From assembly GCF_900095305.1 (NCBI RefSeq), contig NZ_FMDO01000031.1, positions 1 through 64,000 on the forward strand: 64,000 bases of DNA, read 5' to 3'. The DNA comes from Proteiniborus sp. DW1 (lineage in GTDB: Bacteria > Bacillota > Clostridia > Tissierellales > Proteiniboraceae). The notes beneath the pieces were generated by a model, which ran no database searches, was not told where the DNA came from, and saw only the letters and a list, made by a program, of their open reading frames with translations. Numbering within the stretch: position 1 is the first letter of the stretch; each line of letters opens with the position of its first letter. Below are positions 1 to 64,000 of this stretch, one piece after another. The translations under genes were made by a program, and so were the position numbers.

Positions 1-165
1 TTTTAAAGGGATTTTTCGAATTTTCATTCAGAAAATTGCTATTAGGTCAAAGGTAAAGAGAACAGAAAATTTGCGAGTTAATAGATTTGAGATTCAGAAC
101 TTATAAGCCTGTTAAAGCTTGATGTTTTACAGGTTTAAGGTTAGAAAATTTTTTTAAAAATTCTA

Positions 166-195
166 TTGACTTTTTAAATGCATTTTGATTATAAT
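166..195 (+). promoter_or_regulatory. Sigma-A type promoter for the polyamine regulator/transport operon
   Basis: TTGACT at 166-171 and TATAAT at 190-195 are separated by 18 bases, about 80 bases before the first gene. The -10 box is perfect and the -35 box has one mismatch. It is the only good promoter in the first 273 bases. The rest of that leader is AT-rich and shows no gene. Confidence 0.65.
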
Positions 196-273
196 ATACT
201 AGTTGCATGTAATGGTTTAGTAATTATAAACAAAAAGTTTAATAAAGAGCTAATTTAACAAGGAGGATTTTCC

Positions 274-813
274 GTGAAAATAGGTGAAAAAATTAGGAGA
301 CTTAGAGTTAAGAGCTCTTTAACCCAAGAAGAGCTAGCCAATAGGTGCGAGCTTACAAAGGGTTTCATCTCTCAGCTTGAAAGAGATCTTACATCTCCAT
401 CTATTGCAACACTGGTGGATATACTAGAAGGTTTAGGAACAAATCTGAGAGATTTTTTTAATGAAATCGAAGATGAAAAAATAGTCTTTTCTAAAGATGA
501 TGTGTTTGTTACTGAAAATGAGGAGTTTAAATATACTTTAAACTGGTTAATTCCAAATGCTCAAAAAAACCAAATGGAGCCTATTCTTTTAGAATTAGAG
601 CCAGGAGGCAGCTCTAAAGAGGATTATCCCCATGAAGGTGAAGAATTTGGATATGTTTTATCAGGTACTATTTATATACACATAGGAAAGGAAAGATATA
701 AAGCAAAAAAAGGTGAAAGTTTTTATTTTAAAGCCCATTCAAATCATTATATAGAGAATATTGGTAAAGCTAAAGCTAAAGTACTATGGGTGAGTACACC
801 GCCAAATTTTTAA
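274..813 (+). CDS. XRE-family regulator with C-terminal cupin domain (PuuR-like)
   Basis: Predicted DNA-binding regulator of 179 residues. Residues 3-60 form a helix-turn-helix of the XRE type (TQEELANRCELTKGFISQLE). Residues about 105-177 form a small cupin barrel with the usual His/Glu-rich turn (HEGEEFGYVLSG). XRE-cupin proteins of this size next to pot genes normally sense polyamines or related amines; that ligand is inferred from the neighbours, not seen in the sequence. The GTG start follows AGGAGG with a 7-base gap. The stop is 20 bases before the ATPase gene, so the regulator probably heads and controls the operon. Confidence 0.88.
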   Translation: MKIGEKIRRLRVKSSLTQEELANRCELTKGFISQLERDLTSPSIATLVDILEGLGTNLRDFFNEIEDEKIVFSKDDVFVTENEEFKYTLNWLIPNAQKNQMEPILLELEPGGSSKEDYPHEGEEFGYVLSGTIYIHIGKERYKAKKGESFYFKAHSNHYIENIGKAKAKVLWVSTPPNF

Positions 814-833
814 AGAGCTAGGGGGGAAGATAA

Positions 834-1877
834 TTGGAGAATAATATGATAATTGAATTAAAAAATATTTCTAAACAGTATGATGGAGCAGATGTACTTA
901 AAGATATTAATCTCTATATTAGAAGAAATGAGTTTTTAACCTTACTTGGACCAAGTGGTTGTGGTAAAACTACTACACTTAGGATTATTGGAGGTTTCGA
1001 ACAGCCTTCAACTGGTGATATAATTTTTGAGGGAAATAAGATAAATGATGTTCCCCCATTTAAAAGACAAATAAATACAGTGTTTCAAAAATATGCATTG
1101 TTTCCTCATATGAATGTGTTTGAAAATATAGCCTTTGGTCTTAAAATCAAAAAGATTCCTAAAAATGAGATAATTGAGAGGGTACAGAGAATCCTTAGAC
1201 TAGTAAATTTAAGTGGATATGAAAAAAGAGATGTCAACTCATTAAGTGGTGGACAGCAGCAAAGGATTGCAATTGCTAGAGCGTTGGTGAACGAGCCTAA
1301 GGTGCTACTTTTAGATGAACCCTTAGGAGCATTAGACTTGAAACTTAGGAAAGACATGCAAATAGAACTAAAAAACATGCAAAAAAGAGTTGGTATCACT
1401 TTTATATATGTGACGCACGATCAAGAAGAAGCACTAACTATGTCCGATACTATAATCGTAATGGACAAAGGTAGAATTCAACAAATTGGTACTCCTGAAG
1501 ATATATATAATGAACCCAAAAATGCATTTGTTGCTGACTTCATAGGAGAAAGCAATATTATTGAAGGTACTATGATAAGAGATTTATTAGTTGAGTTTGC
1601 AGGTACAAAATTCGTTTGTGTTGATAAAGGATTTGGTGAAAATACTCCTGTTGATATTGTCATAAGACCAGAAGATATTAAAGTTGTACCAGAAGAAGAA
1701 GGAATGATTTCTGGAATGGTAACCTCTGTTACTTTTAAAGGAGTGCATTATGAAATGCTAGTACAGGAAAAGGACAGAGTGTGGATGATACACAGTACAG
1801 TAATGGAGCCTGTAGGTTCACATATCGGTATGGTATTTGAACCTGAAAGCATTCACATTATGAAAAAGGTGGGATAA
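834..1877 (+). CDS. potA: Spermidine/putrescine ABC transporter ATP-binding protein
   Basis: ATPase subunit that powers polyamine import from the inner face of the membrane. Walker A GPSGCGKT is at residues 39-46, the signature LSGGQQQR at 137-144, Walker B LLLDEP at about 158-163, and the H-loop THD near 196. A C-terminal TOBE-type regulatory domain covers roughly residues 240-345. Its 347 residues are normal for PotA. The TTG start at 834 is preferred because a GGGGGG ribosome site lies 7 bases upstream; the ATG at 846 would be 19 bases away. It is followed after 2 bases by the permease gene. Confidence 0.93.
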
Positions 1878-1879
1878 GA

Positions 1880-2713
1880 ATGAAAAAAAACATATCAACT
1901 TTCCCATTTTTAGTTTGGGTGACTTTGTTTACTATAGTACCTCTTTTACTGGTATTGCTTTTTAGCTTTACTGAAGGAGATGTTCAAAATATTAGAGAGT
2001 TGAAATTTACCTTGGATAACTTTAAAAGGTTTATGCAGCCAAATTATATAAATATAATTAGTCGTTCAGCAGGCCTTGCTCTAATATCAACAGTGATTTG
2101 CTTAGTTCTAGGATATCCTATGGCCATGATATTAGCAGGAATGGAAGAAAAGAAAAGAAACTTTTGGGTACTCTTATTCATTGTACCTATGTGGATGAAC
2201 TTTCTATTAAGAACATATGCTTGGATGACACTTCTAGGAAAGCAAGGACTTATAAATACTTTTTTAGAATTTTTAGGATTACCAACATTAAATTTACTAT
2301 ATAACAATGGAGCAGTCATCCTAGGTATGGTTTACAACTTTATACCGTTTATGGTTCTACCAATATATACAGTCTTAAGTAAGATAGATAAAAGTATTAT
2401 AGAAGCAGCAGAGGACCTAGGCTCTAACAGGCTAACTGTTTTTAGAAAGGTTATTTTCCCCCTAAGTATACCAGGAGTAGCTTCCGGTATAACTATGGTG
2501 TTCATGCCAGCAGTTAGTACGTTTGTTATTTCCAGATTATTAGGTGGAAATAGGTATATGCTTATAGGTAACTTAATAGAACAGCAATTCTTAACAGTAT
2601 ATGATTGGCATTTTGGCTCAGCTATTTCTATTATTATGATGATAATAATACTTATAGCCATGGGATTTATGGAGAGGTTTGATAAAGATAAAGAGGGGGG
2701 CAGGTTATGGTAG
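1880..2713 (+). CDS. potB: Spermidine/putrescine ABC transporter permease PotB
   Basis: Inner-membrane permease of 277 residues with about six hydrophobic segments. The binding-protein-dependent transport motif that docks the ATPase is visible (EAAEDLGSNRLTVFRKVIFP, near residue 175). It begins 2 bases after potA and overlaps potC by 7 bases, so translation is probably coupled. Pairing with PotC is expected to form the heterodimeric channel. Identification rests on family features plus the complete potABCD order. Confidence 0.92.
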   Translation: MKKNISTFPFLVWVTLFTIVPLLLVLLFSFTEGDVQNIRELKFTLDNFKRFMQPNYINIISRSAGLALISTVICLVLGYPMAMILAGMEEKKRNFWVLLFIVPMWMNFLLRTYAWMTLLGKQGLINTFLEFLGLPTLNLLYNNGAVILGMVYNFIPFMVLPIYTVLSKIDKSIIEAAEDLGSNRLTVFRKVIFPLSIPGVASGITMVFMPAVSTFVISRLLGGNRYMLIGNLIEQQFLTVYDWHFGSAISIIMMIIILIAMGFMERFDKDKEGGRLW

Positions 2714-3498
2714 AAAAATGGTTAAAGAGATCTTATTCCTTTTTAATGTATTTATTTCTTTATGCTCCCATAATAGTTTTGATAATTTATTCATTTAACA
2801 ATTCAAAGTCAAGAGGAAATTGGGATGGATTCACTTTTAAGTGGTATGTTGAATTGTTTCAAGATAAGCAAATAATGAAAGCATTATATTATACAGTAAT
2901 AGTAGCATTTTTTTCTTCAATTATTGCAACAATAATAGGGACCTTAGCAGCTATAGGAATACACAATTCAGGACATGTACAGAAAAAAATACTATTAAAC
3001 TTAAACTATATTCCTGTTCTAAATCCTGACATAGTAACAGGAGTGGCTCTGATGACGCTTTTCATATTTGTTGGCAAACAAATGGGATTAGTTACTATGT
3101 TATTAGCACATATTACGTTTAATATACCCTATGTAATATTATCTGTTTTGCCAAAGTTAAAGCAATTAAACAAACACTTAGCGGAGGCGGCGATGGATTT
3201 AGGAGCAACGCCCTTATATGCTTTTAGGAAGGTAGTGCTACCTGAAATTATGCCAGGAATTGTATCTGGTGCCTTAATAGCTTTTACTATGTCTATAGAT
3301 GATTTTGTAATTAGTTTTTTCACCACAGGCTCAGGTGTGCAAAATTTATCTATTAAAATATTTACTATGGCGAGAAGAGGAATTAATCCTAAATTAAATG
3401 CATTATCTACTCTCATGTTTTTAAGTGTTTTAATTCTTCTGCTGTTAATAAATAGAAGAAGCTCATTAGAGATTAAAGGAAAGGATGATGTAGCTTGA
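2707..3498 (+). CDS. potC: Spermidine/putrescine ABC transporter permease PotC
   Basis: Second permease of the polyamine importer, 263 residues, with six predicted membrane segments. Its EAA loop reads EAAMDLGATPLYAFRKVVLP. The start overlaps the end of potB, and its own stop overlaps the TTG start of potD by 4 bases. This overlap chain indicates one tightly coupled transcript. Nothing in the sequence suggests damage or truncation. Confidence 0.92.
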   Translation: MVEKWLKRSYSFLMYLFLYAPIIVLIIYSFNNSKSRGNWDGFTFKWYVELFQDKQIMKALYYTVIVAFFSSIIATIIGTLAAIGIHNSGHVQKKILLNLNYIPVLNPDIVTGVALMTLFIFVGKQMGLVTMLLAHITFNIPYVILSVLPKLKQLNKHLAEAAMDLGATPLYAFRKVVLPEIMPGIVSGALIAFTMSIDDFVISFFTTGSGVQNLSIKIFTMARRGINPKLNALSTLMFLSVLILLLLINRRSSLEIKGKDDVA

Positions 3499-4535
3499 GA
3501 AAGAGTATAAGAGTATTATCTTTAATTATAGTATTGACAATGGTTTTAATTAGTTCTGGTTGCAGTAGTGATGATAGAGTTGTGCTTAATGTATATAATT
3601 GGGGAGACTATATAGACGAGTCAGTTATAGAAGAATTTGAAAAAGAGTTTAATATCAAAGTAAACTATGAGGATTTTGCTACTAATGAAGAAATGTATGT
3701 AAAAATCAAGTCAGGTGGAACAAACTATGATGTTGTTTTTCCTTCAGACTATATGATTGAAAAAATGATTAGAGAAGACTTACTGCTTAAGCTTGACATG
3801 AATAATATACCTAACTTTGAAAATATAGACGATAGATTTAAGGATCTAGACTTTGATCCTAACAATGAATATTCAGTACCATATATGTGGGGAACTGTAG
3901 GAATACTATATAACTCAAAAATGGTAGATGAACCCGTAGATAGCTGGGATATATTATGGGATAGCAAATACAAGGGGCAAATACTTATGCTTGATAGTCA
4001 AAGAGATTCTATAGGTGTAGCCTTGAAGAAATTAGGATATTCATTAAATACTAGGAATGTAGATGAGTTAGAGAAGGCAAAGGAAGAATTGATAAAGCAA
4101 AAGCCCCTATTATTAGCCTATGTAGGGGATGAAATAAAAGATATGATGATAGGAGAAGAAGCTGCACTAGCTGTTGTATGGTCTGGGGATGCAGTATATA
4201 TGATGGAAGAAAATGAAGATTTAAGATATGTAGTACCTAAGGAAGGCAGCAACAAATGGTTTGATAATATGGTGATACCAAAGACAAGCCAAAATAAAAA
4301 GGAAGCAGAAATGTTTATTAACTTCATGAGTAGACCAGAAATTGCGCAAAAAAACACTGAGTATATAGGATATTCAACTACAAATAAAGAGACAATGAAA
4401 TTACTCGATCCAGATGTGCTAAATAATGAAGTAGCCTATCCTAGTGATGATATAATAAATAATTGTGAGGTTTTCCTAGATCCAGGAGAATTTTTAAGAG
4501 AATATGATAGAGTATGGACTGATATAAAAAGCTAA
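3495..4535 (+). CDS. potD: Spermidine/putrescine-binding lipoprotein
   Basis: Extracellular solute-binding protein of 346 residues. It has an N-terminal signal and a lipobox ending in Cys23 (LISSGC), so it should be anchored to the outer face of the membrane. The sequence NVYNWGDYIDESVIEEFEKE just after the anchor is characteristic of PotD/PotF proteins. VPYMWGTVGILYN and SWDILWD are further family blocks. The TTG start at 3495 is embedded in the potC stop region. A strong terminator begins at its stop codon, so this is the last gene of the operon. Confidence 0.93.
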   Translation: MRKSIRVLSLIIVLTMVLISSGCSSDDRVVLNVYNWGDYIDESVIEEFEKEFNIKVNYEDFATNEEMYVKIKSGGTNYDVVFPSDYMIEKMIREDLLLKLDMNNIPNFENIDDRFKDLDFDPNNEYSVPYMWGTVGILYNSKMVDEPVDSWDILWDSKYKGQILMLDSQRDSIGVALKKLGYSLNTRNVDELEKAKEELIKQKPLLLAYVGDEIKDMMIGEEAALAVVWSGDAVYMMEENEDLRYVVPKEGSNKWFDNMVIPKTSQNKKEAEMFINFMSRPEIAQKNTEYIGYSTTNKETMKLLDPDVLNNEVAYPSDDIINNCEVFLDPGEFLREYDRVWTDIKS

Positions 4536-4558
4536 ACCACGGAATTCCGTGGTTTTTC
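4535..4558 (+). terminator. Rho-independent terminator after potD
   Basis: Perfect 8-bp stem (AACCACGG / CCGTGGTT) with an AATT loop, followed by TTTTTCT. It begins on the last base of the potD stop codon. Confidence 0.85.
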
Positions 4559-4663
4559 TGTACTGTAGAACTGTACAACGATACACATGATTAAAACTTT
4601 AACAAAGGGGTACTAATAAAAAGAGCACATGTACATAAATTTAAGTAAAATAGGAGGGGTTTT

Positions 4664-5857
4664 GTGATTTTAAATTATGTGATTATTGGAAACGGTATTG
4701 CAGGGTTATCCGCCGCGAAAGAAATTAGAAATAATGATAAAGAAGGAAATATAACTATTATTACATCAGAAGAGTATTTAACATATTACAGGGTAAAGCT
4801 TTCTCATTATATCAGCAAAACATTTGATGATGATGAGCTTCTAGTAAATAAAAAAAGCTGGTATGAAGAAAACAATATAGAGGTATTACTAAGTAAGATA
4901 GTGGAAAAAATAGATGTTGATAAAAAGGAAGTTAGACTAGATGATGGCAAAGTTGTAGCATATGATAAGCTTTTGCTTGCTAATGGAAGTAAACCATTTG
5001 TACCACCAATAGCAGGTAAGTTTAAAGAAGGTGTATTTGCATTAAGGTCATTAAGGGACTTAAAAGTTATTAAGAATTACTTTAGCTCATGTGAAGACAT
5101 AACTGTAATAGGAGGAGGACTTCTAGGATTAGAGGCAGCTTGGGCAATAAAAGAGCTAGGAAAGAAAGTAAATGTAGTGGAGTTTTTCCCGTATTTACTT
5201 CCTAGACAATTAGACAAAGAATTATCAGAATTAGTTTCTCAAAAGCTAAGAGATAATGGACTTAACTTATATTTTGATACTGCTGCTGAAGAAATATTAG
5301 GGGAATCAAAGGCAAATGGTTTAAGATTCAAGGATAATAGTGAAATCAAGACAGATGCTATTCTATTCTCAGCTGGCATTAGACCAAATGTTGACTTAGT
5401 AAGAGATACAGCTATAGAGTTTGATAGGGGAGTCAAAGTAGATACCTATTTAAAGACAAATATAGAGGATGTATATGCAGCAGGAGATATTGCAGAAATA
5501 AATGGAGTAGTATTAGGACTTTGGACAGCAGCAAATGAACAAGGAAAAATTGCAGGCGCTAATATCACAGGAGCAAATAAGGAATATAAGTTGCCAGAGC
5601 CGTTTACTACAATGACTATTGGAGACATATCTCTATTTTCAGCAGGAAATATAAAGGACTTTAATGAAGTATTAAAGTTTGATGAAGGAGATAATCATTT
5701 CAGACTCTTTATAACTGACAACAAAATAACTGGTGCTATTCTTCTTGGGAACTTGTCAAAAATGTCAAGTGTAAGGAAAGCAGTTACTAGCAATAGAGAT
5801 ATTTCAGAATATCTGAAAGATGGTCTTAGTTGTGTAGAAATCATAAATAGACTTTAG
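4664..5857 (+). CDS. NAD(P)H/FAD-dependent oxidoreductase (rubredoxin/nitrite reductase-like)
   Basis: Flavoprotein of 397 residues in the two-dinucleotide-fold disulfide-reductase-like family. The FAD-binding GNGIAG is at residues 9-14, the NAD-binding GGGLLG at 150-155, and the second FAD contact is VYAAGDIAE near residue 270. Clostridial relatives include NADH:rubredoxin oxidoreductases and the FAD domain of NirB. A role in passing electrons to a small redox protein (O2 or peroxide defence) is plausible but inferred. The GTG start follows GGAGGGG by 5 bases. It is monocistronic, with a palindromic element downstream. Confidence 0.85.
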   Translation: MILNYVIIGNGIAGLSAAKEIRNNDKEGNITIITSEEYLTYYRVKLSHYISKTFDDDELLVNKKSWYEENNIEVLLSKIVEKIDVDKKEVRLDDGKVVAYDKLLLANGSKPFVPPIAGKFKEGVFALRSLRDLKVIKNYFSSCEDITVIGGGLLGLEAAWAIKELGKKVNVVEFFPYLLPRQLDKELSELVSQKLRDNGLNLYFDTAAEEILGESKANGLRFKDNSEIKTDAILFSAGIRPNVDLVRDTAIEFDRGVKVDTYLKTNIEDVYAAGDIAEINGVVLGLWTAANEQGKIAGANITGANKEYKLPEPFTTMTIGDISLFSAGNIKDFNEVLKFDEGDNHFRLFITDNKITGAILLGNLSKMSSVRKAVTSNRDISEYLKDGLSCVEIINRL

Positions 5858-5905
5858 AAGCAAGGGGATTTCTGCACAATATATAATATTATAACACAAA
5901 AAGTT

Positions 5906-5977
5906 AAAGAGATTCTTCTAGCTTGTGCTAATATGCTTTGCATTTTGTCATACTGAGCCTAAGGGAAGAATCTCTTT
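5906..5977. repeat. Palindromic dispersed element, copy 1
   Basis: A 72-base element with perfect 13-base inverted ends (AAAGAGATTCTTC / GAAGAATCTCTTT). Its reverse complement aligns along its length with the element at 18911-18978, including the inner TATGACAA and TGCAAA blocks. It lies between two convergent genes and reads as a hairpin with T-rich flanks on both strands, so it may double as a bidirectional terminator. Confidence 0.8.
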
Positions 5978-6001
5978 TAGTTTAAATTATATACAACAAA
6001 T

Positions 6002-7168
6002 TTAGTCAAATTGCTTTTCTTCACAGTTCTGCCTCTTAATTTTAGGAAATAAGTGCTTGTATTTTAGTATAATTCCAGTAGAAAAGGCAGTTATAGGAAT
6101 AGCTACAATTAAGCCAATGCTACCTACCAAGGCTCTTACAATTTCAGTTGCTATCATATCTAAGTTTAATATCTTTATTAAAGGCGTTTCATAGGCCATG
6201 AAAAGAAGTAGTAGTGGGATAGAGCTGCCTGTATATGCTAGTATTAGTGTATTAGACATAGTGCCCATAACATCTTTTCCAATATTAAGTCCAGAAGAAA
6301 TTAACGTCTTTGGTGGTATTTCAGGATTTATTGCCTTCATTTCATACATAGCTGAAGCTATTGACATACCTATATCCATTACTGCGCCAAGAGTTCCAAT
6401 AATAATGCCTGCAAACAAAAGCCCCCTATAATCGAAGTTAATCTGTTGAGGAATAAACATTAGCATATTAGCTTCCTCACTGCTAAGACCAGTTAACTTT
6501 ACTAAAGAACCAACAATATAAGCTAGGACACCTGCAGTTACCACTCCACCTACAGTACCTATGATAGCAGAGAAGGACTTTATATTAATTCCAGCAATAA
6601 TAATAAATGTGACTGAGGTAATAATTGTAGCTGAAACAATAGCTATCCAAATTGGATTATGGCCTTTAAGGATCAATGGTAGCATGAATTTCATCATAAC
6701 TATACCAGTTAAAGTAAGTGAAATAACGGACTTTATACCTTGCTTTTTTCCTATTAATATCAATAGGCTTGCAAAAATTAATAGCAACATACCAGAATAT
6801 TTATCTCTTGCAAATTCAGATATGGCGATTTGTGGGATTCCATTTTCGTCTTCTTCTATATCTAATATTACATTATCACCTTTTTTAACTATAATATCAA
6901 AAACTGGATTGCCACTGACGTAATTATCGATTATGAACTCTTGATTTTTATATTTTCCATTAGTGACTTTGATTTTTACAACTTGATGATCAATGTTTAG
7001 CTCACCAGTGTTATTTTCATTAATGTTTTGTAAATCAGATAATACCTCTAATACTTTACCTCTAGCATAGAAATAATCTAGTTCAAAATCATCTATTTCA
7101 TCTCCTGCAAAATTAAAAGAAGAACTGAGTATAAGCAATGCTATTATTAAACATAAGATTTTTTTCAA
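6002..7168 (-). CDS. YibE/F family membrane protein
   Basis: Membrane protein of 388 residues. It has an N-terminal signal-like segment (residues 3-22) and an extracytoplasmic region to about residue 125 rich in beta-type sequence. About eight hydrophobic segments follow, with the conserved family block around GTLGAVMDIGMSIASAMYE. YibE/F proteins have no settled biochemical function. The start is TTG at 7168, 9 bases after AAGGAGG on the minus strand. It is convergent with the upstream oxidoreductase gene and divergent from the degV-like gene. Confidence 0.85.
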   Translation of the reverse strand: MKKILCLIIALLILSSSFNFAGDEIDDFELDYFYARGKVLEVLSDLQNINENNTGELNIDHQVVKIKVTNGKYKNQEFIIDNYVSGNPVFDIIVKKGDNVILDIEEDENGIPQIAISEFARDKYSGMLLLIFASLLILIGKKQGIKSVISLTLTGIVMMKFMLPLILKGHNPIWIAIVSATIITSVTFIIIAGINIKSFSAIIGTVGGVVTAGVLAYIVGSLVKLTGLSSEEANMLMFIPQQINFDYRGLLFAGIIIGTLGAVMDIGMSIASAMYEMKAINPEIPPKTLISSGLNIGKDVMGTMSNTLILAYTGSSIPLLLLFMAYETPLIKILNLDMIATEIVRALVGSIGLIVAIPITAFSTGIILKYKHLFPKIKRQNCEEKQFD

Positions 7169-7339
7169 AAAAATTCCTCCTTATAACAGGTCTTTATTTA
7201 TTATATCATATTAAGAGTGAAATTAAGCTTTCATTTTCTTATAAATTTTTGTTCATAAATATATCTTGCATCTGATATTAGTATCTGGTACTATTAACAT
7301 ATATTATTAACATATACTATAATAGAGGTGACGGAATAT

Positions 7340-8167
7340 ATGAGAAGAATTCAGATAGTAACAGACAGTACAGCTTATTTTATAAAGGAAGAGGCTATTA
7401 GTAAAAAAATAAACATTGTTCCTCTATCAGTTAATTTTAGTGGAAGCATAAATAAAGAAGGTTTTTCAGGTGAATTTAAAGATTTTTTTGATAAACTAAA
7501 GAATTCAAATGGATTTCCCACAACTTCACAACCATCAGTTGGTGACTTTGTTGAAGCATACAAGAGAGCATTTAAGGCAGGAGATGAGATAATTGCAATA
7601 GTAATTTCAGCTGAGCTTAGTGGAACATATAACAGTGCCAGACTAGCTGCTGACATGGTAGCAAAAGATAAGATTACTATAATAGACTCGAAAACATCTG
7701 CAGGAAACCTAAAATTACTTGTAGAGACTGCTGTGCAATTATCAGAACAAGGATTATCCAGAAATGAAATTGAAAACCAAATAATTAAGCAAAGAGAAAG
7801 AATGAGTATCAATTTGACGGTAGATACATTAGAGTATTTAAAGCGTGGTGGTAGGCTGTCTAATACAACTGCCTTTATAGGAACATTACTTAATATTAAA
7901 CCTGTAATAGGACTAGTAGATGGTAAATTAGTTCCTGTAGGAAAGGAGAGAGGAAAAAAGAAAGCAATGGAAGCAATTATTTCAAAGGTACCAGAAATTG
8001 TGAAGAGGATTTCCATAGCACATGTACAAAATATAAGTGAGGCTGAGCAATACAAGAGTGAATTAGAAAAGAGATTTCCAAACGCTATAATTACAATAGA
8101 TGAGCTTGGGCCTGTAATAGGTTCTCATTTAGGACCTAAAGCTATAGGATTATGTTCAAGCTGGTAG
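7340..8167 (+). CDS. DegV family fatty-acid-binding protein
   Basis: Cytoplasmic two-domain lipid-binding protein of 275 residues. Family signatures are VTDSTAYF at the start, TTSQPSVGDF, the SAELSGTYNSAR block around the fatty-acid carboxylate site, DTLEYLKRGGRLS, and the C-terminal IGSHLGPKAIGL. DegV/FakB proteins present fatty acids to a kinase; no fakA-like gene is in the window. ATG at 7340 is chosen because GAGGTG lies 9 bases upstream. An in-frame GTG at 7328 overlaps that site and would add four residues. A terminator follows. Confidence 0.88.
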   Translation: MRRIQIVTDSTAYFIKEEAISKKINIVPLSVNFSGSINKEGFSGEFKDFFDKLKNSNGFPTTSQPSVGDFVEAYKRAFKAGDEIIAIVISAELSGTYNSARLAADMVAKDKITIIDSKTSAGNLKLLVETAVQLSEQGLSRNEIENQIIKQRERMSINLTVDTLEYLKRGGRLSNTTAFIGTLLNIKPVIGLVDGKLVPVGKERGKKKAMEAIISKVPEIVKRISIAHVQNISEAEQYKSELEKRFPNAIITIDELGPVIGSHLGPKAIGLCSSW

Positions 8168-8171
8168 ACAA

Positions 8172-8213
8172 AAAATCACTATATAATATAGGATTATATA
8201 GTGATTTTCTTAT
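8172..8213 (+). terminator. Terminator after the degV-like gene
   Basis: A long A/T-rich stem (AAATCACTATATAAT paired with ATTATATAGTGATTT) with a short loop, ending in TTTTCTT. It overlaps a spurious upstream extension of the next reading frame, which supports the later start of that gene. Confidence 0.75.
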
Positions 8214-8251
8214 GCTTGTGTGGTATTCTCATACTTAGAGGAGGAATGCTC

Positions 8252-9397
8252 ATGATAGTATCGCTAGCTGAATGCAGAAGCTATGATTATGAAAAAGTAA
8301 AGGAATCTATTATTAAAAGTATTAATAATCTTGGTGGAGTAGAGAAATATATAAATAAAGGAGATACAGTACTCTTAAAGCTAAATTTGCTAATGAAAAA
8401 GAAACCAGAAGAGGCAACCACAACCCATCCCGTGTTTGTAAGGGCATTAGCAGAGGTATTAATAGAATACGGAGCAAAGGTAGTTATTGGAGATAGTCCT
8501 GGTGGACCTTTTAATGAAAAAATACTAAGGGGAATATATAAATATTGTGGAATCGAAGAAATTGCTAATGAAGTAGGAGCTGATTTAAACTACAATACAA
8601 GTTCTCTTGAAGTAAAAAATGAAAAGGGAAAAATATTAAAATCTATGGAAGTGGCTGAAATGGTCACAAACGTTGATAAGGTTATTTCAGTTTCTAAGCT
8701 TAAAACTCATGGAATGATGTTGTTTACTGGGGCAGTTAAAAATATGTTCGGTATTATTCCAGGTCTACATAAGGCAGAATACCATTTCAAGATGCCGCAG
8801 GTAGAGGATTTTTCACAGGCATTATTAGATATTTGCTTATATGCAAGTCCAGTACTTTCTTTCATGGATGGGATAGTAGGTATGGAAGGAGCAGGACCTT
8901 CTGCTGGGGTGCCGAGGGAAATAGGAGTAGTATTAGCATCCCCTTCACCATATCATTTAGATGTTGTAGCTACTACAATAGTTAATATAGATCCATTAAA
9001 GGTTCCTACTATTCTAAGGGCAGTAGAAAGAGATATAGTTAAAGGAAATCTAGATGATATAGAACTTGTAGGTGATAGTATAGAAAAATTCAAAATTAAA
9101 GACTTTAAGGCTCCTCCTATAAGAAGTGTTCATTTTATTAAAGATAATAAGCCTTCTTTTATTAGAGATTTATCCAACAAATTGTTACAACCCAAACCAG
9201 TATTTGACCATAAATCCTGTATAGGCTGTAGAGATTGTGCTAACAACTGTCCTGCAAAGGTTATTGAAATGGTGAATAAGAAGCCAGTAGTAAATCTAGA
9301 AGGCTGTATAAGATGCTTTTGTTGCCAAGAACTTTGCCCTGAGAAGGCAATTGATATACATAGACCTATATTGATGAAGATATTGTCAAAGCTATAA
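8252..9397 (+). CDS. DUF362 domain protein with C-terminal 2[4Fe-4S] ferredoxin
   Basis: Protein of 381 residues. A DUF362 domain occupies about residues 1-300, with the typical blocks DTVLLKLNLLM, TTHPVFVRAL and SKLKTHGMMLFTGAVKN. A ferredoxin module with two Cys motifs follows (CIGCRDCANNCP and CIRCFCCQELCP), able to bind two 4Fe-4S clusters. DUF362 proteins are redox proteins of unknown substrate in anaerobes. ATG at 8252 is preferred: GAGGAGG lies 7 bases upstream, while the longer frame from GTG 8201 starts inside the preceding terminator. The gene sits 29 bases before aroB and may share its transcript. Confidence 0.85.
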   Translation: MIVSLAECRSYDYEKVKESIIKSINNLGGVEKYINKGDTVLLKLNLLMKKKPEEATTTHPVFVRALAEVLIEYGAKVVIGDSPGGPFNEKILRGIYKYCGIEEIANEVGADLNYNTSSLEVKNEKGKILKSMEVAEMVTNVDKVISVSKLKTHGMMLFTGAVKNMFGIIPGLHKAEYHFKMPQVEDFSQALLDICLYASPVLSFMDGIVGMEGAGPSAGVPREIGVVLASPSPYHLDVVATTIVNIDPLKVPTILRAVERDIVKGNLDDIELVGDSIEKFKIKDFKAPPIRSVHFIKDNKPSFIRDLSNKLLQPKPVFDHKSCIGCRDCANNCPAKVIEMVNKKPVVNLEGCIRCFCCQELCPEKAIDIHRPILMKILSKL

Positions 9398-9426
9398 ACT
9401 AATGAATTTTATAGGAGAGATTTATA

Positions 9427-10497
9427 ATGCTAAACAAACTTGAAGTTAATGTACCACAAAAAACTTATCCTATACTGATAAGAAAAGGTATCATGGAGGA
9501 CATAGGATATGAAATTAAAAAATATTATTATAATAAAAAAATCACAATAGTTACAGATTATAACGTGGAAAACCTATATGGTGAAGGCTTTGTGCAAAAT
9601 CTCAGCTCCTATGGATACGAAGTCCATACTATTTCCATAAGGCCCGGGGAGAATAGTAAGTCTATTGAAACACTGACCCAACTATATAACCAGTTATTGG
9701 ATAATGGAATGACTCGTAGAGATTTAATAATAGCCTTTGGAGGAGGAGTAATAGGTGATTTAGCAGGATTTGCAGCATCTACTTTTCTTAGAGGCATTAA
9801 CTACATACAGATACCTACATCTTTACTAGCTCAGATAGATAGCAGTATTGGAGGAAAGGTTGCAGTCAATCTTCCAAGAGGTAAAAATTTAGTAGGAAGC
9901 TTTTATCATCCAGAAGCTGTAATTATAGACTCAAATATGCTAAAAACCTTGCCTCAAAGATATTTATACGATGGAATGGGGGAAGTCATAAAATATGCCT
10001 GTATAAAAGATAAGGAGCTCTTTAAAAAACTTAGTATCATTAATAATGAAGCAGAGTTGTTTTCAAATATAGATGAAATAATTTATAGATGCTGTAATAT
10101 AAAAAGAGAAGTAGTGGAAAAGGATGAAAAAGAAGCAGGAAAAAGAATGCTTTTAAACTTTGGGCATACTATCGGCCATGCTATTGAGAAAGTCTTTAAT
10201 TATGAGAAATATACTCATGGAGAAGCAGTATCTATGGGAATGTATGTGATTACTCAAAAAAGCGAATCTCTAGGTATAACTAAAGCAGGGACTGCTAAAT
10301 TAATAAAAGAACTTCTAATCAAGTTTAATTTACCATATCAGATACCTAAAATAAGAACAGAAAAGCTACTAGAAGCAATAGAGCTAGATAAAAAAAGTGA
10401 AAGTGACTTTATAAATCTAGTTCTACTTAATGAGATTGGAGATAGTTTCATAAAAAAGATAGATAAAAAAGATATGGTTCAGTATCTACTAACGTAA
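9427..10497 (+). CDS. aroB: 3-dehydroquinate synthase
   Basis: Second step of the shikimate pathway, converting DAHP to 3-dehydroquinate with NAD and a divalent metal. The sequence shows the NAD-binding block FGGGVIGDLAGFAAST, QIPTSLLAQIDSSIGGKVAV, and the metal ligands in GEVIKY, LLNFGHTIGHAIE and YTHGEAVSMG. Length (356) is normal. It leads the aromatic gene run and is followed after 64 bases by aroA. Confidence 0.96.
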   Translation: MLNKLEVNVPQKTYPILIRKGIMEDIGYEIKKYYYNKKITIVTDYNVENLYGEGFVQNLSSYGYEVHTISIRPGENSKSIETLTQLYNQLLDNGMTRRDLIIAFGGGVIGDLAGFAASTFLRGINYIQIPTSLLAQIDSSIGGKVAVNLPRGKNLVGSFYHPEAVIIDSNMLKTLPQRYLYDGMGEVIKYACIKDKELFKKLSIINNEAELFSNIDEIIYRCCNIKREVVEKDEKEAGKRMLLNFGHTIGHAIEKVFNYEKYTHGEAVSMGMYVITQKSESLGITKAGTAKLIKELLIKFNLPYQIPKIRTEKLLEAIELDKKSESDFINLVLLNEIGDSFIKKIDKKDMVQYLLT

Positions 10498-10561
10498 GTT
10501 AATTTACCATATCATATTAATACTAGGCAAAATGAATATACATACTTAGGAGGAAGTAATA

Positions 10562-11860
10562 ATGGATAGTATTAAAATAAGCCCTTCACCCCTAAAGGGT
10601 AATATCAATATTCCACCTTCAAAGAGCCTAAGTCACAGAGCAATTATATGTGCAGCCTTAAGTAATGGAATTAGCAGAGTGGAAAACATTGTTTTTTCTG
10701 AAGATATATTAGCTACTTTAGAAGGAATGAAGGCCTTTGGCATGGAAATATTAGATATAGACACTGATTTAAAAACTAACAGAAGCGATATAACTATAAA
10801 AGGTAAGGGATATTTAGAAAAACTAAAAGAAGTAATAGACTGTAGAGAATCAGGCTCCACATTGAGATTTTTGATTCCTATTGCATGCCTATTGGGAGAA
10901 AAGTTTACTTTCACAGGCAGAGGAAAGCTAGTAGAACGACCGTTAACTTCCTATTATAACATGTTTAAAGCTCAAGGAGTAAAATATTCAAATGTAAATG
11001 GTAAGCTTCCGCTAACTGTTGAAGGAAGCCTTAAACCAGGAGTGTATGAATTAGCAGGTAATGTAAGCTCTCAATTTATTACAGGTCTAATGTTCGCATT
11101 ACCTTTATTGAGTGGAGATTCTATAATAGAAATAACAACTGAATTAGAATCTAAGGGGTATGTTGACCTAACTTTAGATGTATTACATAGATTTTCTATT
11201 AATATAGAAAATAATAAAGATAAGAGATTTTATATTTCAGGAAATCAGAAGTATATTCCAGCAGATTATAAAGTAGAGGGAGACTATTCACAGGCAGCAT
11301 TTTGGATGGTAGCAGCAGTTTTGAATGGCGAAATTACTTTAGAGAATTTAAGTAAAAGTTCCCTCCAAGGTGATAAGGAAATATTAAATATAATATCTAA
11401 AATGGGTGCTAATATCTTGAATGAAGGAGAACATATAAAAGTAACTACATCACAGACTAATGGAATAGTCATAGATGTTTCTCAATATCCTGATTTAGTG
11501 CCAGTTCTAGCTGTTCTTGGTGCAGTTAGTAAAGGTAAGACGAAAATCGTGAATGCTCTAAGAGTTAGACTAAAAGAGTCGGATAGACTAAAGGCAATTG
11601 CATGTGAATTAAAAAAAATAGGGGCTAATATTACAGAAACACCTGATGGACTAGATATAATTGGAGTAAGCTCATTAAGTGGAGGTATAGTAGATAGCTG
11701 GAATGACCACAGGATAGCCATGGCTTTAGCAGTTGCTTCAACTAAATGCAAGGAGTCTTTAATAATTAATAATAGCAGAGTGGTAAGCAAATCATATCCA
11801 GAATTTTGGGATGATTTTGTTGAGTTAGGTGGTGTTGTAGATGAGTGGAATATGGGGTAA
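10562..11860 (+). CDS. aroA: 3-phosphoshikimate 1-carboxyvinyltransferase (EPSP synthase)
   Basis: Transfers the enolpyruvyl group of PEP to shikimate-3-phosphate. Visible are the substrate-binding PPSKSLSHRAII near the N-terminus, ESGSTLRFLIPIA, the VSSQFITGLMFALPLL block, LKESDRLKAIACELKKIGAN, and the C-terminal NDHRIAMALAVAS. It has 432 residues, the usual two-domain length. AGGAGG precedes the ATG by 8 bases. Its end overlaps aroC by 20 bases. Confidence 0.96.
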   Translation: MDSIKISPSPLKGNINIPPSKSLSHRAIICAALSNGISRVENIVFSEDILATLEGMKAFGMEILDIDTDLKTNRSDITIKGKGYLEKLKEVIDCRESGSTLRFLIPIACLLGEKFTFTGRGKLVERPLTSYYNMFKAQGVKYSNVNGKLPLTVEGSLKPGVYELAGNVSSQFITGLMFALPLLSGDSIIEITTELESKGYVDLTLDVLHRFSINIENNKDKRFYISGNQKYIPADYKVEGDYSQAAFWMVAAVLNGEITLENLSKSSLQGDKEILNIISKMGANILNEGEHIKVTTSQTNGIVIDVSQYPDLVPVLAVLGAVSKGKTKIVNALRVRLKESDRLKAIACELKKIGANITETPDGLDIIGVSSLSGGIVDSWNDHRIAMALAVASTKCKESLIINNSRVVSKSYPEFWDDFVELGGVVDEWNMG

Positions 11861-12917
11861 AAATATTCAACTTTCCATTTTTGGTGAATCTCATGGTGAA
11901 GGAATAGGAATAGTTATTAATGGGTTACCTGTTGGATTAGAAATAGATTTTGAACTAGTCCATAAAGAAATGGAGAGAAGGGCACCTGGCAGAAATAAAA
12001 TATCAACTCAAAGAAAAGAACCTGATACTTTTCAAATAATCAGTGGTTATTTTAATAATAGAACTACTGGAGTACCTTTATGTGCAATCATACTTAATAA
12101 AGATAAAAGAAGTAAAGACTATGACAAGATAAAGAACATCTTTCGTCCAGGACATGCAGATTATACAGGATATATTAAGTATAAAGGCTTTAATGACTAT
12201 AGAGGGGGAGGGCACTTTTCAGGCAGACTAACAGCTCCCGTAGTTTTTGCGGGTGCTATTGCAAAGCAGATTTTATTAAGAAATAACATAGTTATTGGAA
12301 GTCATATTTTTAGCATAGGTCATATACAAGATGAGCACTATGATTTAGCAAATATTGATACTAATACCTTGAACAGAGTAAGTGAAAAGGATTTTCCTAC
12401 TATAAATACTGAAAAGGGAAAGGAAATGATAGAGCTTATTGAAAAAATTAGATTAGGTGGAGATTCAGTAGGTGGGATTATAGAGGCAGCTATAGTAAAT
12501 CTTCAAGCAGGACTCGGAGAACCATTCTTTGATTCAGTAGAAAGTAAGTTATCTCATTTACTTTTTTCTATTCCAGGAGTTAAGGGGATTGAATTTGGTA
12601 AAGGATTTGATATTACAAAGCTAAAGGGCTCACAGGCTAATGATGAATACTATGTTAAAGATGGAGAAATAAAGACTTATTCAAATAACAATGGTGGCAT
12701 TCTAGGAGGAATAACTAATGGAATGCCTGTAATATTTAGAGTTGCTATAAAACCTACTCCATCCATAAGCCTAAATCAGAGGACAGTAGATATTGAACAT
12801 ATGGAAAGTACTTATATGGAAATTGAAGGCAGACACGATCCATGTATAGTGCCCAGGGCGGTACCTGTAGTGGAGGCTGTATCTGCATTAGCCATATTAG
12901 ATATGCTAATGGAATAG
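11841..12917 (+). CDS. aroC: Chorismate synthase
   Basis: Makes chorismate from EPSP using reduced FMN. It has 358 residues with the signatures [41 protein letters not shown] and the C-terminal [17 protein letters not shown]. It starts inside the end of aroA, so translation of the two is probably coupled. A 133-base gap without a gene follows, at the place where other clostridia often carry further aro genes. Confidence 0.96.
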
Positions 12918-13050
12918 TGGTCTAATTATAAGAAAGTTCATTTCTGTAATTTGAACGAAGTGAAGGATTTGATTTACATAGTAATACCTACTTGAGTGGC
13001 GTAGGATACAAAAACATTATATAAAGATAAGGAATAGAAGGTGAAGAGAT

Positions 13051-13329
13051 ATGGAAAATTTAGCGAAACTTAGACAAGAAATAGACGAAATAGATAATGA
13101 ACTTGTAGTGCTTTTTGAAAAAAGAATGAAGATTTCTAAAGAAGTTGCTGCATTCAAAAGAATTCATAATATGCCGATATATGATGAAACAAGAGAAAAT
13201 AAAATAATAGAAAAAAATATAAGTAAGCTAAAGGACAAAAGTTTAAGCCATGAGTTAGAAACCTTTTATAGAATGATTTTTAAGATAAGTAGAGATATAC
13301 AAGAGAAAGAATTAAGTAAAAATAAGTAA
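13051..13329 (+). CDS. Chorismate mutase, AroQ class
   Basis: Single-domain chorismate mutase of 92 residues, all helical, converting chorismate to prephenate. The N-terminal LRQEIDEIDNELVVLFEKRM, with its catalytic Arg and Glu, and VAAFKRIHNMPIYDETRE match the AroQ fold. There is no fused prephenate dehydratase, dehydrogenase or DAHP synthase domain, unlike PheA, TyrA or AroA(Q) fusions. GAAGGTGAAGAG before the ATG serves as ribosome site. Confidence 0.9.
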   Translation: MENLAKLRQEIDEIDNELVVLFEKRMKISKEVAAFKRIHNMPIYDETRENKIIEKNISKLKDKSLSHELETFYRMIFKISRDIQEKELSKNK

Positions 13330-13391
13330 ATTAGTAGAGTTACCTAGTATCTACCTAAAAAGTAGCTATCTGAAGTTTAGGGAGGAAACGA

Positions 13392-13916
13392 ATGAGTAGC
13401 GTGAAGAAAAACATAGTTTTAATTGGAATGCCTGGTTGTGGCAAAACAACTATTGGCAGAAAATTAGCTAAAAAAATCGGAGTGAAATTTTACGACAGCG
13501 ATAATTACATTGAAGTAACCACAGGCAAGAGTATTCCAGAAATTTTTCAAAATGGAGAGGATTCTTTTAGGCAATTAGAGACTGAAACCATAAGAAAACT
13601 AGCTCAAGAGACACCCTGTGTAATATCTACTGGTGGAGGAGTTGTGAAAAAAGTTGAAAACATTGAGGCTTTGAAAGAAAATGGAATTATAATTTTTATT
13701 AATAGACCAATAGAAAATATAGTGAAAAACATAAATATAAAGAAAAGGCCTTTGCTAAAAGATAAAAAGGAGACTTTGTACAAGCTTTATGATGAGAGGA
13801 TAGACCTATATAAAAGATATTGTGATTATGAAATAACAAACAATTCTAGTATCTATAGTGCAGTTAATAAAATTGAGTTCATAATAAATAGCAATAGAAA
13901 AGAAATTGGTATGTAG
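13392..13916 (+). CDS. aroK: Shikimate kinase
   Basis: ATP-dependent phosphorylation of shikimate. The 174-residue protein has the Walker A loop GMPGCGKT at residues 12-19, the shikimate-binding DSDNYIE, the FRQLETE block, and STGGGVV. The lid Arg lies in KKRPLLKD. Length and motifs are complete. GGAGG lies 6 bases before the ATG. Confidence 0.95.
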   Translation: MSSVKKNIVLIGMPGCGKTTIGRKLAKKIGVKFYDSDNYIEVTTGKSIPEIFQNGEDSFRQLETETIRKLAQETPCVISTGGGVVKKVENIEALKENGIIIFINRPIENIVKNINIKKRPLLKDKKETLYKLYDERIDLYKRYCDYEITNNSSIYSAVNKIEFIINSNRKEIGM

Positions 13917-13937
13917 TAGAGGAGATGAGTTGTCTTT

Positions 13938-14381
13938 ATGAAACTTTTAATTATTAACGGCCCTAATATAAATCTATTAGGGATTAGGGAAAAAAAAATA
14001 TACGGAAATACTTCTTATGAAAAGTTCTGTGAAGATTTAATAGGAAACGCAAAGGAACAATCTATAGAAGTAGATATAGTTCAAAGTAATATTGAAGGTG
14101 AGATAATTAACTATATCCATGATGCTCTAGGCACTTATGATGGGATAGTAATTAACCCAGGTGCGTATACTCACTACAGCATAGCAATTTATGATGCCAT
14201 AAAAGCAGTAAATATACCTACTATAGAAGTACATATAAGTAATATATACAGTAGAGAAGAGTACAGAAGAAAATCAGTAATAGCTCCAGCATGTATAGGG
14301 CAAATTAGTGGCTTTGGTGTATATGGGTATACTTTAGCTATTATAGGAATTAAAAATTATCTAGAAAGCGTTAATCAATAG
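13938..14381 (+). CDS. aroQ: 3-dehydroquinate dehydratase, type II
   Basis: Dodecameric type II enzyme that dehydrates 3-dehydroquinate to 3-dehydroshikimate. The 147 residues contain the N-terminal INGPNINLLGIRE, the active-site lid with its Tyr (KKIYG), NPGAYTHYSIAI, and EVHISNIYSREEYR, then the C-terminal GQISGFGVYGY. It lies 21 bases after aroK. Despite the symbol it is unrelated to the AroQ-type chorismate mutase upstream. Confidence 0.95.
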   Translation: MKLLIINGPNINLLGIREKKIYGNTSYEKFCEDLIGNAKEQSIEVDIVQSNIEGEIINYIHDALGTYDGIVINPGAYTHYSIAIYDAIKAVNIPTIEVHISNIYSREEYRRKSVIAPACIGQISGFGVYGYTLAIIGIKNYLESVNQ

Positions 14382-14411
14382 AGTGTAATAAAAAATATTA
14401 GGGGGATAAAG

Positions 14412-14897
14412 GTGAGTACATATATAAAAAAATCATTTAAGTTAAATGAAAAGGATTTATTTAATTATTATTTAACATTTACTTTTAGAAAAAAATATCA
14501 ATTCTTAGCTGTTACAATTCTTTTCGCAGCAACATTTATTGCAACTATACTAGCTAAAAAAGATACTTTTATGAAAAATTTATTGCAAATAGCTAGTTTA
14601 ATAGGTATAGTATCAATAGTAATTCTACCAATAACCTTAAAATTCAGAGCAAAGAAAGATTACAGTACCAATAAATTAATTAATAGAACTCTAAATTATA
14701 CCTTTAAAGAAGATGGAATATATATTGAAACGGATTCAGGTAAAAGCATGGTAAAATGGTCGGAACTATATGAAATGAGAGAAACAAAACATCATTTGTA
14801 TTTATATGTTGGAAGCAATCAAGCTATCATATTGCCAAAGCAATATTTTGATCATATTGAGATAGAAGAAATTAAGAAAAAGAATAATTCTAAATAA
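14412..14897 (+). CDS. YcxB-like membrane protein
   Basis: Protein of 161 residues. Two adjacent hydrophobic segments (about residues 35-75) sit between a short N-terminal beta region and a C-terminal domain of the YcxB type (EDGIYIETDSGKSMVKWSEL ... IILPKQYF). The family has no known function. The GTG start follows GGGGG. It is probably the last gene of the aro transcript, since a terminator stands about 75 bases downstream. Confidence 0.75.
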   Translation: MSTYIKKSFKLNEKDLFNYYLTFTFRKKYQFLAVTILFAATFIATILAKKDTFMKNLLQIASLIGIVSIVILPITLKFRAKKDYSTNKLINRTLNYTFKEDGIYIETDSGKSMVKWSELYEMRETKHHLYLYVGSNQAIILPKQYFDHIEIEEIKKKNNSK

Positions 14898-14970
14898 GAT
14901 AATATTGGGTTTATAAGTAGTTACCAATAGTGTGTAAATATAATAAGTAAATATAAATTAAATCAGATGA

Positions 14971-14998
14971 GCCATTTGGATAAACCAAATGGTTTTTT
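14971..14998 (+). terminator. Terminator closing the aro operon
   Basis: Perfect 8-bp stem CCATTTGG / CCAAATGG with an ATAAA loop, then seven T. Confidence 0.88.
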
Positions 14999-15359
14999 TG
15001 CATATTACCTAGGATTATTTTGTCAAGCTTGTTCATATCCATTCTAAGAGTGAAATAGTGTCATTTAGTAGAGTGGTTGATTAGAGTACTAAGATATACG
15101 CAAAATGTCCTTATTCTTTTCTCAGTAATTTTGGCTTTTTCATAAAATTTAATCTACTATAGTATTGATTTTTCTTATAGATATAGTTAACCTTATCGAA
15201 AAACTTAATTGGTATATAGAATTAAAATTGTATATTATTTATAGGGTAGTCCAATATTATAGCATAAAAAAGGAAGAATGAACTCTGTATGATATAAATT
15301 TTTTAGTTAAAAATATATCACTAAAGTAATGTGAAAATACTTTTGAAGGAGAGATATTT
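14999..15359. other. Intergenic stretch without a recognised feature
   Basis: About 360 AT-rich bases between the aro terminator and the next operon. I found no reading frame with a ribosome site, no RNA motif and no convincing repeat. A promoter for the next operon must lie here, but I cannot point to a clear one. Confidence 0.5.
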
Positions 15360-15713
15360 ATGACTAGAAATCCAAGAGAAATACTAAATGAACTAACAAA
15401 TGGAATGAGTGAAGTAGGAGAAATAAAGCCACAAGTTATGAAGAATTTTTCAGGTTTTGTTGACACAGTACTAAGCGATGGCACTGTAGATATAAAGACA
15501 AAGGAACTGATAAGTGTTGCTATTAGTGTATATTCTCGTTGTGAATATTGCATAGTTTTTCATGTATATAATGCTCTTAAGGTTGGTGCTAGAGCTGAAG
15601 AAATAATAGAAGCTGGACTAATTGCAGGTGCATTTGGTGGAGGACCTGCAGTTGCTTATACAACTACACTTTTAAAACAATGTATTGATGAGTTTGCAAA
15701 AGAGTTTAAATAG
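15360..15713 (+). CDS. Carboxymuconolactone decarboxylase/AhpD-like protein
   Basis: Small helical protein of 117 residues in the CMD family. The AhpD-type redox motif is present: [14 protein letters not shown] has CxxC followed by His three residues later, with the preceding acidic residue in [12 protein letters not shown]. Such proteins are alkylhydroperoxidase partners or thiol oxidoreductases. It lies 30 bases before the double-cubane protein gene, suggesting a shared transcript and perhaps a redox link. GGAGAG precedes the ATG. Confidence 0.85.
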
Positions 15714-15743
15714 TATAAAAATAAAATAAGGGGGAATTTAACA

Positions 15744-16889
15744 ATGAGACCAGAAACAATGACAGAAGTAGAAGCACTTAGAGGGATAAATTCAGTAAAA
15801 ATCAAAGAAGCTAGTGAAGCTGGTAGAAAAGTAGTAGGAATGTACTGTGTATTTTCACCTCAAGAAATAGCAATAGCTGCAGATGCTATAACAGTAACCC
15901 TTTGTGGTACAACACAAGCGCCTATTGAAGAAGCTGAAAAAGAGCTTCCAAGAAATTTATGTCCACTTATAAAATCAAGCTATGGCTTTGCAATTACTGA
16001 CAAATGCCCATACTTCTATTTTTCAGATGTACTATTAGCTGAAACAACTTGTGATGGAAAGAAAAAAATGTATGAGTTGATGTCAAAGTTAAAACCAATG
16101 CATGTTATGAATCTTCCACAAACTGCTGATTCTAAAGATTCTCTAGAGTTATGGAAAAAAGAAATGGTATATTTCAAAGAATTCTTAGAAAAAGAATTCG
16201 AAGTAGAGATTACAGAAGAAAAACTGAGAAATGCAATTAAGTTAATGAATAGGGAAAGAAGGGCAATGAAACGTCTTCATCAGCTAAATGCTCATAAACC
16301 AGCACCATTATCAGGAATGGACATGATGTTAGCTCAATGGCTAAAAGGATTTAATGTTGATAAAGAAGCTGGAATTGAACTAATAGAAAAGCTAATTAAA
16401 GAGGTTGAAGAAAGAATAGAAAAAGGCATCTATGCCTTTGATGAAAAAGCACCACGTATTCTATTAACAGGATGTCCTATAGGAAGTGGTTCTGAAAAGG
16501 TTCTAAGAATACTTGAAGAATCAGGTGCCAGTGTGGTAGCTTTAGAGAATTGTACAGGCTACAAAGGTTTAGATGTACTTGTTGATGAAGAAAAAGACCC
16601 AATAACAGCATTAGCAGAAAAATACCTATCAACTCCATGCTCATGTATGACAAATAATAATGGAAGACTTGATTTAATTGAAAGGCTTGCAAAAGAATAT
16701 GAAGTAGATGGTATAGTAGATTTAACATGGCAAGCATGTCATACTTATAATATTGAATCATTTACTGTTAAGAATTTTGCGAAAGATGTACTAAATCTTC
16801 CTTTCCTACAAGTTGAGACAGACTACTCCGATTCAGATGTGGGGCAAATTAAGGTAAGAGTAGAAGCGTTTTTAGAAGGGATAAAATAG
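15744..16889 (+). CDS. Double-cubane-cluster protein of the 2-hydroxyacyl-CoA dehydratase family
   Basis: Protein of 381 residues related to the D subunit of (R)-2-hydroxyacyl-CoA dehydratases (HgdB/FldB fold). The single-gene form, with one activator gene downstream and no second dehydratase subunit, matches the double-cubane-cluster protein (DCCP) family, which holds an [8Fe-9S] cluster and reduces small molecules such as acetylene. Candidate cluster cysteines appear in RNLCPLIKSSYGF, DKCPYF, AETTCDGKK, TGCPIGSG, PCSCM and QACHTYN. The physiological substrate is unknown for the family. Confidence 0.85.
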   Translation: MRPETMTEVEALRGINSVKIKEASEAGRKVVGMYCVFSPQEIAIAADAITVTLCGTTQAPIEEAEKELPRNLCPLIKSSYGFAITDKCPYFYFSDVLLAETTCDGKKKMYELMSKLKPMHVMNLPQTADSKDSLELWKKEMVYFKEFLEKEFEVEITEEKLRNAIKLMNRERRAMKRLHQLNAHKPAPLSGMDMMLAQWLKGFNVDKEAGIELIEKLIKEVEERIEKGIYAFDEKAPRILLTGCPIGSGSEKVLRILEESGASVVALENCTGYKGLDVLVDEEKDPITALAEKYLSTPCSCMTNNNGRLDLIERLAKEYEVDGIVDLTWQACHTYNIESFTVKNFAKDVLNLPFLQVETDYSDSDVGQIKVRVEAFLEGIK

Positions 16890-16891
16890 TT

Positions 16892-16915
16892 AAAAGGGCC
16901 TGTAGGCTCTTTTTA
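16892..16915 (+). terminator. Weak intra-operon terminator
   Basis: AAAAGGGCC / GGCTCTTTT stem with a TGTA loop, one G-T wobble, and a short T run. It may attenuate transcription into the activator gene, giving less ATPase than reductase. Confidence 0.55.
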
Positions 16916-16982
16916 TATTGAAAAAAGAAAACATAAGGATTATAGTTGTATTTGAACAATTGTTTTCAAAGGAGTGATTAAA

Positions 16983-17747
16983 GTGTATAGTGTTGGAATA
17001 GATGTAGGCTCAGTAGCAGCAAAAGCTGTAGTATTCGACGGAGAAAGAATAATTGCTAAAGAATTAATTCCTACAGGTTGGAGCCCAAAAGAAACAGGAG
17101 AAAAACTATTCAACATGGTTACCTCCATGGCGAATGTTGAGAAAAGTGATATAAAGAATATTGTTGGAACTGGCTATGGGAGAGTCGCACTACCATTTAT
17201 AGATAAAAAAGTAACTGAAATAACTTGTCATGGAAAAGGTGCTCATTTCATAGACTCAGATATCAGGACGGTTATCGATATTGGAGGGCAGGACAGTAAA
17301 GTAATAAAGCTTGATGAAAAGGGAAATATAATAGACTTTCTAATGAATGATAAATGTGCTGCTGGTACAGGAAGATTTCTACAAGTTATGGCTCATGCAT
17401 TAGAAATAGATGTTAGTGAACTTTCGAGTATTGGTGAAGGTGCAAATCCAGAGACTATAAGTAGTATGTGTACTGTATTTGCAGAATCAGAAGTAATAAG
17501 CCTCATGGCAAGTGGAGCTTCCAAGGAAGGTATAGCAGCAGGTTTGTTACAATCTGTATGCAGTAAAATTTACACACTAGTAAGTAAGGTTGGAGTACAA
17601 GATAAAGTATTCTTTTCTGGTGGTGTATCTAAAAACTCTTTGTTGAGGAAATTTTTAAGTAACAAGCTAGGTGTAGAAGTATTTTCATCTGAGCTTTCAC
17701 AATATTTAGGAGCAATTGGTGCTGCAGTAATTGGATATAGAGACTAA
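16983..17747 (+). CDS. ATP-dependent reductase/activator of the double-cubane protein (BadF/BcrA/HgdC family)
   Basis: Archerase-type ATPase of 254 residues that injects low-potential electrons into its partner. The ASKHA nucleotide site is seen in GIDVGSVAAKAVV and DIGGQDSKVIKLD. Bridging [4Fe-4S] ligands are Cys in NDKCAAGTGRFLQ and Cys in SSMCTVFAESEV. It acts as a homodimer with one cluster. GTG at 16983 is preferred because AAAGGAG lies 8 bases before it; an in-frame GTG at 16974 overlaps the ribosome site. Downstream of the DCCP gene, this is the expected activator. Confidence 0.88.
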   Translation: MYSVGIDVGSVAAKAVVFDGERIIAKELIPTGWSPKETGEKLFNMVTSMANVEKSDIKNIVGTGYGRVALPFIDKKVTEITCHGKGAHFIDSDIRTVIDIGGQDSKVIKLDEKGNIIDFLMNDKCAAGTGRFLQVMAHALEIDVSELSSIGEGANPETISSMCTVFAESEVISLMASGASKEGIAAGLLQSVCSKIYTLVSKVGVQDKVFFSGGVSKNSLLRKFLSNKLGVEVFSSELSQYLGAIGAAVIGYRD

Positions 17748-17760
17748 ATTTAGTAGCAGA

Positions 17761-17797
17761 GATATGAATTAACCGGACATAATTCATATCTTTTTTT
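17761..17797 (+). terminator. Terminator after the double-cubane operon
   Basis: Perfect 10-bp stem GATATGAATT / AATTCATATC with a 10-base loop, followed by seven T. Confidence 0.85.
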
Positions 17798-17891
17798 GTC
17801 CATTAGGAGAGGATACCTTTTATTGAAGTTAACATAAAGTCATTAGAAAAATAAAGGACAAATAGTAAAGTATAATAAAATGGGCAACTAA

Positions 17892-18151
17892 AAGGAAGTT
17901 ATTAGACCTCTTAATCAAAAATTTATCTTGCTTATTTTAATACTAGCATTAGTTTCTGGTGCTTTCATTATGAACCTTTAGATGCGGTTAGGTCACTTGA
18001 AAGAAGTAGAATTTACTATGGAAAAGTCGATTTATTATTTAATAAAGAGAAGAATACAGGGCTTTACTATAATCGGGAAGAGATATTGAATCAAATAGTT
18101 ACAACTAAATATGGTTATAGTATTAGATATAAGTTAGTTCTTTTAATCTAG
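17892..18151 (+). pseudogene. Frameshifted remnant of a membrane-anchored protein, likely ABC-exporter related
   Basis: Two overlapping frames carry protein-like sequence. From 17892 a frame reads a membrane anchor (LNQKFILLILILALVSGAF) and stops at 17979-17981. From about 17960 another frame continues as a soluble stretch (LDAVRSLERSRIYYGKVDLL ...) and stops at 18149-18151. No start codon lies at the beginning, although AAAGGAAG is present. One frameshift joins the two. I read this as the N-terminal part of a dead gene whose type I cannot fix; the adjoining ATPase fragment suggests a MacB-like permease. Confidence 0.5.
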
Positions 18152-18321
18152 ATGGAGAAAGTAGTAAGAAGATTATTGAAATATTGAAGGAACTGTCACA
18201 CAAACAAGATTTTTGTGTAATTATTGTTACTCATGATATGGGTATAGCAAGTCAATCAGATATAATATGGAGAATCAATGATCGACATCTTAATTATATT
18301 TTCTATAAATTACATTCTTAA
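18136..18321 (+). pseudogene. C-terminal fragment of an ABC transporter ATPase
   Basis: An open frame of about 61 codons gives the end of an ABC ATPase: LDGESSKKIIEILKELS (the D-loop onward), VIIVTHDMGIASQSD with the H-loop His, then IIWRINDRHLNY and a stop. The Walker A, signature and Walker B regions are missing, and the fragment has no start codon. It overlaps the preceding membrane-protein remnant, so a deletion probably fused two neighbouring exporter genes. Confidence 0.7.
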
Positions 18322-18441
18322 AAATATTTAGCAATTCTAGCTGTTTTAGCTATATTAAAAATAGTGTTTTTTCTTTTAGAATTAACTTCTAATTTAGTGG
18401 GAAAATAAGAGTAACAAAAACTAAAAAAAGGAGTTAATAGA

Positions 18442-18876
18442 ATGGATAATAATAACAAGGATACTATTAAGTCACTTAACCAACTGCTGCAAGGAGAATA
18501 CATGGCTCTAGAATCTTTTAATACTTTTATCTCTAAAACTGAGGATCAAGAAATCAAAAAAGCTTTTCAACAGATTCAGGAAAATCATAGAGATAATATA
18601 AAGACATTGGCTAATTATATTCAAAATATAGGAGGACAGCCGGAGGAAAATTTAGGACTGAAAGGGAAAATGGCTGATATAAAGATGAATATTGGTTTTG
18701 GAACAAATCCTGAATATCAAGATCTAATAGAGAAAGCTATTGAAGGAGAAACTATGGGAATTAACAAAGCTGAAGAAATACTTAGGGGAGAGTTAGATAG
18801 TAAATCAAGAGATATAGCAGGAGAAATACTTCACAGAGACAGGAGAACTCTTGATCAGCTAAAGAACCTACAATAA
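18442..18876 (+). CDS. Ferritin-like four-helix protein (DUF2383-type)
   Basis: Protein of 144 residues predicted as a four-helix bundle. Each half carries a Glu-rich helix and an ExxH helix: QGEYMALESF with QENHRDNIKTL, and EGETMGINKAEEIL with GEILHRDRRTLDQL. This arrangement could bind a di-iron site as in rubrerythrins, but there is no rubredoxin domain. DUF2383 proteins are associated with stress or sporulation, function unknown. AAAGGAG precedes the ATG by 8 bases. It stands alone between the exporter relic and a palindromic element. Confidence 0.75.
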   Translation: MDNNNKDTIKSLNQLLQGEYMALESFNTFISKTEDQEIKKAFQQIQENHRDNIKTLANYIQNIGGQPEENLGLKGKMADIKMNIGFGTNPEYQDLIEKAIEGETMGINKAEEILRGELDSKSRDIAGEILHRDRRTLDQLKNLQ

Positions 18877-18910
18877 AAACATTTTTATAAGCTTTTGCTT
18901 AACTGAATAA

Positions 18911-18978
18911 AAAGAGATTCTTCGTTATGCCTATATGACAACTTGCAAAACATGTATGCAAGTCCGAAGAATCTCTTT
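18911..18978. repeat. Palindromic dispersed element, copy 2
   Basis: A 68-base element with 14-base inverted ends (AAAGAGATTCTTCG / CGAAGAATCTCTTT). It is related to the reverse complement of 5906-5977 and again lies between convergent genes. Confidence 0.8.
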
Positions 18979-19075
18979 AATTATATAGTATAATAGCTCA
19001 TATAATCATAAATCCAAAGGAAATCAAAACTATTTGCATTGTAATTATATTATATAAACGTAAAATTAAATATCA

Positions 19076-22000
19076 CTACTTAAATAGGGATACAAACTGT
19101 ATAGATATTGGAGAGTTTTCTAATGGAAAATTCTCTGTTCTTAATAGAAGAGCTCCTTCATCAATTGAATAATTTATACTTGGCTGACTTACACCATTAA
19201 CAAAAAGAAGCTGAAAAGATGTTGATTTTGGATTAAGTATTCCTTTATTTCCATACATAATCAATTCATCTGAGTTTGTATAAAGTTTTTTGTTTGCACC
19301 CAAAGTGTTATATTGGTAAGTTTCTGCTCTTAAAAGTTGATTTTCTTTATCCTTTGCTATTATATACTCAAGTGTAATATGCGTTCCTTTTTGAGGTATG
19401 TCTATTGTTGTTAAAGTTAGGAGTCCTTTTTCAATAGTATAATTTGCTTCTGGTTGCAATACGCCATTAATAAAAAGATTATAATATGAGACTTCACTTG
19501 GGTCAGGTATGTCCATATTACCATGTATTTCAATTTTATCATCATTTGAATACTGTTTTTTTATTCCGTCTGAGATAGTATTATACTGGAAGTTTTCTAC
19601 ATTAATAGTCTGACTATCTTTATAATCAAAGGAGCCAGAGATTTCTGCCAAAAGTACATCTACAGTTGAAGAATTTATAGTGCCTATATTCCAAATAATT
19701 TTATTATCTTGTATAGATACTGTACCTTTTGTAACTCCAGTAATATTAACAGAAATTAAGTTATCTAAAAATAAAGTGTCTATAACAGTAACATTACTAA
19801 CTGGACCATATCCGTTATTATTAACTCGAAATTCGATTTTCCAAGTATTATTGACATTAGAATTGACTGCAGTTGGTCCAGATACTATAAATTTTTCAAT
19901 ATTCAAATCTCCAAACATAGCAGGACAATTTTGCATGTTATTTTCTAGCGAAGGAGAAAGAGGGAAATACTTAGCCTTATAAAATTTGTAATCCAAGCTT
20001 TCAATATAATTTTCACTATGTGAAGGCAATAGACATGAACCATAACTAGGGATAAAAAGCTGTACTTTTCCGACTGCTTTAATAATGATAAAAACTCCTG
20101 CTGAAAAGTTCAATTGGTTATTTATAATAGTAGTTTTTTTTAAAAGTTTTGAACTGGTTTCTACTACAATGTCAAAGGAAAATTCATCTCTTGACTCTGG
20201 CATAAATAAAACAATATCATTAGGTATATCTGGTAAGTAGCTTTTAATTAACTTATTTGATTCAAGAATTACTTCAAAAGGAATTCTTAAAAGGAACTGG
20301 ACACGTTTAAAATTTGGTCTGTCTTTTATATCAGATATAATAAGTGTATTTTCTACAATAAAACCTTGCCTAAATGTGATATTTTTAAAAATTTGTGTTC
20401 CAATTTCTATATATAGATTTTCAAAACAACTTCTCTTTTGACATTGAGAGTATACTTTCTCAGTTATAATACAATTACTTTCAAAATCATTGATAACTTT
20501 AATTGGCTCTCCGGATACAATATTTGACAATATACAATTATTCGAATGAAGATCTTTGCTTAAAGCAATAGCTCTGTTCATAGAGCGTAAGCCTGTGGTT
20601 TTGAAAAGGCCAAAGATTTCAAAAAAGGCAGTTTTACTTTCACCAGGAAGAAGCTCGTTAATTGTCCATGTTATAAAATTGTATGAAATAGACACATTTC
20701 CTGAAGATAATGAGATATTATTTATGTTTTCAAACTCATCAAACAGGATATAATCCGTAACAATAAGATTTTGTATAATTCTATTTGTTAAATTTGTGAC
20801 TTTTATTGAAAAACTCCATTTATTATATTTCCCCAAGAAAGCTATAGGAGGTTTATTTATAACAGATTTTTCTAGAAGTAATTGCTTTTTAATAAAATTT
20901 TTTATAGGTAGAACTATTATAGCTATATCCTTTGAGGGACCTGAAAAAATCCTATTAGAAAATATATCACCTGTAACAGAAGCACTGCCTAGGTTTCTTT
21001 CACCAATCATTGTGAAGGCTCCAATTATATCAACAACTAAATAGGCAGACTCAAATCCATCTAATACACCAATTTCCCAATGTATTTCATTATTTACAAA
21101 AGCAGCTGTACCTAGTGATTTGCTTACTATGTTAATTTTGTCAACTCTTTCTATAAATAAGACATCCTTCACAAGTATATTTGATATAATAGAATCACTG
21201 AGATTAGATACTTTTATTTCCACCCTCCACTGGTGAGTTTTACCTGTATTTACTATAGTAGGACCAGAGGTAATAGTTTTTGAAATATCTAAGCTTCTAA
21301 GAACCTGAATTTCTTCACTACATATAATATCAGATTTTACAGCTCCTAATAAGCTATTACCAGTGGCAAAGCTTCGACTAATAAAACGAGTCCCATAGCC
21401 TTTAAAATAACCTTCTATGCTAAAACTTGCATATGCAGACTCTCCTGCCTCAAGAGTACCAATAGTCCAAGTAAAGACATTACTATTTATAGTAATATTT
21501 CCTTGAGAAAAAGAAAAATTTTTTGAGCTTAATATATGATCTAGTAAGATAGTATCGATTAAAATAATATTATCTATTTGAAAACTTTCTGGATTACTTA
21601 TTTTAAGACTAACATTCCATATTCCCTTACTGCCACTTGAAATGGATGTAGGTCCTGAGATAATATTCGTTTCAATTTTTAAGCAACACTGTTGATTCCC
21701 ATTAACCACAATATCTACATCAGTCATAGGTCCAGTTGTAATATTTCCAGATGGTATACGGCCTTTTGCAGTAGCTGAATTTAATTTATTGATACTTTCT
21801 TCCTTGAAAGTAACAAAAATAATCACTATAGGTGAGCCTTTTAAAGGAATATCTTTAGTTTTTAATGTAAGAATTCCTTCAGTTATTTCATAGTTTATTT
21901 TTGGTTGCAATACTCCATTAATAAACAAATCATAATAGGAAACTTCATCAGGGTTAAGTATGCCCTGATTGCCATATTCCGTTAACTCGTCATTGTTAGT

Positions 22001-22207
22001 ATATATCTTCTTTTTTCCATCTGACATGGTATTGTACTGATATATATAAGCTCCTAAAAGTTTTTTATTCTGCTTATAGGAGCTTAATTCCTCTGATAGA
22101 GCCTTTGTCTTTTTTTGCAATTGACTATTTGGCTTCAATATATTTAAGTTTGTAGATGGTTTTGTTTTATTCTTACTCGATAAATGAGAAAGAATTTTAC
22201 GTGCCAT
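19076..22207 (-). CDS. Large DUF4183/DUF11 repeat protein, probable spore-surface protein
   Basis: Protein of 1043 residues with a mosaic plan: a DUF4183 unit (about 55-135); three DUF11-like beta-sandwich repeats (about 180-290, 310-425, 445-560); a Cys-containing middle region (about 575-745, beginning ITEKVYSQCQKRSCFENL); a fourth DUF11 repeat (about 775-870); and two more DUF4183 units (about 885-962, 968-1043). The DUF4183 units share YQYNT, an F(I/V)NGV(L/S)QP block and a closing beta strand. There is no signal peptide, membrane anchor or LPxTG motif, which fits a protein placed on the spore by the mother cell; that is inference. ATG at 22207 has GGAG 8 bases upstream; GTG at 22216 overlaps that site. 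It is divergent from the nonulosonate cluster. Confidence 0.8.
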   Translation of the reverse strand: MARKILSHLSSKNKTKPSTNLNILKPNSQLQKKTKALSEELSSYKQNKKLLGAYIYQYNTMSDGKKKIYTNNDELTEYGNQGILNPDEVSYYDLFINGVLQPKINYEITEGILTLKTKDIPLKGSPIVIIFVTFKEESINKLNSATAKGRIPSGNITTGPMTDVDIVVNGNQQCCLKIETNIISGPTSISSGSKGIWNVSLKISNPESFQIDNIILIDTILLDHILSSKNFSFSQGNITINSNVFTWTIGTLEAGESAYASFSIEGYFKGYGTRFISRSFATGNSLLGAVKSDIICSEEIQVLRSLDISKTITSGPTIVNTGKTHQWRVEIKVSNLSDSIISNILVKDVLFIERVDKINIVSKSLGTAAFVNNEIHWEIGVLDGFESAYLVVDIIGAFTMIGERNLGSASVTGDIFSNRIFSGPSKDIAIIVLPIKNFIKKQLLLEKSVINKPPIAFLGKYNKWSFSIKVTNLTNRIIQNLIVTDYILFDEFENINNISLSSGNVSISYNFITWTINELLPGESKTAFFEIFGLFKTTGLRSMNRAIALSKDLHSNNCILSNIVSGEPIKVINDFESNCIITEKVYSQCQKRSCFENLYIEIGTQIFKNITFRQGFIVENTLIISDIKDRPNFKRVQFLLRIPFEVILESNKLIKSYLPDIPNDIVLFMPESRDEFSFDIVVETSSKLLKKTTIINNQLNFSAGVFIIIKAVGKVQLFIPSYGSCLLPSHSENYIESLDYKFYKAKYFPLSPSLENNMQNCPAMFGDLNIEKFIVSGPTAVNSNVNNTWKIEFRVNNNGYGPVSNVTVIDTLFLDNLISVNITGVTKGTVSIQDNKIIWNIGTINSSTVDVLLAEISGSFDYKDSQTINVENFQYNTISDGIKKQYSNDDKIEIHGNMDIPDPSEVSYYNLFINGVLQPEANYTIEKGLLTLTTIDIPQKGTHITLEYIIAKDKENQLLRAETYQYNTLGANKKLYTNSDELIMYGNKGILNPKSTSFQLLFVNGVSQPSINYSIDEGALLLRTENFPLENSPISIQFVSLFK

Positions 22208-22386
22208 AATTATCACTCCAGAATAGTTAGAGATTATATGATTTTTTTATCATTATATGTATTTGGCATAATTTCTGTTCCGCTATGTAATAGTCATAGA
22301 TAAACAACTCTTATTTTATTGTTCTATTTATAAAAATTCAAAATAAATTGTATAAAGAAAGAAGGATTATGTTTTGGAGGGATATG

Positions 22387-23397
22387 ATGGAGTTACATGG
22401 AAAAAGATTGTTGGTTACAGGAGCTGATGGATTCATTGGGTCACATTTAACAGAGGAACTAGTCAGAAAAGGATATAATGTTCGTGCCTTTGTATACTAT
22501 AATTCATTTAATTCTTGGGGATGGCTTGAAGAATGTCCTAAAAAATTAATAAAGGAAATAGAAATATTTTCAGGTGATATTAGGGATCCTTGGAGAATAA
22601 AAGAGGCAATGAAAGGCTGTGATATTGTATTTCATTTAGCAGCTTTAATCTCTATACCTTACTCATATTACTCGCCTAACACCTATATTGATACAAACAT
22701 AAAAGGAACACTAAATGTTTTACAGGCTGCACGAGAATTGGAAATTGAAAAAGTAGTCCATACATCTACTAGTGAGGTTTATGGGACAGCAAGGTTTGTT
22801 CCAATATCTGAAGAACATCCTTTACAAGGTCAATCTCCCTATGCTGCATCTAAAATTGGTGCAGATCAAATGGCCATTTCTTTTTATAATTCCTTTTCTA
22901 CACCAGTTTCTATCATTCGACCCTTTAATACTTATGGGGCGAGGCAATCAGCTAGAGCAGTAATACCAACTATTATCACACAAGTAGCACAAGGTGAGAG
23001 GAAAATTAAGTTAGGCTCTATAACTCCCACTAGGGATTTTTGTTATGTAAAAGATACTGTTCAAGGCTTTATCGAGATTGCTAAATGTGATAATTCTATT
23101 GGCGAGGTTATTAATATAGGTAGTGGCTTTGAGATTTCTATACAAGATACTGCGAAGACCATTTGTGAGATTATGGGGGTTGATATTGAAATTGGAACTG
23201 AAAGTGAACGGATTAGGCCCGTGAATAGTGAAGTAGAGCGTCTTTGTGCTGATACCTCTAAAGCAAAGAAAATGCTTGGGTGGGCTCCTAAATATAGTGG
23301 GAAGGCTGGATTTGTTAAAGGGCTAAAAGAAACTATAGAGTGGTTTACTAACTCTGACAATCTAGCAGGCTATAAATGGAATAGATATAATTTTTAA
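22387..23397 (+). CDS. legB: NAD-dependent UDP-GlcNAc-type 4,6-dehydratase (LegB-like)
   Basis: Short-chain dehydrogenase of the extended type, 336 residues. TGADGFIGSHL binds NAD, and the active site shows TSTSEVYG and the YAASK Tyr/Lys pair. Best fit is LegB, which starts legionaminic acid synthesis by forming a 4-keto-6-deoxy UDP-sugar. ATG at 22387 follows GGAGG by 6 bases; earlier in-frame starts at 22348 (TTG) and 22369 (ATG) have poorer sites. It is the first gene of the plus-strand glycan cluster. Confidence 0.83.
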   Translation: MELHGKRLLVTGADGFIGSHLTEELVRKGYNVRAFVYYNSFNSWGWLEECPKKLIKEIEIFSGDIRDPWRIKEAMKGCDIVFHLAALISIPYSYYSPNTYIDTNIKGTLNVLQAARELEIEKVVHTSTSEVYGTARFVPISEEHPLQGQSPYAASKIGADQMAISFYNSFSTPVSIIRPFNTYGARQSARAVIPTIITQVAQGERKIKLGSITPTRDFCYVKDTVQGFIEIAKCDNSIGEVINIGSGFEISIQDTAKTICEIMGVDIEIGTESERIRPVNSEVERLCADTSKAKKMLGWAPKYSGKAGFVKGLKETIEWFTNSDNLAGYKWNRYNF

Positions 23398-23438
23398 GGT
23401 ATGTGATAGCTAATTAACAGCATAGATAGGAGGAGTAT

Positions 23439-24596
23439 ATGAAGAGAAAAATCTGTGTGGTTACTGGTTCGCGTGCAGAATATGGGTTGCTGTACACATT
23501 GATGAAAGAAATAGAAAAGGATAATGATTTACAACTTCAGCTAGTTGTTACTGGCATGCATCTGTCTCCAGAGTTTGGCTTAACATATCAAGAGATTGAA
23601 AAAGATGGCTTCACTATTAATTATAAAGTAGAAATGCTTTTATCAACTGATACTTCTATAGGAGTTGCTAAGTCAATTGGTGTAGGAATTATTGGTTTTG
23701 CAGATGCCTTTGAGCAGCTAAAGCCAGATGTTTTAATATTACTTGGTGATAGATATGAAATTTTTGCAGCTGCACAGGCTGCACTGGTAGCTAAGATTCC
23801 TATTGCACATATAGCTGGAGGAGATATAACAGAAGGTTCCTTTGATGAAGCAATAAGGCATAGCATCACAAAGATGTCTCATCTACACTTTGTCACAAAT
23901 GAAGATTCCAAAAAAATAGTTAAGCAACTAGGAGAAGATCCCTCAAGAATTTTTAATGTAGGAAGTCCTGGAATAGATAGAATTATGAGTCTAAAGCTAC
24001 TTGATCGGAAGAAGTTAGAAAAACTTCTTGATTTTACTTTTTTAGAAAAAAATTTATTAATAACTTTTCATCCTGTTACACTTGATTATCAGCACTCAAC
24101 TCAGCAATTTAAAGAATTGCTAGAAGCACTTCATAGTCTTGGTCCAAATGTTGGACTGATGTTCACTAAACCAAATGCTGACCCAGAAGGACAAGGAATT
24201 ATAAAATTATTAGATAATTTTATAGCCATACATTCAAACGCTGTAGTATATACTTCATTAGGGCAACTGATATATTTCAGTCTTATTGCTGAAGTAGATG
24301 CAGTGGTAGGCAATTCTTCTAGTGGAGTATATGAGGTACCATCTTTTAAAAAGCCTACAGTTAATATTGGAGATAGACAAGAAGGACGAATTTTAGCTTC
24401 TTCAGTAATAAATTGTGCTCCAGAAAAATACGAAATTGAAAAAGCTATTAACCAAGCTTTTATAAAAGATTGCTCTGATGTAGTAAATCCTTATGGCAAT
24501 GGGAAGAGTAGCATTGAAATTCTTAATGTAATTAAATCAATTAATAACTATAATAGTCTACTAAAAAAACACTTTCATAAAGTAGGTGAAATATGA
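23439..24596 (+). CDS. legG: UDP-N-acetylglucosamine 2-epimerase, hydrolysing (LegG/NeuC-like)
   Basis: Protein of 385 residues of the hydrolysing 2-epimerase family, which releases UDP and gives a free 2-epimerised amino sugar (ManNAc or its 4-amino-6-deoxy derivative). Family blocks: VTGSRAEYGLL at the N-terminus, LLGDRYEIFAAAQAAL, HIAGGDITEGSFDEAIRH, and VVGNSSSGVYEVPSF. AGGAGG precedes the ATG. Its stop overlaps the start of the synthase gene by 4 bases, coupling the two steps. Confidence 0.9.
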   Translation: MKRKICVVTGSRAEYGLLYTLMKEIEKDNDLQLQLVVTGMHLSPEFGLTYQEIEKDGFTINYKVEMLLSTDTSIGVAKSIGVGIIGFADAFEQLKPDVLILLGDRYEIFAAAQAALVAKIPIAHIAGGDITEGSFDEAIRHSITKMSHLHFVTNEDSKKIVKQLGEDPSRIFNVGSPGIDRIMSLKLLDRKKLEKLLDFTFLEKNLLITFHPVTLDYQHSTQQFKELLEALHSLGPNVGLMFTKPNADPEGQGIIKLLDNFIAIHSNAVVYTSLGQLIYFSLIAEVDAVVGNSSSGVYEVPSFKKPTVNIGDRQEGRILASSVINCAPEKYEIEKAINQAFIKDCSDVVNPYGNGKSSIEILNVIKSINNYNSLLKKHFHKVGEI

Positions 24597-25672
24597 GTAA
24601 TAGAGTATTTGTAATAGCTGAAATAGGTGTAAACCATAATGGATCATTAGAATTGGCAAAGAAATTAATAGATGTAGCTGCTGAAGCCGGTGCAGATGCA
24701 GTAAAATTTCAAACTTTCATAACAGAGAATATAATGGGTCCTTTTACGCCTAAAGCAAGTTATCAAATAAAAAATACTAATCCTTCAGAAACTCAATATG
24801 AAATGGTAAAAAAATTGGAGCTAGGCAGAGAAATACATTTTATTCTAAAAGAATATTGCATTTCTAGACATATCCAAATCCTATCATCTCCTTTTGATTT
24901 AGAAAGTTTGGATTTTTTGGCTGACAAGCTAAACTTACCTATTATAAAAATTGCATCTGGAGAAATAACTAATGCACCTTTGCTGTTAAAAGCAGCTTCA
25001 TTTAATAAAAAGATTATACTTTCCACGGGAATGTCTACTTTAGGAGATATAGAAGAAGCCCTAGGAGTCCTCGCCTATGGATATATTGAAGGAAAAAAGG
25101 GGACTCCTTCCAAAGAGGCTTTTAAAGAAGCATACTATTCTGAAATAGGTCAAAGACTTTTAGCTACAAAGGTTACATTGCTTCATTGTACTACAGAGTA
25201 TCCTGCACCTATTGAAGAAATCAACCTTAAGGCATTATCCACATTGAAACAATGCTTTGGTCTGACAGTTGGATATTCAGATCATACATTAGGGATAGCA
25301 GTACCTTTGGCAGCAGTGGCGCTAGGTGCTGGTGTTATAGAAAAACATATAACTTTAGATAGAAGTCTACCAGGTCCAGATCACAAAGCTTCTTTAGAAC
25401 CTAAGGAATTAGCTCAGATGATTCAGGGTATACGACAGGTAGAAAAGGCTCTTGGAAATTCGTACAAGAAACCATCTATATCAGAATTAAAAAATCAAAA
25501 AATTACTCGTAAAAGTTTAGTTGCTGCATGTGATATTAATAAAGGAGAAGTTTTTACTGAGAAAAATCTAACTGTTAAGAGGCCAGGGGGAGGACTAACG
25601 CCTATAGAACTTTGGGGGCTGTTAGGCAAGCCTGCAGCTAAGTCCTATATAAAGGATGAGATGATTACATGA
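24593..25672 (+). CDS. legI: N-acetylneuraminate/legionaminate synthase
   Basis: Condenses a 6-carbon amino sugar with PEP to a 9-carbon nonulosonic acid. The 359 residues comprise a NeuB TIM barrel (IAEIGVNHNGSLELAKKLID, AGADAVKFQTF, HCTTEYPAP, GYSDHTLG, EKHITLDRSLPGPDH) and a C-terminal SAF/antifreeze-like domain from about residue 300 (RKSLVAACDINKGEVFTEKN). It is complete, with 4-base overlaps with both neighbouring genes. Confidence 0.93.
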   Translation: MSNRVFVIAEIGVNHNGSLELAKKLIDVAAEAGADAVKFQTFITENIMGPFTPKASYQIKNTNPSETQYEMVKKLELGREIHFILKEYCISRHIQILSSPFDLESLDFLADKLNLPIIKIASGEITNAPLLLKAASFNKKIILSTGMSTLGDIEEALGVLAYGYIEGKKGTPSKEAFKEAYYSEIGQRLLATKVTLLHCTTEYPAPIEEINLKALSTLKQCFGLTVGYSDHTLGIAVPLAAVALGAGVIEKHITLDRSLPGPDHKASLEPKELAQMIQGIRQVEKALGNSYKKPSISELKNQKITRKSLVAACDINKGEVFTEKNLTVKRPGGGLTPIELWGLLGKPAAKSYIKDEMIT

Positions 25673-26292
25673 AAATAGCTATTTTTGGGGCATCAGGCTT
25701 TGCTCGTGAAGTATGTGACATTGCTATTGACTTAGGCTATGAGAAAATTGTGTTCATAGATGAAACTAAAGGTGGAAATATAGATTGCTTTTCAGTAGTT
25801 AGTGAAAAAGATATACATACACTTACTAAATATAATTATAAATTTATAATTGGAATTGGTAGTCCTAAAATACGTCAAGAAGTATGGAAAAGATATCAAT
25901 ATTTAGATTATATTAATTTAATACACCCTAATTCAACTTTTGGTTATAGGCAATTAACGAAGTTACGAGAGAAGGTTGGCAACATTGTTTTTCCAGGGGC
26001 TAGGTTAACTAATAATATTCAAGTAGGCAATTTTGGTATATATTATTTTAATTGTACGGTTACACATGACTGTATTATAGAGGATTTTGTAACTATTTCT
26101 CCAGGTGCTAATATATCAGGAAATGTCAAATTATCTAAGGGGGTTTTTATAGGTACCAATGCATGTATTCTTCAAGGTAAATCAATTTCTGAAAAGCTGG
26201 TTATTGGCAAAGATGTAATAGTTGGTGCAGGTGCTGTTGTCACAAAAAATGTACCCAATCATAAAATAGTAAAAGGGGTTCCAGCCAAGTAA
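25669..26292 (+). CDS. NeuD/PglD-like sugar O/N-acetyltransferase
   Basis: Acyltransferase of 207 residues. An N-terminal dinucleotide-like fold (IFGASGFAREVCDIAIDLGY) is followed from about residue 90 by a left-handed beta-helix of hexapeptide repeats (VTISPGANISGNVKLSKGVF, IGKDVIVGAGAVVTKNV). The expected acetyl-CoA-dependent step is acetylation of the 4-amino group (LegH role) or of the finished nonulosonate (NeuD role). The sequence cannot decide between them. The protein ends right at VKGVPAK, slightly short for the family. It overlaps legI by 4 bases. Confidence 0.82.
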   Translation: MKIAIFGASGFAREVCDIAIDLGYEKIVFIDETKGGNIDCFSVVSEKDIHTLTKYNYKFIIGIGSPKIRQEVWKRYQYLDYINLIHPNSTFGYRQLTKLREKVGNIVFPGARLTNNIQVGNFGIYYFNCTVTHDCIIEDFVTISPGANISGNVKLSKGVFIGTNACILQGKSISEKLVIGKDVIVGAGAVVTKNVPNHKIVKGVPAK

Positions 26293-26329
26293 TTTGAACG
26301 GATTTTGATTATGAAGGGATAGATGCATC

Positions 26330-27379
26330 ATGGAGGAGTGGAAAAAAGTATTAGTATCACCTCAATTTAAAGTTCATGAGACTATTAAGATTATAGATTT
26401 ACATTCTTTACAAATTGCACTTGTAGTAAGTCAAGATAATAAATTATTAGGTACAGTTACAGACGGAGATATTCGTCGTGGATTATTAAATGGTATATCA
26501 TTAGACGATACAATTGAAAAAATAATGAATAGAAATCCTATTACTATAAGAGAAAATAAGAATAAAAAGAACATATTAGAAATATTTAAAATCAATAAAA
26601 TTAGACATCTTCCTATAGTAGATGATGCTGGTCACGTTATAGGAATTCATAGAATAGATGATTTACTTCATACTTCTAAAAAGGAAAATTGGATTATATT
26701 AATGGCTGGTGGCTTAGGGAGCCGACTAAGGCCATTAACTGATAATTGTCCTAAGCCAATGCTATTAATTGGAGAAAAGCCACTTTTAGAAATTACATTA
26801 AATCAATTAAGAGAACAGGGATTTTATAGATTTTGCTTTTCTATTAATTACAAAGGGAAAAAAATAAAGGACTATTTTGGAGATGGTTCTAAGTGGGGAG
26901 TTGAGATTTACTATATACATGAGGAAATACCATTGGGAACAGCTGGCTCATTGAGTTTGTTTCAGGTTGAGACAGATAGTCCAATTATTGTAATTAATGC
27001 AGATATTTTAACTAAAGTCAACTTTGAGCAACTTGTCAACTTTCACATAGAGCGGCAGGCTGAAGCCACTATTGCTGTTCGTAGTTTTGATTTCCAAGTA
27101 CCCTATGGTGTAGTTAAAATAAATCAAGATACACTTATAGGGTTTGAAGAAAAGCCTGTATTTACAAATTTTATTAATGCAGGAATATATGTACTAAACC
27201 CATCAGTTTTATGTAAGATACCGAGAAACTCTTATTATGATATGAATCAGCTATTTGAAATTATGTTGTCTAATAATGAAAAAATTTCAGTTTTTCCAGT
27301 GAGAGAGTATTGGATGGATATTGGGAGGATTGAAGATTTTAATCAAGCTAAATTTGATTTTAATGAGGTATTTAGATGA
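26330..27379 (+). CDS. ptmE: CBS-domain sugar nucleotidyltransferase (PtmE-like)
   Basis: Protein of 349 residues. A pair of CBS domains (about residues 1-118; LLGTVTDGDIRRGLLNG, IRHLPIVDD) is fused to a nucleotidyltransferase domain (MAGGLGSRLRPLTDNCPKPM, INADILTKVNF, FINAGIYVLNP). This architecture is that of PtmE, which makes GDP-glucosamine for the GDP-linked legionaminate route. The CBS pair suggests allosteric control by a nucleotide. It overlaps the next gene by 4 bases. Confidence 0.85.
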   Translation: MEEWKKVLVSPQFKVHETIKIIDLHSLQIALVVSQDNKLLGTVTDGDIRRGLLNGISLDDTIEKIMNRNPITIRENKNKKNILEIFKINKIRHLPIVDDAGHVIGIHRIDDLLHTSKKENWIILMAGGLGSRLRPLTDNCPKPMLLIGEKPLLEITLNQLREQGFYRFCFSINYKGKKIKDYFGDGSKWGVEIYYIHEEIPLGTAGSLSLFQVETDSPIIVINADILTKVNFEQLVNFHIERQAEATIAVRSFDFQVPYGVVKINQDTLIGFEEKPVFTNFINAGIYVLNPSVLCKIPRNSYYDMNQLFEIMLSNNEKISVFPVREYWMDIGRIEDFNQAKFDFNEVFR

Positions 27380-28287
27380 AGTGCGTTGTTGTAGGCTTTG
27401 GCTCAATTGGAAAGAGGCATGCAAAAGTTCTAAATGAACTACAATGTAAAGTAGCTGTTGTAAGCAAAAGAGAGGTAGATTTTCCTATAAAATATACTTG
27501 CTTATATGATGCCCTTATAAATGAAAAGCCGGACTACATTGTAATTGCTAATGAAACTTATAAGCACTATGATTCTTTAGTAGAAATTGCTAAATATGGT
27601 TTTGATGGTGTAGTACTTGTTGAAAAACCTCTTTTTCATACTACTAAACCGATTCCTAAAAATGCTTTTAAGCAGGTATATGTAGGGTATAATTTAAGAT
27701 TTCATCCAATACTTCAAAAGGTGTTTAAAATCATCAGAAATGAAAAAGTTTTTTATGTTCAAGTATATGTAGGACAGTATTTACCATACTGGAGGCCTGA
27801 ACGAGATTATAGAGAGAATTACTCAGCTAAGAAAAAGGAAGGAGGGGGAGTATTACTTGACCTCAGTCATGAACTAGACTATCTCAATTGGTTTTTTCAT
27901 GATTGGAAATCTATAGTTGCTATAGGAGGGAAATACAGTTCTCTACAAATAGATAGTGAAGATATGTATAGTTTGATACTAGATATGGAGAAATGTCCTG
28001 TGGCACAAGTGCATTTCAATTATCTAGATCGAATTAGTAGAAGAGAGCTGACAATTATAACTGAAAATTATTCTATTAAAGCAGACTTAGTGCAGCAGAC
28101 GCTTAACATAAACCAAAGGTTAATAAAATATGATCTTGATTACGACTATACCTACTATATGCAGCATAAGGCAATTATAGACAGAGATGATAAGTTTTTA
28201 TGTACTATAGAAGAGGGTTTAAAAATAATAGAGATGATTAATTGTATAGAGGGGGCGGCAAAGGAGAGTAAGTGGATAAAGAGATGA
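27376..28287 (+). CDS. Gfo/Idh/MocA-family oxidoreductase (PtmF-like)
   Basis: Dehydrogenase-like protein of 303 residues. An N-terminal Rossmann fold (VGFGSIGKRHAKVL) is followed by the family's VEKPL motif (VLVEKPLFH) and a C-terminal substrate domain beginning VYVGYNLRFHP. Homologues occur beside ptmE in legionaminic acid clusters, where the role is not firmly settled. It overlaps ptmE by 4 bases and the next gene by 16. Confidence 0.8.
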   Translation: MKCVVVGFGSIGKRHAKVLNELQCKVAVVSKREVDFPIKYTCLYDALINEKPDYIVIANETYKHYDSLVEIAKYGFDGVVLVEKPLFHTTKPIPKNAFKQVYVGYNLRFHPILQKVFKIIRNEKVFYVQVYVGQYLPYWRPERDYRENYSAKKKEGGGVLLDLSHELDYLNWFFHDWKSIVAIGGKYSSLQIDSEDMYSLILDMEKCPVAQVHFNYLDRISRRELTIITENYSIKADLVQQTLNINQRLIKYDLDYDYTYYMQHKAIIDRDDKFLCTIEEGLKIIEMINCIEGAAKESKWIKR

Positions 28288-28991
28288 AAAGATTATGCAC
28301 AATTTGTGCACGTTCTGGTTCAAAAGGAGTGTCTAATAAAAATATTAGAGAAGTTGGGGGCAAACCTCTATTAGCATATAGTATTTTACAAGCGAAGGAG
28401 TCCAACTTGTTCCAAGCTATAGCAGTAAGTAGTGATAGTACAGAAATACTTGATATAGCAAATAGATGGGGAGCAGATTTTTTGATAACTAGACCAACAA
28501 GCCTTGCTACGGACCGAGCTCCTAAGATTCCTGTAGTTAGACATGCTTTGCTACATATGGAAGAACTAAATGAGGAAACTTTTGACACAATAGTGGACCT
28601 AGATGTAACTTCTCCACTTAGGTATATATCTGATATAAAAAATGTTGTAGATTTATTAGAAAAAAATCTAGTATCTAACGTAATTACTGGTACACCTGCT
28701 AGACGCTCCCCTTATTTCAATATTGTTGAAATAGACCATAGAGGTAAAGTACAATTATCAAAATCATTATCAAGACCAATTTTTTGCAGACAGGATGCAC
28801 CTAAATGTTATGATTTGAATGCTTCTATCTATGCATGGAGAAGGGATGCTCTGTTAAAGCAAAACACAATCTATAATGAAGATACGATTCTATATATTAT
28901 GCCAGAAGAGAGATCCATAGATATTGATTCAGAATTAGATTTCGAGATTGTCAATCTATTAATAAGTAAAAGGAGTATAAAAAATGACTAG
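28272..28991 (+). CDS. legF: CMP-nonulosonate cytidylyltransferase (LegF/PtmB-like)
   Basis: Activates the nonulosonic acid with CTP to give the CMP-sugar donor. The 239 residues contain the signature ICARSGSKGVSNKNIREVGG, VSSDSTEIL, the DLDVTSPLR block that binds the sugar and Mg, and ATDRAPKIP-type contacts. The GTG start at 28272 follows AAGGAG by 5 bases; ATG at 28284 is a weaker alternative. It overlaps genes on both sides. Confidence 0.9.
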   Translation: MDKEMKRLCTICARSGSKGVSNKNIREVGGKPLLAYSILQAKESNLFQAIAVSSDSTEILDIANRWGADFLITRPTSLATDRAPKIPVVRHALLHMEELNEETFDTIVDLDVTSPLRYISDIKNVVDLLEKNLVSNVITGTPARRSPYFNIVEIDHRGKVQLSKSLSRPIFCRQDAPKCYDLNASIYAWRRDALLKQNTIYNEDTILYIMPEERSIDIDSELDFEIVNLLISKRSIKND

Positions 28992-29811
28992 TATATCATA
29001 TAGAGAATTATTTGACTTAAAGAATAAGACAGCAGTAGTAACAGGGGGGGTGGGGATACTTGGAAAAAAATTTTGCGATGGCCTATCTGAATTTGGGGCT
29101 AATGTAGTAGTAGTAGATCTAGATAAAGAGAAAGTAGATAATTTTGCAAAGGAACTAATGAATAAATATAAAAATAAATGCTTAGGAATAGCTTGTGATG
29201 TTTCTTCTCCAAGGGATGTTAAAGCAATGACTCATCAAGTAATTGAGGAGTTTGGAGAAATTAATATTTTGCATAACAATGCTGCCAGTAAATCAGACGA
29301 CTTAGAAGCCTTCTTTGCTCCTTTTGAAGAATATTCATTAGAAAAATGGAATAAAATCATGTCTGTTAATCTAGGCGGAATGTTTTTAGTAGCCCAAGCC
29401 ATTGGTTCTCATATGGCTAGTCAGGGAAAGGGAGGAAGTATAATTCAAACATCATCAATTTATGGGATGCTAGCACCTGATCATAGAATTTACGAAGGCT
29501 CTTATTATTTAAACAGAAAAATTAATACTCCTGCTGTATATTCTGCTTCAAAGGCTGCAGTAATTGGACTTAGTAAATATTTGGCAACCTATTGGGCAGA
29601 CAGGAACATTCGTGTGAACACATTAATATTAGGTGGAAATGAAAGTGGACAGAACGAAACTTTTAAGAATAATTACTCATTTAGAACACCATTAGGTAGA
29701 ATGGGAAAACCAGATGAAATGGTAGCTGCGTTAGTTTTCCTAGCGTCTGAAGCTTCTAGCTATATAACTGGACAGAGTATTATTATAGATGGTGGTTTAA
29801 GCGCTTGGTAA
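28984..29811 (+). CDS. ptmA: SDR-family oxidoreductase (PtmA-like)
   Basis: Short-chain dehydrogenase of 275 residues. The cofactor loop TGGVGILG is at residues 20-27, NNAAS follows at about 98-102, and the catalytic YSASK is at 186-190. The C-terminal SSYITGQSIIIDGGLSAW is typical of classical SDRs. PtmA homologues accompany legionaminic acid genes in Campylobacter and clostridia. It overlaps the cytidylyltransferase gene by 8 bases. Confidence 0.85.
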   Translation: MTSISYRELFDLKNKTAVVTGGVGILGKKFCDGLSEFGANVVVVDLDKEKVDNFAKELMNKYKNKCLGIACDVSSPRDVKAMTHQVIEEFGEINILHNNAASKSDDLEAFFAPFEEYSLEKWNKIMSVNLGGMFLVAQAIGSHMASQGKGGSIIQTSSIYGMLAPDHRIYEGSYYLNRKINTPAVYSASKAAVIGLSKYLATYWADRNIRVNTLILGGNESGQNETFKNNYSFRTPLGRMGKPDEMVAALVFLASEASSYITGQSIIIDGGLSAW

Positions 29812-29827
29812 CTACAGGGGGGAATGA

Positions 29828-30157
29828 ATGAGAATAATAGAAGATATTTGTCAAGATAATAAGTCTTATTATAATGAGTATAAAAGTAAAGTCCAAAGTG
29901 TACTTTACTATGCGTGTAATATAGCTGAAGTAAAAAAGCTATTAAAGGAGATTAGAAAAGAAGCCATAAGTATGAAGGAATTTTTTATCACGATAGAGGA
30001 ATTGAATCAAATTAAACATGCAATTGACATGTTTAATGCTAGAATGCAGGCTACAGTATACTATACATTTAAAAATATAGAATCATATCAGTATTATGGT
30101 TGGAAAGAAGTATTATTCCAGAGGGAAAATGAAGGTGAAAAGATTGACTCCGTTTAA
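29828..30157 (+). CDS. Small helical protein of unknown function in the glycan cluster
   Basis: Unrecognised protein of 109 residues, predicted mostly helical, rich in Lys, Glu and Tyr, with no signal peptide or membrane segment. It starts 16 bases after ptmA behind a GGGGGG site and overlaps the next small gene by 29 bases, so it is part of the glycan operon. Position just before a Maf-type glycosyltransferase suggests an accessory role such as a chaperone or adaptor; that is inference. Confidence 0.7.
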   Translation: MRIIEDICQDNKSYYNEYKSKVQSVLYYACNIAEVKKLLKEIRKEAISMKEFFITIEELNQIKHAIDMFNARMQATVYYTFKNIESYQYYGWKEVLFQRENEGEKIDSV

Positions 30158-30461
30158 AAAGAAAATTGAGAGACTTCAAAATTCTTTAATATATACCATT
30201 GAGAACTTTAGGAAGGCTGATGACAATACTGGCTTAAATTTTTTTTTAATTAGTATAGAGGATTTAGAAAACTTATTAGAAAGTCATCAAAAAATTGACA
30301 ACCTGAATATGATAATCCATCAAGTACTGCCAAAATTACACATACTTTATAATTCAATGAAAAGCTGTGATGTAGCAGAAATGATAGATATATTAGAATA
30401 TGGAATTTTGCCAGCAACAGAAGAATGGATTAGGGAGTGTGATAGTAGTGATTATAGCTAA
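30129..30461 (+). CDS. Second small helical protein in the glycan cluster
   Basis: Unrecognised protein of 110 residues, predicted helical, with an acidic C-terminus (EEWIRECDSSDYS). ATG at 30129 is preferred because GAGGG lies just upstream inside the preceding gene. It overlaps the Maf gene by about 14 bases. The paired small proteins and their overlaps suggest they are made with the glycosyltransferase in fixed ratio. Confidence 0.68.
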   Translation: MKVKRLTPFKKKIERLQNSLIYTIENFRKADDNTGLNFFLISIEDLENLLESHQKIDNLNMIIHQVLPKLHILYNSMKSCDVAEMIDILEYGILPATEEWIRECDSSDYS

Positions 30462-32370
30462 AGAAAATGAGAGGAAAGAAATTTTCAAGAAAAACTTACA
30501 GCTCTTAACTCCTTGGTTGAGAGAAATAGTCTTACAAATAGATGAGGAGGAATTATGGAAGAGGATTGAAATAAACTATAATGATGAAGGGCATCCAATT
30601 TGTATATATCATGAAGAGAATAAAAGCTTTAAGATAAATAGCGAAAGACCGTTAATAGAAGCAGAAACCTGGTGTAAAGCTATTAATATGAAAGGAAGTG
30701 GAGCTGTTTTTCTGTATGGCTCTGGGTTTGGATACTCTTTATTTGAGGTCTTTTCCAAGAAACAACCCCATACTATAGTAGTTCTTTTTGAACAAAACAT
30801 TTATATATTTGCAGCAATGCTTTATTATTTTGATCTAGAACCTATCATCAATACGCAGAAAATAGCTTTCCTCATTGGGGACATCCACCAATTCTCTAAA
30901 GTTCTTAATATTTTATTTTCAAGCATTATTTTTGCTAACTGTACATCACCTACCATAGCATTTTCTTTAGTGGCGCAAAGAAATTTTAAAGAAAAATACA
31001 TTGAGATTCATAAGCATGTGTTCTCACAGCTGGGGCTATTTGTATTTTATATAGGAAATGATCATTTAGATAATTTAATTGGGCTTCACAATTTGCTATA
31101 TAATATGAAAGAGATAATACTGAATCCTTACATTAGTGATTTGAAAGATAAATTTAAGGATGTCCCTGCATTTATTGTGGCTAATGGACCATCACTAGAT
31201 AAAAATATACACCAGTTAAAAAAGGTCCAAAACAAAGGACTGATTATTTCTACAGAATCAGCAATAATCCCATTAATAAAAAACCGTATTAAACCTGATA
31301 TTTTAACTATTATTGAGCGAACAAAATATACTTATACCTATCATTTTGAAAACATAAAATATCCAGAAGATATATCTTTAATTTGTCTGGGAATTGTAGA
31401 TAAGAATGTGTTTCCATCTTTTAATGGTGCTAAAATTCCAGTATTTCGCAGTCAAGAAGCTATTAATCAATGGATAAACAGATATGTTGGAGATGGAAGT
31501 GCTATTAATGCAGGGGCAAATGTTTCTCATCTTGCATTAGAAATAGCCATATATTTGGGGGCTAATCCAATTGTCTTTGTAGGGCAAGATTATGCATATG
31601 GATCAGATGGTAAAACTCACAGTAAGGACGCAGTTTACTCACATGAAAAGGGAAAAAGAGCAAGAGAAATATTAAAATCTAAACCAATTGTGTGCGTAGA
31701 AGGCAATGAAGGAGGAATGATTCCTTCTAACCAATTATGGGTGGATTTTAAACGTGGATTAGAGATGAAAATTGCTTCTTATCCTGAAAAAGTATTTATT
31801 AATGCAACAGAAGGAGGAGCAAAAATAAAGGGAAGTATATATAGTAAATTAGATCAAGTTATAGAGAAATACTGTGTTCAAAAAGTGCCATATGGAGTAC
31901 ATGAATTAATAAAAGATGGTAAAGACAAAATCTCAATATTGGAGAGAAAAGAAGGCTTTAAAAAGTTTATCAAAAGTGTAGAAGAATATTCTAGTATTTT
32001 TCGTAAATTAAGCAGAGAAGCAGTTAGCAGACAAATGAAATGTAAAGATATGCTTCGTTTATCCCAAGAAAAAGATATTGATAATAACTATGGTGTCTTA
32101 GAAAAAACTTTCAAGGAACATATAGATAGCTACCAGCTTTTTATAGAGGATGACTTGGTCAGGTGTTTTTGTCAGCAAGTTATCTTTGTATATTTTTATC
32201 TATTAAATAGCATAGGAGTTATTGATAGTCCAGATAAGATAGCAAAAGTTTTTGAAATTCAGCATAGTTTCTTCTATCATTTAAATGTTGTTTGTCAAAG
32301 CTTATCGGTTTACTTGGAAGATGCTATTGAGGTCCTAGAAAGCCTTCTTGTAGACTTAGAGAGCATATAA
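30448..32370 (+). CDS. Maf/DUF115-type nonulosonate glycosyltransferase
   Basis: Protein of about 640 residues of the motility-associated-factor family. The DUF115 core shows DVPAFIVANGPSLDKNIHQL, the ISTESAIIPLI stretch, and AGANVSHLALEIAIYLGANP with VFVGQDYAYG. A helical C-terminal region follows. Maf proteins move CMP-pseudaminic or CMP-legionaminic acid onto Ser/Thr of flagellins; here no flagellin is nearby. The GTG start at 30448 is chosen from the AGGGAG site 10 bases upstream; GTG at 30439 is possible. It overlaps the TPR gene by 1 base. Confidence 0.85.
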   Translation: MIIAKENERKEIFKKNLQLLTPWLREIVLQIDEEELWKRIEINYNDEGHPICIYHEENKSFKINSERPLIEAETWCKAINMKGSGAVFLYGSGFGYSLFEVFSKKQPHTIVVLFEQNIYIFAAMLYYFDLEPIINTQKIAFLIGDIHQFSKVLNILFSSIIFANCTSPTIAFSLVAQRNFKEKYIEIHKHVFSQLGLFVFYIGNDHLDNLIGLHNLLYNMKEIILNPYISDLKDKFKDVPAFIVANGPSLDKNIHQLKKVQNKGLIISTESAIIPLIKNRIKPDILTIIERTKYTYTYHFENIKYPEDISLICLGIVDKNVFPSFNGAKIPVFRSQEAINQWINRYVGDGSAINAGANVSHLALEIAIYLGANPIVFVGQDYAYGSDGKTHSKDAVYSHEKGKRAREILKSKPIVCVEGNEGGMIPSNQLWVDFKRGLEMKIASYPEKVFINATEGGAKIKGSIYSKLDQVIEKYCVQKVPYGVHELIKDGKDKISILERKEGFKKFIKSVEEYSSIFRKLSREAVSRQMKCKDMLRLSQEKDIDNNYGVLEKTFKEHIDSYQLFIEDDLVRCFCQQVIFVYFYLLNSIGVIDSPDKIAKVFEIQHSFFYHLNVVCQSLSVYLEDAIEVLESLLVDLESI

Positions 32371-32756
32371 TGAGGAGTGAGGTTTTGAATATCATTGAAG
32401 ATTTAGATAGAAAACTAGACCAGTTAACTAAAAATCCTACTAATTCCTGTATATTAAATGATATAGGAGTACTTCTTTATCGAGTAAATGATTGGGAAAA
32501 TGCTGAAAAGTACTTTCATAGAGCATATGAGCTGGACTCAAAGAATGGAGATATTCTATTTAATTATGCACTAATACTATACAAACAGGATAAGTTTAGA
32601 GAAGCTATTTTTATATACGAAGCTTATCTAAAGTTTTACGAATACGACAAGGAAGTCATACAAAAATTGGGAGATTGCTACTTTATGATAGGAGAATATG
32701 GTTTGGCATCTAAAATGTATAAACTGCTTCAAAGAGATAGAGAGGGGAATCATTAA
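32370..32756 (+). CDS. Tetratricopeptide repeat protein
   Basis: Cytoplasmic protein of 128 residues with about two to three TPR units (DWENAEKYFHRAYELDSKNG, DILFNYALILYKQDKFREAI, LGDCYFMIGEYGLASKMY). Its ATG overlaps the last base of the Maf stop. It probably acts as a protein-binding scaffold for the glycosyltransferases on either side; that is inferred from position. Confidence 0.78.
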   Translation: MRSEVLNIIEDLDRKLDQLTKNPTNSCILNDIGVLLYRVNDWENAEKYFHRAYELDSKNGDILFNYALILYKQDKFREAIFIYEAYLKFYEYDKEVIQKLGDCYFMIGEYGLASKMYKLLQRDREGNH

Positions 32757-32759
32757 TTT

Positions 32760-35348
32760 ATGTCCAGGAAAAAAAACTTAAGTTTCTGTGTCATAACATA
32801 TAATGATGAACAGGATATTGAAAAAAGTTTGTTAAGTATCAAAGATTTTGTAGATGAAATAATAGTAGTAGATATTGGATCAGAAGATTTAACTATTTGT
32901 AAAGCAGAGCAAATAGGCGCTAAAGTATATCAGTTTAAATGGAACTATGATTTCAGCGAGGTAAAGAATTTTTGCTTAGATAAAGCTAAAGGAAGATGGG
33001 TTTTATTTCTTCAAGCTAACGAGCTTATTCTTAAAGAAGAGTTTGAAAATATCCATTTACTTTTAGATAATCCAAATATAGAAGGGTATCTATTGGATAT
33101 AGACTATAATTTTGAAAAGCATCGAATTCATTCTCCAGTTCAATCTCTGCGCTTGTTTAGGAATCGCAAGGAATATCGCTTTAAGCATAGAGTATTTGAA
33201 AGAATTCCAGATGAAATATTAAGGAATGTAAGAGAGTCAGGTATTCATATTCTTCAACAATCTAATCATAACTTGGCAAGTAAGTTTGACATTTTTATAA
33301 AATTATTAGAAGAGGATACTAATAACCACTTTGAAGATAGCTATCTACAATATATATATGGAATAGAGTTATTAAATCAAAAAAGATATAGAGAAAGCAT
33401 AGTATGCTTAGAAATATCAAGAAAAAACTTAAATTATGATTATTTATTTGCTCCACATTTGTTTAAGTGCTTAAGCTGGGCATTGATTACTATAAATGAA
33501 TATCATAAGGCACTAGATGTTTTGGAGGAGGGGATAAAAGCATTTCCCTTATATACTGATTTGTTTGTCCTAAGAGGAGAGATACGTAAACAACTTAAAC
33601 AGTATGATGAGGCTATTAAAGATTTAGAAATAAGTATTAAAACGATGAAGCAATCGCATCTTATGGTGCCTAAGCCAGAGGTTGATATTTCGGTTATCTT
33701 TGAAGAGCTCGGCGATATACATGGTAGCTTATTTAACTATCAACGTGCTAGTGTCTATTACCAGCAGGCTTATAAAATAAACCATAAAAATAGAGAACTA
33801 TTATATAAAATTGGTAAGTTGGCTAAAAGGATCAGTTCTATTGATTTATTAGATAATATATTAAAGGCAGCAATTGAGGAAAGGGATATTGAAAAATTAG
33901 TGACAATTATGGATATTTTTTTTCAAAAAAGAGAATATAAAAGAGTTTTAGAACTTGTAGAGTACTTAGAAAATTTAATAGGAAAAGGAGAAGAAAGTGA
34001 AAGCATTAAATTTACTTGTCACTTAATGCTAGGAGACTTAGGAAAAGCAATGTTTTATTTCACTGCTATTAATAGAGACAGCTCTTTTTACAATCATGCT
34101 CTACTGAAGCTTGTAGAAAAGTATTGGTCTAATAGCCAATGGCAAGAGGCTAAACAGTTAATATTAGAAATGACTAAAATAGAAAATATACGCATGGAAA
34201 CAAAAAGATTATATATAACATTACACCAGCTGCTAGCTCAAGGTGAATCAGATTATATTTTAACAACCGCACAGGAATATGAAATTGTTAACTCTCTAAT
34301 GGAAAGCTTTTTATGGCTAAGACAACAAGATAAGGCTCAGTTATTACTACCGCTAATTTTAAAGGAAAGAGAAGAGGAGCAGTATATCAATATAGCAGAA
34401 GTATGGGCAGAGATAAATGATTATAAAACTTTAGAAAACATCTTTTATTTTATATCTAATAAACAAAAGCAGAAGGAATTTAAGCAAAAAATTATAGTAA
34501 GTCTATTGAATAATGGATACATAGAAACAGCTGAGAAAATAATTAATTTAGGAAATTTTCAGTCATTGGAAGGGCTAGAACATTTAGTATGGGCTAAGAA
34601 TTTCATTAACAAGATTGTCCAATGGATAAATAGCATTATCAAAATGAATACTAACTATTATGATTTAAATATTTTCGAAGCTCAAGTATCTTCTAAACCA
34701 AGTAAGGATTTAATAGAACTTTATTATAGCTTAGGCCTAGATGATAATAACCCAGATAAAGATACTTATGTTTCTAAAGCTGAAAATCTTACAATCGTAA
34801 AAATCTATGAAGACATAGGGGACTTTTTTTTAAGAACAAGTAAATATAAAGAAGCTTTAACAGCATATCTAAACATAATAATAAATGACCCCTTAAATCA
34901 AGAAGCCATAGAAAAATTAGTAGATATTTTAAAAATAAATTTCAACGAGTATTTGAATTTTATTGAAAAAAAATATTCATTTATAGAGGCTTTTTACTTT
35001 GAGCGAAGACAAGATTTTTTAAACTATACAGTGGGATGCATATATTTTAAGAATAACAAAATTGAAGAAGCTCTAAAATATTTTTTAAAAATAGGAGAAG
35101 ATATGCCTATTTATATGATTGCTCTTGCCTACATTATAAGTAGCTTCATGATTTTAGGAGAAGAAGAAAAAGCAGTAGTATATTTAAGTGAAAAAAATAG
35201 AATGCCATATATATTCAAATTAATACTTCAAATTTGTAAAAATCACGCTCTAAATATACTCAATAAAGAGTGTAATGAATCTCTATACAATGAGTTATTT
35301 GAGCAGGGAAGGCAGAAAATTCTAGACAAAGCTATTCTGCTGTTTTGA
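32760..35348 (+). CDS. GT2-family glycosyltransferase fused to TPR repeats
   Basis: Protein of 862 residues. An N-terminal GT2 domain (about 1-200) has FCVITYNDEQDIEKSLLSI, FVDEIIVVDIGSED and WNYDFSEVKNFCLDKAKGRW. A long helical region with TPR units follows (for example KYKEALTAYLNIIINDPLNQ). The place of the metal-binding DXD (usually LDADE) reads LQANE, so both acidic residues are missing. It may be inactive, metal-independent, or a scaffold. It is the last gene of the cluster, 3 bases after the TPR gene. Confidence 0.82.
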   Translation: MSRKKNLSFCVITYNDEQDIEKSLLSIKDFVDEIIVVDIGSEDLTICKAEQIGAKVYQFKWNYDFSEVKNFCLDKAKGRWVLFLQANELILKEEFENIHLLLDNPNIEGYLLDIDYNFEKHRIHSPVQSLRLFRNRKEYRFKHRVFERIPDEILRNVRESGIHILQQSNHNLASKFDIFIKLLEEDTNNHFEDSYLQYIYGIELLNQKRYRESIVCLEISRKNLNYDYLFAPHLFKCLSWALITINEYHKALDVLEEGIKAFPLYTDLFVLRGEIRKQLKQYDEAIKDLEISIKTMKQSHLMVPKPEVDISVIFEELGDIHGSLFNYQRASVYYQQAYKINHKNRELLYKIGKLAKRISSIDLLDNILKAAIEERDIEKLVTIMDIFFQKREYKRVLELVEYLENLIGKGEESESIKFTCHLMLGDLGKAMFYFTAINRDSSFYNHALLKLVEKYWSNSQWQEAKQLILEMTKIENIRMETKRLYITLHQLLAQGESDYILTTAQEYEIVNSLMESFLWLRQQDKAQLLLPLILKEREEEQYINIAEVWAEINDYKTLENIFYFISNKQKQKEFKQKIIVSLLNNGYIETAEKIINLGNFQSLEGLEHLVWAKNFINKIVQWINSIIKMNTNYYDLNIFEAQVSSKPSKDLIELYYSLGLDDNNPDKDTYVSKAENLTIVKIYEDIGDFFLRTSKYKEALTAYLNIIINDPLNQEAIEKLVDILKINFNEYLNFIEKKYSFIEAFYFERRQDFLNYTVGCIYFKNNKIEEALKYFLKIGEDMPIYMIALAYIISSFMILGEEEKAVVYLSEKNRMPYIFKLILQICKNHALNILNKECNESLYNELFEQGRQKILDKAILLF

Positions 35349-35368
35349 TCTAATAAGTTTAACTTTAA

Positions 35369-35394
35369 AAGGATGTGCAAGTATGCACATCCTT
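35369..35394. terminator. Hairpin between convergent genes, possible bidirectional terminator
   Basis: Perfect 10-bp stem AAGGATGTGC / GCACATCCTT with loop AAGTAT. The minus strand has a short TTTT after the stem; the plus strand lacks a good T run. It separates the glycan operon from the minus-strand DUF4183 gene. Confidence 0.6.
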
Positions 35395-35404
35395 GAATAT
35401 TATT

Positions 35405-35788
35405 CTAGGTTGTTACTGTTGTAGTAGAAGTTGAGGATGGGGCGAAGTTATTTACTACTAAAGTGATGGGTGCACTTATTGGAACTGTAGACGCTTGAGT
35501 AAGGATTTCGACTTGAGAACCATTTGTACTAACTGTAAACAAACTTGATTGTTGTAGTGCACCATTAACAAAAAGCAAATAATATCCATTATCAGGATCA
35601 GTAGTTACTAAGTTTCCCGTCATTGTATTTCCAGCATCGTCTGTAAATTGAACAGCAGGAATAACTATAGTACTTCCTACGACTTCATTATTTCTAAGCT
35701 TATAAAAGTATTTTTCAACTTCTGGATTTGTATCAGTTATTGTAGTAGTAACAGCATTCATTACAAGTTTAAATAAGGTTGTAGCCAT
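35405..35788 (-). CDS. DUF4183 domain protein, probable spore-surface protein
   Basis: Protein of 127 residues, essentially one DUF4183 unit: VEKYFYKLRN, then NGYYLLFVNGALQQSSLFTV, then the closing strand ISAPITLVVNNF. It ends in a Ser/Thr-rich tail (APSSTSTTTVTT). It has no signal peptide or anchor. AAAGGAGGG lies 6 bases before the ATG on the minus strand. The homology with the units of the 1043-residue protein at the other end of the glycan cluster is visible by eye. The tail would be a suitable O-glycan acceptor, which is inference. Confidence 0.8.
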   Translation of the reverse strand: MATTLFKLVMNAVTTTITDTNPEVEKYFYKLRNNEVVGSTIVIPAVQFTDDAGNTMTGNLVTTDPDNGYYLLFVNGALQQSSLFTVSTNGSQVEILTQASTVPISAPITLVVNNFAPSSTSTTTVTT

Positions 35789-36020
35789 GCATTTCCCTCC
35801 TTTGCTCTGTCCTAATGTAGTATATTAATCTTGGCCCTAATTTGCTACTAGATTTATGAACAGAATTTAAAATAAGATAAATAAGAAACTAGTAAGAATT
35901 TTGATTTCTATGAATCTATAAAAATCTAGAAGCAACTAGGCTTATGAGTTTTTGTTTGACTTAGAATCTAAATAGTATAAAATGAAGAGTAGAAAAGTAA
36001 TTAGGAGTTGAAGAAAGGGC

Positions 36021-37355
36021 ATGAAATTAACATATCCTAAAGAGGTTGATATCATATTCAAGAAGCTAAAAAGTAACGGATATTCTAGGTACATTGTAGG
36101 AGGTTGCGTAAGAGACATTCTGTTAGGCATAGAACCATTTGATTGGGATATATGTACAGATGCAAAACCAGAGGATATACAAAGAGTTTTTAAAGACTTT
36201 TATACTATACCTACTGGTCTGAAACATGGAACCATAACAGTAGTGATAAATAATAAAAGTTTTGAAGTTACAACATTTAGAACTGATAAGGACTATGTAG
36301 ACAATAGAAGACCTAGAGCTGTAGAATTCACTACTAATATTTATGAGGATTTAAAACGAAGAGATTTTACAATCAATGCCCTTGCATACAATGAAGTTGA
36401 TGGATTGATTGATTGTTTTAATGGACAAAGTGACTTAAATAATAAGATAATTAGAACTGTAGGCAATCCTAATGAAAGGTTTAGTGAAGATGCTCTAAGG
36501 ATTATAAGAGGAGTAAGGTTTTCTGCACAGCTAGGCTTTGAAATTGAAGAAAATACAGCTTTAGCTATGACAGATAATAAAGAGCTTATTAATAATCTAA
36601 GCAAGGAGAGAATAAGAGAAGAACTCATTAAGATACTTATGACAGATAGACCCTCTTATGGAATTAGGTCATTAGTTTCGCTTAAACTCATAGAATGTAT
36701 AATACCAGAGCTTATTGAATGTGTTGGTTTTGAACAAAAGAACCTAAATCATCACAAAGATGTGTTTGAACATATTATGGAGGTACTGGATAATACAGAA
36801 AAGGATATTATTCTAAGACTCGCAGCGCTTTTTCATGATATTGGAAAGCCTAAGTGTTTTACAGTAGACGAAAATGGAAAAGGCCACTTTTATGGACATC
36901 ATAAAGTAAGTGCTGAAATGGCAGAAAAGATACTGACAAGGCTTAAATTTGATAATAGGACAATAGATACTGTAAGACTCCTAGTTAATGAACATATGTC
37001 TAGATATAATTTTTTGAGGGAGAAAAGCATAAAAAAATTTATTAATAAAGTAGGTATAGATAATCTAGAGAGACTTTTTAAGCTTCAATTTGCAGATATA
37101 AAAGGCTCTGCACCACCACATGATTTTACAAATGTTGAGTGCTTGAGAAATGAGTGTATTAGAATAATCAATGAAAAAGAGCCAATGACTGTAAAAGATT
37201 TAGATATTAATGGTCATGATATAATGAATCTAGGAGTAGCTCAAGGCAAGGAAATAGGAGACATGCTCAATTATTTATTAGAGATTGTACTAGAAAATCC
37301 TGAACTAAATAATAAAGATATTTTATTAGCTTTGGTAAATCAAAAATTAGGTTAG
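36021..37355 (+). CDS. cca: CCA tRNA nucleotidyltransferase with HD domain
   Basis: Adds or repairs the CCA end of tRNA. The 444 residues hold the class II nucleotidyltransferase head (YIVGGCVRDILLG, DWDICTDAKPEDI), the RRDFTINALAYN block, RLIRG-type neck (ALRIIRGVRFSAQLGFEIEE), and an HD phosphohydrolase-type domain (HHKDVFEHIMEVL, RLAALFHDIGKPKCF). Length is normal. It starts a three-gene plus-strand run with DUF1294 and a methyltransferase. Confidence 0.93.
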   Translation: MKLTYPKEVDIIFKKLKSNGYSRYIVGGCVRDILLGIEPFDWDICTDAKPEDIQRVFKDFYTIPTGLKHGTITVVINNKSFEVTTFRTDKDYVDNRRPRAVEFTTNIYEDLKRRDFTINALAYNEVDGLIDCFNGQSDLNNKIIRTVGNPNERFSEDALRIIRGVRFSAQLGFEIEENTALAMTDNKELINNLSKERIREELIKILMTDRPSYGIRSLVSLKLIECIIPELIECVGFEQKNLNHHKDVFEHIMEVLDNTEKDIILRLAALFHDIGKPKCFTVDENGKGHFYGHHKVSAEMAEKILTRLKFDNRTIDTVRLLVNEHMSRYNFLREKSIKKFINKVGIDNLERLFKLQFADIKGSAPPHDFTNVECLRNECIRIINEKEPMTVKDLDINGHDIMNLGVAQGKEIGDMLNYLLEIVLENPELNNKDILLALVNQKLG

Positions 37356-37375
37356 GACTAAAGGAGAATTGGATT

Positions 37376-37687
37376 ATGATAGTGCCTAGTTTTTTAAGTA
37401 ACTTTTCATATTTGGAAATAGCATTTACAGTCTATAGAATTGCAATTAGTTTAATTTCATTCATTGTAGTAGGAATAGATAAATCAAAGTCTAGAAAAGG
37501 AGACTGGAGAGTTAGGGAGGCTACGCTAATCATACTAGCCTTTCTTGGAGGAGCTATTGGTGTACTATTTGGAATGGTGTTTTTTAATCATAAAACAAAA
37601 AAACAAAAGTTTTATTTAGGAATTCCTGCTATTTACATATTAAATAGAATTATGACTACAATAATAACACTATATTTAATCAAATAA
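37376..37687 (+). CDS. DUF1294 membrane protein
   Basis: Small membrane protein of 103 residues with about three hydrophobic segments. It shows the DUF1294 signature: DKSKSRKGDWRVREATLIIL, followed by GGAIGVLFGMVFFNHKTKK. The family is of unknown function. AAGGAG lies 10 bases before the ATG, 20 bases after cca. Confidence 0.85.
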   Translation: MIVPSFLSNFSYLEIAFTVYRIAISLISFIVVGIDKSKSRKGDWRVREATLIILAFLGGAIGVLFGMVFFNHKTKKQKFYLGIPAIYILNRIMTTIITLYLIK

Positions 37688-37712
37688 TGAGTCTATTTTA
37701 GGAGAGATAATA

Positions 37713-38888
37713 ATGGAAAGTATAGGTTTGTTGATAGAAGATATAATAAGAAGCGAAAAGGTTATTTATGCTGTACTGAGTAATGTTAAAAAGAAAAGTC
37801 AAGCTACTTTCAATAAAGTCAACATAAAACCAGTACTGATAAAAGATGAAAAGAAATTTCAATTTACTTACGAATATGAAAGCAAGGTTATTCATAAGAA
37901 TCTAGACTCTTATGAAGCTATTCTGGAAATCAATAACTTGTTAAATGAATATTTTAGACAGGCTATGATTTTTACAATAGAGGCAGATTATCAAATATTA
38001 ATTAGCAAAAAAGGTAAAGCTACAGTACTAAAAAAGAAGCCTACAAAAGAAACTATAGATCTAAGCCATAATAGAAAGAAGACTTATATTATTGAGGAAG
38101 GTAAGCCAAATGATTTTCTCATAAGACTTGGTGTGATGAATGAAAAAGGAAAAGTCTTTTCAAAAAAACATGATAAATTTAAACAAATTAATAGATTTCT
38201 AGAAATGGTTGCAGATGTTATACCAAAAATAAGGACTGATAAAGAACTTAATATTGTTGACTTTGGATGTGGAAAGTCTTATTTAACCTTTGCCTTATAT
38301 CATTATTTAGTGGATATTCTTAAGCTTAATGTAAATATTATTGGTCTAGATTTAAAACAAGATGTTATAAAATTTTGCAATGAAGTAGCCTGTGATTTAA
38401 ACTATGATAGATTAAAGTTTATTTATGGTGACATCAAGGACTTTAAGGAAATGGATAAGGTTGACATGGTGGTTACTCTCCATGCCTGTGATACGGCTAC
38501 AGATGCCGCCCTAGTCAAAGCTGTAAACTGGGATGCTCAAGCTATACTATCAGTACCATGCTGTCAGCATGAGCTTTTTGATATCATACATAATCCTATA
38601 ATGATTCCTATGGAGAAGCATGGAATTATAAGAGAAAAGCTATCATCTTTAGTGACAGATAGTATTAGAGCAAATATTTTAGAAATATTAGGTTATTCGA
38701 CTCAGCTTTTAGAATTTATAGACATGGAGCATACTCCTAAAAATATACTTATTAGGGCCATAAAAACACCTCACCCAAATAAAGATGCTATATCACAATA
38801 TTTAGACTTTAAGAAATTTTGGCATATACAGGAGCTTTACATAGAAAAAGCACTTGGAGAAAGATTAAAAAAGCATTTTAGCCAATAA
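37713..38888 (+). CDS. SAM-dependent methyltransferase (Methyltransf_32 type)
   Basis: Protein of 391 residues. An N-terminal region of about 160 residues precedes a class I methyltransferase fold: VDFGCGKSYLTFALYHYL (SAM loop), IIGLDLKQDVIKFCN, then VVTLHACDTATDAALVKAV and SVPCCQHEL. The HACDTATD and PCCQHE blocks mark the Methyltransf_32 family. The substrate is unknown, possibly an RNA or protein. It lies 25 bases after the DUF1294 gene. Confidence 0.82.
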   Translation: MESIGLLIEDIIRSEKVIYAVLSNVKKKSQATFNKVNIKPVLIKDEKKFQFTYEYESKVIHKNLDSYEAILEINNLLNEYFRQAMIFTIEADYQILISKKGKATVLKKKPTKETIDLSHNRKKTYIIEEGKPNDFLIRLGVMNEKGKVFSKKHDKFKQINRFLEMVADVIPKIRTDKELNIVDFGCGKSYLTFALYHYLVDILKLNVNIIGLDLKQDVIKFCNEVACDLNYDRLKFIYGDIKDFKEMDKVDMVVTLHACDTATDAALVKAVNWDAQAILSVPCCQHELFDIIHNPIMIPMEKHGIIREKLSSLVTDSIRANILEILGYSTQLLEFIDMEHTPKNILIRAIKTPHPNKDAISQYLDFKKFWHIQELYIEKALGERLKKHFSQ

Positions 38889-38950
38889 TTATAGTTTTGT
38901 CCTTACTAATACAGAATATAACATTATACAGTTAACATCGGACCAAAGTT

Positions 38951-39043
38951 TAGATTCTTCAAAACCTTCATAATGACTAATATTTATTGTATTAGCATTT
39001 TCTATTGTCTCAACATATAGAAATTAAGGTTACGAAGAATCTT
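38951..39043. repeat. Palindromic dispersed element, copy 3 (diverged)
   Basis: Inverted ends AGATTCTTC (38952-38960) and GAAGAATCT (39034-39042), each extended by AACCTT / AAGGTT after a 2-base mismatch, with TAATGAC inside as in the other copies. It is related to 5906-5977 and 18911-18978 but has a longer centre. Again it lies between a plus-strand and a minus-strand gene that converge. Confidence 0.65.
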
Positions 39044-39049
39044 ATATTT

Positions 39050-39223
39050 CTACCTTATATTTTCTTTATTAATAACATCAATTAATTTAAGATTAACCTC
39101 TTTTAACTGTCTATTCAAATTATCTATTTTATCTTCCAACTCATTAATCTTTTTAGGTATCTGGAAAGTTATTATATATATCATATAGAATGCCATAAAA
39201 AATATCAAAACTGTTTCAGACAT
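39050..39223 (-). CDS. Small membrane-anchored coiled-coil protein
   Basis: A gene of 57 codons. AGGAGG stands 7 bases before the ATG (reading on the minus strand, cat at 39221-39223). The product has one N-terminal membrane segment (about residues 4-21, VLIFFMAFYMIYIITF), then a charged heptad-like stretch (INELEDKIDNLNRQLKEVNL) to the end. The form resembles small FtsL/DivIC-like or regulatory membrane peptides, but I do not recognise a family. Its stop is 7 bases from the palindromic element. Confidence 0.72.
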   Translation of the reverse strand: MSETVLIFFMAFYMIYIITFQIPKKINELEDKIDNLNRQLKEVNLKLIDVINKENIR

Positions 39224-39492
39224 TTTTTATCCCTCCTACTGATCAAATTTAAATTTTACCCTAATCAACATTTACATTATATCAAATACGAAAAGTTATG
39301 CAAATTCAATTAGTAAAAAAGTGAAAGAGTAAACAAGAGAAGTATTTTAAATATCTATAAGCTTGTACAAAACAATAGAAATTTTTAATTTTAAATTTTA
39401 CAGAAAAAGTGTTAACCTTAGATTTGTTGTTAATATACTTTTACGAATGAATAATATGTTCCATATATTGCCCTTATTAACGAGGTGTTAAC

Positions 39493-40533
39493 ATGAGAAT
39501 AAAATTAGAAAATCTATCAAAAAAATTTGATACAGTAGATGCAGTGAAAAACCTTAATATAATTATTGAAGATGGAGAACTAGTTTCCATACTGGGTCCT
39601 AGTGGATGTGGAAAAAGTACTACTCTATTTTTAATAGCAGGACTTCATAAATTATCCTCTGGGGATATTTTTTTTGGTGACAAAAAGGTAAACGAAGTAG
39701 AAGCAGAGGATAGAGAAATAGGAATGGTATTTCAAAGCTATGCATTATATCCACATATGACTGTTTTAAAGAATATAATGTTTCCATTAAAAATGAAGAA
39801 GGTCCCTAAAAAAGAAGCAGAGGCTCAAGCAAAGGAAATAGCAGAATTAATGCATATAGATGAGCTACTAGATCGCAAACCATCTCAGCTATCAGGAGGA
39901 CAACAACAGAGGGTTGCTATTGCAAGAGCCTTAGTTAAGAAACCTAAAATACTGCTTTTAGACGAGCCTTTGTCAAATTTGGATGCAAGATTAAGGATAG
40001 AGCTTAGAGATGAAATTAAGCACATACAAAAACAAGTTGGTATTACGACCATATTTGTAACTCATGATCAAGAAGAGGCTATGAGTATATCAGATAAAAT
40101 ATTATTGATGAAGGATGGAGAGTGTCAGCAATATGACACACCAAAAGAAATGTATATGAATCCTGCAAATGAATTTGTTGCAAGATTTTTGGGAAATCCA
40201 CCTATTAATCTTTTAAGCGGGAAGTATTTTAAGGCTAATAATTCTATCAAAGTAGATGATTCAGATATAGAAATTAGTTTAGATAAATACACAGTTAATC
40301 TAAATAATAGCAAAGAACATGTGACAATAGGAATCAGACCTGAGGATATATATATAACTGACAAAGACTATTCTTTTATAGGGAATATTATAAGCTTACA
40401 AACTTTAGGAAAAGAAATATATGTAAAAACAAAAGTAGGTAAATGGGAGATTATTATGGTAGCTCCTTGGGACCAAGACTTAAGAATTGGAGATAGGATT
40501 GCTTTAGGGATTAAGAAACTTCATATCTTCTAG
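39493..40533 (+). CDS. Sugar-type ABC transporter ATP-binding protein (UgpC/MsmK-like)
   Basis: ATPase of 346 residues for a carbohydrate-uptake (CUT1) importer. It has Walker A GPSGCGKS, signature QLSGGQQQR, Walker B LLLDEPLSNLDARLR, H-loop THDQEEAMS, and a C-terminal OB-type regulatory region (IGIRPEDIYI). Subunits of this class often serve several importers. It begins a four-gene operon; the order ATPase-permease-permease-binding protein is unusual for this class. The upstream 270 bases are AT-rich with no clear promoter. Confidence 0.9.
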   Translation: MRIKLENLSKKFDTVDAVKNLNIIIEDGELVSILGPSGCGKSTTLFLIAGLHKLSSGDIFFGDKKVNEVEAEDREIGMVFQSYALYPHMTVLKNIMFPLKMKKVPKKEAEAQAKEIAELMHIDELLDRKPSQLSGGQQQRVAIARALVKKPKILLLDEPLSNLDARLRIELRDEIKHIQKQVGITTIFVTHDQEEAMSISDKILLMKDGECQQYDTPKEMYMNPANEFVARFLGNPPINLLSGKYFKANNSIKVDDSDIEISLDKYTVNLNNSKEHVTIGIRPEDIYITDKDYSFIGNIISLQTLGKEIYVKTKVGKWEIIMVAPWDQDLRIGDRIALGIKKLHIF

Positions 40534-40558
40534 CCATAGTAAAAGAGGTGGTTTAAAG

Positions 40559-41464
40559 GTGAAAAAACCAGCATTAATAGAAAAGCTACTTAAAAATAAA
40601 GAGCTTAAAGCCTTGTTATATCTATTGCCAGCTTTGCTGATTATAACTGTATTTCAAATATATCCTATTTTAAAATCTCTTGCTATGAGTTTTTATACTG
40701 ATTTTGATTATCTAACAGATGAAGTATACAAGAGAGGACTAGATAACTTTCAATATGTATTAACTGATCCAGACTTTTATCTGGCTCTTAAAAATACTTT
40801 TATATTTGTTTTAGGAGCAGTACCACTGTCCATAATCGCTTCTTTAGGCTTTGCTTTACTTTTGAATTCTAATATAAAGTTAAAGAATTTTTTTAGAAGT
40901 GTATACTTTATACCTTTTATCACATCTACTGTTGCTGTTTCAATAGTATGGCGGTGGATGTTTAATAAAGAATTTGGGATGGTAAATTCAATACTCATGA
41001 TATTTGGTATAGATAAGATAAACTGGCTGACAAATCCTAAGATGACTATACCGATGCTAGTTTTATTAAGTGTATGGAAGGGAATGGGGTACAAAATAAT
41101 TATTTTCCTAGCAGGGCTTCAGAATATAGATGAAAAATATTATTTAGCAGCTAAAATAGATGGAGCATCTGTATGGAAGAGATTTACTTCCATAACTATA
41201 CCACTTCTTACTCCAACATTATTCTTTGTATCAATAACATCAGTAATTGGCTCTTTTAAACTGTTTGATGAGGTATTTGTCTTATACGATAAGCAGACAG
41301 GTCCCCTTAAGAGTGGGCTTACGATTGTCTATTATATATACAACAAATTTAACAGATATTGGCAGTTTTCAATAGCCTCAGCAGCAGCATTTGTTTTGTT
41401 TGTCATTATTCTAATATTTACCTTAATTCAGCTTAGGATTGGACAAAAGAAAACTAACTATTGA
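40559..41464 (+). CDS. Carbohydrate ABC transporter permease (UgpA/MalF type)
   Basis: Permease of 301 residues with six predicted membrane segments and the EAA-type loop YYLAAKIDGASVWKRFTSIT. The N-terminal LLYLLPALLIITVFQIYPIL is typical of CUT1 permeases. It is the partner of the following permease. The GTG start lies 25 bases after the ATPase gene behind AGAGGTGG. Confidence 0.9.
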   Translation: MKKPALIEKLLKNKELKALLYLLPALLIITVFQIYPILKSLAMSFYTDFDYLTDEVYKRGLDNFQYVLTDPDFYLALKNTFIFVLGAVPLSIIASLGFALLLNSNIKLKNFFRSVYFIPFITSTVAVSIVWRWMFNKEFGMVNSILMIFGIDKINWLTNPKMTIPMLVLLSVWKGMGYKIIIFLAGLQNIDEKYYLAAKIDGASVWKRFTSITIPLLTPTLFFVSITSVIGSFKLFDEVFVLYDKQTGPLKSGLTIVYYIYNKFNRYWQFSIASAAAFVLFVIILIFTLIQLRIGQKKTNY

Positions 41465-41501
41465 TTTTTTAAATTGATCTTTTAAAAGGAAGTAGAAGGC
41501 A

Positions 41502-42326
41502 ATGAAAAAAAGACTCTTATATAAAACAATTATATATATGCTTTTACTATTAGGGGCAACGTTTATTCTTTTACCATTTATATGGATGATTTCAACATCT
41601 CTTAAGCCATCCAATGAAGTTCTAATAATGCCCCCAAAGTGGATACCATCAAAACTAGTTTGGGAAAACTACAAGATTGCTTTTGAATCTGCTCCATTTA
41701 AAAGGTATTTCCTAAATAGTGTTTTTGTAGCTGCTATGGTTACAGTAGGTGAGCTAATTACAACTATATTAGCTGCATTTGCCTTTTCTAGGATTAAGTT
41801 TAGAGGAAGAGAGCTACTGTTTTCTATTCTAATAGCTACTATGATGGTTCCAGGAGAGGTTTTGATAATACCAAATTTTGTTACGCTAAGTAAATTGGGC
41901 TGGATAGATTCATATAAGGCTTTAATAATTCCTTGGTGTGCAAGTATATATGCAATATTTTTACTTAGGCAGTACTTTCTTGGAATACCTGAACAGCTAT
42001 ATTATTCAGCAAAGATAGATGGATGCTCTGACTTTAAATTTTTATGGCTAATAATGGTCCCATTGGCAAAGCCAGCTCTTATAACACTAGCAATACTTAA
42101 AATTATAAACAGCTGGAACTCATTTATGTGGCCACTAATAGTTACTAATTCAGAGCACATGAGAACATTGCCTGTAGCACTTTCCGCCTTTTCTTCTGAG
42201 GCAGGAATAGACTATAATGTGCTGATGGCAGCTTCTACAATGATCATAGTTCCTGTTTTTATAATCTATTTGATTCTCCAAAAGCACATAGTTGCAGGGA
42301 TATCACGTACAGGTATAAAAGGATAA
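41502..42326 (+). CDS. Carbohydrate ABC transporter permease (UgpE/MalG type)
   Basis: Second CUT1 permease, 274 residues, six membrane segments, with LPFIWMISTSLKPSNEV near the N-terminus and the EAA-type loop LYYSAKIDGCSDFKFLWLIM. The C-terminal QKHIVAGISRTGIKG is standard for the MalG side. A weak hairpin follows at 42330-42351 before the binding-protein gene. Confidence 0.9.
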   Translation: MKKRLLYKTIIYMLLLLGATFILLPFIWMISTSLKPSNEVLIMPPKWIPSKLVWENYKIAFESAPFKRYFLNSVFVAAMVTVGELITTILAAFAFSRIKFRGRELLFSILIATMMVPGEVLIIPNFVTLSKLGWIDSYKALIIPWCASIYAIFLLRQYFLGIPEQLYYSAKIDGCSDFKFLWLIMVPLAKPALITLAILKIINSWNSFMWPLIVTNSEHMRTLPVALSAFSSEAGIDYNVLMAASTMIIVPVFIIYLILQKHIVAGISRTGIKG

Positions 42327-42393
42327 TAGACTCACTGCACATTTGGTGAGTTTATATATAAAAAATTATGTAAAAAAACATGGAGGGATATTT

Positions 42394-43770
42394 GTGAAAA
42401 AGTTTTTAGCACTAGTATTATCATTAGTTTTAGTTTTGGGACTTGTTGCATGTAACAGTTCAAATACTGCAACAGGAAATGTAACAAACAATGAAGGTAG
42501 TCAAAATGGGACTACTGAACCAAAGGTTGAAGAAGCAAAAATTGCAACTGAAATTACCAGCCCAGTCGAAATTGAATTTTGGCATGCAATGGGTGGAGCA
42601 AATGGTGAAGCTCTCCAAAAACTAACAGATGACTTTAATGCAGCCAATGAAAATATAATTATAAAACTTGTAAATCAAGGCGGGTACAGAGATTTGTTTG
42701 ATAAATTAATGGGAGCGGCAAAGGCTAAGCAACTTCCTGCAATAGCTCAAATATACTCAAATAGATTATCTTGGTATGTATCTAAAGGACTTGTAGAAGA
42801 TTTAAACCCATATATAGAAAATGAAAAGGTTGGATTAACAAAAGAAGAAATTGATGATTTCCCAAAATTATTTTTAGAAGATGGTATATGGGATGGAAAG
42901 CAGTATGCTATGCCATTTAATAAAAGCCAAATGGTTCTTTACTATAATGTGGACATGCTTAATGAAGCAGGTTTAGAAGTACCGACAACATGGGACGAAT
43001 GGAAAGAAGCAGCTAGAAAACTGACTGTAGATAAAGATGGAAATGGTGAACCTGAAATATATGGATTAGTTTTAGCAAATAATCTTTCAACTGATATAGC
43101 ACCATGGGTTAAACAAGCAGGCGGAGAAATCATTAGTGAAAAAGAAGATAAGATTAACTTTAATACACCTGAAACAAAAGAAGCAGTAGAATTTTTAAAT
43201 AGTATGATACAAGAAAAAATAGCAAGACTTGCAGGAGAAGATAAAAATGCTAACGTTCCACTACAACAAGGAAGAGCGGCTATGTGTGTAGCTTCAACAT
43301 CATCAATTCCTTACTTGGAAAAAGATTCGATGGAAGGATTAAATTGGTTTGCAGCACCACTTCCAGGATACAAAACAAATGACCAATTATTCTATGGTAC
43401 AAATGTGACTGTATTTAACACTTTATCACCAGAGGAAAAATTAGCAGCTTGGGAATATGTAAAATTCCTTACAAGCGTAGAAAGTACTGCATATTTCTCA
43501 CAACAAACAGGATATCTACCTGTTAGAAAATCAGTACAAGAGTTAGATAGCTATAAAGCATTCTTAGAAGAAAAACCAGTAAAGGCCATTTCATTCCCAA
43601 GTATGGAAATTGGTTTCCAAGGTGCAAGAAATATTGGAGAAATAAATGCTCTTGATGTTTTAGGTGAAGAGTTAGACCTAGTATTCAGCAATGAAAAATC
43701 TATAGATGATGCTCTTAAAGATGCTCAAGAAAGAGGAGAAAGAGCAATGCAAGAGGCCAGAAATAACTAA
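42394..43770 (+). CDS. Carbohydrate/glycerol-phosphate ABC transporter substrate-binding lipoprotein (UgpB-like)
   Basis: Extracellular binding protein of 458 residues. It has a signal peptide and lipobox Cys20 (LGLVAC), a linker rich in Asn/Thr/Glu, then a cluster-B binding fold starting IEFWHAMGGANGEALQKLTD. LPAIAQIYSNRLSWYV and GARNIGEINALDVL resemble UgpB-type proteins, but the ligand cannot be read from the sequence. GTG at 42394 is preferred: GGAGGG lies 8 bases upstream, and residue 1 then opens a normal signal peptide. It is the last gene before a strong terminator. Confidence 0.88.
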   Translation: MKKFLALVLSLVLVLGLVACNSSNTATGNVTNNEGSQNGTTEPKVEEAKIATEITSPVEIEFWHAMGGANGEALQKLTDDFNAANENIIIKLVNQGGYRDLFDKLMGAAKAKQLPAIAQIYSNRLSWYVSKGLVEDLNPYIENEKVGLTKEEIDDFPKLFLEDGIWDGKQYAMPFNKSQMVLYYNVDMLNEAGLEVPTTWDEWKEAARKLTVDKDGNGEPEIYGLVLANNLSTDIAPWVKQAGGEIISEKEDKINFNTPETKEAVEFLNSMIQEKIARLAGEDKNANVPLQQGRAAMCVASTSSIPYLEKDSMEGLNWFAAPLPGYKTNDQLFYGTNVTVFNTLSPEEKLAAWEYVKFLTSVESTAYFSQQTGYLPVRKSVQELDSYKAFLEEKPVKAISFPSMEIGFQGARNIGEINALDVLGEELDLVFSNEKSIDDALKDAQERGERAMQEARNN

Positions 43771-43772
43771 TT

Positions 43773-43810
43773 AAAAAAACACGACCATGTAAGTTGGTCG
43801 TGTTTTTTTA
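43773..43810 (+). terminator. Terminator after the sugar ABC operon
   Basis: A 15-bp stem (AAAAAAACACGACCA paired with TGGTCGTGTTTTTTT) with loop TGTAAGT. The T run is part of the stem, so it also works on the opposite strand. Confidence 0.9.
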
Positions 43811-43888
43811 AACCTATAAAGCTCTTGATAAATCTTGATTATATAGTAAATTTTTTAAAACAAATATGAAGGTTTTTTATTATAATCT

Positions 43889-44443
43889 TTATTTTATTAT
43901 TGGTTTAATTTTTTCCATAAAAGTAGCCATGTCATTCTTGTTATAATCAATAAGAGGAAAAGAAATATTATTATCATTAAGAATATTTTTTATCTCTTCT
44001 ATCAGAATTCCACTTTCATCTGCTAATTTTATAGTGTTCAAAGTATCCTGAAGATAAGGATTGTTACCTAACTGTCCTCCCCATTTACCAGAGCATGTCT
44101 TATATATTCCACAAGTAGGACTACCCTCTATGCCAATTAGTCCAATTATTTCGTATCCATTTGCAAGATATTCTTTAATTTGCTCGAGATAAGGTTGAAA
44201 TAGCATTCTACACATTTTCCTATAGTGAGGTGTGTCAAATTGCTCTTTTACATGCCCCCAACGTTTTAAGCCATAGCAAGTTAGTTCAGGACAAGGTAGT
44301 TGTATAATTCCAATTTCATTATCTATGAGCAAATTAATAAATTCTTTAATATCCCCAGGCGGATTAAATTCGATCTTTTTCACCTTTGATTTCTCATTTA
44401 TCACGCAATGAGATAATAAAATGACTTTTTTAACTTTATCCAA
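43889..44443 (-). CDS. TudS-related putative desulfidase (CD3072-like family)
   Basis: Protein of 184 residues. Three conserved Cys positions stand out: LLSHCVINEKS, QLPCPELTCYG and GSPTCGIYKTC. TudS-type thiouracil desulfidases use three Cys to hold a [4Fe-5S] cluster. The actual substrate here is unknown. TTG at 44443 is chosen because AAGGAG lies 8 bases upstream; GTG at 44452 overlaps that site. It is transcribed from its own promoter toward the terminator it shares with the ABC operon. Confidence 0.78.
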   Translation of the reverse strand: MDKVKKVILLSHCVINEKSKVKKIEFNPPGDIKEFINLLIDNEIGIIQLPCPELTCYGLKRWGHVKEQFDTPHYRKMCRMLFQPYLEQIKEYLANGYEIIGLIGIEGSPTCGIYKTCSGKWGGQLGNNPYLQDTLNTIKLADESGILIEEIKNILNDNNISFPLIDYNKNDMATFMEKIKPIIK

Positions 44444-44491
44444 TTGGCTCACTCCTTTACTGAAATCACGCTATAAAAACATACTTACTAA

Positions 44492-44520
44492 ATTCTATTA
44501 TTCAGTACAGAGTAAGTCAA
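44492..44520 (-). promoter_or_regulatory. Sigma-A type promoter for the TudS-like gene
   Basis: On the minus strand TTGACT (44520-44515) and TAGAAT (44497-44492) are 17 bases apart, about 50 bases before the start codon. Confidence 0.55.
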
Positions 44521-44545
44521 ATTGTGTTTTTAAATAAGAAAGTCG

Positions 44546-45067
44546 CTATTTATCAATTTTTTCAATTGAAGTAATATGAATAACAGGCACAGTATGAGTA
44601 TGGTCATTGTCCACTTCTTCAGTTGTCCCAATTTTTCCTGAAACTTTTACCCAATCATATTCATGTATATCTTCTGGCAAGTCAACATTGCTGAAATCAG
44701 CAGGTATATCAAATAGTAAGGATTCTTCACTATCAAAGAAATACTCTATTCCAACAGAATACCCATCTTCAAACTCAAAAAATTGTGTTTCTAAGGTATG
44801 AGTAGTATCTAAATAATCATTTATGTTTTCATGGATGTCAATTATTTTTAGCACAGTTTCATCATCAATAGATTTCTTTAATTCCTCGAACTGTTCTTGA
44901 ATTAGTTTTGCTATTTCTTCCTCACTAAGCTCTATTGGCTGCGGATTATTCCCTGTTTGCTCAAAAGCCATTAAACCAATGGTGCCTACTGAACCTAATA
45001 TCAGTGCAAGTACGATAGGTACGACTATGATAGCTTTTTTGTTAAATAATCTAGTTTTTTTCATCAT
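44546..45067 (-). CDS. Exported or membrane-anchored protein of unknown function
   Basis: Protein of about 173 residues. One N-terminal membrane segment (AIIVVPIVLALILGSVGTIG), an acidic stretch (about 45-75), then a beta-rich domain ending WVKVSGKIGTTEE ... VPVIHITSIEKIDK. That end resembles the OB-like tail of DUF1980/TIGR03943 proteins, without the rest of that family. GGAG lies 6 bases before ATG 45067; ATG 45064 is as likely. It stands alone between divergent and co-directed neighbours. Confidence 0.65.
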   Translation of the reverse strand: MMKKTRLFNKKAIIVVPIVLALILGSVGTIGLMAFEQTGNNPQPIELSEEEIAKLIQEQFEELKKSIDDETVLKIIDIHENINDYLDTTHTLETQFFEFEDGYSVGIEYFFDSEESLLFDIPADFSNVDLPEDIHEYDWVKVSGKIGTTEEVDNDHTHTVPVIHITSIEKIDK

Positions 45068-45130
45068 ATCACGCTCCATTATAGTAATATAAACATCTTA
45101 ACATATTTTACTTAAAAATTAACCATATAA

Positions 45131-45159
45131 TTGTGCTTTATTCTATGTATTATTATAGT
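45131..45159 (+). promoter_or_regulatory. Possible promoter for the ydbC-like/rnhA pair
   Basis: TTGTGC (45131-45136), a 17-base spacer and TATAGT (45154-45159). Both boxes are imperfect; a better -10, TATAAT, overlaps at 45159-45164 but with a 22-base spacer. Confidence 0.4.
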
Positions 45160-45210
45160 ATAATAATACATAATAGGACAAATTGTTTCAAAAACTTAGG
45201 AGGGATTGGC

Positions 45211-45432
45211 TTGGCAGATATAAAATATGAGATTATTCAAGAGATAGCAGTAATTTCTGGTTCAGCAAAAGGATGGACTAAGGAGCTTAACCTAATTAGC
45301 TGGAATGATAGAGAAGCAAAATACGATATTAGAGATTGGTCACCAAATAAAGAAAAAATGGGAAAGGGAATAACTCTAACTAAGGAAGAGCTAATTTCTC
45401 TGAGAGACGCATTAAACAAGATAAATCTATAA
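45211..45432 (+). CDS. YdbC family PC4-like nucleic-acid-binding protein
   Basis: Small protein of 73 residues matching the YdbC/PC4-like single-stranded DNA-binding family: EIIQEIAVISGSAKGWTKEL, NLISWNDREAKYDIRDW and MGKGITLTKEEL. TTG at 45211 is preferred, 6 bases after TTAGGAGGG; the longer frame from 45133 runs through the promoter. It is followed 20 bases later by RNase HI, which suggests a nucleic-acid role shared by the pair. Confidence 0.82.
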   Translation: MADIKYEIIQEIAVISGSAKGWTKELNLISWNDREAKYDIRDWSPNKEKMGKGITLTKEELISLRDALNKINL

Positions 45433-45452
45433 TTTAATTGGGATGGGATAGA

Positions 45453-45911
45453 ATGGAGAACAAAATAATTATATATACTGATGGAGCATGTTCGGGAAAC
45501 CAGCATGATGAAAATGTAGGGGGATATGGGGCAGTACTTATTTATAAGGATAATAGAAAGGAAATATTTGGCGGTGAAGTTAATACTACTAATAACAGAA
45601 TGGAACTAAAAGCTTGTATAAAGGCTTTAGAAGCTCTTAAAAGGAAAGACATACCTGTAGAAATACATACAGATTCTGCCTATTTATGCAACTGCTTTAA
45701 CCAAAAATGGTATGTTAAGTGGCAAAAAAATGGGTGGATGAATTCTAAAAAGGAGCCAGTTGAAAATAAGGATTTATGGAGTGAGCTAATTGATTTAGTT
45801 AATAATTTTAAGAGCATTAGTTTTGTAAAAGTTAAAGGACATAGCGGAGTAGAGCTTAATGAGCTTGCAGATGCATTAGCCAATAGAGGTATGTCAGAAT
45901 TAAAGAAATAA
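45453..45911 (+). CDS. rnhA: Ribonuclease HI
   Basis: Cuts the RNA strand of RNA-DNA hybrids. All four catalytic acids are present: Asp10 (YTDGACSGN), Glu51 (NNRMELKAC), Asp74 (IHTDSAYLC) and Asp140 (NELADALANRG), with His130 in VKGHSG. The 152 residues are normal for the E. coli-type enzyme. ATG at 45453 is used; TTG at 45438 in frame would add five residues. Confidence 0.93.
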   Translation: MENKIIIYTDGACSGNQHDENVGGYGAVLIYKDNRKEIFGGEVNTTNNRMELKACIKALEALKRKDIPVEIHTDSAYLCNCFNQKWYVKWQKNGWMNSKKEPVENKDLWSELIDLVNNFKSISFVKVKGHSGVELNELADALANRGMSELKK

Positions 45912-46039
45912 TTTTGTAGCTTATGTGTAACAGATCTGTAACATCTTAGGCTTCAAAATAGAGTAGAATATATTTAGTAGACTTTTTTAAACAAAATTAG
46001 ACAATATAACAAATAATTTTATGGAGGTCATCATAGCAT

Positions 46040-47863
46040 ATGAGGAAATATCTGATCTTATCAACATTAATTGTACTTGTATTAGCACTATCATTATTAG
46101 TTACAGGCTGTCAAGCATCAAAAGACCCATCTGATGGTAAAGTTGTACAAGCAGATACTATTGATGATGAGAAGAATGAACAAAAAGAAGAAAACAAAAA
46201 TAAGGAAGAAATATCAGAAGAAGAAAAAAGAGCTGAGTATGAAAAGAAAATTGCAGAAAGAGAAGCTTTAGAAGAGCAAAGAAAGAAGGACCTAGGAGAT
46301 TTTTATGTACCCTTGCTTCCACTAGATGATAATAGGGAGATAAAAAAGGTGGAAGCTAAGGGACTTTTTGTGACAGGCAATGTGGCTGGTATGCCTGTAG
46401 ACAAGGCAAATGTACAGTTATATGCAGATTATACAAGAGCCTTACATGAAAAAAATAATACTAAGATTAATGAATTAAAATCTCAAGCGGACAATCTTAA
46501 TAAATTTGAAAAAATATTAGGAATAGCTGTAGCTACAGAAATCAACACTTTAGTTATTGACGTAAAAGATGATGATGGACGAATGACATATAAAAGTAAT
46601 ATAGCAATTGTAGAACAGGTAGAGGCAGATAAAAACCCTAGAATTAAAGATGTCAAAGCATTGATAGAATTACTTAAGGAGTATGATATTTATCCTATAG
46701 CTAGGATTGTAACATTTAAAGACAAAAATTTTGCTAGCCATAGAACAGACCATGCTATTCAGTTAAAATCAGGAGGAGTTTGGAGAGATAATAAAGGTGT
46801 TGCATGGGTAAACCCATATGATAAATTTGTGTGGGATTATAATATAGCTATTGCAAAGGAAGCGGTACTGAATGGTTTTGAGGAAATCCAATTTGATTAT
46901 ATACGCTTTCCAGATAACGCAAAGAAATATAATCCTATAACAGATTTTCCAGGTAGAGATGGTAGAGCTAAGGATGAAGCAATAGAAGATTTCTTAGAAT
47001 ATGCAAAACAAGAATTGGAGCCTTATAAAGTAAATATAGCAGCTGATGTTTTTGGAGTTATCACAAAATCTTGGGATGACAAGCCAGAAGATATTGGACA
47101 AACCTGGAGGAAAATGGCTAGGAGCATAGATTATATGTGTCCAATGATTTATCCTAGTCACTACAGTACAGGCTGGTATGGATATAAAGTACCAGATCAA
47201 GAACCTTATGGGGTTTTAGCAGGAGCATTAAAAGAAGCCATTGAAAGAAATGCTTCACTAAAGAATCCCCCAGTAATTAGACCTTGGATACAAGGCTTTA
47301 CAGCTACTTGGGTTCCAGGGTATATAAAATATAATCCGAAGGAAGTTAGAGAACAAATATTAGCTGGTAAAGAGCTTGGAATTAATGAATACCTAGTTTG
47401 GAACGCAAGTAATGTTTATGATCCTCTTGCTTATTTTCCAATGGAAGCAGAAAACAACGTCATACATCCAGCTAAGAGACCAGATAAAGAAAAGGACTTA
47501 ATAGGTAGAACACCTGAAAGTGTATTAAAAGACTATTTAAGTGCAGAGAAGAATAAAGTTTATTCAAAGATGTATCTACTTACGCCAATTAAGGATAGAG
47601 TGTTTGATTATGAAGAATTTAAAGCTAGTATAGAGTCATTAAATCTAAAATTAATTAAATTTGACGTAAGAGAATATACTTTAATCGATGAAAACAATGC
47701 AGAAGTTAAGCTTTCCTATGAATACAGTCAGCAAATAGATGACAAAGAATTAAAAGCAGTAAATGAAGAAGATACATGGAAGCTTAAAAAGGAAAATGGG
47801 ATCTGGAAAGTCGTAAGACCAGAAATAAAACCTGTAGAAGAACAAATACAGGCTACAAACTAA
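46040..47863 (+). CDS. Putative glycoside hydrolase lipoprotein (DUF4015)
   Basis: Surface lipoprotein of 607 residues. It has a signal peptide with Cys24 (LLVTGC), an acidic, coiled-coil-like linker (about 35-85, rich in Glu and Lys), then a TIM-barrel DUF4015 domain: TEINTLVIDVKDDDGRMTYK, GFEEIQFDYIRFPD, IAADVFGVITKSWDD, MCPMIYPSHYSTGWYG and VIRPWIQGFTATW. Catalysis is presumed on a polysaccharide, never shown for most members. A C-terminal NTF2-like domain (about 490-600) follows. GGAGG is 12 bases before the ATG, a long gap. Confidence 0.85.
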   Translation: MRKYLILSTLIVLVLALSLLVTGCQASKDPSDGKVVQADTIDDEKNEQKEENKNKEEISEEEKRAEYEKKIAEREALEEQRKKDLGDFYVPLLPLDDNREIKKVEAKGLFVTGNVAGMPVDKANVQLYADYTRALHEKNNTKINELKSQADNLNKFEKILGIAVATEINTLVIDVKDDDGRMTYKSNIAIVEQVEADKNPRIKDVKALIELLKEYDIYPIARIVTFKDKNFASHRTDHAIQLKSGGVWRDNKGVAWVNPYDKFVWDYNIAIAKEAVLNGFEEIQFDYIRFPDNAKKYNPITDFPGRDGRAKDEAIEDFLEYAKQELEPYKVNIAADVFGVITKSWDDKPEDIGQTWRKMARSIDYMCPMIYPSHYSTGWYGYKVPDQEPYGVLAGALKEAIERNASLKNPPVIRPWIQGFTATWVPGYIKYNPKEVREQILAGKELGINEYLVWNASNVYDPLAYFPMEAENNVIHPAKRPDKEKDLIGRTPESVLKDYLSAEKNKVYSKMYLLTPIKDRVFDYEEFKASIESLNLKLIKFDVREYTLIDENNAEVKLSYEYSQQIDDKELKAVNEEDTWKLKKENGIWKVVRPEIKPVEEQIQATN

Positions 47864-47883
47864 GATGTAAGATGCAATATTGT

Positions 47884-47942
47884 TATGACCCTTTGTCATG
47901 TTTAGATTGATCATAATCAACCTAAGAAAGCAAAGGGTCATA
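47884..47942. repeat. Long imperfect palindrome
   Basis: Outer arms TATGACCCTTTG / CAAAGGGTCATA pair perfectly. An inner near-palindrome (TTAGATTGAT ... CAACCTAA) forms a second stem with one mismatch, giving a 59-base hairpin. There is no T run after it. It differs in sequence from the three AAAGAGATTCTTC elements. It lies 20 bases after the hydrolase gene. Confidence 0.7.
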
Positions 47943-48075
47943 TAGCTTTATATAAGCAATTTTCAGTAAGTAAATATATCATAGAATTGATTTCGGTATT
48001 TTGTTTATTGCTATATGGGAACTAATAAATTAAAATAGATATGGACTCATAAATACTTCAGAAAGAGTGAATATA

Positions 48076-48978
48076 TTGTTTGGATACGTGACACCTTATA
48101 AAAGTGAACTAAAAGTTAGAGAATATGATATGTTTAAAGCATATTACTGTGGTCTTTGCAAGACCCTTGGAAAAGAGTTTAATAATATAGTAAGGTTTGG
48201 GTTGAATTATGACTTGACCTTTTTAGCCTTATTGTTATCTTCCATAGAAGAAGAGAAAGAGATAATAACAAGAGAAGGTTGCATAGCTAATCCCATAAAA
48301 AAGAAGTTCATAGTAAATACAAATAAACCCTTAATTTATACTTCAAATATGAGCGTTATGCTCATATATTATAAGTTGTTAGATGATTGGAAGGACGAAA
48401 AATCCATAAAGTCTTTAATAGGGACTATTCCCTTTCTTTTTCCACTTAAAAAGGCAAACAATACATATAATAGTAAAGCACATATTATAAAAGAGTGCTT
48501 AGATAGACTTACAGAATTAGAAAAAAATAAATGTAGTCGAATAGATGAAGCTGCAGACACTTTCGGTAAGCTTATGGAAGAAATATCAGTTCCAGACTAT
48601 ATAGAAGATAACAAGATTGAAAGAGTGCTTAAATGGATAGGTTACAATCTTGGAAGGTGGATATATATATTAGATGCTTTTAATGATATAGAAGAAGATA
48701 TTAAGAATGCTAGCTATAATCCTATACTCATACAATATAACTATAAAGATAGTGAGGAAATAGATTATTTTAAAAATAGGGTAGTAGCACCGATAGAATT
48801 TTCGCTGATCATGTCTTTAGAGGCAATTGCAAAAAGTTTTGAAATTCTTAATATTAGAAAAAATCAAGGTATAATTGAAAATATAATATACATGGGAACT
48901 CGACATAAGATGGACCTTATACTAAATAAAAGGGAGGGCTTAAAGCATGAGAAATCCATATCAAGTTTTAGAAATTAG
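48076..48978 (+). CDS. DUF5685 family protein
   Basis: Protein of 300 residues, mainly helical. The beginning ([20 protein letters not shown] with [11 protein letters not shown]) is the hallmark of DUF5685, a clostridial family of unknown function. Conserved Cys residues in YYCGLCK and [10 protein letters not shown] may bind metal. TTG at 48076 is preferred since it gives this canonical start and has GAAAGAG 8 bases upstream; GTG 48067 is in frame. It overlaps the DnaJ-domain gene by 32 bases. Confidence 0.82.
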
Positions 48979-49567
48979 AGAAGGTGCTAGTGAAGAGGAA
49001 ATAAAAGCAGCATATAAAAGGTTGGTTAGAAAGTATCACCCAGACCAATACGCTAATAATCCCTTATCAGACTTAGCAGAAGAAAAATTAAAGGAAGTAA
49101 ATGAGGCTTATGATATATTAATGAAAAACAAAAGTAACTATAACAGAAATCAAGAGAGTAATAATTGGGATAACCAGCAATATAATAATAGTAGTTCAAA
49201 TCTTTATTCACAGATTAGAGCTCATATTGAAAGAGGGAATATTAATCAGGCAGATCAAATGTTAGAAGGCATAACAAATAGAGATGCTGAATGGAATTAT
49301 TTAAAGGGAATTATATTTTTAAGACGTGGATGGTATGACATGGCGTATCAGCATATTCAACTAGCAGTAAATCTTGAACCTTATAATATTGAGTATAGAT
49401 CAGCACTAAATAACCTAGCTTCTAGAGCAAATACATATAGAGATGTGGGAACAAGCAGAGGCTATAGAAATGATCCTTCTTTCTGTGAGATATGTCAGTG
49501 CTTAATCTGTAGCGACTGCCTATGTGAATGTTTGGGAGGAGACCTTATAAGCTGTTGTGTTTTTTAG
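48947..49567 (+). CDS. J-domain protein with TPR-like region and Cys-rich tail
   Basis: Protein of 206 residues. An N-terminal J domain (residues 1-60) has the HPD motif ([10 protein letters not shown]). Then come an Asn/Tyr/Ser linker, a helical repeat region (about 85-165), and a tail with nine Cys in the last 30 residues ([20 protein letters not shown], then ISCC). The tail could bind metal or be lipid-modified. It overlaps the DUF5685 gene, so the two are coupled and probably work together. Confidence 0.85.
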
Positions 49568-49579
49568 GAGGTAATATAA

Positions 49580-50098
49580 TTGAGAAGATATACCAGTAAA
49601 TCACAGAAAGTTGCTCTAGGTGGCATAGTGACTCTTTTATCAACTGTATCACTATATATATCTTCTATACTACCGACAAATAGACTTTTTTTCTTTGCTT
49701 TAAGTACATTTTTTCTTGCAGTGATTATTATTGAGAGTAATATTAGACTTGGAATATTAGTTTATTTTACTTCATCCATACTTAGCTTTATTTTAATACC
49801 AAATAAAACTATAGTATTACCATACATTATTTTTTTTGGTTATTATGCAGTACTAAAATCATTGATTGAAAGAATAAACATACTTGTGGTTGAATTGCTT
49901 ATAAAACTGTTGTTATATAATTTATCTATCTATATTACATATAGTATTGTAAGTAGAGTTTTTATAGGAGATATAATAATTAAGCTTCCTGTATGGGCAA
50001 TTTTTATACTAATGCAAGTCATATTCATAGTATATGATTATGCTTTTAGTCTAGGAGTATATTTTTATCGAAACAAGATAAGACCTAAAATAAGATGA
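49580..50098 (+). CDS. Multi-spanning membrane protein of unknown function
   Basis: Protein of 172 residues with about five hydrophobic segments and almost no soluble part. I do not recognise a family. The TTG start follows GGAGGT by 7 bases, 12 bases after the DnaJ-domain gene. It belongs to a trio with DUF5685 and the J-domain protein, and could be their membrane partner. A terminator follows directly. Confidence 0.7.
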   Translation: MRRYTSKSQKVALGGIVTLLSTVSLYISSILPTNRLFFFALSTFFLAVIIIESNIRLGILVYFTSSILSFILIPNKTIVLPYIIFFGYYAVLKSLIERINILVVELLIKLLLYNLSIYITYSIVSRVFIGDIIIKLPVWAIFILMQVIFIVYDYAFSLGVYFYRNKIRPKIR

Positions 50099-50105
50099 GC
50101 AGCTA

Positions 50106-50130
50106 GCCACTCTAAGGAGTGGCATTTTAT
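50106..50130 (+). terminator. Terminator after the DUF5685 trio
   Basis: GCCACTC / GAGTGGC stem of 7 bp with loop TAAG, followed by ATTTTATTTT. Confidence 0.75.
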
Positions 50131-50157
50131 TTTCCTTTTATGATAAAAAACAATAAT

Positions 50158-50189
50158 AAAAATGCATAAATATACGTTATGCATTTTTT
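50158..50189. terminator. Second hairpin, symmetric in both directions
   Basis: AAAAATGCATAA pairs with TTATGCATTTTT around a 7-base loop, followed by TTATGC. It works as a second terminator. The symmetrical TGCATAAAT halves also resemble arginine-repressor half sites, and the next operon imports an amino acid; this alternative is weak. Confidence 0.55.
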
Positions 50190-50331
50190 ATGCAAATCAT
50201 AGAAAAAGAAGATTAAGCTTCTAATCAAAATGAAAACGTTACCTATTAATAAGAAATTATGTTATTTAATTATATTTATGCTAAATGTGATAAAATGCAA
50301 AATTTTAATATCTAAAATTTAAAAAAATTAC

Positions 50332-50360
50332 TTGCAAATATATACGAAAAGATGTATTAT
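50332..50360 (+). promoter_or_regulatory. Sigma-A type promoter for the amino acid ABC operon
   Basis: TTGCAA (50332-50337), 17 bases, TATTAT (50355-50360), about 36 bases before the start codon. Confidence 0.55.
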
Positions 50361-50395
50361 TATAAAATCGATACAAAATTTAAGGGGGAATTCAA

Positions 50396-51175
50396 ATGAT
50401 AAAAAGATTAAAAAAAATTATTACTGCATCTATGATTTTATCAATAACAGTAATTGGACTTACTGGATGTGGAAAAGAAACAGATAAAATAGTACTTGGG
50501 ACAAGTGCCGATTATCCACCATACGAATTTCATAAGGAAGTTAATGGAAAAGACACTATAGTTGGCTTTGATATAGAGATAGCTAAAGAAATAGCCAAAG
50601 ATTTAGGTGTAGAGTTAGAAATAAAAGACATGGAATTTGGGGGATTACTAGCAGATTTAAAAACAAATAAAGTTGATTTTGTAATAGCTGGAATGACTCC
50701 TGATGCGGAGAGAGCAAAGGAAGTAGATTTCTCTACTATTTACTATAATGCAGAACACGGACTAGTGATTAACAAAAAGGATATTGATAAATACAAAGAT
50801 ATATCTGACTTAAAAGGTAAAATCATAGGAGTTCAAAAAGGTTCAATTCAAGAAGATATAGCTACAGAGCAAATCGAAGGTGCACAAATAAAAGCTCTTG
50901 GAAAAGTATCTAACTTAATACTTGAGCTAAAAACAGGAAAGGTAGATGCAGTTGTAGTAGAACAACCTGTGGCTGGTGCATATGTTAAAAATAACGCTGA
51001 ACTATATATGACAGATATTATATTCAAGGATGAAGAAGGTGGCTCGGCAGTAGCTGTAAAAAAAGGCAATAAGGAATTATTAGATTCAATAAATAAAACA
51101 ATAGAAAGACTAATAAAAGAAAATAAAATAGACGAATTTGTTTTAAATGCAACTGAAAGCATAGATAATGAATAG
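50396..51175 (+). CDS. Polar amino acid ABC transporter substrate-binding lipoprotein
   Basis: Family 3 solute-binding protein of 259 residues. A signal peptide with lipobox Cys25 (IGLTGC) is followed by TSADYPPYEF, VGFDIEIAKEIAKDLG, DFVIAGMTPDAERAKEVDFS and VGVQKGSIQEDIATE-type blocks. Ligand class is a polar or basic amino acid; arginine or glutamine are the usual candidates for this set. GGGGG lies about 8 bases before the ATG. Confidence 0.9.
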   Translation: MIKRLKKIITASMILSITVIGLTGCGKETDKIVLGTSADYPPYEFHKEVNGKDTIVGFDIEIAKEIAKDLGVELEIKDMEFGGLLADLKTNKVDFVIAGMTPDAERAKEVDFSTIYYNAEHGLVINKKDIDKYKDISDLKGKIIGVQKGSIQEDIATEQIEGAQIKALGKVSNLILELKTGKVDAVVVEQPVAGAYVKNNAELYMTDIIFKDEEGGSAVAVKKGNKELLDSINKTIERLIKENKIDEFVLNATESIDNE

Positions 51176-51218
51176 GCTAATGAGTAATTAGTCCTCATAT
51201 TCAGTAGGAGGTAAAGAA

Positions 51219-51863
51219 GTGTTAGACTTTAGTTTCTTAAGTAAATACTATATGTTTTTTCTAATAGGAGTAAAAAACACTGTTATAATAGCATTCTTTT
51301 CAGTAATCTTTGGAGTAGTGTTAGGAACTCTATTAGGATTAATGAGGCAATCTAAAATTAAAATATTGAAGATAATTGCAACAGCCTATATAGAATTCGT
51401 TAGAGGTACACCTCTTCTGGTTCAGCTATTTATAGTATATTACGGCTTACCAATTAATCTTTCGACAGTACCAGCGGGTATTGTAGCTTTGACACTAAAT
51501 AGTGGTGCATATGTAGCTGAAATTATCAGAGCTGGAATCGAAGCTATTGATAAAGGTCAAATGGAAGCTGCAAGATCTTTGGGTATGTCTCATGTCCAGT
51601 CAATGAGATATATAATACTTCCACAGGCATTAAAAAACATACTACCTGTATTGGGAAATGAGTTTATAACTATTATTAAGGAATCTTCTATTGTATCTGT
51701 TATTGGTGTGCCTGAGATAATGTACAATGCTGAGACGGTGAGGGGAAATACGTTTAAGCCCTTCGAGCCTCTACTAGTAGCAGCAGTGTTATATTTTGTA
51801 TTGACCTACACTTTATCGAAGTTAGTTGGTAAACTTGAGAGGAGGCTAAAAAATAGTGATTAG
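51219..51863 (+). CDS. Polar amino acid ABC transporter permease
   Basis: Permease of 214 residues of the HisM/GlnP type, about five membrane segments, with [19 protein letters not shown] and the [20 protein letters not shown] docking loop. A single permease suggests a homodimeric channel. The GTG start follows AGGAGG by 8 bases. It overlaps the ATPase gene by 8 bases. Confidence 0.92.
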
Positions 51864-52581
51864 GGTAAGAAATCTATGTAAAAAATTTGCTGACCTAGAG
51901 GTTTTAAATAATATAAGCACAGATATTAATAAAGGTGAGGTCCTTGTAATTATAGGTCCTAGTGGTTCAGGGAAAAGTACTTTTTTAAGATGTCTTAATC
52001 TTCTTGAAGAGCCTACATCAGGAGAAATAATTTTTGAAGGAACTTCCATAACAAGTAAAGACAATGATATAAATTTACTAAGACAAAAGATGGGTATGGT
52101 TTTTCAACAGTTTAACTTATTTCCTCATTTAACAGTATTAGAAAATATAACAATAGCGCCTATAAAAGTCAAAGGTATGTCTAAAGAAGAAGCAGAAAAA
52201 ATTGCTTTAAACCTTTTAAAGAGAATAGGTCTAGAAGATAAAGCAAATGCGTATCCTCAAAATCTTTCAGGAGGACAAAAACAAAGAATAGCTATAACCA
52301 GAGCTTTAGCAATGTCCCCAGATGTGCTTTTATTTGATGAACCTACATCTGCATTAGATCCTGAAATGGTTGGAGAAGTGCTTGATGTAATGAAGGATTT
52401 AGCTAAAGATGGAATGACTATGATAGTGGTTACTCATGAAATGGGTTTTGCTAAAGAAGTTGCAGATAGGGTTTTTTTTATGGACAATGGGTATATAATA
52501 GAGGAAGGAGCTGCGGGCGAAGTTTTTAAAGCACCTAAAAGTCAAAGGACTAAAGACTTTCTTGCTAAATTGCTAGTTTAG
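51856..52581 (+). CDS. Polar amino acid ABC transporter ATP-binding protein
   Basis: ATPase of 241 residues, GlnQ/ArtM type. Walker [10 protein letters not shown], signature NLSGGQKQR, Walker [15 protein letters not shown] and H-loop [16 protein letters not shown] are complete. GTG start at 51856 overlaps the permease end, behind GAGAGGAGG. The stop codon lies in a perfect 9-bp hairpin (CTTGCTAAA / TTTAGCAAG, 52561-52585) without a T run, which may protect the mRNA end. Confidence 0.93.
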
Positions 52582-52673
52582 CAAGAGAGTAAATATATAT
52601 CCTAGTAAAGCAAATATTATTTTTTTGTCAACAATTTATGACAGAAACTTAACTTTATTTGATGTTTATTCTA

Positions 52674-52702
52674 TTGCCCTTTAGAAAACTCCTAGATATA
52701 AT
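52674..52702 (+). promoter_or_regulatory. Sigma-A type promoter for the Gate-domain protein
   Basis: TTGCCC (52674-52679), 17 bases, TATAAT (52697-52702), about 45 bases before the start codon. Confidence 0.5.
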
Positions 52703-52747
52703 TTGAATTGTACTGATACTTAAATACAATGTCTAAGGAGTGGGGCC

Positions 52748-53923
52748 ATGCAGAATATTATAGCAGATAAAGGCAAAAAAAGAAGTCCTTATCTAGATAC
52801 GATTGCCTTTCTTGCATTATTGGTAACGTTTTTTGGTTACATAGGCAGTAAAATGGGTATTAGCAATATGTTTTCGACAATAATGGCAACAGCTTATGAA
52901 CTTTTAGTAGACACAGTATTATATATAATGGCAATAGCAGTACTAGCAGGAGCTTTTGGCAAGTTAGCCACAGAGTTTGGATTGGTAAAGTTATTAAATA
53001 AGATATTTTCACCACTTATGAGACCTTTATACAATCTTCCAGGAGTTGCATCACTTGGAATAATAACTACTTATCTTTCAGATAATCCTGCTATTATTTC
53101 ATTAGCAAAGGATGATGAATATATAAGCTACTTCGAAGAATATGAAACTCCGTGTTTATGTAATCTTGGAACTTCATTTGGTATGGGACTGATTGTCACT
53201 ACCTTTGTTATTGGATTAGGTTATTTTAAAGAAGCAATAGTAGGAAACTTAGGTGCAGTTATTGGTAGTATAGTAAGTGTAAGGATTATGTCCCATAGAT
53301 CAAGAAAAGCATTGGGTATAAGTAAGGCTACTGTAGAAAAAAACTTAAGCAAAAAAGATTTATCAGATACACTGATTGAAAGAACTGAAGGTAGCTTTTT
53401 TGAAAGATTTCTTACTGCATTTCTTGAAGGAGGTAAACTTGGGGTAGATATAGGGCTTGGTATCATTCCTGGTGTACTTGTAATATGTACTATCATAATG
53501 ATATTGACCTTTGGGCCATTAGATCCTTCTATTGGCTATCAAGGTAAAGCTTTTGAAGGAGTAGGTTTATTACCTAAAATTGGAGAAATAATTGCTCCTG
53601 TATCCAAGATATTATTTGGATTTGAAAGACCAGAAGCAATAGCATTTCCTGTAACTGCTCTTGGTGCAGTGGGAGCTGCATTGAGTTTAATGCCAAACTT
53701 TTTACAAAGTGGTATTATCGGTCCAAATGAAGTTGCAGTGTTTACAGCTATGGGAATGTGCTGGAGTGGCTTTTTAAGTACACATGTTGCAATGCTTGAT
53801 GCATTAGGACATAGGAAACTAATTTCAAAGGCTATAAGTAGTCACTTTATTGGAGGAGTAATTGCTGGCATATCAGCTCATTATATTTTAGTACTAATAA
53901 ATTTTTTAAGTAAACTGACCTAG
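52748..53923 (+). CDS. CD0519/CD1768-family membrane protein (nucleoside-recognition Gate domain)
   Basis: Integral membrane protein of 391 residues with about nine hydrophobic segments. The Gate/nucleoside-recognition fold is suggested by GVASLGIITTYLSDNPAIIS, TPCLCNLGTSFGMGLIVTTF and MGMCWSGFLSTHVAMLDALG. Clostridial members are uncharacterised; transport of a small metabolite is likely. Monocistronic: its own promoter lies upstream, and the T-box promoter starts 27 bases after its stop. Confidence 0.78.
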   Translation: MQNIIADKGKKRSPYLDTIAFLALLVTFFGYIGSKMGISNMFSTIMATAYELLVDTVLYIMAIAVLAGAFGKLATEFGLVKLLNKIFSPLMRPLYNLPGVASLGIITTYLSDNPAIISLAKDDEYISYFEEYETPCLCNLGTSFGMGLIVTTFVIGLGYFKEAIVGNLGAVIGSIVSVRIMSHRSRKALGISKATVEKNLSKKDLSDTLIERTEGSFFERFLTAFLEGGKLGVDIGLGIIPGVLVICTIIMILTFGPLDPSIGYQGKAFEGVGLLPKIGEIIAPVSKILFGFERPEAIAFPVTALGAVGAALSLMPNFLQSGIIGPNEVAVFTAMGMCWSGFLSTHVAMLDALGHRKLISKAISSHFIGGVIAGISAHYILVLINFLSKLT

Positions 53924-53950
53924 GTGTTTAGGTTAACGAGATAAAAGATA

Positions 53951-53979
53951 TTGACAACTTAACATAATAAGATTATAAT
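53951..53979 (+). promoter_or_regulatory. Consensus promoter of the asnA T-box leader
   Basis: Perfect TTGACA (53951-53956) and TATAAT (53974-53979) with a 17-base spacer. The transcript would begin near 53986, giving a leader of about 320 bases. Confidence 0.85.
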
Positions 53980-53989
53980 ATTTAAATAT

Positions 53990-54281
53990 AATTAACATAT
54001 TAAAAGACTATGACTAGAAGAGTAGAATAAAGGATATGTTCAAGAGAGTCGGCAGTGGTGGGAATCCGATACATTACTTTATTTGAAGAACATCTATGAG
54101 TTGCTAACCGAAATCTTAAGTGAAAGTAGGCCTAGACGGAACCAAGCCGTTATACCTTGGACAGTATCGATAATTTTCTGTACTGATAGAGTGAGCTATT
54201 ATTTAGCTAATTTAGGTGGCACCGCGGAAGCATATGCTTTTCGTCCTTATTATATGGATGAAAGGCATTTTTATTTTTTTG
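53990..54281 (+). promoter_or_regulatory. T-box leader, asparagine specific
   Basis: tRNA-sensing riboswitch. Stem I carries the conserved AGAGAGTCGG and GGTGGGAATCCGATA region. The specifier position reads GCT-AAC-CGAA, placing an AAC (Asn) codon at 54106-54108. The T-box core AGGTGGCACCGCGG is at 54214-54227. The terminator is 54234-54268 plus T run: stem ATGCTTTTCGTCC / GGATGAAAGGCAT (13 bp with two G-T pairs). The asparagine codon agrees with the downstream asparagine synthetase, so uncharged tRNA-Asn should allow read-through. Confidence 0.93.
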
Positions 54282-54309
54282 ATATATTAACATGAAAGGA
54301 AGAAGAAAG

Positions 54310-55320
54310 ATGTATAAAGATCTTATAGTACCAGATGGATATAAACCAAGTTTAGATGTAATTAATACAGAAATAGCAATAAAAGAAATAAAAGACTGTT
54401 TTGAAAAGGAACTTGCCAGAGAATTAAATTTGATAAGAGTATCGGCTCCACTATTTGTTAGAACAGAGACCGGTCTTAATGATAATTTAAATGGAACTGA
54501 AAAACCAGTTTCTTTTGATATGAAGTATGATAATTCAAAACTAGAAATAGTTCATTCTCTTGCAAAATGGAAAAGAATTGCCCTCGAAAAATATGGATTT
54601 AAACCAGGCTCAGGTCTATATACTGATATGAATGCTATTAGACCTGAAGAGGAATTAGATAATATTCATTCTATTTATGTGGATCAATGGGATTGGGAAC
54701 TAGTTATAGAAAAGAGTCAAAGGACAGAAGAGTATCTTAAAGATATGGTCAGAAGAATTTATAATGTCTTTCTAAGAGTAGAAAAATATATTACAAATAT
54801 TTATCCTCAATTGAAAAAGAACCTACCTAAAGAAATTGCATTTATCACAACACAAGAACTAGAGGATATGTATCCTAACTATACTCCAAAAGAAAGAGAG
54901 TATGCTATAGCTAGAGAAAAGAAGGCGGTATTTCTTATGAAAATTGGCGATTTATTGAATTCAGGGAAGAAGCATGATGGAAGAGCTCCTGATTATGATG
55001 ATTGGAATTTGAATGGTGATATAATTTTTTGGAACCCTATACTTAATCAAGAGATTGAGTTATCATCCATGGGGATTAGAGTAGATGAGAAAGCTCTACT
55101 TGAGCAATTGAAAAAGTCTAATTGCGAGAATAGGCTGAGTTTAGCCTATCATCAAATGCTTATAAATAATGAATTGCCATATACAATAGGTGGCGGAATA
55201 GGACAATCAAGAATATGTATGTTTTTTCTTAATAAGGCTCATATTGGTGAAGTACAGGCATCTGCTTGGCCCGAAGATATGGTTAGAAGTTGCGAAATGG
55301 CAAATATATTTTTGCTTTAG
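54310..55320 (+). CDS. asnA: Aspartate-ammonia ligase (asparagine synthetase A)
   Basis: Makes asparagine from aspartate, ammonia and ATP; class II aminoacyl-tRNA-synthetase-like fold. Its 336 residues include ETGLNDNLNGTEKPVSFD, HSLAKWKRIALEKYGF, GLYTDMNAIRPEEELD, SIYVDQWDWE and IGGGIGQSRICMF. ATG at 54310 has GGAAGAAGAAAG before it; ATG 54292 in frame lacks a spaced ribosome site. It is controlled by the T-box just upstream. Confidence 0.95.
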   Translation: MYKDLIVPDGYKPSLDVINTEIAIKEIKDCFEKELARELNLIRVSAPLFVRTETGLNDNLNGTEKPVSFDMKYDNSKLEIVHSLAKWKRIALEKYGFKPGSGLYTDMNAIRPEEELDNIHSIYVDQWDWELVIEKSQRTEEYLKDMVRRIYNVFLRVEKYITNIYPQLKKNLPKEIAFITTQELEDMYPNYTPKEREYAIAREKKAVFLMKIGDLLNSGKKHDGRAPDYDDWNLNGDIIFWNPILNQEIELSSMGIRVDEKALLEQLKKSNCENRLSLAYHQMLINNELPYTIGGGIGQSRICMFFLNKAHIGEVQASAWPEDMVRSCEMANIFLL

Positions 55321-55342
55321 TGATAATATGATTACTATATGA

Positions 55343-55366
55343 ATCATTGATGCTCAGTGATTTTCT
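55343..55366 (+). terminator. Terminator after asnA
   Basis: ATCATTGA / TCAGTGAT stem of 8 bp (one G-T pair) with a 3-base loop, followed by TTTCTT. Confidence 0.6.
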
Positions 55367-55441
55367 TGAGAAGGTATACATCTTACTATTTTCATGTTAT
55401 TATTGATAATAGTAAGAAGTACTTTATAAGGAGAGATACTT

Positions 55442-55894
55442 GTGGATATGAATAAAATGAATAAGTTTTTTGTGGTTTTGGGAATAGGCATAGGATTATT
55501 AGTATCTAGCTTGTTAAATATAGCATATCCTAAAATAAAATATATAGATTATTCGGAAGCACAGATTATAGAAAAGGCTAAGGAATTAGGAATGGTATCT
55601 CTAAAAGAGGTCATTTCTATGAATGAAAAAAAATCGGCAGAAACAGCTTTAACTAAAGAAGATACAAATCTTATAAAAGAGGAGCCCCATCCTATAGAAT
55701 TTGTTATTAATAAGGGTGAGAACAGTGAGCAGATTGTAGATAAGCTATTTGAAAAAGGTATTATAAAAGATAAAAAAGAGTTTACTGATAAAATAATTGA
55801 AGAAGGTCTTCAAAAGAGATTTAAATATGGAATCTATGAGCTAGAGCCTGAGATGGACTACGAATCCTTAATAAAAGTATTAATGGGCAAATAA
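55442..55894 (+). CDS. Short MltG/YceG-like membrane protein
   Basis: Protein of 150 residues. One N-terminal membrane segment (about 10-30) is followed by a charged spacer. Residues about 82-150 resemble the LysM-like start of MltG (IVDKLFEKGIIKDKKEFTDK, then FKYGIYELEPEMDYESLIKVL). The catalytic transglycosylase domain of full MltG is absent, so it is not an active lytic enzyme. Such short forms occur in clostridia; a wall-binding role is inferred. The GTG start follows AAGGAGAG. Confidence 0.7.
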   Translation: MDMNKMNKFFVVLGIGIGLLVSSLLNIAYPKIKYIDYSEAQIIEKAKELGMVSLKEVISMNEKKSAETALTKEDTNLIKEEPHPIEFVINKGENSEQIVDKLFEKGIIKDKKEFTDKIIEEGLQKRFKYGIYELEPEMDYESLIKVLMGK

Positions 55895-56052
55895 GTTTTT
55901 GGTCGTAGTCTATCTTAGGCAAAACTAAAGAGGCTTTACTCTAATGATGAATAGAATTGCTTAAAATTATCCTATTAAATATGCTATGAATTAAAGGCTT
56001 ATCCAGACAAAATAATTTTATGACTTCAATCTTACTTTTTGTAAGTAGTATA

Positions 56053-56232
56053 TTATAAAAATAGAATTAGCATTATAAATATGATAATCAATACCATCCA
56101 ACCTAAAAAATTATTTTGTCCAGTAATGAAGGCTTCTTCTTCATTAGTGCTTTCAACGAGTTCAATATCGTCGCAAGTATCATGTTGCGATATATATTTA
56201 TTTTGCATATTACTATTATTTGTTTCTTTCAT
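56053..56232 (-). CDS. Small tail-anchored acidic protein
   Basis: A gene of 59 codons on the minus strand. GGAGG lies 7 bases before the ATG (cat at 56230-56232). The first 40 residues are polar and acidic (DTCDDIELVESTNEEEAF); the last 17 are one hydrophobic segment (WMVLIIIFIMLILFL) ending the protein, as in tail-anchored membrane proteins. No family recognised. A plus-strand frame over the same bases has no ribosome site. Confidence 0.7.
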   Translation of the reverse strand: MKETNNSNMQNKYISQHDTCDDIELVESTNEEEAFITGQNNFLGWMVLIIIFIMLILFL

Positions 56233-56387
56233 TACTGCACCTCCACATTATGTTCAATATATATTATGAAATTTCATATGTAGTGTGACAACGCAAAATT
56301 CATATAAAATAGAATATTTTAATGCAAATTGATTTATACTATATAGTGAATTTAGGCTTAAAATTTGGGAGTTAAAGGAGCGATGCT

Positions 56388-56561
56388 ATGCAAAATAACG
56401 TTAACTTTGAAGAAGTAAAGCAACGGTTTAGAGATGCAGACTTAGATGGGAAGATTCAAATTTATACTACTACTCAAGGACTATCTGTAGAACAATTCAA
56501 AGAATTGCTAAGGATGTTTCCAATTCAGCATTTAGATAAATTAGAAAAGGCAATGTCATAA
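56388..56561 (+). CDS. Small conserved-looking soluble protein
   Basis: A gene of 57 codons. AAAGGAG lies 7 bases before the ATG, and a terminator begins on its stop codon. The helical product (FEEVKQRFRDADLDGKIQIY, then TTTQGLSVEQFKELLRMFP) resembles small clostridial proteins I have no name for. Strong expression signals at both ends make it a real gene. Confidence 0.78.
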   Translation: MQNNVNFEEVKQRFRDADLDGKIQIYTTTQGLSVEQFKELLRMFPIQHLDKLEKAMS

Positions 56562-56586
56562 AAAACCCGATGCTTCGGGTTTTTTT
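56561..56586 (+). terminator. Terminator after the 57-residue gene
   Basis: ACCCGA / TCGGGT stem extended by A-T pairs, loop TGCT, then T7. Confidence 0.88.
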
Positions 56587-56701
56587 GTGGAGAAAAACAT
56601 ATGATGATATAATAAATATTATAATATTGAAATTATTCTTGAAATATTATATAGTTTTAGAGTGGATATTTATTGAAAATTGCAGAAATAGGGGGAATAT
56701 C

Positions 56702-57322
56702 GTGGAAAATATTATAGTTGATTTTGCGCAAAAAATTGTTATGGAAAATGTATTGCTATCATATTTATTTTTCTTTGTTTCCCAGTCGCTTCAAGTGTTA
56801 TTTCCACCTTATCCTGGAGATATGATACTTATTTTAGAAGGCTATTTATCTGAGATTGCTCATTTGAATATATATCTAGTAGTTGCAAATGCAGTCACAT
56901 CAACATCACTTTCTTCAATGCTCTTATATAATATAGGTAGAAAAAAACAAGAGAGAATACTACAATCTAAAATTGTGACTTTTTTATTTTGTACTAGTAA
57001 AATTACTAAATTAAATAATCTTTTTAGAAGACTAGGTGCTTTTGTGATAATATTAAGCAAATTTATACCTGGAATTTTTTCATTAACTGTGCTCTCAGCA
57101 GGAGTATTTAAGGTTAAGAAAGGATCTGCATATACAGCAATAGTAGTTATATCTTTTTTTCATAACTTTGTATTAATAGCTTTAGGTAAACTGGTTGGGG
57201 AGAACTGGAAAACTATCTTAAGAAAAATGGATGTTTATAACAGATATATTATTATTATTGCTGTTATAGGATTTGTAATATACTTAATTATGCTCCAACT
57301 GAAAAAGAGATTATTGGATTAA
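56702..57322 (+). CDS. DedA/VTT-family membrane protein
   Basis: Membrane protein of 206 residues with about five hydrophobic segments. It resembles DedA/SNARE-associated proteins: PPYPGDMILILEGYL near residue 40, the GAFVIILSKFIPGIFSLTVL segment with the conserved Arg-Pro region altered to KFIPG, and a C-terminal helix. DedA proteins flip lipid carriers or phospholipids; the substrate is unknown here. GTG at 56702 is preferred, behind GGGGGAA; the longer frame from 56570 runs through the preceding terminator. Confidence 0.75.
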   Translation: MENIIVDFAQKIVMENVLLSYLFFFVSQSLQVLFPPYPGDMILILEGYLSEIAHLNIYLVVANAVTSTSLSSMLLYNIGRKKQERILQSKIVTFLFCTSKITKLNNLFRRLGAFVIILSKFIPGIFSLTVLSAGVFKVKKGSAYTAIVVISFFHNFVLIALGKLVGENWKTILRKMDVYNRYIIIIAVIGFVIYLIMLQLKKRLLD

Positions 57323-57337
57323 AACGGAGGATTTGTG

Positions 57338-58009
57338 ATGAAAAAATCTACTTTATTCACTATACTTATATCATTGTCATTGCCAATAGTATTGCTACTA
57401 ACTGATGTAGAAATTATAACTTTTGATTTAGACTTTTATGAAAGGAAGTATGATGAGTATAATATTCCCGAAGTAACTGGTATAGAAAAGAAGAATCTTA
57501 TGACTATTACTGGTGAAATGTTGGACTATCTAAAGAATAATAGAGAAGATTTAATAATATTCGCAGAAGTAAATGGTAAAACTGAACAGGTTTTTAAAGA
57601 AAGAGAAATATTGCATATGATAGATGTGAAAGATTTGTTTTCAAATGGATATATTATTAGAAATGCTATGCTAGTTGTTTTTCTCATATCTTTAAGTTGG
57701 CTAGTTATTTATAATAGAAGAGCGATTGGAAAAGCTTTAATCGCTTCCTCTGTGTGGCCAATGGTCTTAATGTGTATTTTAGCTGTATTAATGTATGTAG
57801 ACTTTCATAAATATTTTACATATTTTCATTACATATTTTTTACCAACGATTTATGGTTATTGGACCCAAATACAGATATACTTATCCAAATGTTGCCATT
57901 AGAGTTTTTTAGCAGTATAGCATTTAAGATATTAGCTTGTTTTGTTGTTGAACTATTAATTGTACTAGTAGGCGGAATTATACTTAATAAAAAAAGAATT
58001 ACGAACTGA
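57338..58009 (+). CDS. TIGR01906/DUF1461 membrane protein
   Basis: Membrane protein of 223 residues. The start (LFTILISLSLPIVLLL), an extracytoplasmic region to about 105, then three further membrane segments and the stretch YFHYIFFTNDLWLLDPNTDI match the TIGR01906 (DUF1461) family, which has no known function. ATG at 57338 is 7 bases after GGAGG; GTG at 57335 is in frame. It follows the DedA-like gene after 15 bases. Confidence 0.8.
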   Translation: MKKSTLFTILISLSLPIVLLLTDVEIITFDLDFYERKYDEYNIPEVTGIEKKNLMTITGEMLDYLKNNREDLIIFAEVNGKTEQVFKEREILHMIDVKDLFSNGYIIRNAMLVVFLISLSWLVIYNRRAIGKALIASSVWPMVLMCILAVLMYVDFHKYFTYFHYIFFTNDLWLLDPNTDILIQMLPLEFFSSIAFKILACFVVELLIVLVGGIILNKKRITN

Positions 58010-58082
58010 AGTAACTTTTAATCCAATCTTGTTATTATTCCTTTAAATCTGGAGATAATCTAGAATAAAGGAGGGTAATAAT

Positions 58083-59054
58083 ATGAATATTAAGATTGTA
58101 AAAGGTAATGTATTAAAGCAATCTAAGAAACTTATTAATGGCTTTAGATTAAGACGATATTATAGTGAAAATTCTAGAACAGGGAAGACTTATATGGCAA
58201 TTATTTTGGATAAGCTAATACTTAGAGTGATTGCTTTTATAGGTTTTATTCTTATTTTTTACTTCATAAGTGAAAGTATACTTTTTTCAATTATAATTTC
58301 TATTCAGATATTTATATTATATAATTTTATTTTGTATAAAATAAACAAAAGTAGGATGCAAAGGAAAATGGATATAGTCAATCAACAGGTAGTTTTAAAG
58401 AAAACTCATAAAGAACTTTTAAATCAGACTCCACAGGATTTTTTAGACTATATAATTAACGTGTTAGAAAAATACGGATTTGATAGTATTACAAGAGTGA
58501 ATGGAAAGGAATTAGATTTAATTGGTATTATATCAGATAGAAAAATTGGCATTAAATGCCTACAATATGATAATGACTATAAAGTAGGAGTAGATATAAT
58601 AAGAGACTTTTATGTTGGTCTTAGAAATCATGAATTGAGTGAAGGAGCGATTATTACAGCATCATCTTTTTCATTGGATGCTGAGAACCTATTAGCCAAA
58701 CTGAAAAAATATGCTCATATTCAACTAGTTGATATTGAAGGTTTACTTGAAATAATGAAAAAGGCCGATTTATATCCATCAGAAAAAGAGATAAAAAAGA
58801 TAATGCTAGATGAAGTTTCTGATAACAGATTGAATTTTAAAAGATATAAGGATGTTGTATTGTCAAGAGGAAAGATAATAAAATATATACTTCTAGGAAT
58901 TTCTTTGATCATATTTGGAAGGTTTACGCCATACTCTACTTATTATAATATTGTTGCAATAATTATTTTTTTCATGGCTGTAGCTTCATTAATTGTATTA
59001 ATAGTTAGCCTATTTAAAGTGAATGAGGAAAAACATGAAAATAAGGTTTTATAG
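58083..59054 (+). CDS. Membrane protein with Mrr-like nuclease fold
   Basis: Protein of 323 residues. Two membrane segments (about 45-90), then a domain (about 118-225) with the order of a restriction-endonuclease-like (Mrr_cat) fold: FLDYIINVLEKYGFDSITRV, GKELDLIGIISDRKIGIKCL, then EGAIITASSFSLDAENL. A last pair of membrane segments (about 262-315) follows. In the usual D-QxK active site the Asp and Lys seem present, but the Gln position is Gly (IGIKC). Function unknown. AAAGGAGGG precedes the ATG. Confidence 0.72.
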   Translation: MNIKIVKGNVLKQSKKLINGFRLRRYYSENSRTGKTYMAIILDKLILRVIAFIGFILIFYFISESILFSIIISIQIFILYNFILYKINKSRMQRKMDIVNQQVVLKKTHKELLNQTPQDFLDYIINVLEKYGFDSITRVNGKELDLIGIISDRKIGIKCLQYDNDYKVGVDIIRDFYVGLRNHELSEGAIITASSFSLDAENLLAKLKKYAHIQLVDIEGLLEIMKKADLYPSEKEIKKIMLDEVSDNRLNFKRYKDVVLSRGKIIKYILLGISLIIFGRFTPYSTYYNIVAIIIFFMAVASLIVLIVSLFKVNEEKHENKVL

Positions 59055-59064
59055 TTTTTCTATA

Positions 59065-59093
59065 TTTACAAGTTTAATTTATTAGTGTAATAT
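59065..59093 (+). promoter_or_regulatory. Sigma-A type promoter for folT
   Basis: TTTACA (59065-59070), 17 bases, TAATAT (59088-59093). The predicted start near 59100 falls exactly at the beginning of the riboswitch. Confidence 0.6.
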
Positions 59094-59103
59094 ATATATG
59101 TTA

Positions 59104-59266
59104 ACGACAGAGTAGGTAAAGCACGTTAAGTGTTAAAGGATGGGAAGTTGCCTTTAAACGAAAGGTTCACATTTTGTGAATCTGCGATACTTTACCGCAT
59201 CCGCTGTTACATTAGGGAGCTTACCTCTCTTTAATGTGACAGTCTACTGTCACTTGAAAGAGAGGG
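59104..59266 (+). promoter_or_regulatory. Tetrahydrofolate (THF) riboswitch with translational expression platform
   Basis: The aptamer (59104-59210) shows conserved THF-riboswitch blocks: AGAGTAGG, CGTTAAGTGTT, GGATGGGAAGTTG, AACGAAAGG and CCGCATCCGCTGTTA. Downstream, CCTCTCTTT (59224-59232) can pair with AAAGAGAGG (59257-59265), touching the GGAGGT ribosome site. An alternative 14-bp hairpin at 59206-59240 would use the same bases and the 3' arm of the aptamer. This fits an OFF switch: bound folate stabilises the aptamer and the hairpin against the ribosome site. Confidence 0.92.
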
Positions 59267-59277
59267 AGGTGAAGTAA

Positions 59278-60039
59278 GTGAATAATAAAAGGTTGCTTAA
59301 TACTAAAGCATTAGTTGGTGCTAGCTTACTTACAGCTATAAGTATTGTATTAACTAGAGTGTTTTCAATTATGGTGCCGTTAGGAGGATTACCAGCACTT
59401 CGAATTGAATTTGGTCCAATTCCACTTATTATATCAGGAATCTTATATGGCCCATTTTGGGGTGGACTTGCTGGTATTATTGCAGACTTAATAGGTGTAA
59501 TGATTAATCCAATGGGCGCATTTTTCCCTGGCTTTACAATAAGCAGTATGCTATGGGGAGCAATACCAGGGGTTTTAAATTTGCTAGTTAAGAGAAATAA
59601 ACTTAGAATTAATTATAATATTATAAATGGAGCAGTACTTACTATGATTGCTACTGGTATAGTATTTGTTTTATTTGATAATAAGGTTATAGCTGTAAAA
59701 GATGGGGCATATTTTATTTATGATAAACCAATGTCTATTATATATCCTATACTTTATATTCTTGTAGTAGGATTTTTTATTGCAATTCCATTTTTTATGA
59801 CAAGGAAAAAAGAAACTAGAGACAATGTATATTCTATAGACAAAATAGCTTTCATGATAAGTGTCTCATATATTGTTATATCCTTAGGATTGAATACATT
59901 ATGGTTATCAATAATGTTTAATAAAGGAGTTATAGCATTTTTACCTGGGAGAATCCTTGCAGCCATTGTAATGATTCCACTTCATACAACTATAATCTAC
60001 ACACTGTCAAAATCATTTAAGTATATAAAAGCTAGATAA
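59278..60039 (+). CDS. folT: Folate ECF transporter S component
   Basis: Membrane protein of 253 residues with about six hydrophobic segments, the substrate-capturing subunit of an energy-coupling-factor folate importer. ALVGASLLTAISIVLTRVFS, LRIEFGPIPLIISGILYGPF and PGFTISSMLWGAIPGVLN are FolT-type. The ATPases and T subunit are not in the window. The GTG start is 7 bases after GGAGGT. The THF riboswitch upstream supports the folate assignment. Confidence 0.92.
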   Translation: MNNKRLLNTKALVGASLLTAISIVLTRVFSIMVPLGGLPALRIEFGPIPLIISGILYGPFWGGLAGIIADLIGVMINPMGAFFPGFTISSMLWGAIPGVLNLLVKRNKLRINYNIINGAVLTMIATGIVFVLFDNKVIAVKDGAYFIYDKPMSIIYPILYILVVGFFIAIPFFMTRKKETRDNVYSIDKIAFMISVSYIVISLGLNTLWLSIMFNKGVIAFLPGRILAAIVMIPLHTTIIYTLSKSFKYIKAR

Positions 60040-60042
60040 TTA

Positions 60043-60078
60043 TTAGGCTACTAGTTCAAGCTAGTAGCCTAAGTTTTA
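60043..60078 (+). terminator. Terminator after folT
   Basis: Perfect 12-bp stem TTAGGCTACTAG / CTAGTAGCCTAA with loop TTCAAG, followed by GTTTT. Confidence 0.85.
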
Positions 60079-60093
60079 ATTAAGGAGGTTTTT

Positions 60094-60666
60094 ATGAAAA
60101 AGGTATTAGCGATTATGGGTAGCCCAAGAAAAAACATGAATACAGATAGACTTCTAGATAGAGTTATAGAAGGATTAAAAACTAATAACATAGAACTAAA
60201 AAAGATCTATCTGAAAGACCTAGAGTTTTCGTCTTGCATTTCCTGTGGCAATTGTGAAAGAACAGGTGGTTGCTTTATGAATGATGATATGAAAAACATA
60301 TATGAGGATTTTAATAATAGCGATATAATTATAATCTCTTCACCCTTATACTTTAATACTGTCAGTAGTTTAACTAAAATGATGATAGACAGATGCCAAG
60401 TATATTGGTCAAGTAAATATATTTTAAAAAATCCATCTATAGATGTAACTAAAAAGAGGATAGGAATGTTTATTTGTGTAGGTGGAGCACCAAAAAGAGA
60501 AGGACATTTTGATGCTTGTATTCCAGTAATGGACTTATTCTTCAAGGCAATTAATACTGAGTATAGAGAAAATATCTTTGCTTCTCATACAGATGAAACA
60601 CCAGTATGGGAAAGGAAAGAGCTTATGGATCTAGCTTTTGAAAAAGGAAAAGAACTAGGAAATTAG
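60094..60666 (+). CDS. NAD(P)H-dependent flavodoxin-fold oxidoreductase
   Basis: FMN-binding reductase of 190 residues. IMGSPRKNMNTDRLLDRVIE binds the FMN phosphate, SPLYFNTVSSLTKMMIDRC is the second contact, and CISCGNCERTGGC supplies a clostridial-type Cys cluster typical of iron-sulfur flavoproteins. Electron acceptor unknown. AAGGAGG lies 6 bases before the ATG. Monocistronic. Confidence 0.87.
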   Translation: MKKVLAIMGSPRKNMNTDRLLDRVIEGLKTNNIELKKIYLKDLEFSSCISCGNCERTGGCFMNDDMKNIYEDFNNSDIIIISSPLYFNTVSSLTKMMIDRCQVYWSSKYILKNPSIDVTKKRIGMFICVGGAPKREGHFDACIPVMDLFFKAINTEYRENIFASHTDETPVWERKELMDLAFEKGKELGN

Positions 60667-60762
60667 AGATAAAGTACTAATAGCTTAACTATTTGATTTT
60701 TATGTTCAAAAGGATTATAATTTTCTTGTAGAGGATGAACTTAAAATTAGGAGGAATAGGAT

Positions 60763-61338
60763 ATGAAAAATACGCTACCGATAGCATTGTCAAATAGACA
60801 TGCCCATCTAAGTAAGGAACATATAAAAATACTCTTTGGAGAAGGATATGAGCTTAAGAAGTTGAAAGATTTATCTCAACCAGGGCAATATGCTTGTGAG
60901 GAAAAGGTAGATGTAGTAGGACCAAAGAACACATTAAAGGGTGTAAGGATATTAGGGCCTGCTAGAAACAATACTCAGGTAGAAGTTTCTTTGACTGATG
61001 GCTTTACACTAGGGGTAATACCACCTGTAAGAGATTCTGGAGATTTAGCTGGCAGTCCAGGGGCTAAGCTAGTTGGTCCAAAAGGAGAGGTGGAAATTGC
61101 AGAAGGAGTTATAGTTGCAGCTAGACATATACATATGCATACTACAGACGCAGAAGAATTCGGAGTAAAGGACAAAGATAGAGTAAAAATAAGGGTTAAT
61201 GGAGACAGGGGTTTAGTATTTGAAAACGTTTTGGTTAGAGTACATAAGGATTACGCATTAGAGATGCATGTAGATGTAGACGAAGGAAATGCTGCAGCAG
61301 TTAAGAATGGTGATATGGTAGAATTAATAAAATATTAG
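60763..61338 (+). CDS. pduL: Phosphate propanoyltransferase (PduL-type phosphotransacylase)
   Basis: Interconverts acyl-CoA and acyl-phosphate. The 191 residues show the two PduL halves with metal-binding His: [45 protein letters not shown] and [19 protein letters not shown]. No shell-targeting peptide of the microcompartment type is present at the N-terminus. It is 13 bases before deoC, so the two form an operon. Confidence 0.93.
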
Positions 61339-61351
61339 CGGAGGGAAATAC

Positions 61352-62023
61352 ATGAAAAAGATTGCTTCAATGATTGATCATACAATATTAAAACCTGAGA
61401 CTACCAAGGAAATGGTGAGAAAGGTTTGTGATGAAGCAAAAGAATATAAATTTGCATCAGTTTGCGTTAATCCATACTATGTAAGCTTTGTAAAAGAGCA
61501 ATTACAAGGGACTCAAGTTAAAGTTACTTCAGTAATAGGTTTTCCACTAGGAAGCACTACAAAAGAAGTAAAAGCCTTTGAGGCGAAAGACGCTATAGAA
61601 AATGGTGCTGATGAGCTAGACATGGTTATTAATATAGGTGCACTTAAGAATAAAGAATATGATATAGTGAAACAGGATATAGAAGCAGTAGTAAATGTTG
61701 CAAAAGGAAAGGCGTTAGTTAAGGTTATTATTGAGACTTCACTGCTTACAGATGAAGAAAAAGAAATTGCATGCAGATTATCAGTAGAGGCTGGTGCAGA
61801 TTACGTGAAAACATCTACTGGCTTTAGTACTGGAGGAGCTACTGTAGAAGATATTAAGTTAATGAGAAGGGTAGTAGGACCAGACATTGGAGTAAAGGCA
61901 TCAGGTGGAATAAGAGATTCAAAAAAGGTCAACGAAATGATAGGAGCTGGTGCTTCAAGAATAGGTGCTAGTTCTTCTGTAGAAATAGTTAAAGGCTTAG
62001 AGGCATCTGACAATAGCTATTAA
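61352..62023 (+). CDS. deoC: Deoxyribose-phosphate aldolase
   Basis: Splits 2-deoxyribose-5-phosphate to glyceraldehyde-3-phosphate and acetaldehyde. A TIM barrel of 223 residues with [32 protein letters not shown], the Schiff-base Lys153 in VKTSTGFS, and [13 protein letters not shown]. Complete. The pairing with pduL suggests a route from acetaldehyde through acetyl-CoA to acetyl phosphate, with the aldehyde dehydrogenase encoded elsewhere. Confidence 0.95.
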
Positions 62024-62040
62024 TAAGAATATTATAAACC

Positions 62041-62084
62041 AGTAGAGTAGCAGACATATTTTATATTAGCTACTCTACTTTTCA
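62041..62084 (+). terminator. Terminator after deoC
   Basis: Perfect 11-bp stem AGTAGAGTAGC / GCTACTCTACT around a 17-base loop, followed by TTTCATTT. Confidence 0.8.
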
Positions 62085-62196
62085 TTTAATTTACTTGTTT
62101 GTATATAACTATGGGTTGTAGTTGAAAGTATTGTGTAGGATACAATATAATATAATAATATTAAGTATGATTACTAAAAATGGAAAGGATGATTTG

Positions 62197-62874
62197 ATGA
62201 GAGTTCAATATCTTAGTCATGCTGTAGTTTTAATTGAAGGTAAAGAAATAAATGCAGTAATTGATCCATTTATTTCTGGAAATCCAAACTGTCCAATCAA
62301 GGTTGATGATTTAAAGAATATTACACACATATTTATAACTCATGGTCACGGAGATCATTTGGGAGATACAGTTGAAATTGCAAAGAAATGGGGGGCTACA
62401 GTAATCTGTAATTTTGAAATTGGAAATTATTTAGCTAGATACGATTTAAACATACATACTATGCATATTGGAGGAACATATAATTTTGGATTTGGAAAGG
62501 TTAAGATGACACCAGCACTACATGGTTCTGGAATAACAGATGGAGAAGAAATTATTGATGGCGGTAATCCTTGTGGGTTTGTAATTGAAATAGAAAACAA
62601 AAAAATCTACCATGCAGGAGATACGGGGCTTACATTAGATATGCAGCTGTTAGAAAGTGAAGACATAGACTTAGCTTTTATTCCAATAGGTGGGAATTAT
62701 ACAATGGATATAGAGGATGCAGCAAAAGCAGTAGGCTTTATTAAACCCAAAGTTGTAGTGCCTATGCATTATAATACTTTCCCAGTAATAAAAGCTGATC
62801 CAACTGTATTTGCAGGCAAAGTAAAGGAAGCAAAAGTAAAAATACTATCTTTTGGGGAAAGTATCGAGCTTTAA
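62197..62874 (+). CDS. Metal-dependent hydrolase, UPF0173 family
   Basis: Metallo-beta-lactamase-fold hydrolase of 225 residues. The metal ligands are seen in [30 protein letters not shown] and [12 protein letters not shown]0173 (YtkL-type) members have no defined substrate. ATG at 62197 is preferred; AAAGG lies 8 bases upstream, and it gives the canonical start with [11 protein letters not shown]. The longer frame from 62122 has no ribosome site. Confidence 0.87.
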
Positions 62875-62948
62875 GGAACATCTTTTTAGTTAACAGCACG
62901 CTTATTGAACATTTTTAGACTGTTAGTGCACAGGAGGTAATAAAAAGC

Positions 62949-63896
62949 ATGACAATATCAAGTTTTCTTAAGCTCGTAGAAATTCAAACAAAAGCAGCTA
63001 GTGTAATTCCATTTTTTCTCGGAACAGTCTACACTATTTATAGGTTCAATAGCTTCAATCCAAAGAATTTTATCATAATGTTTGTATCATTAATTACAGT
63101 AGATATGGGAACTACAGCTATTAACAATTACATGGATTATAGAAAGGCTATAAAGAAGTACGGATATAATTATGAAAAGCATAATGCAATAGTTAAGTAT
63201 AAATTAAATGAATCTGTAGTAATTGCTACTATAGTGTTATTATTTTTAATAGCCATAGTTTTTGGTATCCTCTTATATATAAATACTAACTTCATTGTTT
63301 TAATACTTGGAGCTATATCTTTTGGAGCATCAGTGCTATATTCTTATGGACCTATACCTATATCTCACATGCCATTAGGAGAAATATTCTCGGGGCTATT
63401 TATGGGTTTCGTAATAGTGTTTATTTCAATTTTTATTCATGTATATGATAATAATATTATTTTTTATACATTCACAAATGGAGTTTTAAATCTTGGACTT
63501 AATATGAAAGAATTCTTGTATATATTTCTGTTATGCATACCAACCATTAATGGAATTGCAAATATAATGCTAGCTAACAATACCTGTGATATGGAAGATG
63601 ATATTGTAAATAAAAGATATACCTTACCAATTTTCATAGGAAAAGAAAAGGCATTAAGGCTATTTAGAACATTGTATATAGCTGCGTATTTGGATGTAAT
63701 TTTACTTATACTCTTGGGAGTAGTTCCTATAGTTTCGGTAATATCTTTACTTACATATATACCAGTAAGCAAAAATATAAAATTGTTTTTTGAAAAGCAA
63801 ACCAAAAAAGATACATTTGTTTTAGCAGTCAAAAACTTTATGATTTTAAATATTGTACAAGTTTTTGCTATAGGAATAGGGGCTTTGTTCAAATAA
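62949..63896 (+). CDS. UbiA-family prenyltransferase (MenA-like)
   Basis: Membrane enzyme of 315 residues with about eight hydrophobic segments. The two metal-binding loops are NNYMDYRKAIKKYG (first Asp-rich motif) and NNTCDMEDDIVNKRY (second motif), as in UbiA/MenA polyprenyltransferases. Closest type is 1,4-dihydroxy-2-naphthoate prenyltransferase, but no other menaquinone gene is here and an anaerobe may use another acceptor. AGGAGG lies 11 bases before the ATG. Confidence 0.83.
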   Translation: MTISSFLKLVEIQTKAASVIPFFLGTVYTIYRFNSFNPKNFIIMFVSLITVDMGTTAINNYMDYRKAIKKYGYNYEKHNAIVKYKLNESVVIATIVLLFLIAIVFGILLYINTNFIVLILGAISFGASVLYSYGPIPISHMPLGEIFSGLFMGFVIVFISIFIHVYDNNIIFYTFTNGVLNLGLNMKEFLYIFLLCIPTINGIANIMLANNTCDMEDDIVNKRYTLPIFIGKEKALRLFRTLYIAAYLDVILLILLGVVPIVSVISLLTYIPVSKNIKLFFEKQTKKDTFVLAVKNFMILNIVQVFAIGIGALFK

Positions 63897-63904
63897 TTTG
63901 TATA

Positions 63905-63934
63905 AAAAAACATGTGCAAGTCACATGTTTTTTG
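63905..63934. terminator. Bidirectional terminator at the window end
   Basis: AAAAAACATGTG / CACATGTTTTTT stem of 12 bp with loop CAAGT. The A and T runs make it a terminator on both strands. Confidence 0.88.
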
Positions 63935-64000
63935 CTATATATTTGAATGTGAAGTTTTTGCTTCAATTATAAGCTCTTGTTCGTAAATGTTCCTAGTCTT
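63935..64000 (-). CDS. Possible C-terminal end of a minus-strand gene, cut by the window
   Basis: An open minus-strand frame enters from the right edge and stops at 63935-63937, giving 21 residues (TRNIYEQELIIEAKTSHSNI at the end). It is followed directly by the bidirectional terminator, as a real gene end would be. Too short to identify. Confidence 0.4.
   Translation of the reverse strand, partial: KTRNIYEQELIIEAKTSHSNI

Follow-up and report, generated by a model that had tools for sequence, protein, structure and literature searches.

A nonulosonate and Maf glycosyltransferase island between F-ENA-type fibre and anchor genes in Proteiniborus sp. DW1: a candidate glycosylation system for endospore filaments

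RESULTS

Gene organization of the island

The window analysed here is a stretch of 64,000 nucleotides from Proteiniborus sp. DW1. It carries a run of 13 genes on the plus strand (22348-35348), flanked on each side by a DUF4183 gene on the minus strand. This layout had been described in a first-pass annotation, and all 15 genes were verified at the coordinates that it gave. Adjacent genes of the island overlap or are separated by gaps of at most 41 nt. On the left, an F-Anchor-type protein with three Pfam DUF4183 stretches and DUF11 is encoded on the minus strand (19076-22216); the length of 1043 residues first assigned to it holds from the in-frame ATG, but it is 1046 residues from the GTG. 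The divergent intergenic region (22217-22383) contains the promoters of the anchor gene and the LegB operon, and a box in it, TTCTATT-N13-AATAAA, was chosen by eye as the candidate promoter of the operon.

The first four island genes, all on the plus strand, encode LegB, an NAD-dependent 4,6-dehydratase (22348-23397; TIGR04180, 530 bits, cut-off 475), a LegG/NeuC-type hydrolysing 2-epimerase (23439-24596; TIGR03568, 474 bits, cut-off 236), a LegI/NeuB-type nonulosonate synthase (24593-25672; TIGR03569, 478 bits, cut-off 400), and a NeuD/PglD-type acetyltransferase (25669-26292; TIGR03570, 167 bits, cut-off 161), each above its family cut-off. LegB translation probably starts at ATG 22384 or 22387, behind GGAGGG, rather than at TTG 22348. 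These are followed on the same strand by genes for a PtmE-like protein with CBS and nucleotidyltransferase domains (26330-27379; PF00571, PF00483), a PtmF-like Gfo/Idh/MocA oxidoreductase (27376-28287; PF01408, PF22725), a LegF-like CMP-nonulosonate synthetase (28272-28991; PF02348), and a PtmA-like SDR oxidoreductase (28984-29811; PF13561). LegF was assigned by Pfam domain and position only, as TIGR03584 gave 130 bits, under the cut-off of 206. Going by these families, the sugar would be a CMP-activated legionaminic-type nonulosonate, with the NeuD/PglD-type acetyltransferase possibly in the LegH role; the PtmE-like nucleotidyltransferase is suggestive only, hinting at GDP-linked precursors. 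The Campylobacter-type CMP-legionaminate pathway comprises LegB, LegC, an acetyltransferase, LegG, LegI, and LegF, of which LegC is represented only on another contig (see below).

The distal plus-strand genes encode two candidate Maf-partner proteins, sm109 (29828-30157; small and helical) and sm121 (30096-30461; a predicted four-helix bundle), a Maf glycosyltransferase (30400-32370), a TPR protein (32370-32756; Pfam TPR), and a GT2 glycosyltransferase with a TPR region (32760-35348; PF00535 and TPR). The Maf probably starts slightly downstream of 30400, because close relatives align from query residue 10-17 on. A terminator-like hairpin (35369-35394) lies 3' of the minus-strand gene for a 127-residue DUF4183 protein (35405-35788). 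Hairpins of this kind are also present at most F-ENA loci that lack an island.

Four of the five other islands described below have a LegC aminotransferase gene separating LegB from LegG; it is absent from this position in the window and in L055. The island might thus be inactive or incomplete here, a reading that we regard as very improbable: a LegC-family aminotransferase is encoded on another contig of the same genome (C6:27917-29062; 456 bits, cut-off 420), the ORFs of the window are intact, and the core motifs of the Maf are kept.

The flanking genes encode an F-ENA-type fibre subunit and anchor

DUF4183 is the fold of the subunits and anchors of F-ENA endospore appendages (PMC11952670), which supports the original idea that the flanking proteins belong to the spore surface. 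The 127-residue protein matched PF13799 at 49.6 bits (cut-off 25.1). When the profile of its fibre-subunit family was compared with the PDB, entries 9n0b (E 9.5e-48) and 9i65 (E 2.6e-9) were matched, and the window subunit is 62% identical over 117 residues to 9n0b, whose entry title is 'spore filament protein subunit'. Judged from its sequence, the 127-residue protein is an F-ENA-type fibre subunit. We take 9n0b to be the Anaerovoracaceae F-ENA-4 of PMC11952670. The cryo-EM map of F-ENA-4 has extra densities at five Ser and three Thr residues, likely O-glycans according to its authors, and no enzyme for them is named in the available text of that report (PMC11952670).

In the anchor, the three DUF4183 stretches scored 199 bits, and one or more DUF11 repeats scored 53.5 bits over the whole protein. 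Its domain order (an N-terminal DUF4183, a DUF11 region, a middle domain, and two C-terminal DUF4183) is that of Clostridium aceticum F-Anchor-3 (PMC11952670). The middle region is conserved and contains Cys; a PDB sequence search, in which a CsxA-like domain was sought, matched a DUF4183 chain only. No signal peptide was seen by eye in either flanking protein. The mean Ser+Thr fraction was 0.27 in island fibre subunits (5 rows) and 0.21 in others (30 rows, two genomes counted twice; p 0.002, relatedness not controlled), and we give this enrichment little weight because related rows are not independent.

Candidate mother-cell promoters of the sigma-K-like kind, with first-order resampling as the control, were found upstream of 9 of 33 anchor genes (0.6 expected) and 5 of 33 fibre genes (0.4 expected). 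The set excludes upstream regions shorter than 100 nt, fibre ORFs longer than 150 residues, anchors shorter than 400 residues, and identical sequences. There was no exact match at the window's own fibre and anchor promoters or at any of the six LegB promoters. Sigma-70-type promoters were not enriched (94 found, 89.5 expected).

The island recurs beside DUF4183 genes

A neighbourhood survey of DUF4183 and maf, proposed in the first-pass annotation, was positive. Six Mafs at 55-100% identity, from Bacilli, Clostridia, and the order of the window, all have a DUF4183 gene within about 11 kb on the same contig. Clostridiaceae bacterium M8S5 and G329 have this island at the equivalent position, with both ends on one contig; in G442 it is divided between two contigs. 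Only its anchor side was seen in Anaerobacillus alkalilacustris and a Ruminiclostridium MAG. All six islands have the anchor gene divergent from LegB, directly in five; in Anaerobacillus, one extra gene lies between the two. The M8S5 island is without LegF, PtmE, and PtmF, and the TPR protein was not seen in the islands of G329 and G442. In G441 and G443, the contigs end before the fibre side of the island.

Recurrence in unrelated genomes makes the arrangement more than a coincidence. The six islands share ancestry and are not six independent confirmations. In the class survey, in which, as in the other genome surveys, the best 3-4 candidate places per genome were scored, 11 of 13 DUF4183 genomes were without the island (two of these have contig breaks there), and no island-type Maf was found in any of the 11 at those places. 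Most F-ENA loci are thus island-free, and the fibre does not need the island. In a plasmid collection, the window Maf and the Maf of G828 (see below) matched only three records each, at 23-30%, so no plasmid-borne island was seen there.

Island-type Mafs are not linked to flagellin genes

Maf and Leg genes are classically flagellar. The nonulosonate target could accordingly be flagellin, with the F-ENA position an accident or a hitch-hiking insertion, and loci combining Leg genes, Maf, and flagellin do occur in relatives (L131, L134, L135, and L142). The first-pass annotation had reported no flagellin, which is true of the window but not of the genome: the latter is flagellate and encodes two flagellins, as well as another Maf, on contig C7. 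This second Maf, 24% identical to the window Maf, lies beside flagellin, with PseB and PseC also on C7. Because the flagella have a separate Maf and Pse-type genes, this helps the spore-filament reading. From its own sequence, a third Maf hit (C38) looks like a thiamine-pyrophosphokinase-type gene rather than a Maf.

We then counted linkage over 70 Maf rows. None of the six island-type Mafs is within 20 kb of a flagellin gene on its own contig: two are more than 1.4 Mb away, and four have no flagellin on the contig, which says little for two of them, whose contigs span just 16 and 22 kb. By contrast, 47 of the 64 other Mafs are within 20 kb of flagellin. The remaining 17 comprise 14 with none on the contig, G294 at 57 kb, and G398 and G273 at more than 2 Mb; ordinary Mafs tend to be linked to flagellin but need not be. 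Five Maf rows that were weak or fragmentary (the second pieces found in G113 and G139, then G238, G111, and G443:C247) were not counted, nor was the flagellin row G261:C5 (below cut-off), and the flagellin searches did not include G111 and G238. Given this absence of linkage, the company of DUF4183 on all six contigs, and the recurrence of the position in Bacilli and Clostridia, flagellin is a very improbable target.

The window Maf falls in an endospore-appendage clade

The window Maf matched PF01973 at 139.5 bits (cut-off 34.6), and its MptE-like/Maf core domain keeps columns conserved among other Mafs (GPSL, GQD, and TEGGA). It is not PseD by NCBIfam NF050051, scoring 193.9 bits, below the curated cut-off of 670. 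In a tree with 35 other rows, the six F-ENA Mafs formed one clade (100/100), and the nine appendage Mafs, these six and the three next-closest ones, also formed one (100/100). Of 45 columns conserved in other Mafs, 40 are kept by all or most members of the appendage clade and 5 are switched throughout it. These three (40-42% identity) are situated in or close to groups of genes for Pfam Enas, the other endospore-appendage family, firmly so in one genome and weakly in two near-identical ones; in G828, a Maf of the appendage clade and Pse-type genes lie among Enas genes. The Enas BLAST covered tree rows L120-L122, L124, L125, and L128-L142, and not the rows fetched as 3.5-kb pieces. No further S-type case was found in seven genomes of the family of G828. 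The Ena-like protein of G655 had no PDB match up to E 1. Ena1B, PDB entry 7a02, is a subunit of S-type appendages. Whether there is a sporulation-specific Maf clade, whose acceptor switched from flagellin to appendages (F-ENA with legionaminic-type sugar, S-type Enas with pseudaminic-type sugar) and whose F-ENA enzyme operon travels with the fibre subunit as a mobile cassette beside a resident anchor, is to us an evenly balanced question.

The two small proteins have no Pfam match. BLAST matches to sm109 were found in all five other F-ENA islands and in G828, and matches to sm121 in four of the five and in G828, with a 92-residue ORF in its place in G329. The AlphaFold2 model of sm121 is a four-helix bundle (pLDDT 76, pTM 0.68), and the predicted structure of sm109 is of low confidence (pTM 0.35). 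Structure matches of sm121 include FliS flagellin chaperones (Z about 12) and designed bundles; as the latter have higher Z, we make no claim of FliS kinship.

In one family, the fibre subunit and the anchor appear to differ in inheritance

The F-ENA subunits of G329 and G442 group with Tissierellales-type subunits (96/93 in an 11-row set), and forcing them together with short-anchor subunits was rejected (p-AU 0.008). Their anchors are of the short type in the anchor tree, from which one of two L053 anchor pieces was left out. Two fibre subunits from island-free loci, L039 and L053, group with the island subunits. In one family, then, the fibre gene appears to move with the island while the anchor is native, a pattern that favours the subunit as acceptor.

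The first-pass annotation had taken the island as one transferable unit and both DUF4183 proteins as acceptors. The trees support joint movement of the island and the fibre subunit but leave the anchor out of the unit. Of the two proteins, the fibre subunit is the more probable acceptor, and the anchor is a possible one. The glycan might instead go mainly to another spore-surface target, such as the F-Anchor, a spore polysaccharide, or proteins of the exosporium or crust. Consistent with this, the anchor gene is divergent from LegB in six islands, a GT2 protein is also present, and Bacillus subtilis spores carry legionaminic acid for which transferase and acceptor are stated to be unidentified (PMC7439481). 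However, it is the fibre subunit, and not the anchor, that groups with the island lineage in G329 and G442, and the putative O-glycan densities of PMC11952670 are on the fibre subunit itself. We therefore consider a target other than the fibre subunit rather unlikely, though less so than flagellin.

DISCUSSION

Our preferred reading, to which we give a probability of roughly three in four, is that the island is devoted to O-glycosylating F-ENA endospore filaments with a nonulosonate, a legionaminic-type sugar made in the mother cell, by means of a Maf that has switched acceptor. Closely related Mafs elsewhere keep the same company, and a flagellum-decorating machine has seemingly been turned into a spore-filament-decorating one. 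In the sporulating mother cell, LegB, LegG, LegI, NeuD, the PtmE/F/A-type enzymes, and LegF would produce the CMP-legionaminic-type sugar, with the LegC-type aminotransferase presumably supplied from elsewhere in the genome. Helped by the two small helical proteins, the Maf would then attach it, in the cytoplasm of the mother cell, to Ser/Thr residues of freshly made F-ENA subunits, and the GT2 protein may extend or diversify the glycan, which is the weakest step. At the spore surface, the decorated subunits would assemble into filaments on the F-Anchor, without any need for secretion because the mother cell lyses.

The locus brings together a candidate enzyme, its putative partner proteins, a sugar pathway, and a candidate acceptor. 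It hints that a glycosyltransferase family with a name taken from motility also works on a further self-assembling filament, and it provides a sequence basis on which sugar-coated spore filaments could be predicted. Such a sugar should change the charge, hydrophilicity, adhesion, and clustering of spores.

Several known systems share parts of this arrangement. The F-ENA with F-Anchor-3 (PMC11952670) has in common with the window a DUF4183 fibre subunit and an anchor of the order DUF4183-DUF11-DUF4183x2, whereas in the window a Maf/nonulosonate operon lies between the two genes. Flagellar Maf islands (Leg/Ptm in Campylobacter; Clostridium, PMC13317340) likewise have Leg genes, Maf, and GT2-TPR proteins. 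The window differs from these in having no flagellin linkage, with an endospore filament as the probable acceptor, and in a Maf that falls in a separate clade with its own invariant core residues. In the sps system of B. subtilis, legionaminic acid for the spore crust is made in the mother cell, as may also hold for the window; the sps dehydratase, SpsM, is of the UDP route, and neither a transferase nor an acceptor has been identified for sps (PMC7439481), whereas the window has a Maf, LegB-type genes, and an acceptor candidate linked to them. For S-type appendages, an appendage-clade Maf lies among Enas genes in G828 as the Maf lies at F-ENA here, but the subunit family is Pfam Enas (DUF3992) and not DUF4183, and the genes are pseudaminic-type rather than legionaminic-type. 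BclA of the Bacillus exosporium is an O-glycosylated spore-surface filament protein, as is proposed here for the fibre subunit, but with other sugars and a collagen-like acceptor (PMC11952670).

A nonulosonate operon framed by two DUF4183 genes

The Proteiniborus sp. DW1 genome comprises 3.12 Mb in 62 contigs, and the window lies on contig C31. Gene calls and Pfam agreed with the first-pass annotation, which had described 13 plus-strand genes framed by two minus-strand DUF4183 proteins. The 13 genes run from LegB (22348; 22384 or 22387 is the likelier start) to a GT2-TPR protein (35348), with neighbors overlapping or separated by gaps of at most 41 nt. The larger flanking protein (19076-22216, minus strand) has three DUF4183 domains and DUF11 by Pfam and is 1,046 rather than 1,043 aa in length; the smaller (35405-35788, minus strand) is 127 aa. 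LegB, a NeuC/LegG-type epimerase, a NeuB/LegI-type synthase, and NeuD scored above the cut-offs of curated models, and the names LegF (cytidylyltransferase), PtmE, PtmF, and PtmA were assigned from Pfam domains and gene order. Elsewhere in the window, a shikimate-pathway cluster (9427-14381) precedes a double-cubane-cluster anaerobic reductase and an adjoining BadF-type ATPase (15744-17747), a reductase with its likely activator.

F-ENA spore filaments consist of DUF4183 trimers, according to the available portion of PMC11952670. The same portion reports, for F-ENA-4 of an Anaerovoracaceae member, extra density at eight Ser/Thr residues per subunit, read as likely O-glycans (PMC11952670). The family of the window 127-aa protein matched PDB 9n0b ("spore filament protein subunit") with an E value of 9.5e-48, and the window protein itself was 62% identical to it across 117 residues. 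Judging from its title, this entry is probably F-ENA-4.

The Mafs of the islands form a clade apart from flagellin

With the window Maf as query, matches were obtained in 44 of 391 genomes (class), 43 of 249 (order), 10 of 14 (family of G329), and 75 of 397 (order of Anaerobacillus). In the large surveys, the best three to four places per genome were scored, and two genomes recur under second identifiers (G442 as G626, G031 as G444). Among the matches listed, six were 55-100% identical to the window Maf, three were 40-42% identical, and the others reached 34% at most. A DUF4183 gene was located on the same contig, within ~11 kb, for all six Mafs at 55-100%. None of these six island-type Mafs had a flagellin within 20 kb; 47 of the 64 other Mafs did. 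The nearest flagellin was more than 1.4 Mb from the island Maf in Clostridiaceae bacterium M8S5 (G031) and G329, and the remaining four stood on contigs without flagellin, two of which are short (16 and 22 kb). In an unrooted tree of 44 Mafs, the six grouped together (100/100), as did the nine including those at 40-42% (100/100), against the 35 others. The catalytic core is retained in the nine-Maf clade, but all nine share switches at five positions of that core (window residues 262, 374, 376, 398, and 443).

The earlier remark that no flagellin was seen holds for the window and fails for the genome, since contig C7 carries two flagellins. One adjoins a second Maf (24% identical to the window Maf) together with PseB and PseC, and flagellin thus has a Maf and pseudaminic-type genes of its own. 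A third tight Maf lineage, 24% identical to the window Maf (L100:9308-11179, L101:9350-11212, and L141:8987-10837), either has no flagellin on its contig or lies at a great distance from one, and may be another non-flagellar Maf. The neighbors of the L100 and L101 genes are presumably ftsZ, spoIIGA, sigma-E, and nrdR.

The arrangement recurs in two classes

A first look at relatives detected DUF4183 in 6 of 60 genomes, the DW1 genome included. Fibre and anchor genes adjoin without an island in G002, G016, and G023, the last being Tissierella praeacuta (L040), a member of the window's order (class Tissierellia at NCBI). The G013 contig breaks off close to the anchor gene, and the best Maf of this genome is 28% identical to that of the window. 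M8S5 contains the same operon between an anchor and two fibre genes. These encode two differing F-ENA subunits in tandem beside the island (L030:4609-4971 and 5156-5536), possibly for different glycoforms or fibre segments.

An anchor-alignment scan yielded 30 loci, some on short contigs, and in four of these the operon sat on the upstream side of the anchor gene and ran the other way: M8S5, Anaerobacillus alkalilacustris (class Bacilli), and a Clostridium and a Ruminiclostridium MAG (both loci of class Clostridia). At the A. alkalilacustris locus, a 400-aa protein with no Pfam match (L095:692-1894) separates LegB from the anchor; it is possibly an extra filament or tip protein and a second acceptor. 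In the class survey, DUF4183 scored above the cut-off in 13 of 391 genomes, with the island in 2 (window and G329), fibre and anchor adjoining in 9, and a contig break between them in 2. No island-type Maf was found in the other 11 DUF4183 genomes of this survey, at the best three to four places per genome. The DUF4183/maf neighborhood survey suggested by the first-pass annotation was thus positive, with the operon beside DUF4183 genes in other genomes.

In the window, M8S5, and G329, a single contig holds both ends of the island; the G442 island is divided between two contigs, and G441 (Anaerobacillus) and G443 (the Ruminiclostridium MAG) show the anchor side only. The M8S5 island is without PtmE, PtmF, and LegF. 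LegC is absent from the G442 island and from that of the window, in which none lies between LegB and LegG; a LegC-family gene above the cut-off is found on contig C6 of the DW1 genome. The G329 and G442 islands have no TPR protein and a shorter GT2, in which Pfam identified no TPR in G329. Separately, G369 encodes a second long, very divergent DUF4183-anchor-like protein (L079:2-3058) ~6 kb from its fibre/anchor pair.

The fibre subunit as the likelier acceptor

In the anchor tree, the six island-locus anchors were scattered (five changes, of which starred branches force at least two). In the fibre tree, the five island subunits clustered (two changes; none of 500 shuffles needed so few), with the island-free subunits L039 and L053 inside the group; constraining the five to one clade was neither required nor rejected (p-AU 0.42). 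G329 and G442 combine an anchor of the short type with a fibre subunit that falls beside the Tissierellales type in a set of 11 rows (96/93), and forcing their fibre subunits among short-anchor subunits was rejected (p-AU 0.008; groups named after the tree was seen). On the simplest reading of these trees, the fibre subunit would travel with the glycosylation operon. The one transferable unit proposed in the first-pass annotation would then appear to comprise the island and the fibre gene without the anchor, and of the two DUF4183 proteins, the fibre subunit would be the likelier glycan acceptor.

Upstream patterns and a hairpin beside the fibre gene

A sigma-K-like pattern, based on what we take to be the consensus, was present in 5 of 33 fibre and 9 of 33 anchor upstream regions, with 0.4 and 0.6 expected under first-order resampling that ignores kinship. 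It was found in none of six LegB upstream regions, and no exact match was found upstream of the window's own fibre or anchor gene. A box picked by eye, TTCTATT-N13/14-AATAAA, precedes LegB in five of six islands (window 22322-22350; L095, L055, L057, and L072) and presumably resembles a sigma-E-type promoter consensus.

Shortly past the F-ENA stop codon is a hairpin, GGATGTGC-loop-GCACATCC (35369-35394), of the GGATGTG...CACATCC type, and the window operon sits between it and the anchor. This type was observed in ~21 of 35 F-ENA rows, several others being of a GGGTGGG type. In the window and most island-free loci, it lies 3' of the fibre gene, and it is absent from the other three islands with a visible fibre gene. 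The hairpin may act as a leaky terminator that sets the ratio of fibre to anchor.

A related Maf stands among Enas genes

The three Mafs at 40-42% were picked by identity, and their surroundings were seen afterwards. Genes of the Pfam family Enas (endospore appendage) lie around the Maf of G828, with scores of 67.9, 60.1, and 23.3 bits (cut-off, 22), plus weaker ones. One of these proteins matched PDB 7a02, a DUF3992 protein that we take to be Ena1B, with an E value of 2.9e-8. Homologs of sm109 and sm121, the two small proteins encoded directly before the window Maf, come after the Maf in G828. The sm109 homolog there forms a single protein with a methyltransferase domain (L121:182-1048), which suggests a methylated sugar or acceptor in this S-type appendage locus. 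The G828 LegI-type synthase groups with synthases of flagellar loci of the same order. By their distance from Leg genes and by their neighbors, whose names we assume to point the same way, the G828 sugar genes are probably of the Pse type. G655 and G699 are near-identical at the Maf locus, with an Ena-like gene ~11 kb from the Maf, beyond the sugar-gene cluster. In G655, this gene scored 19.6 bits, under the Enas cut-off, and a PDB search with its protein gave no match. The association of Maf with Enas is firm in G828 and only suggestive in the G655/G699 pair.

Comparison with known systems

In the available portion of PMC11952670, the F-Anchor-3 gene of Clostridium aceticum adjoins the fibre gene, and its product contains DUF4183, four DUF11, a CsxA-like domain, and two further DUF4183 domains. 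The window 1,046-aa protein shares this DUF4183-DUF11-DUF4183x2 plan, with DUF11 scored as a region and the CsxA-like domain unconfirmed by PDB sequence search. As far as the accessible parts of these papers indicate, Maf is well known as the nonulosonate transferase of flagellin (PMC13317340, PMC9298399, PMC11339370), and Bacillus subtilis spores bear legionaminic acid, with neither transferase nor acceptor identified (PMC7439481). Among the open-licence literature matches listed, no title or abstract opening joined a Maf to spore appendages. The enzyme family, the sugar pathway, and, recently, the filament are known; their combination, with a putatively switched acceptor, is what we rate as new on this basis.
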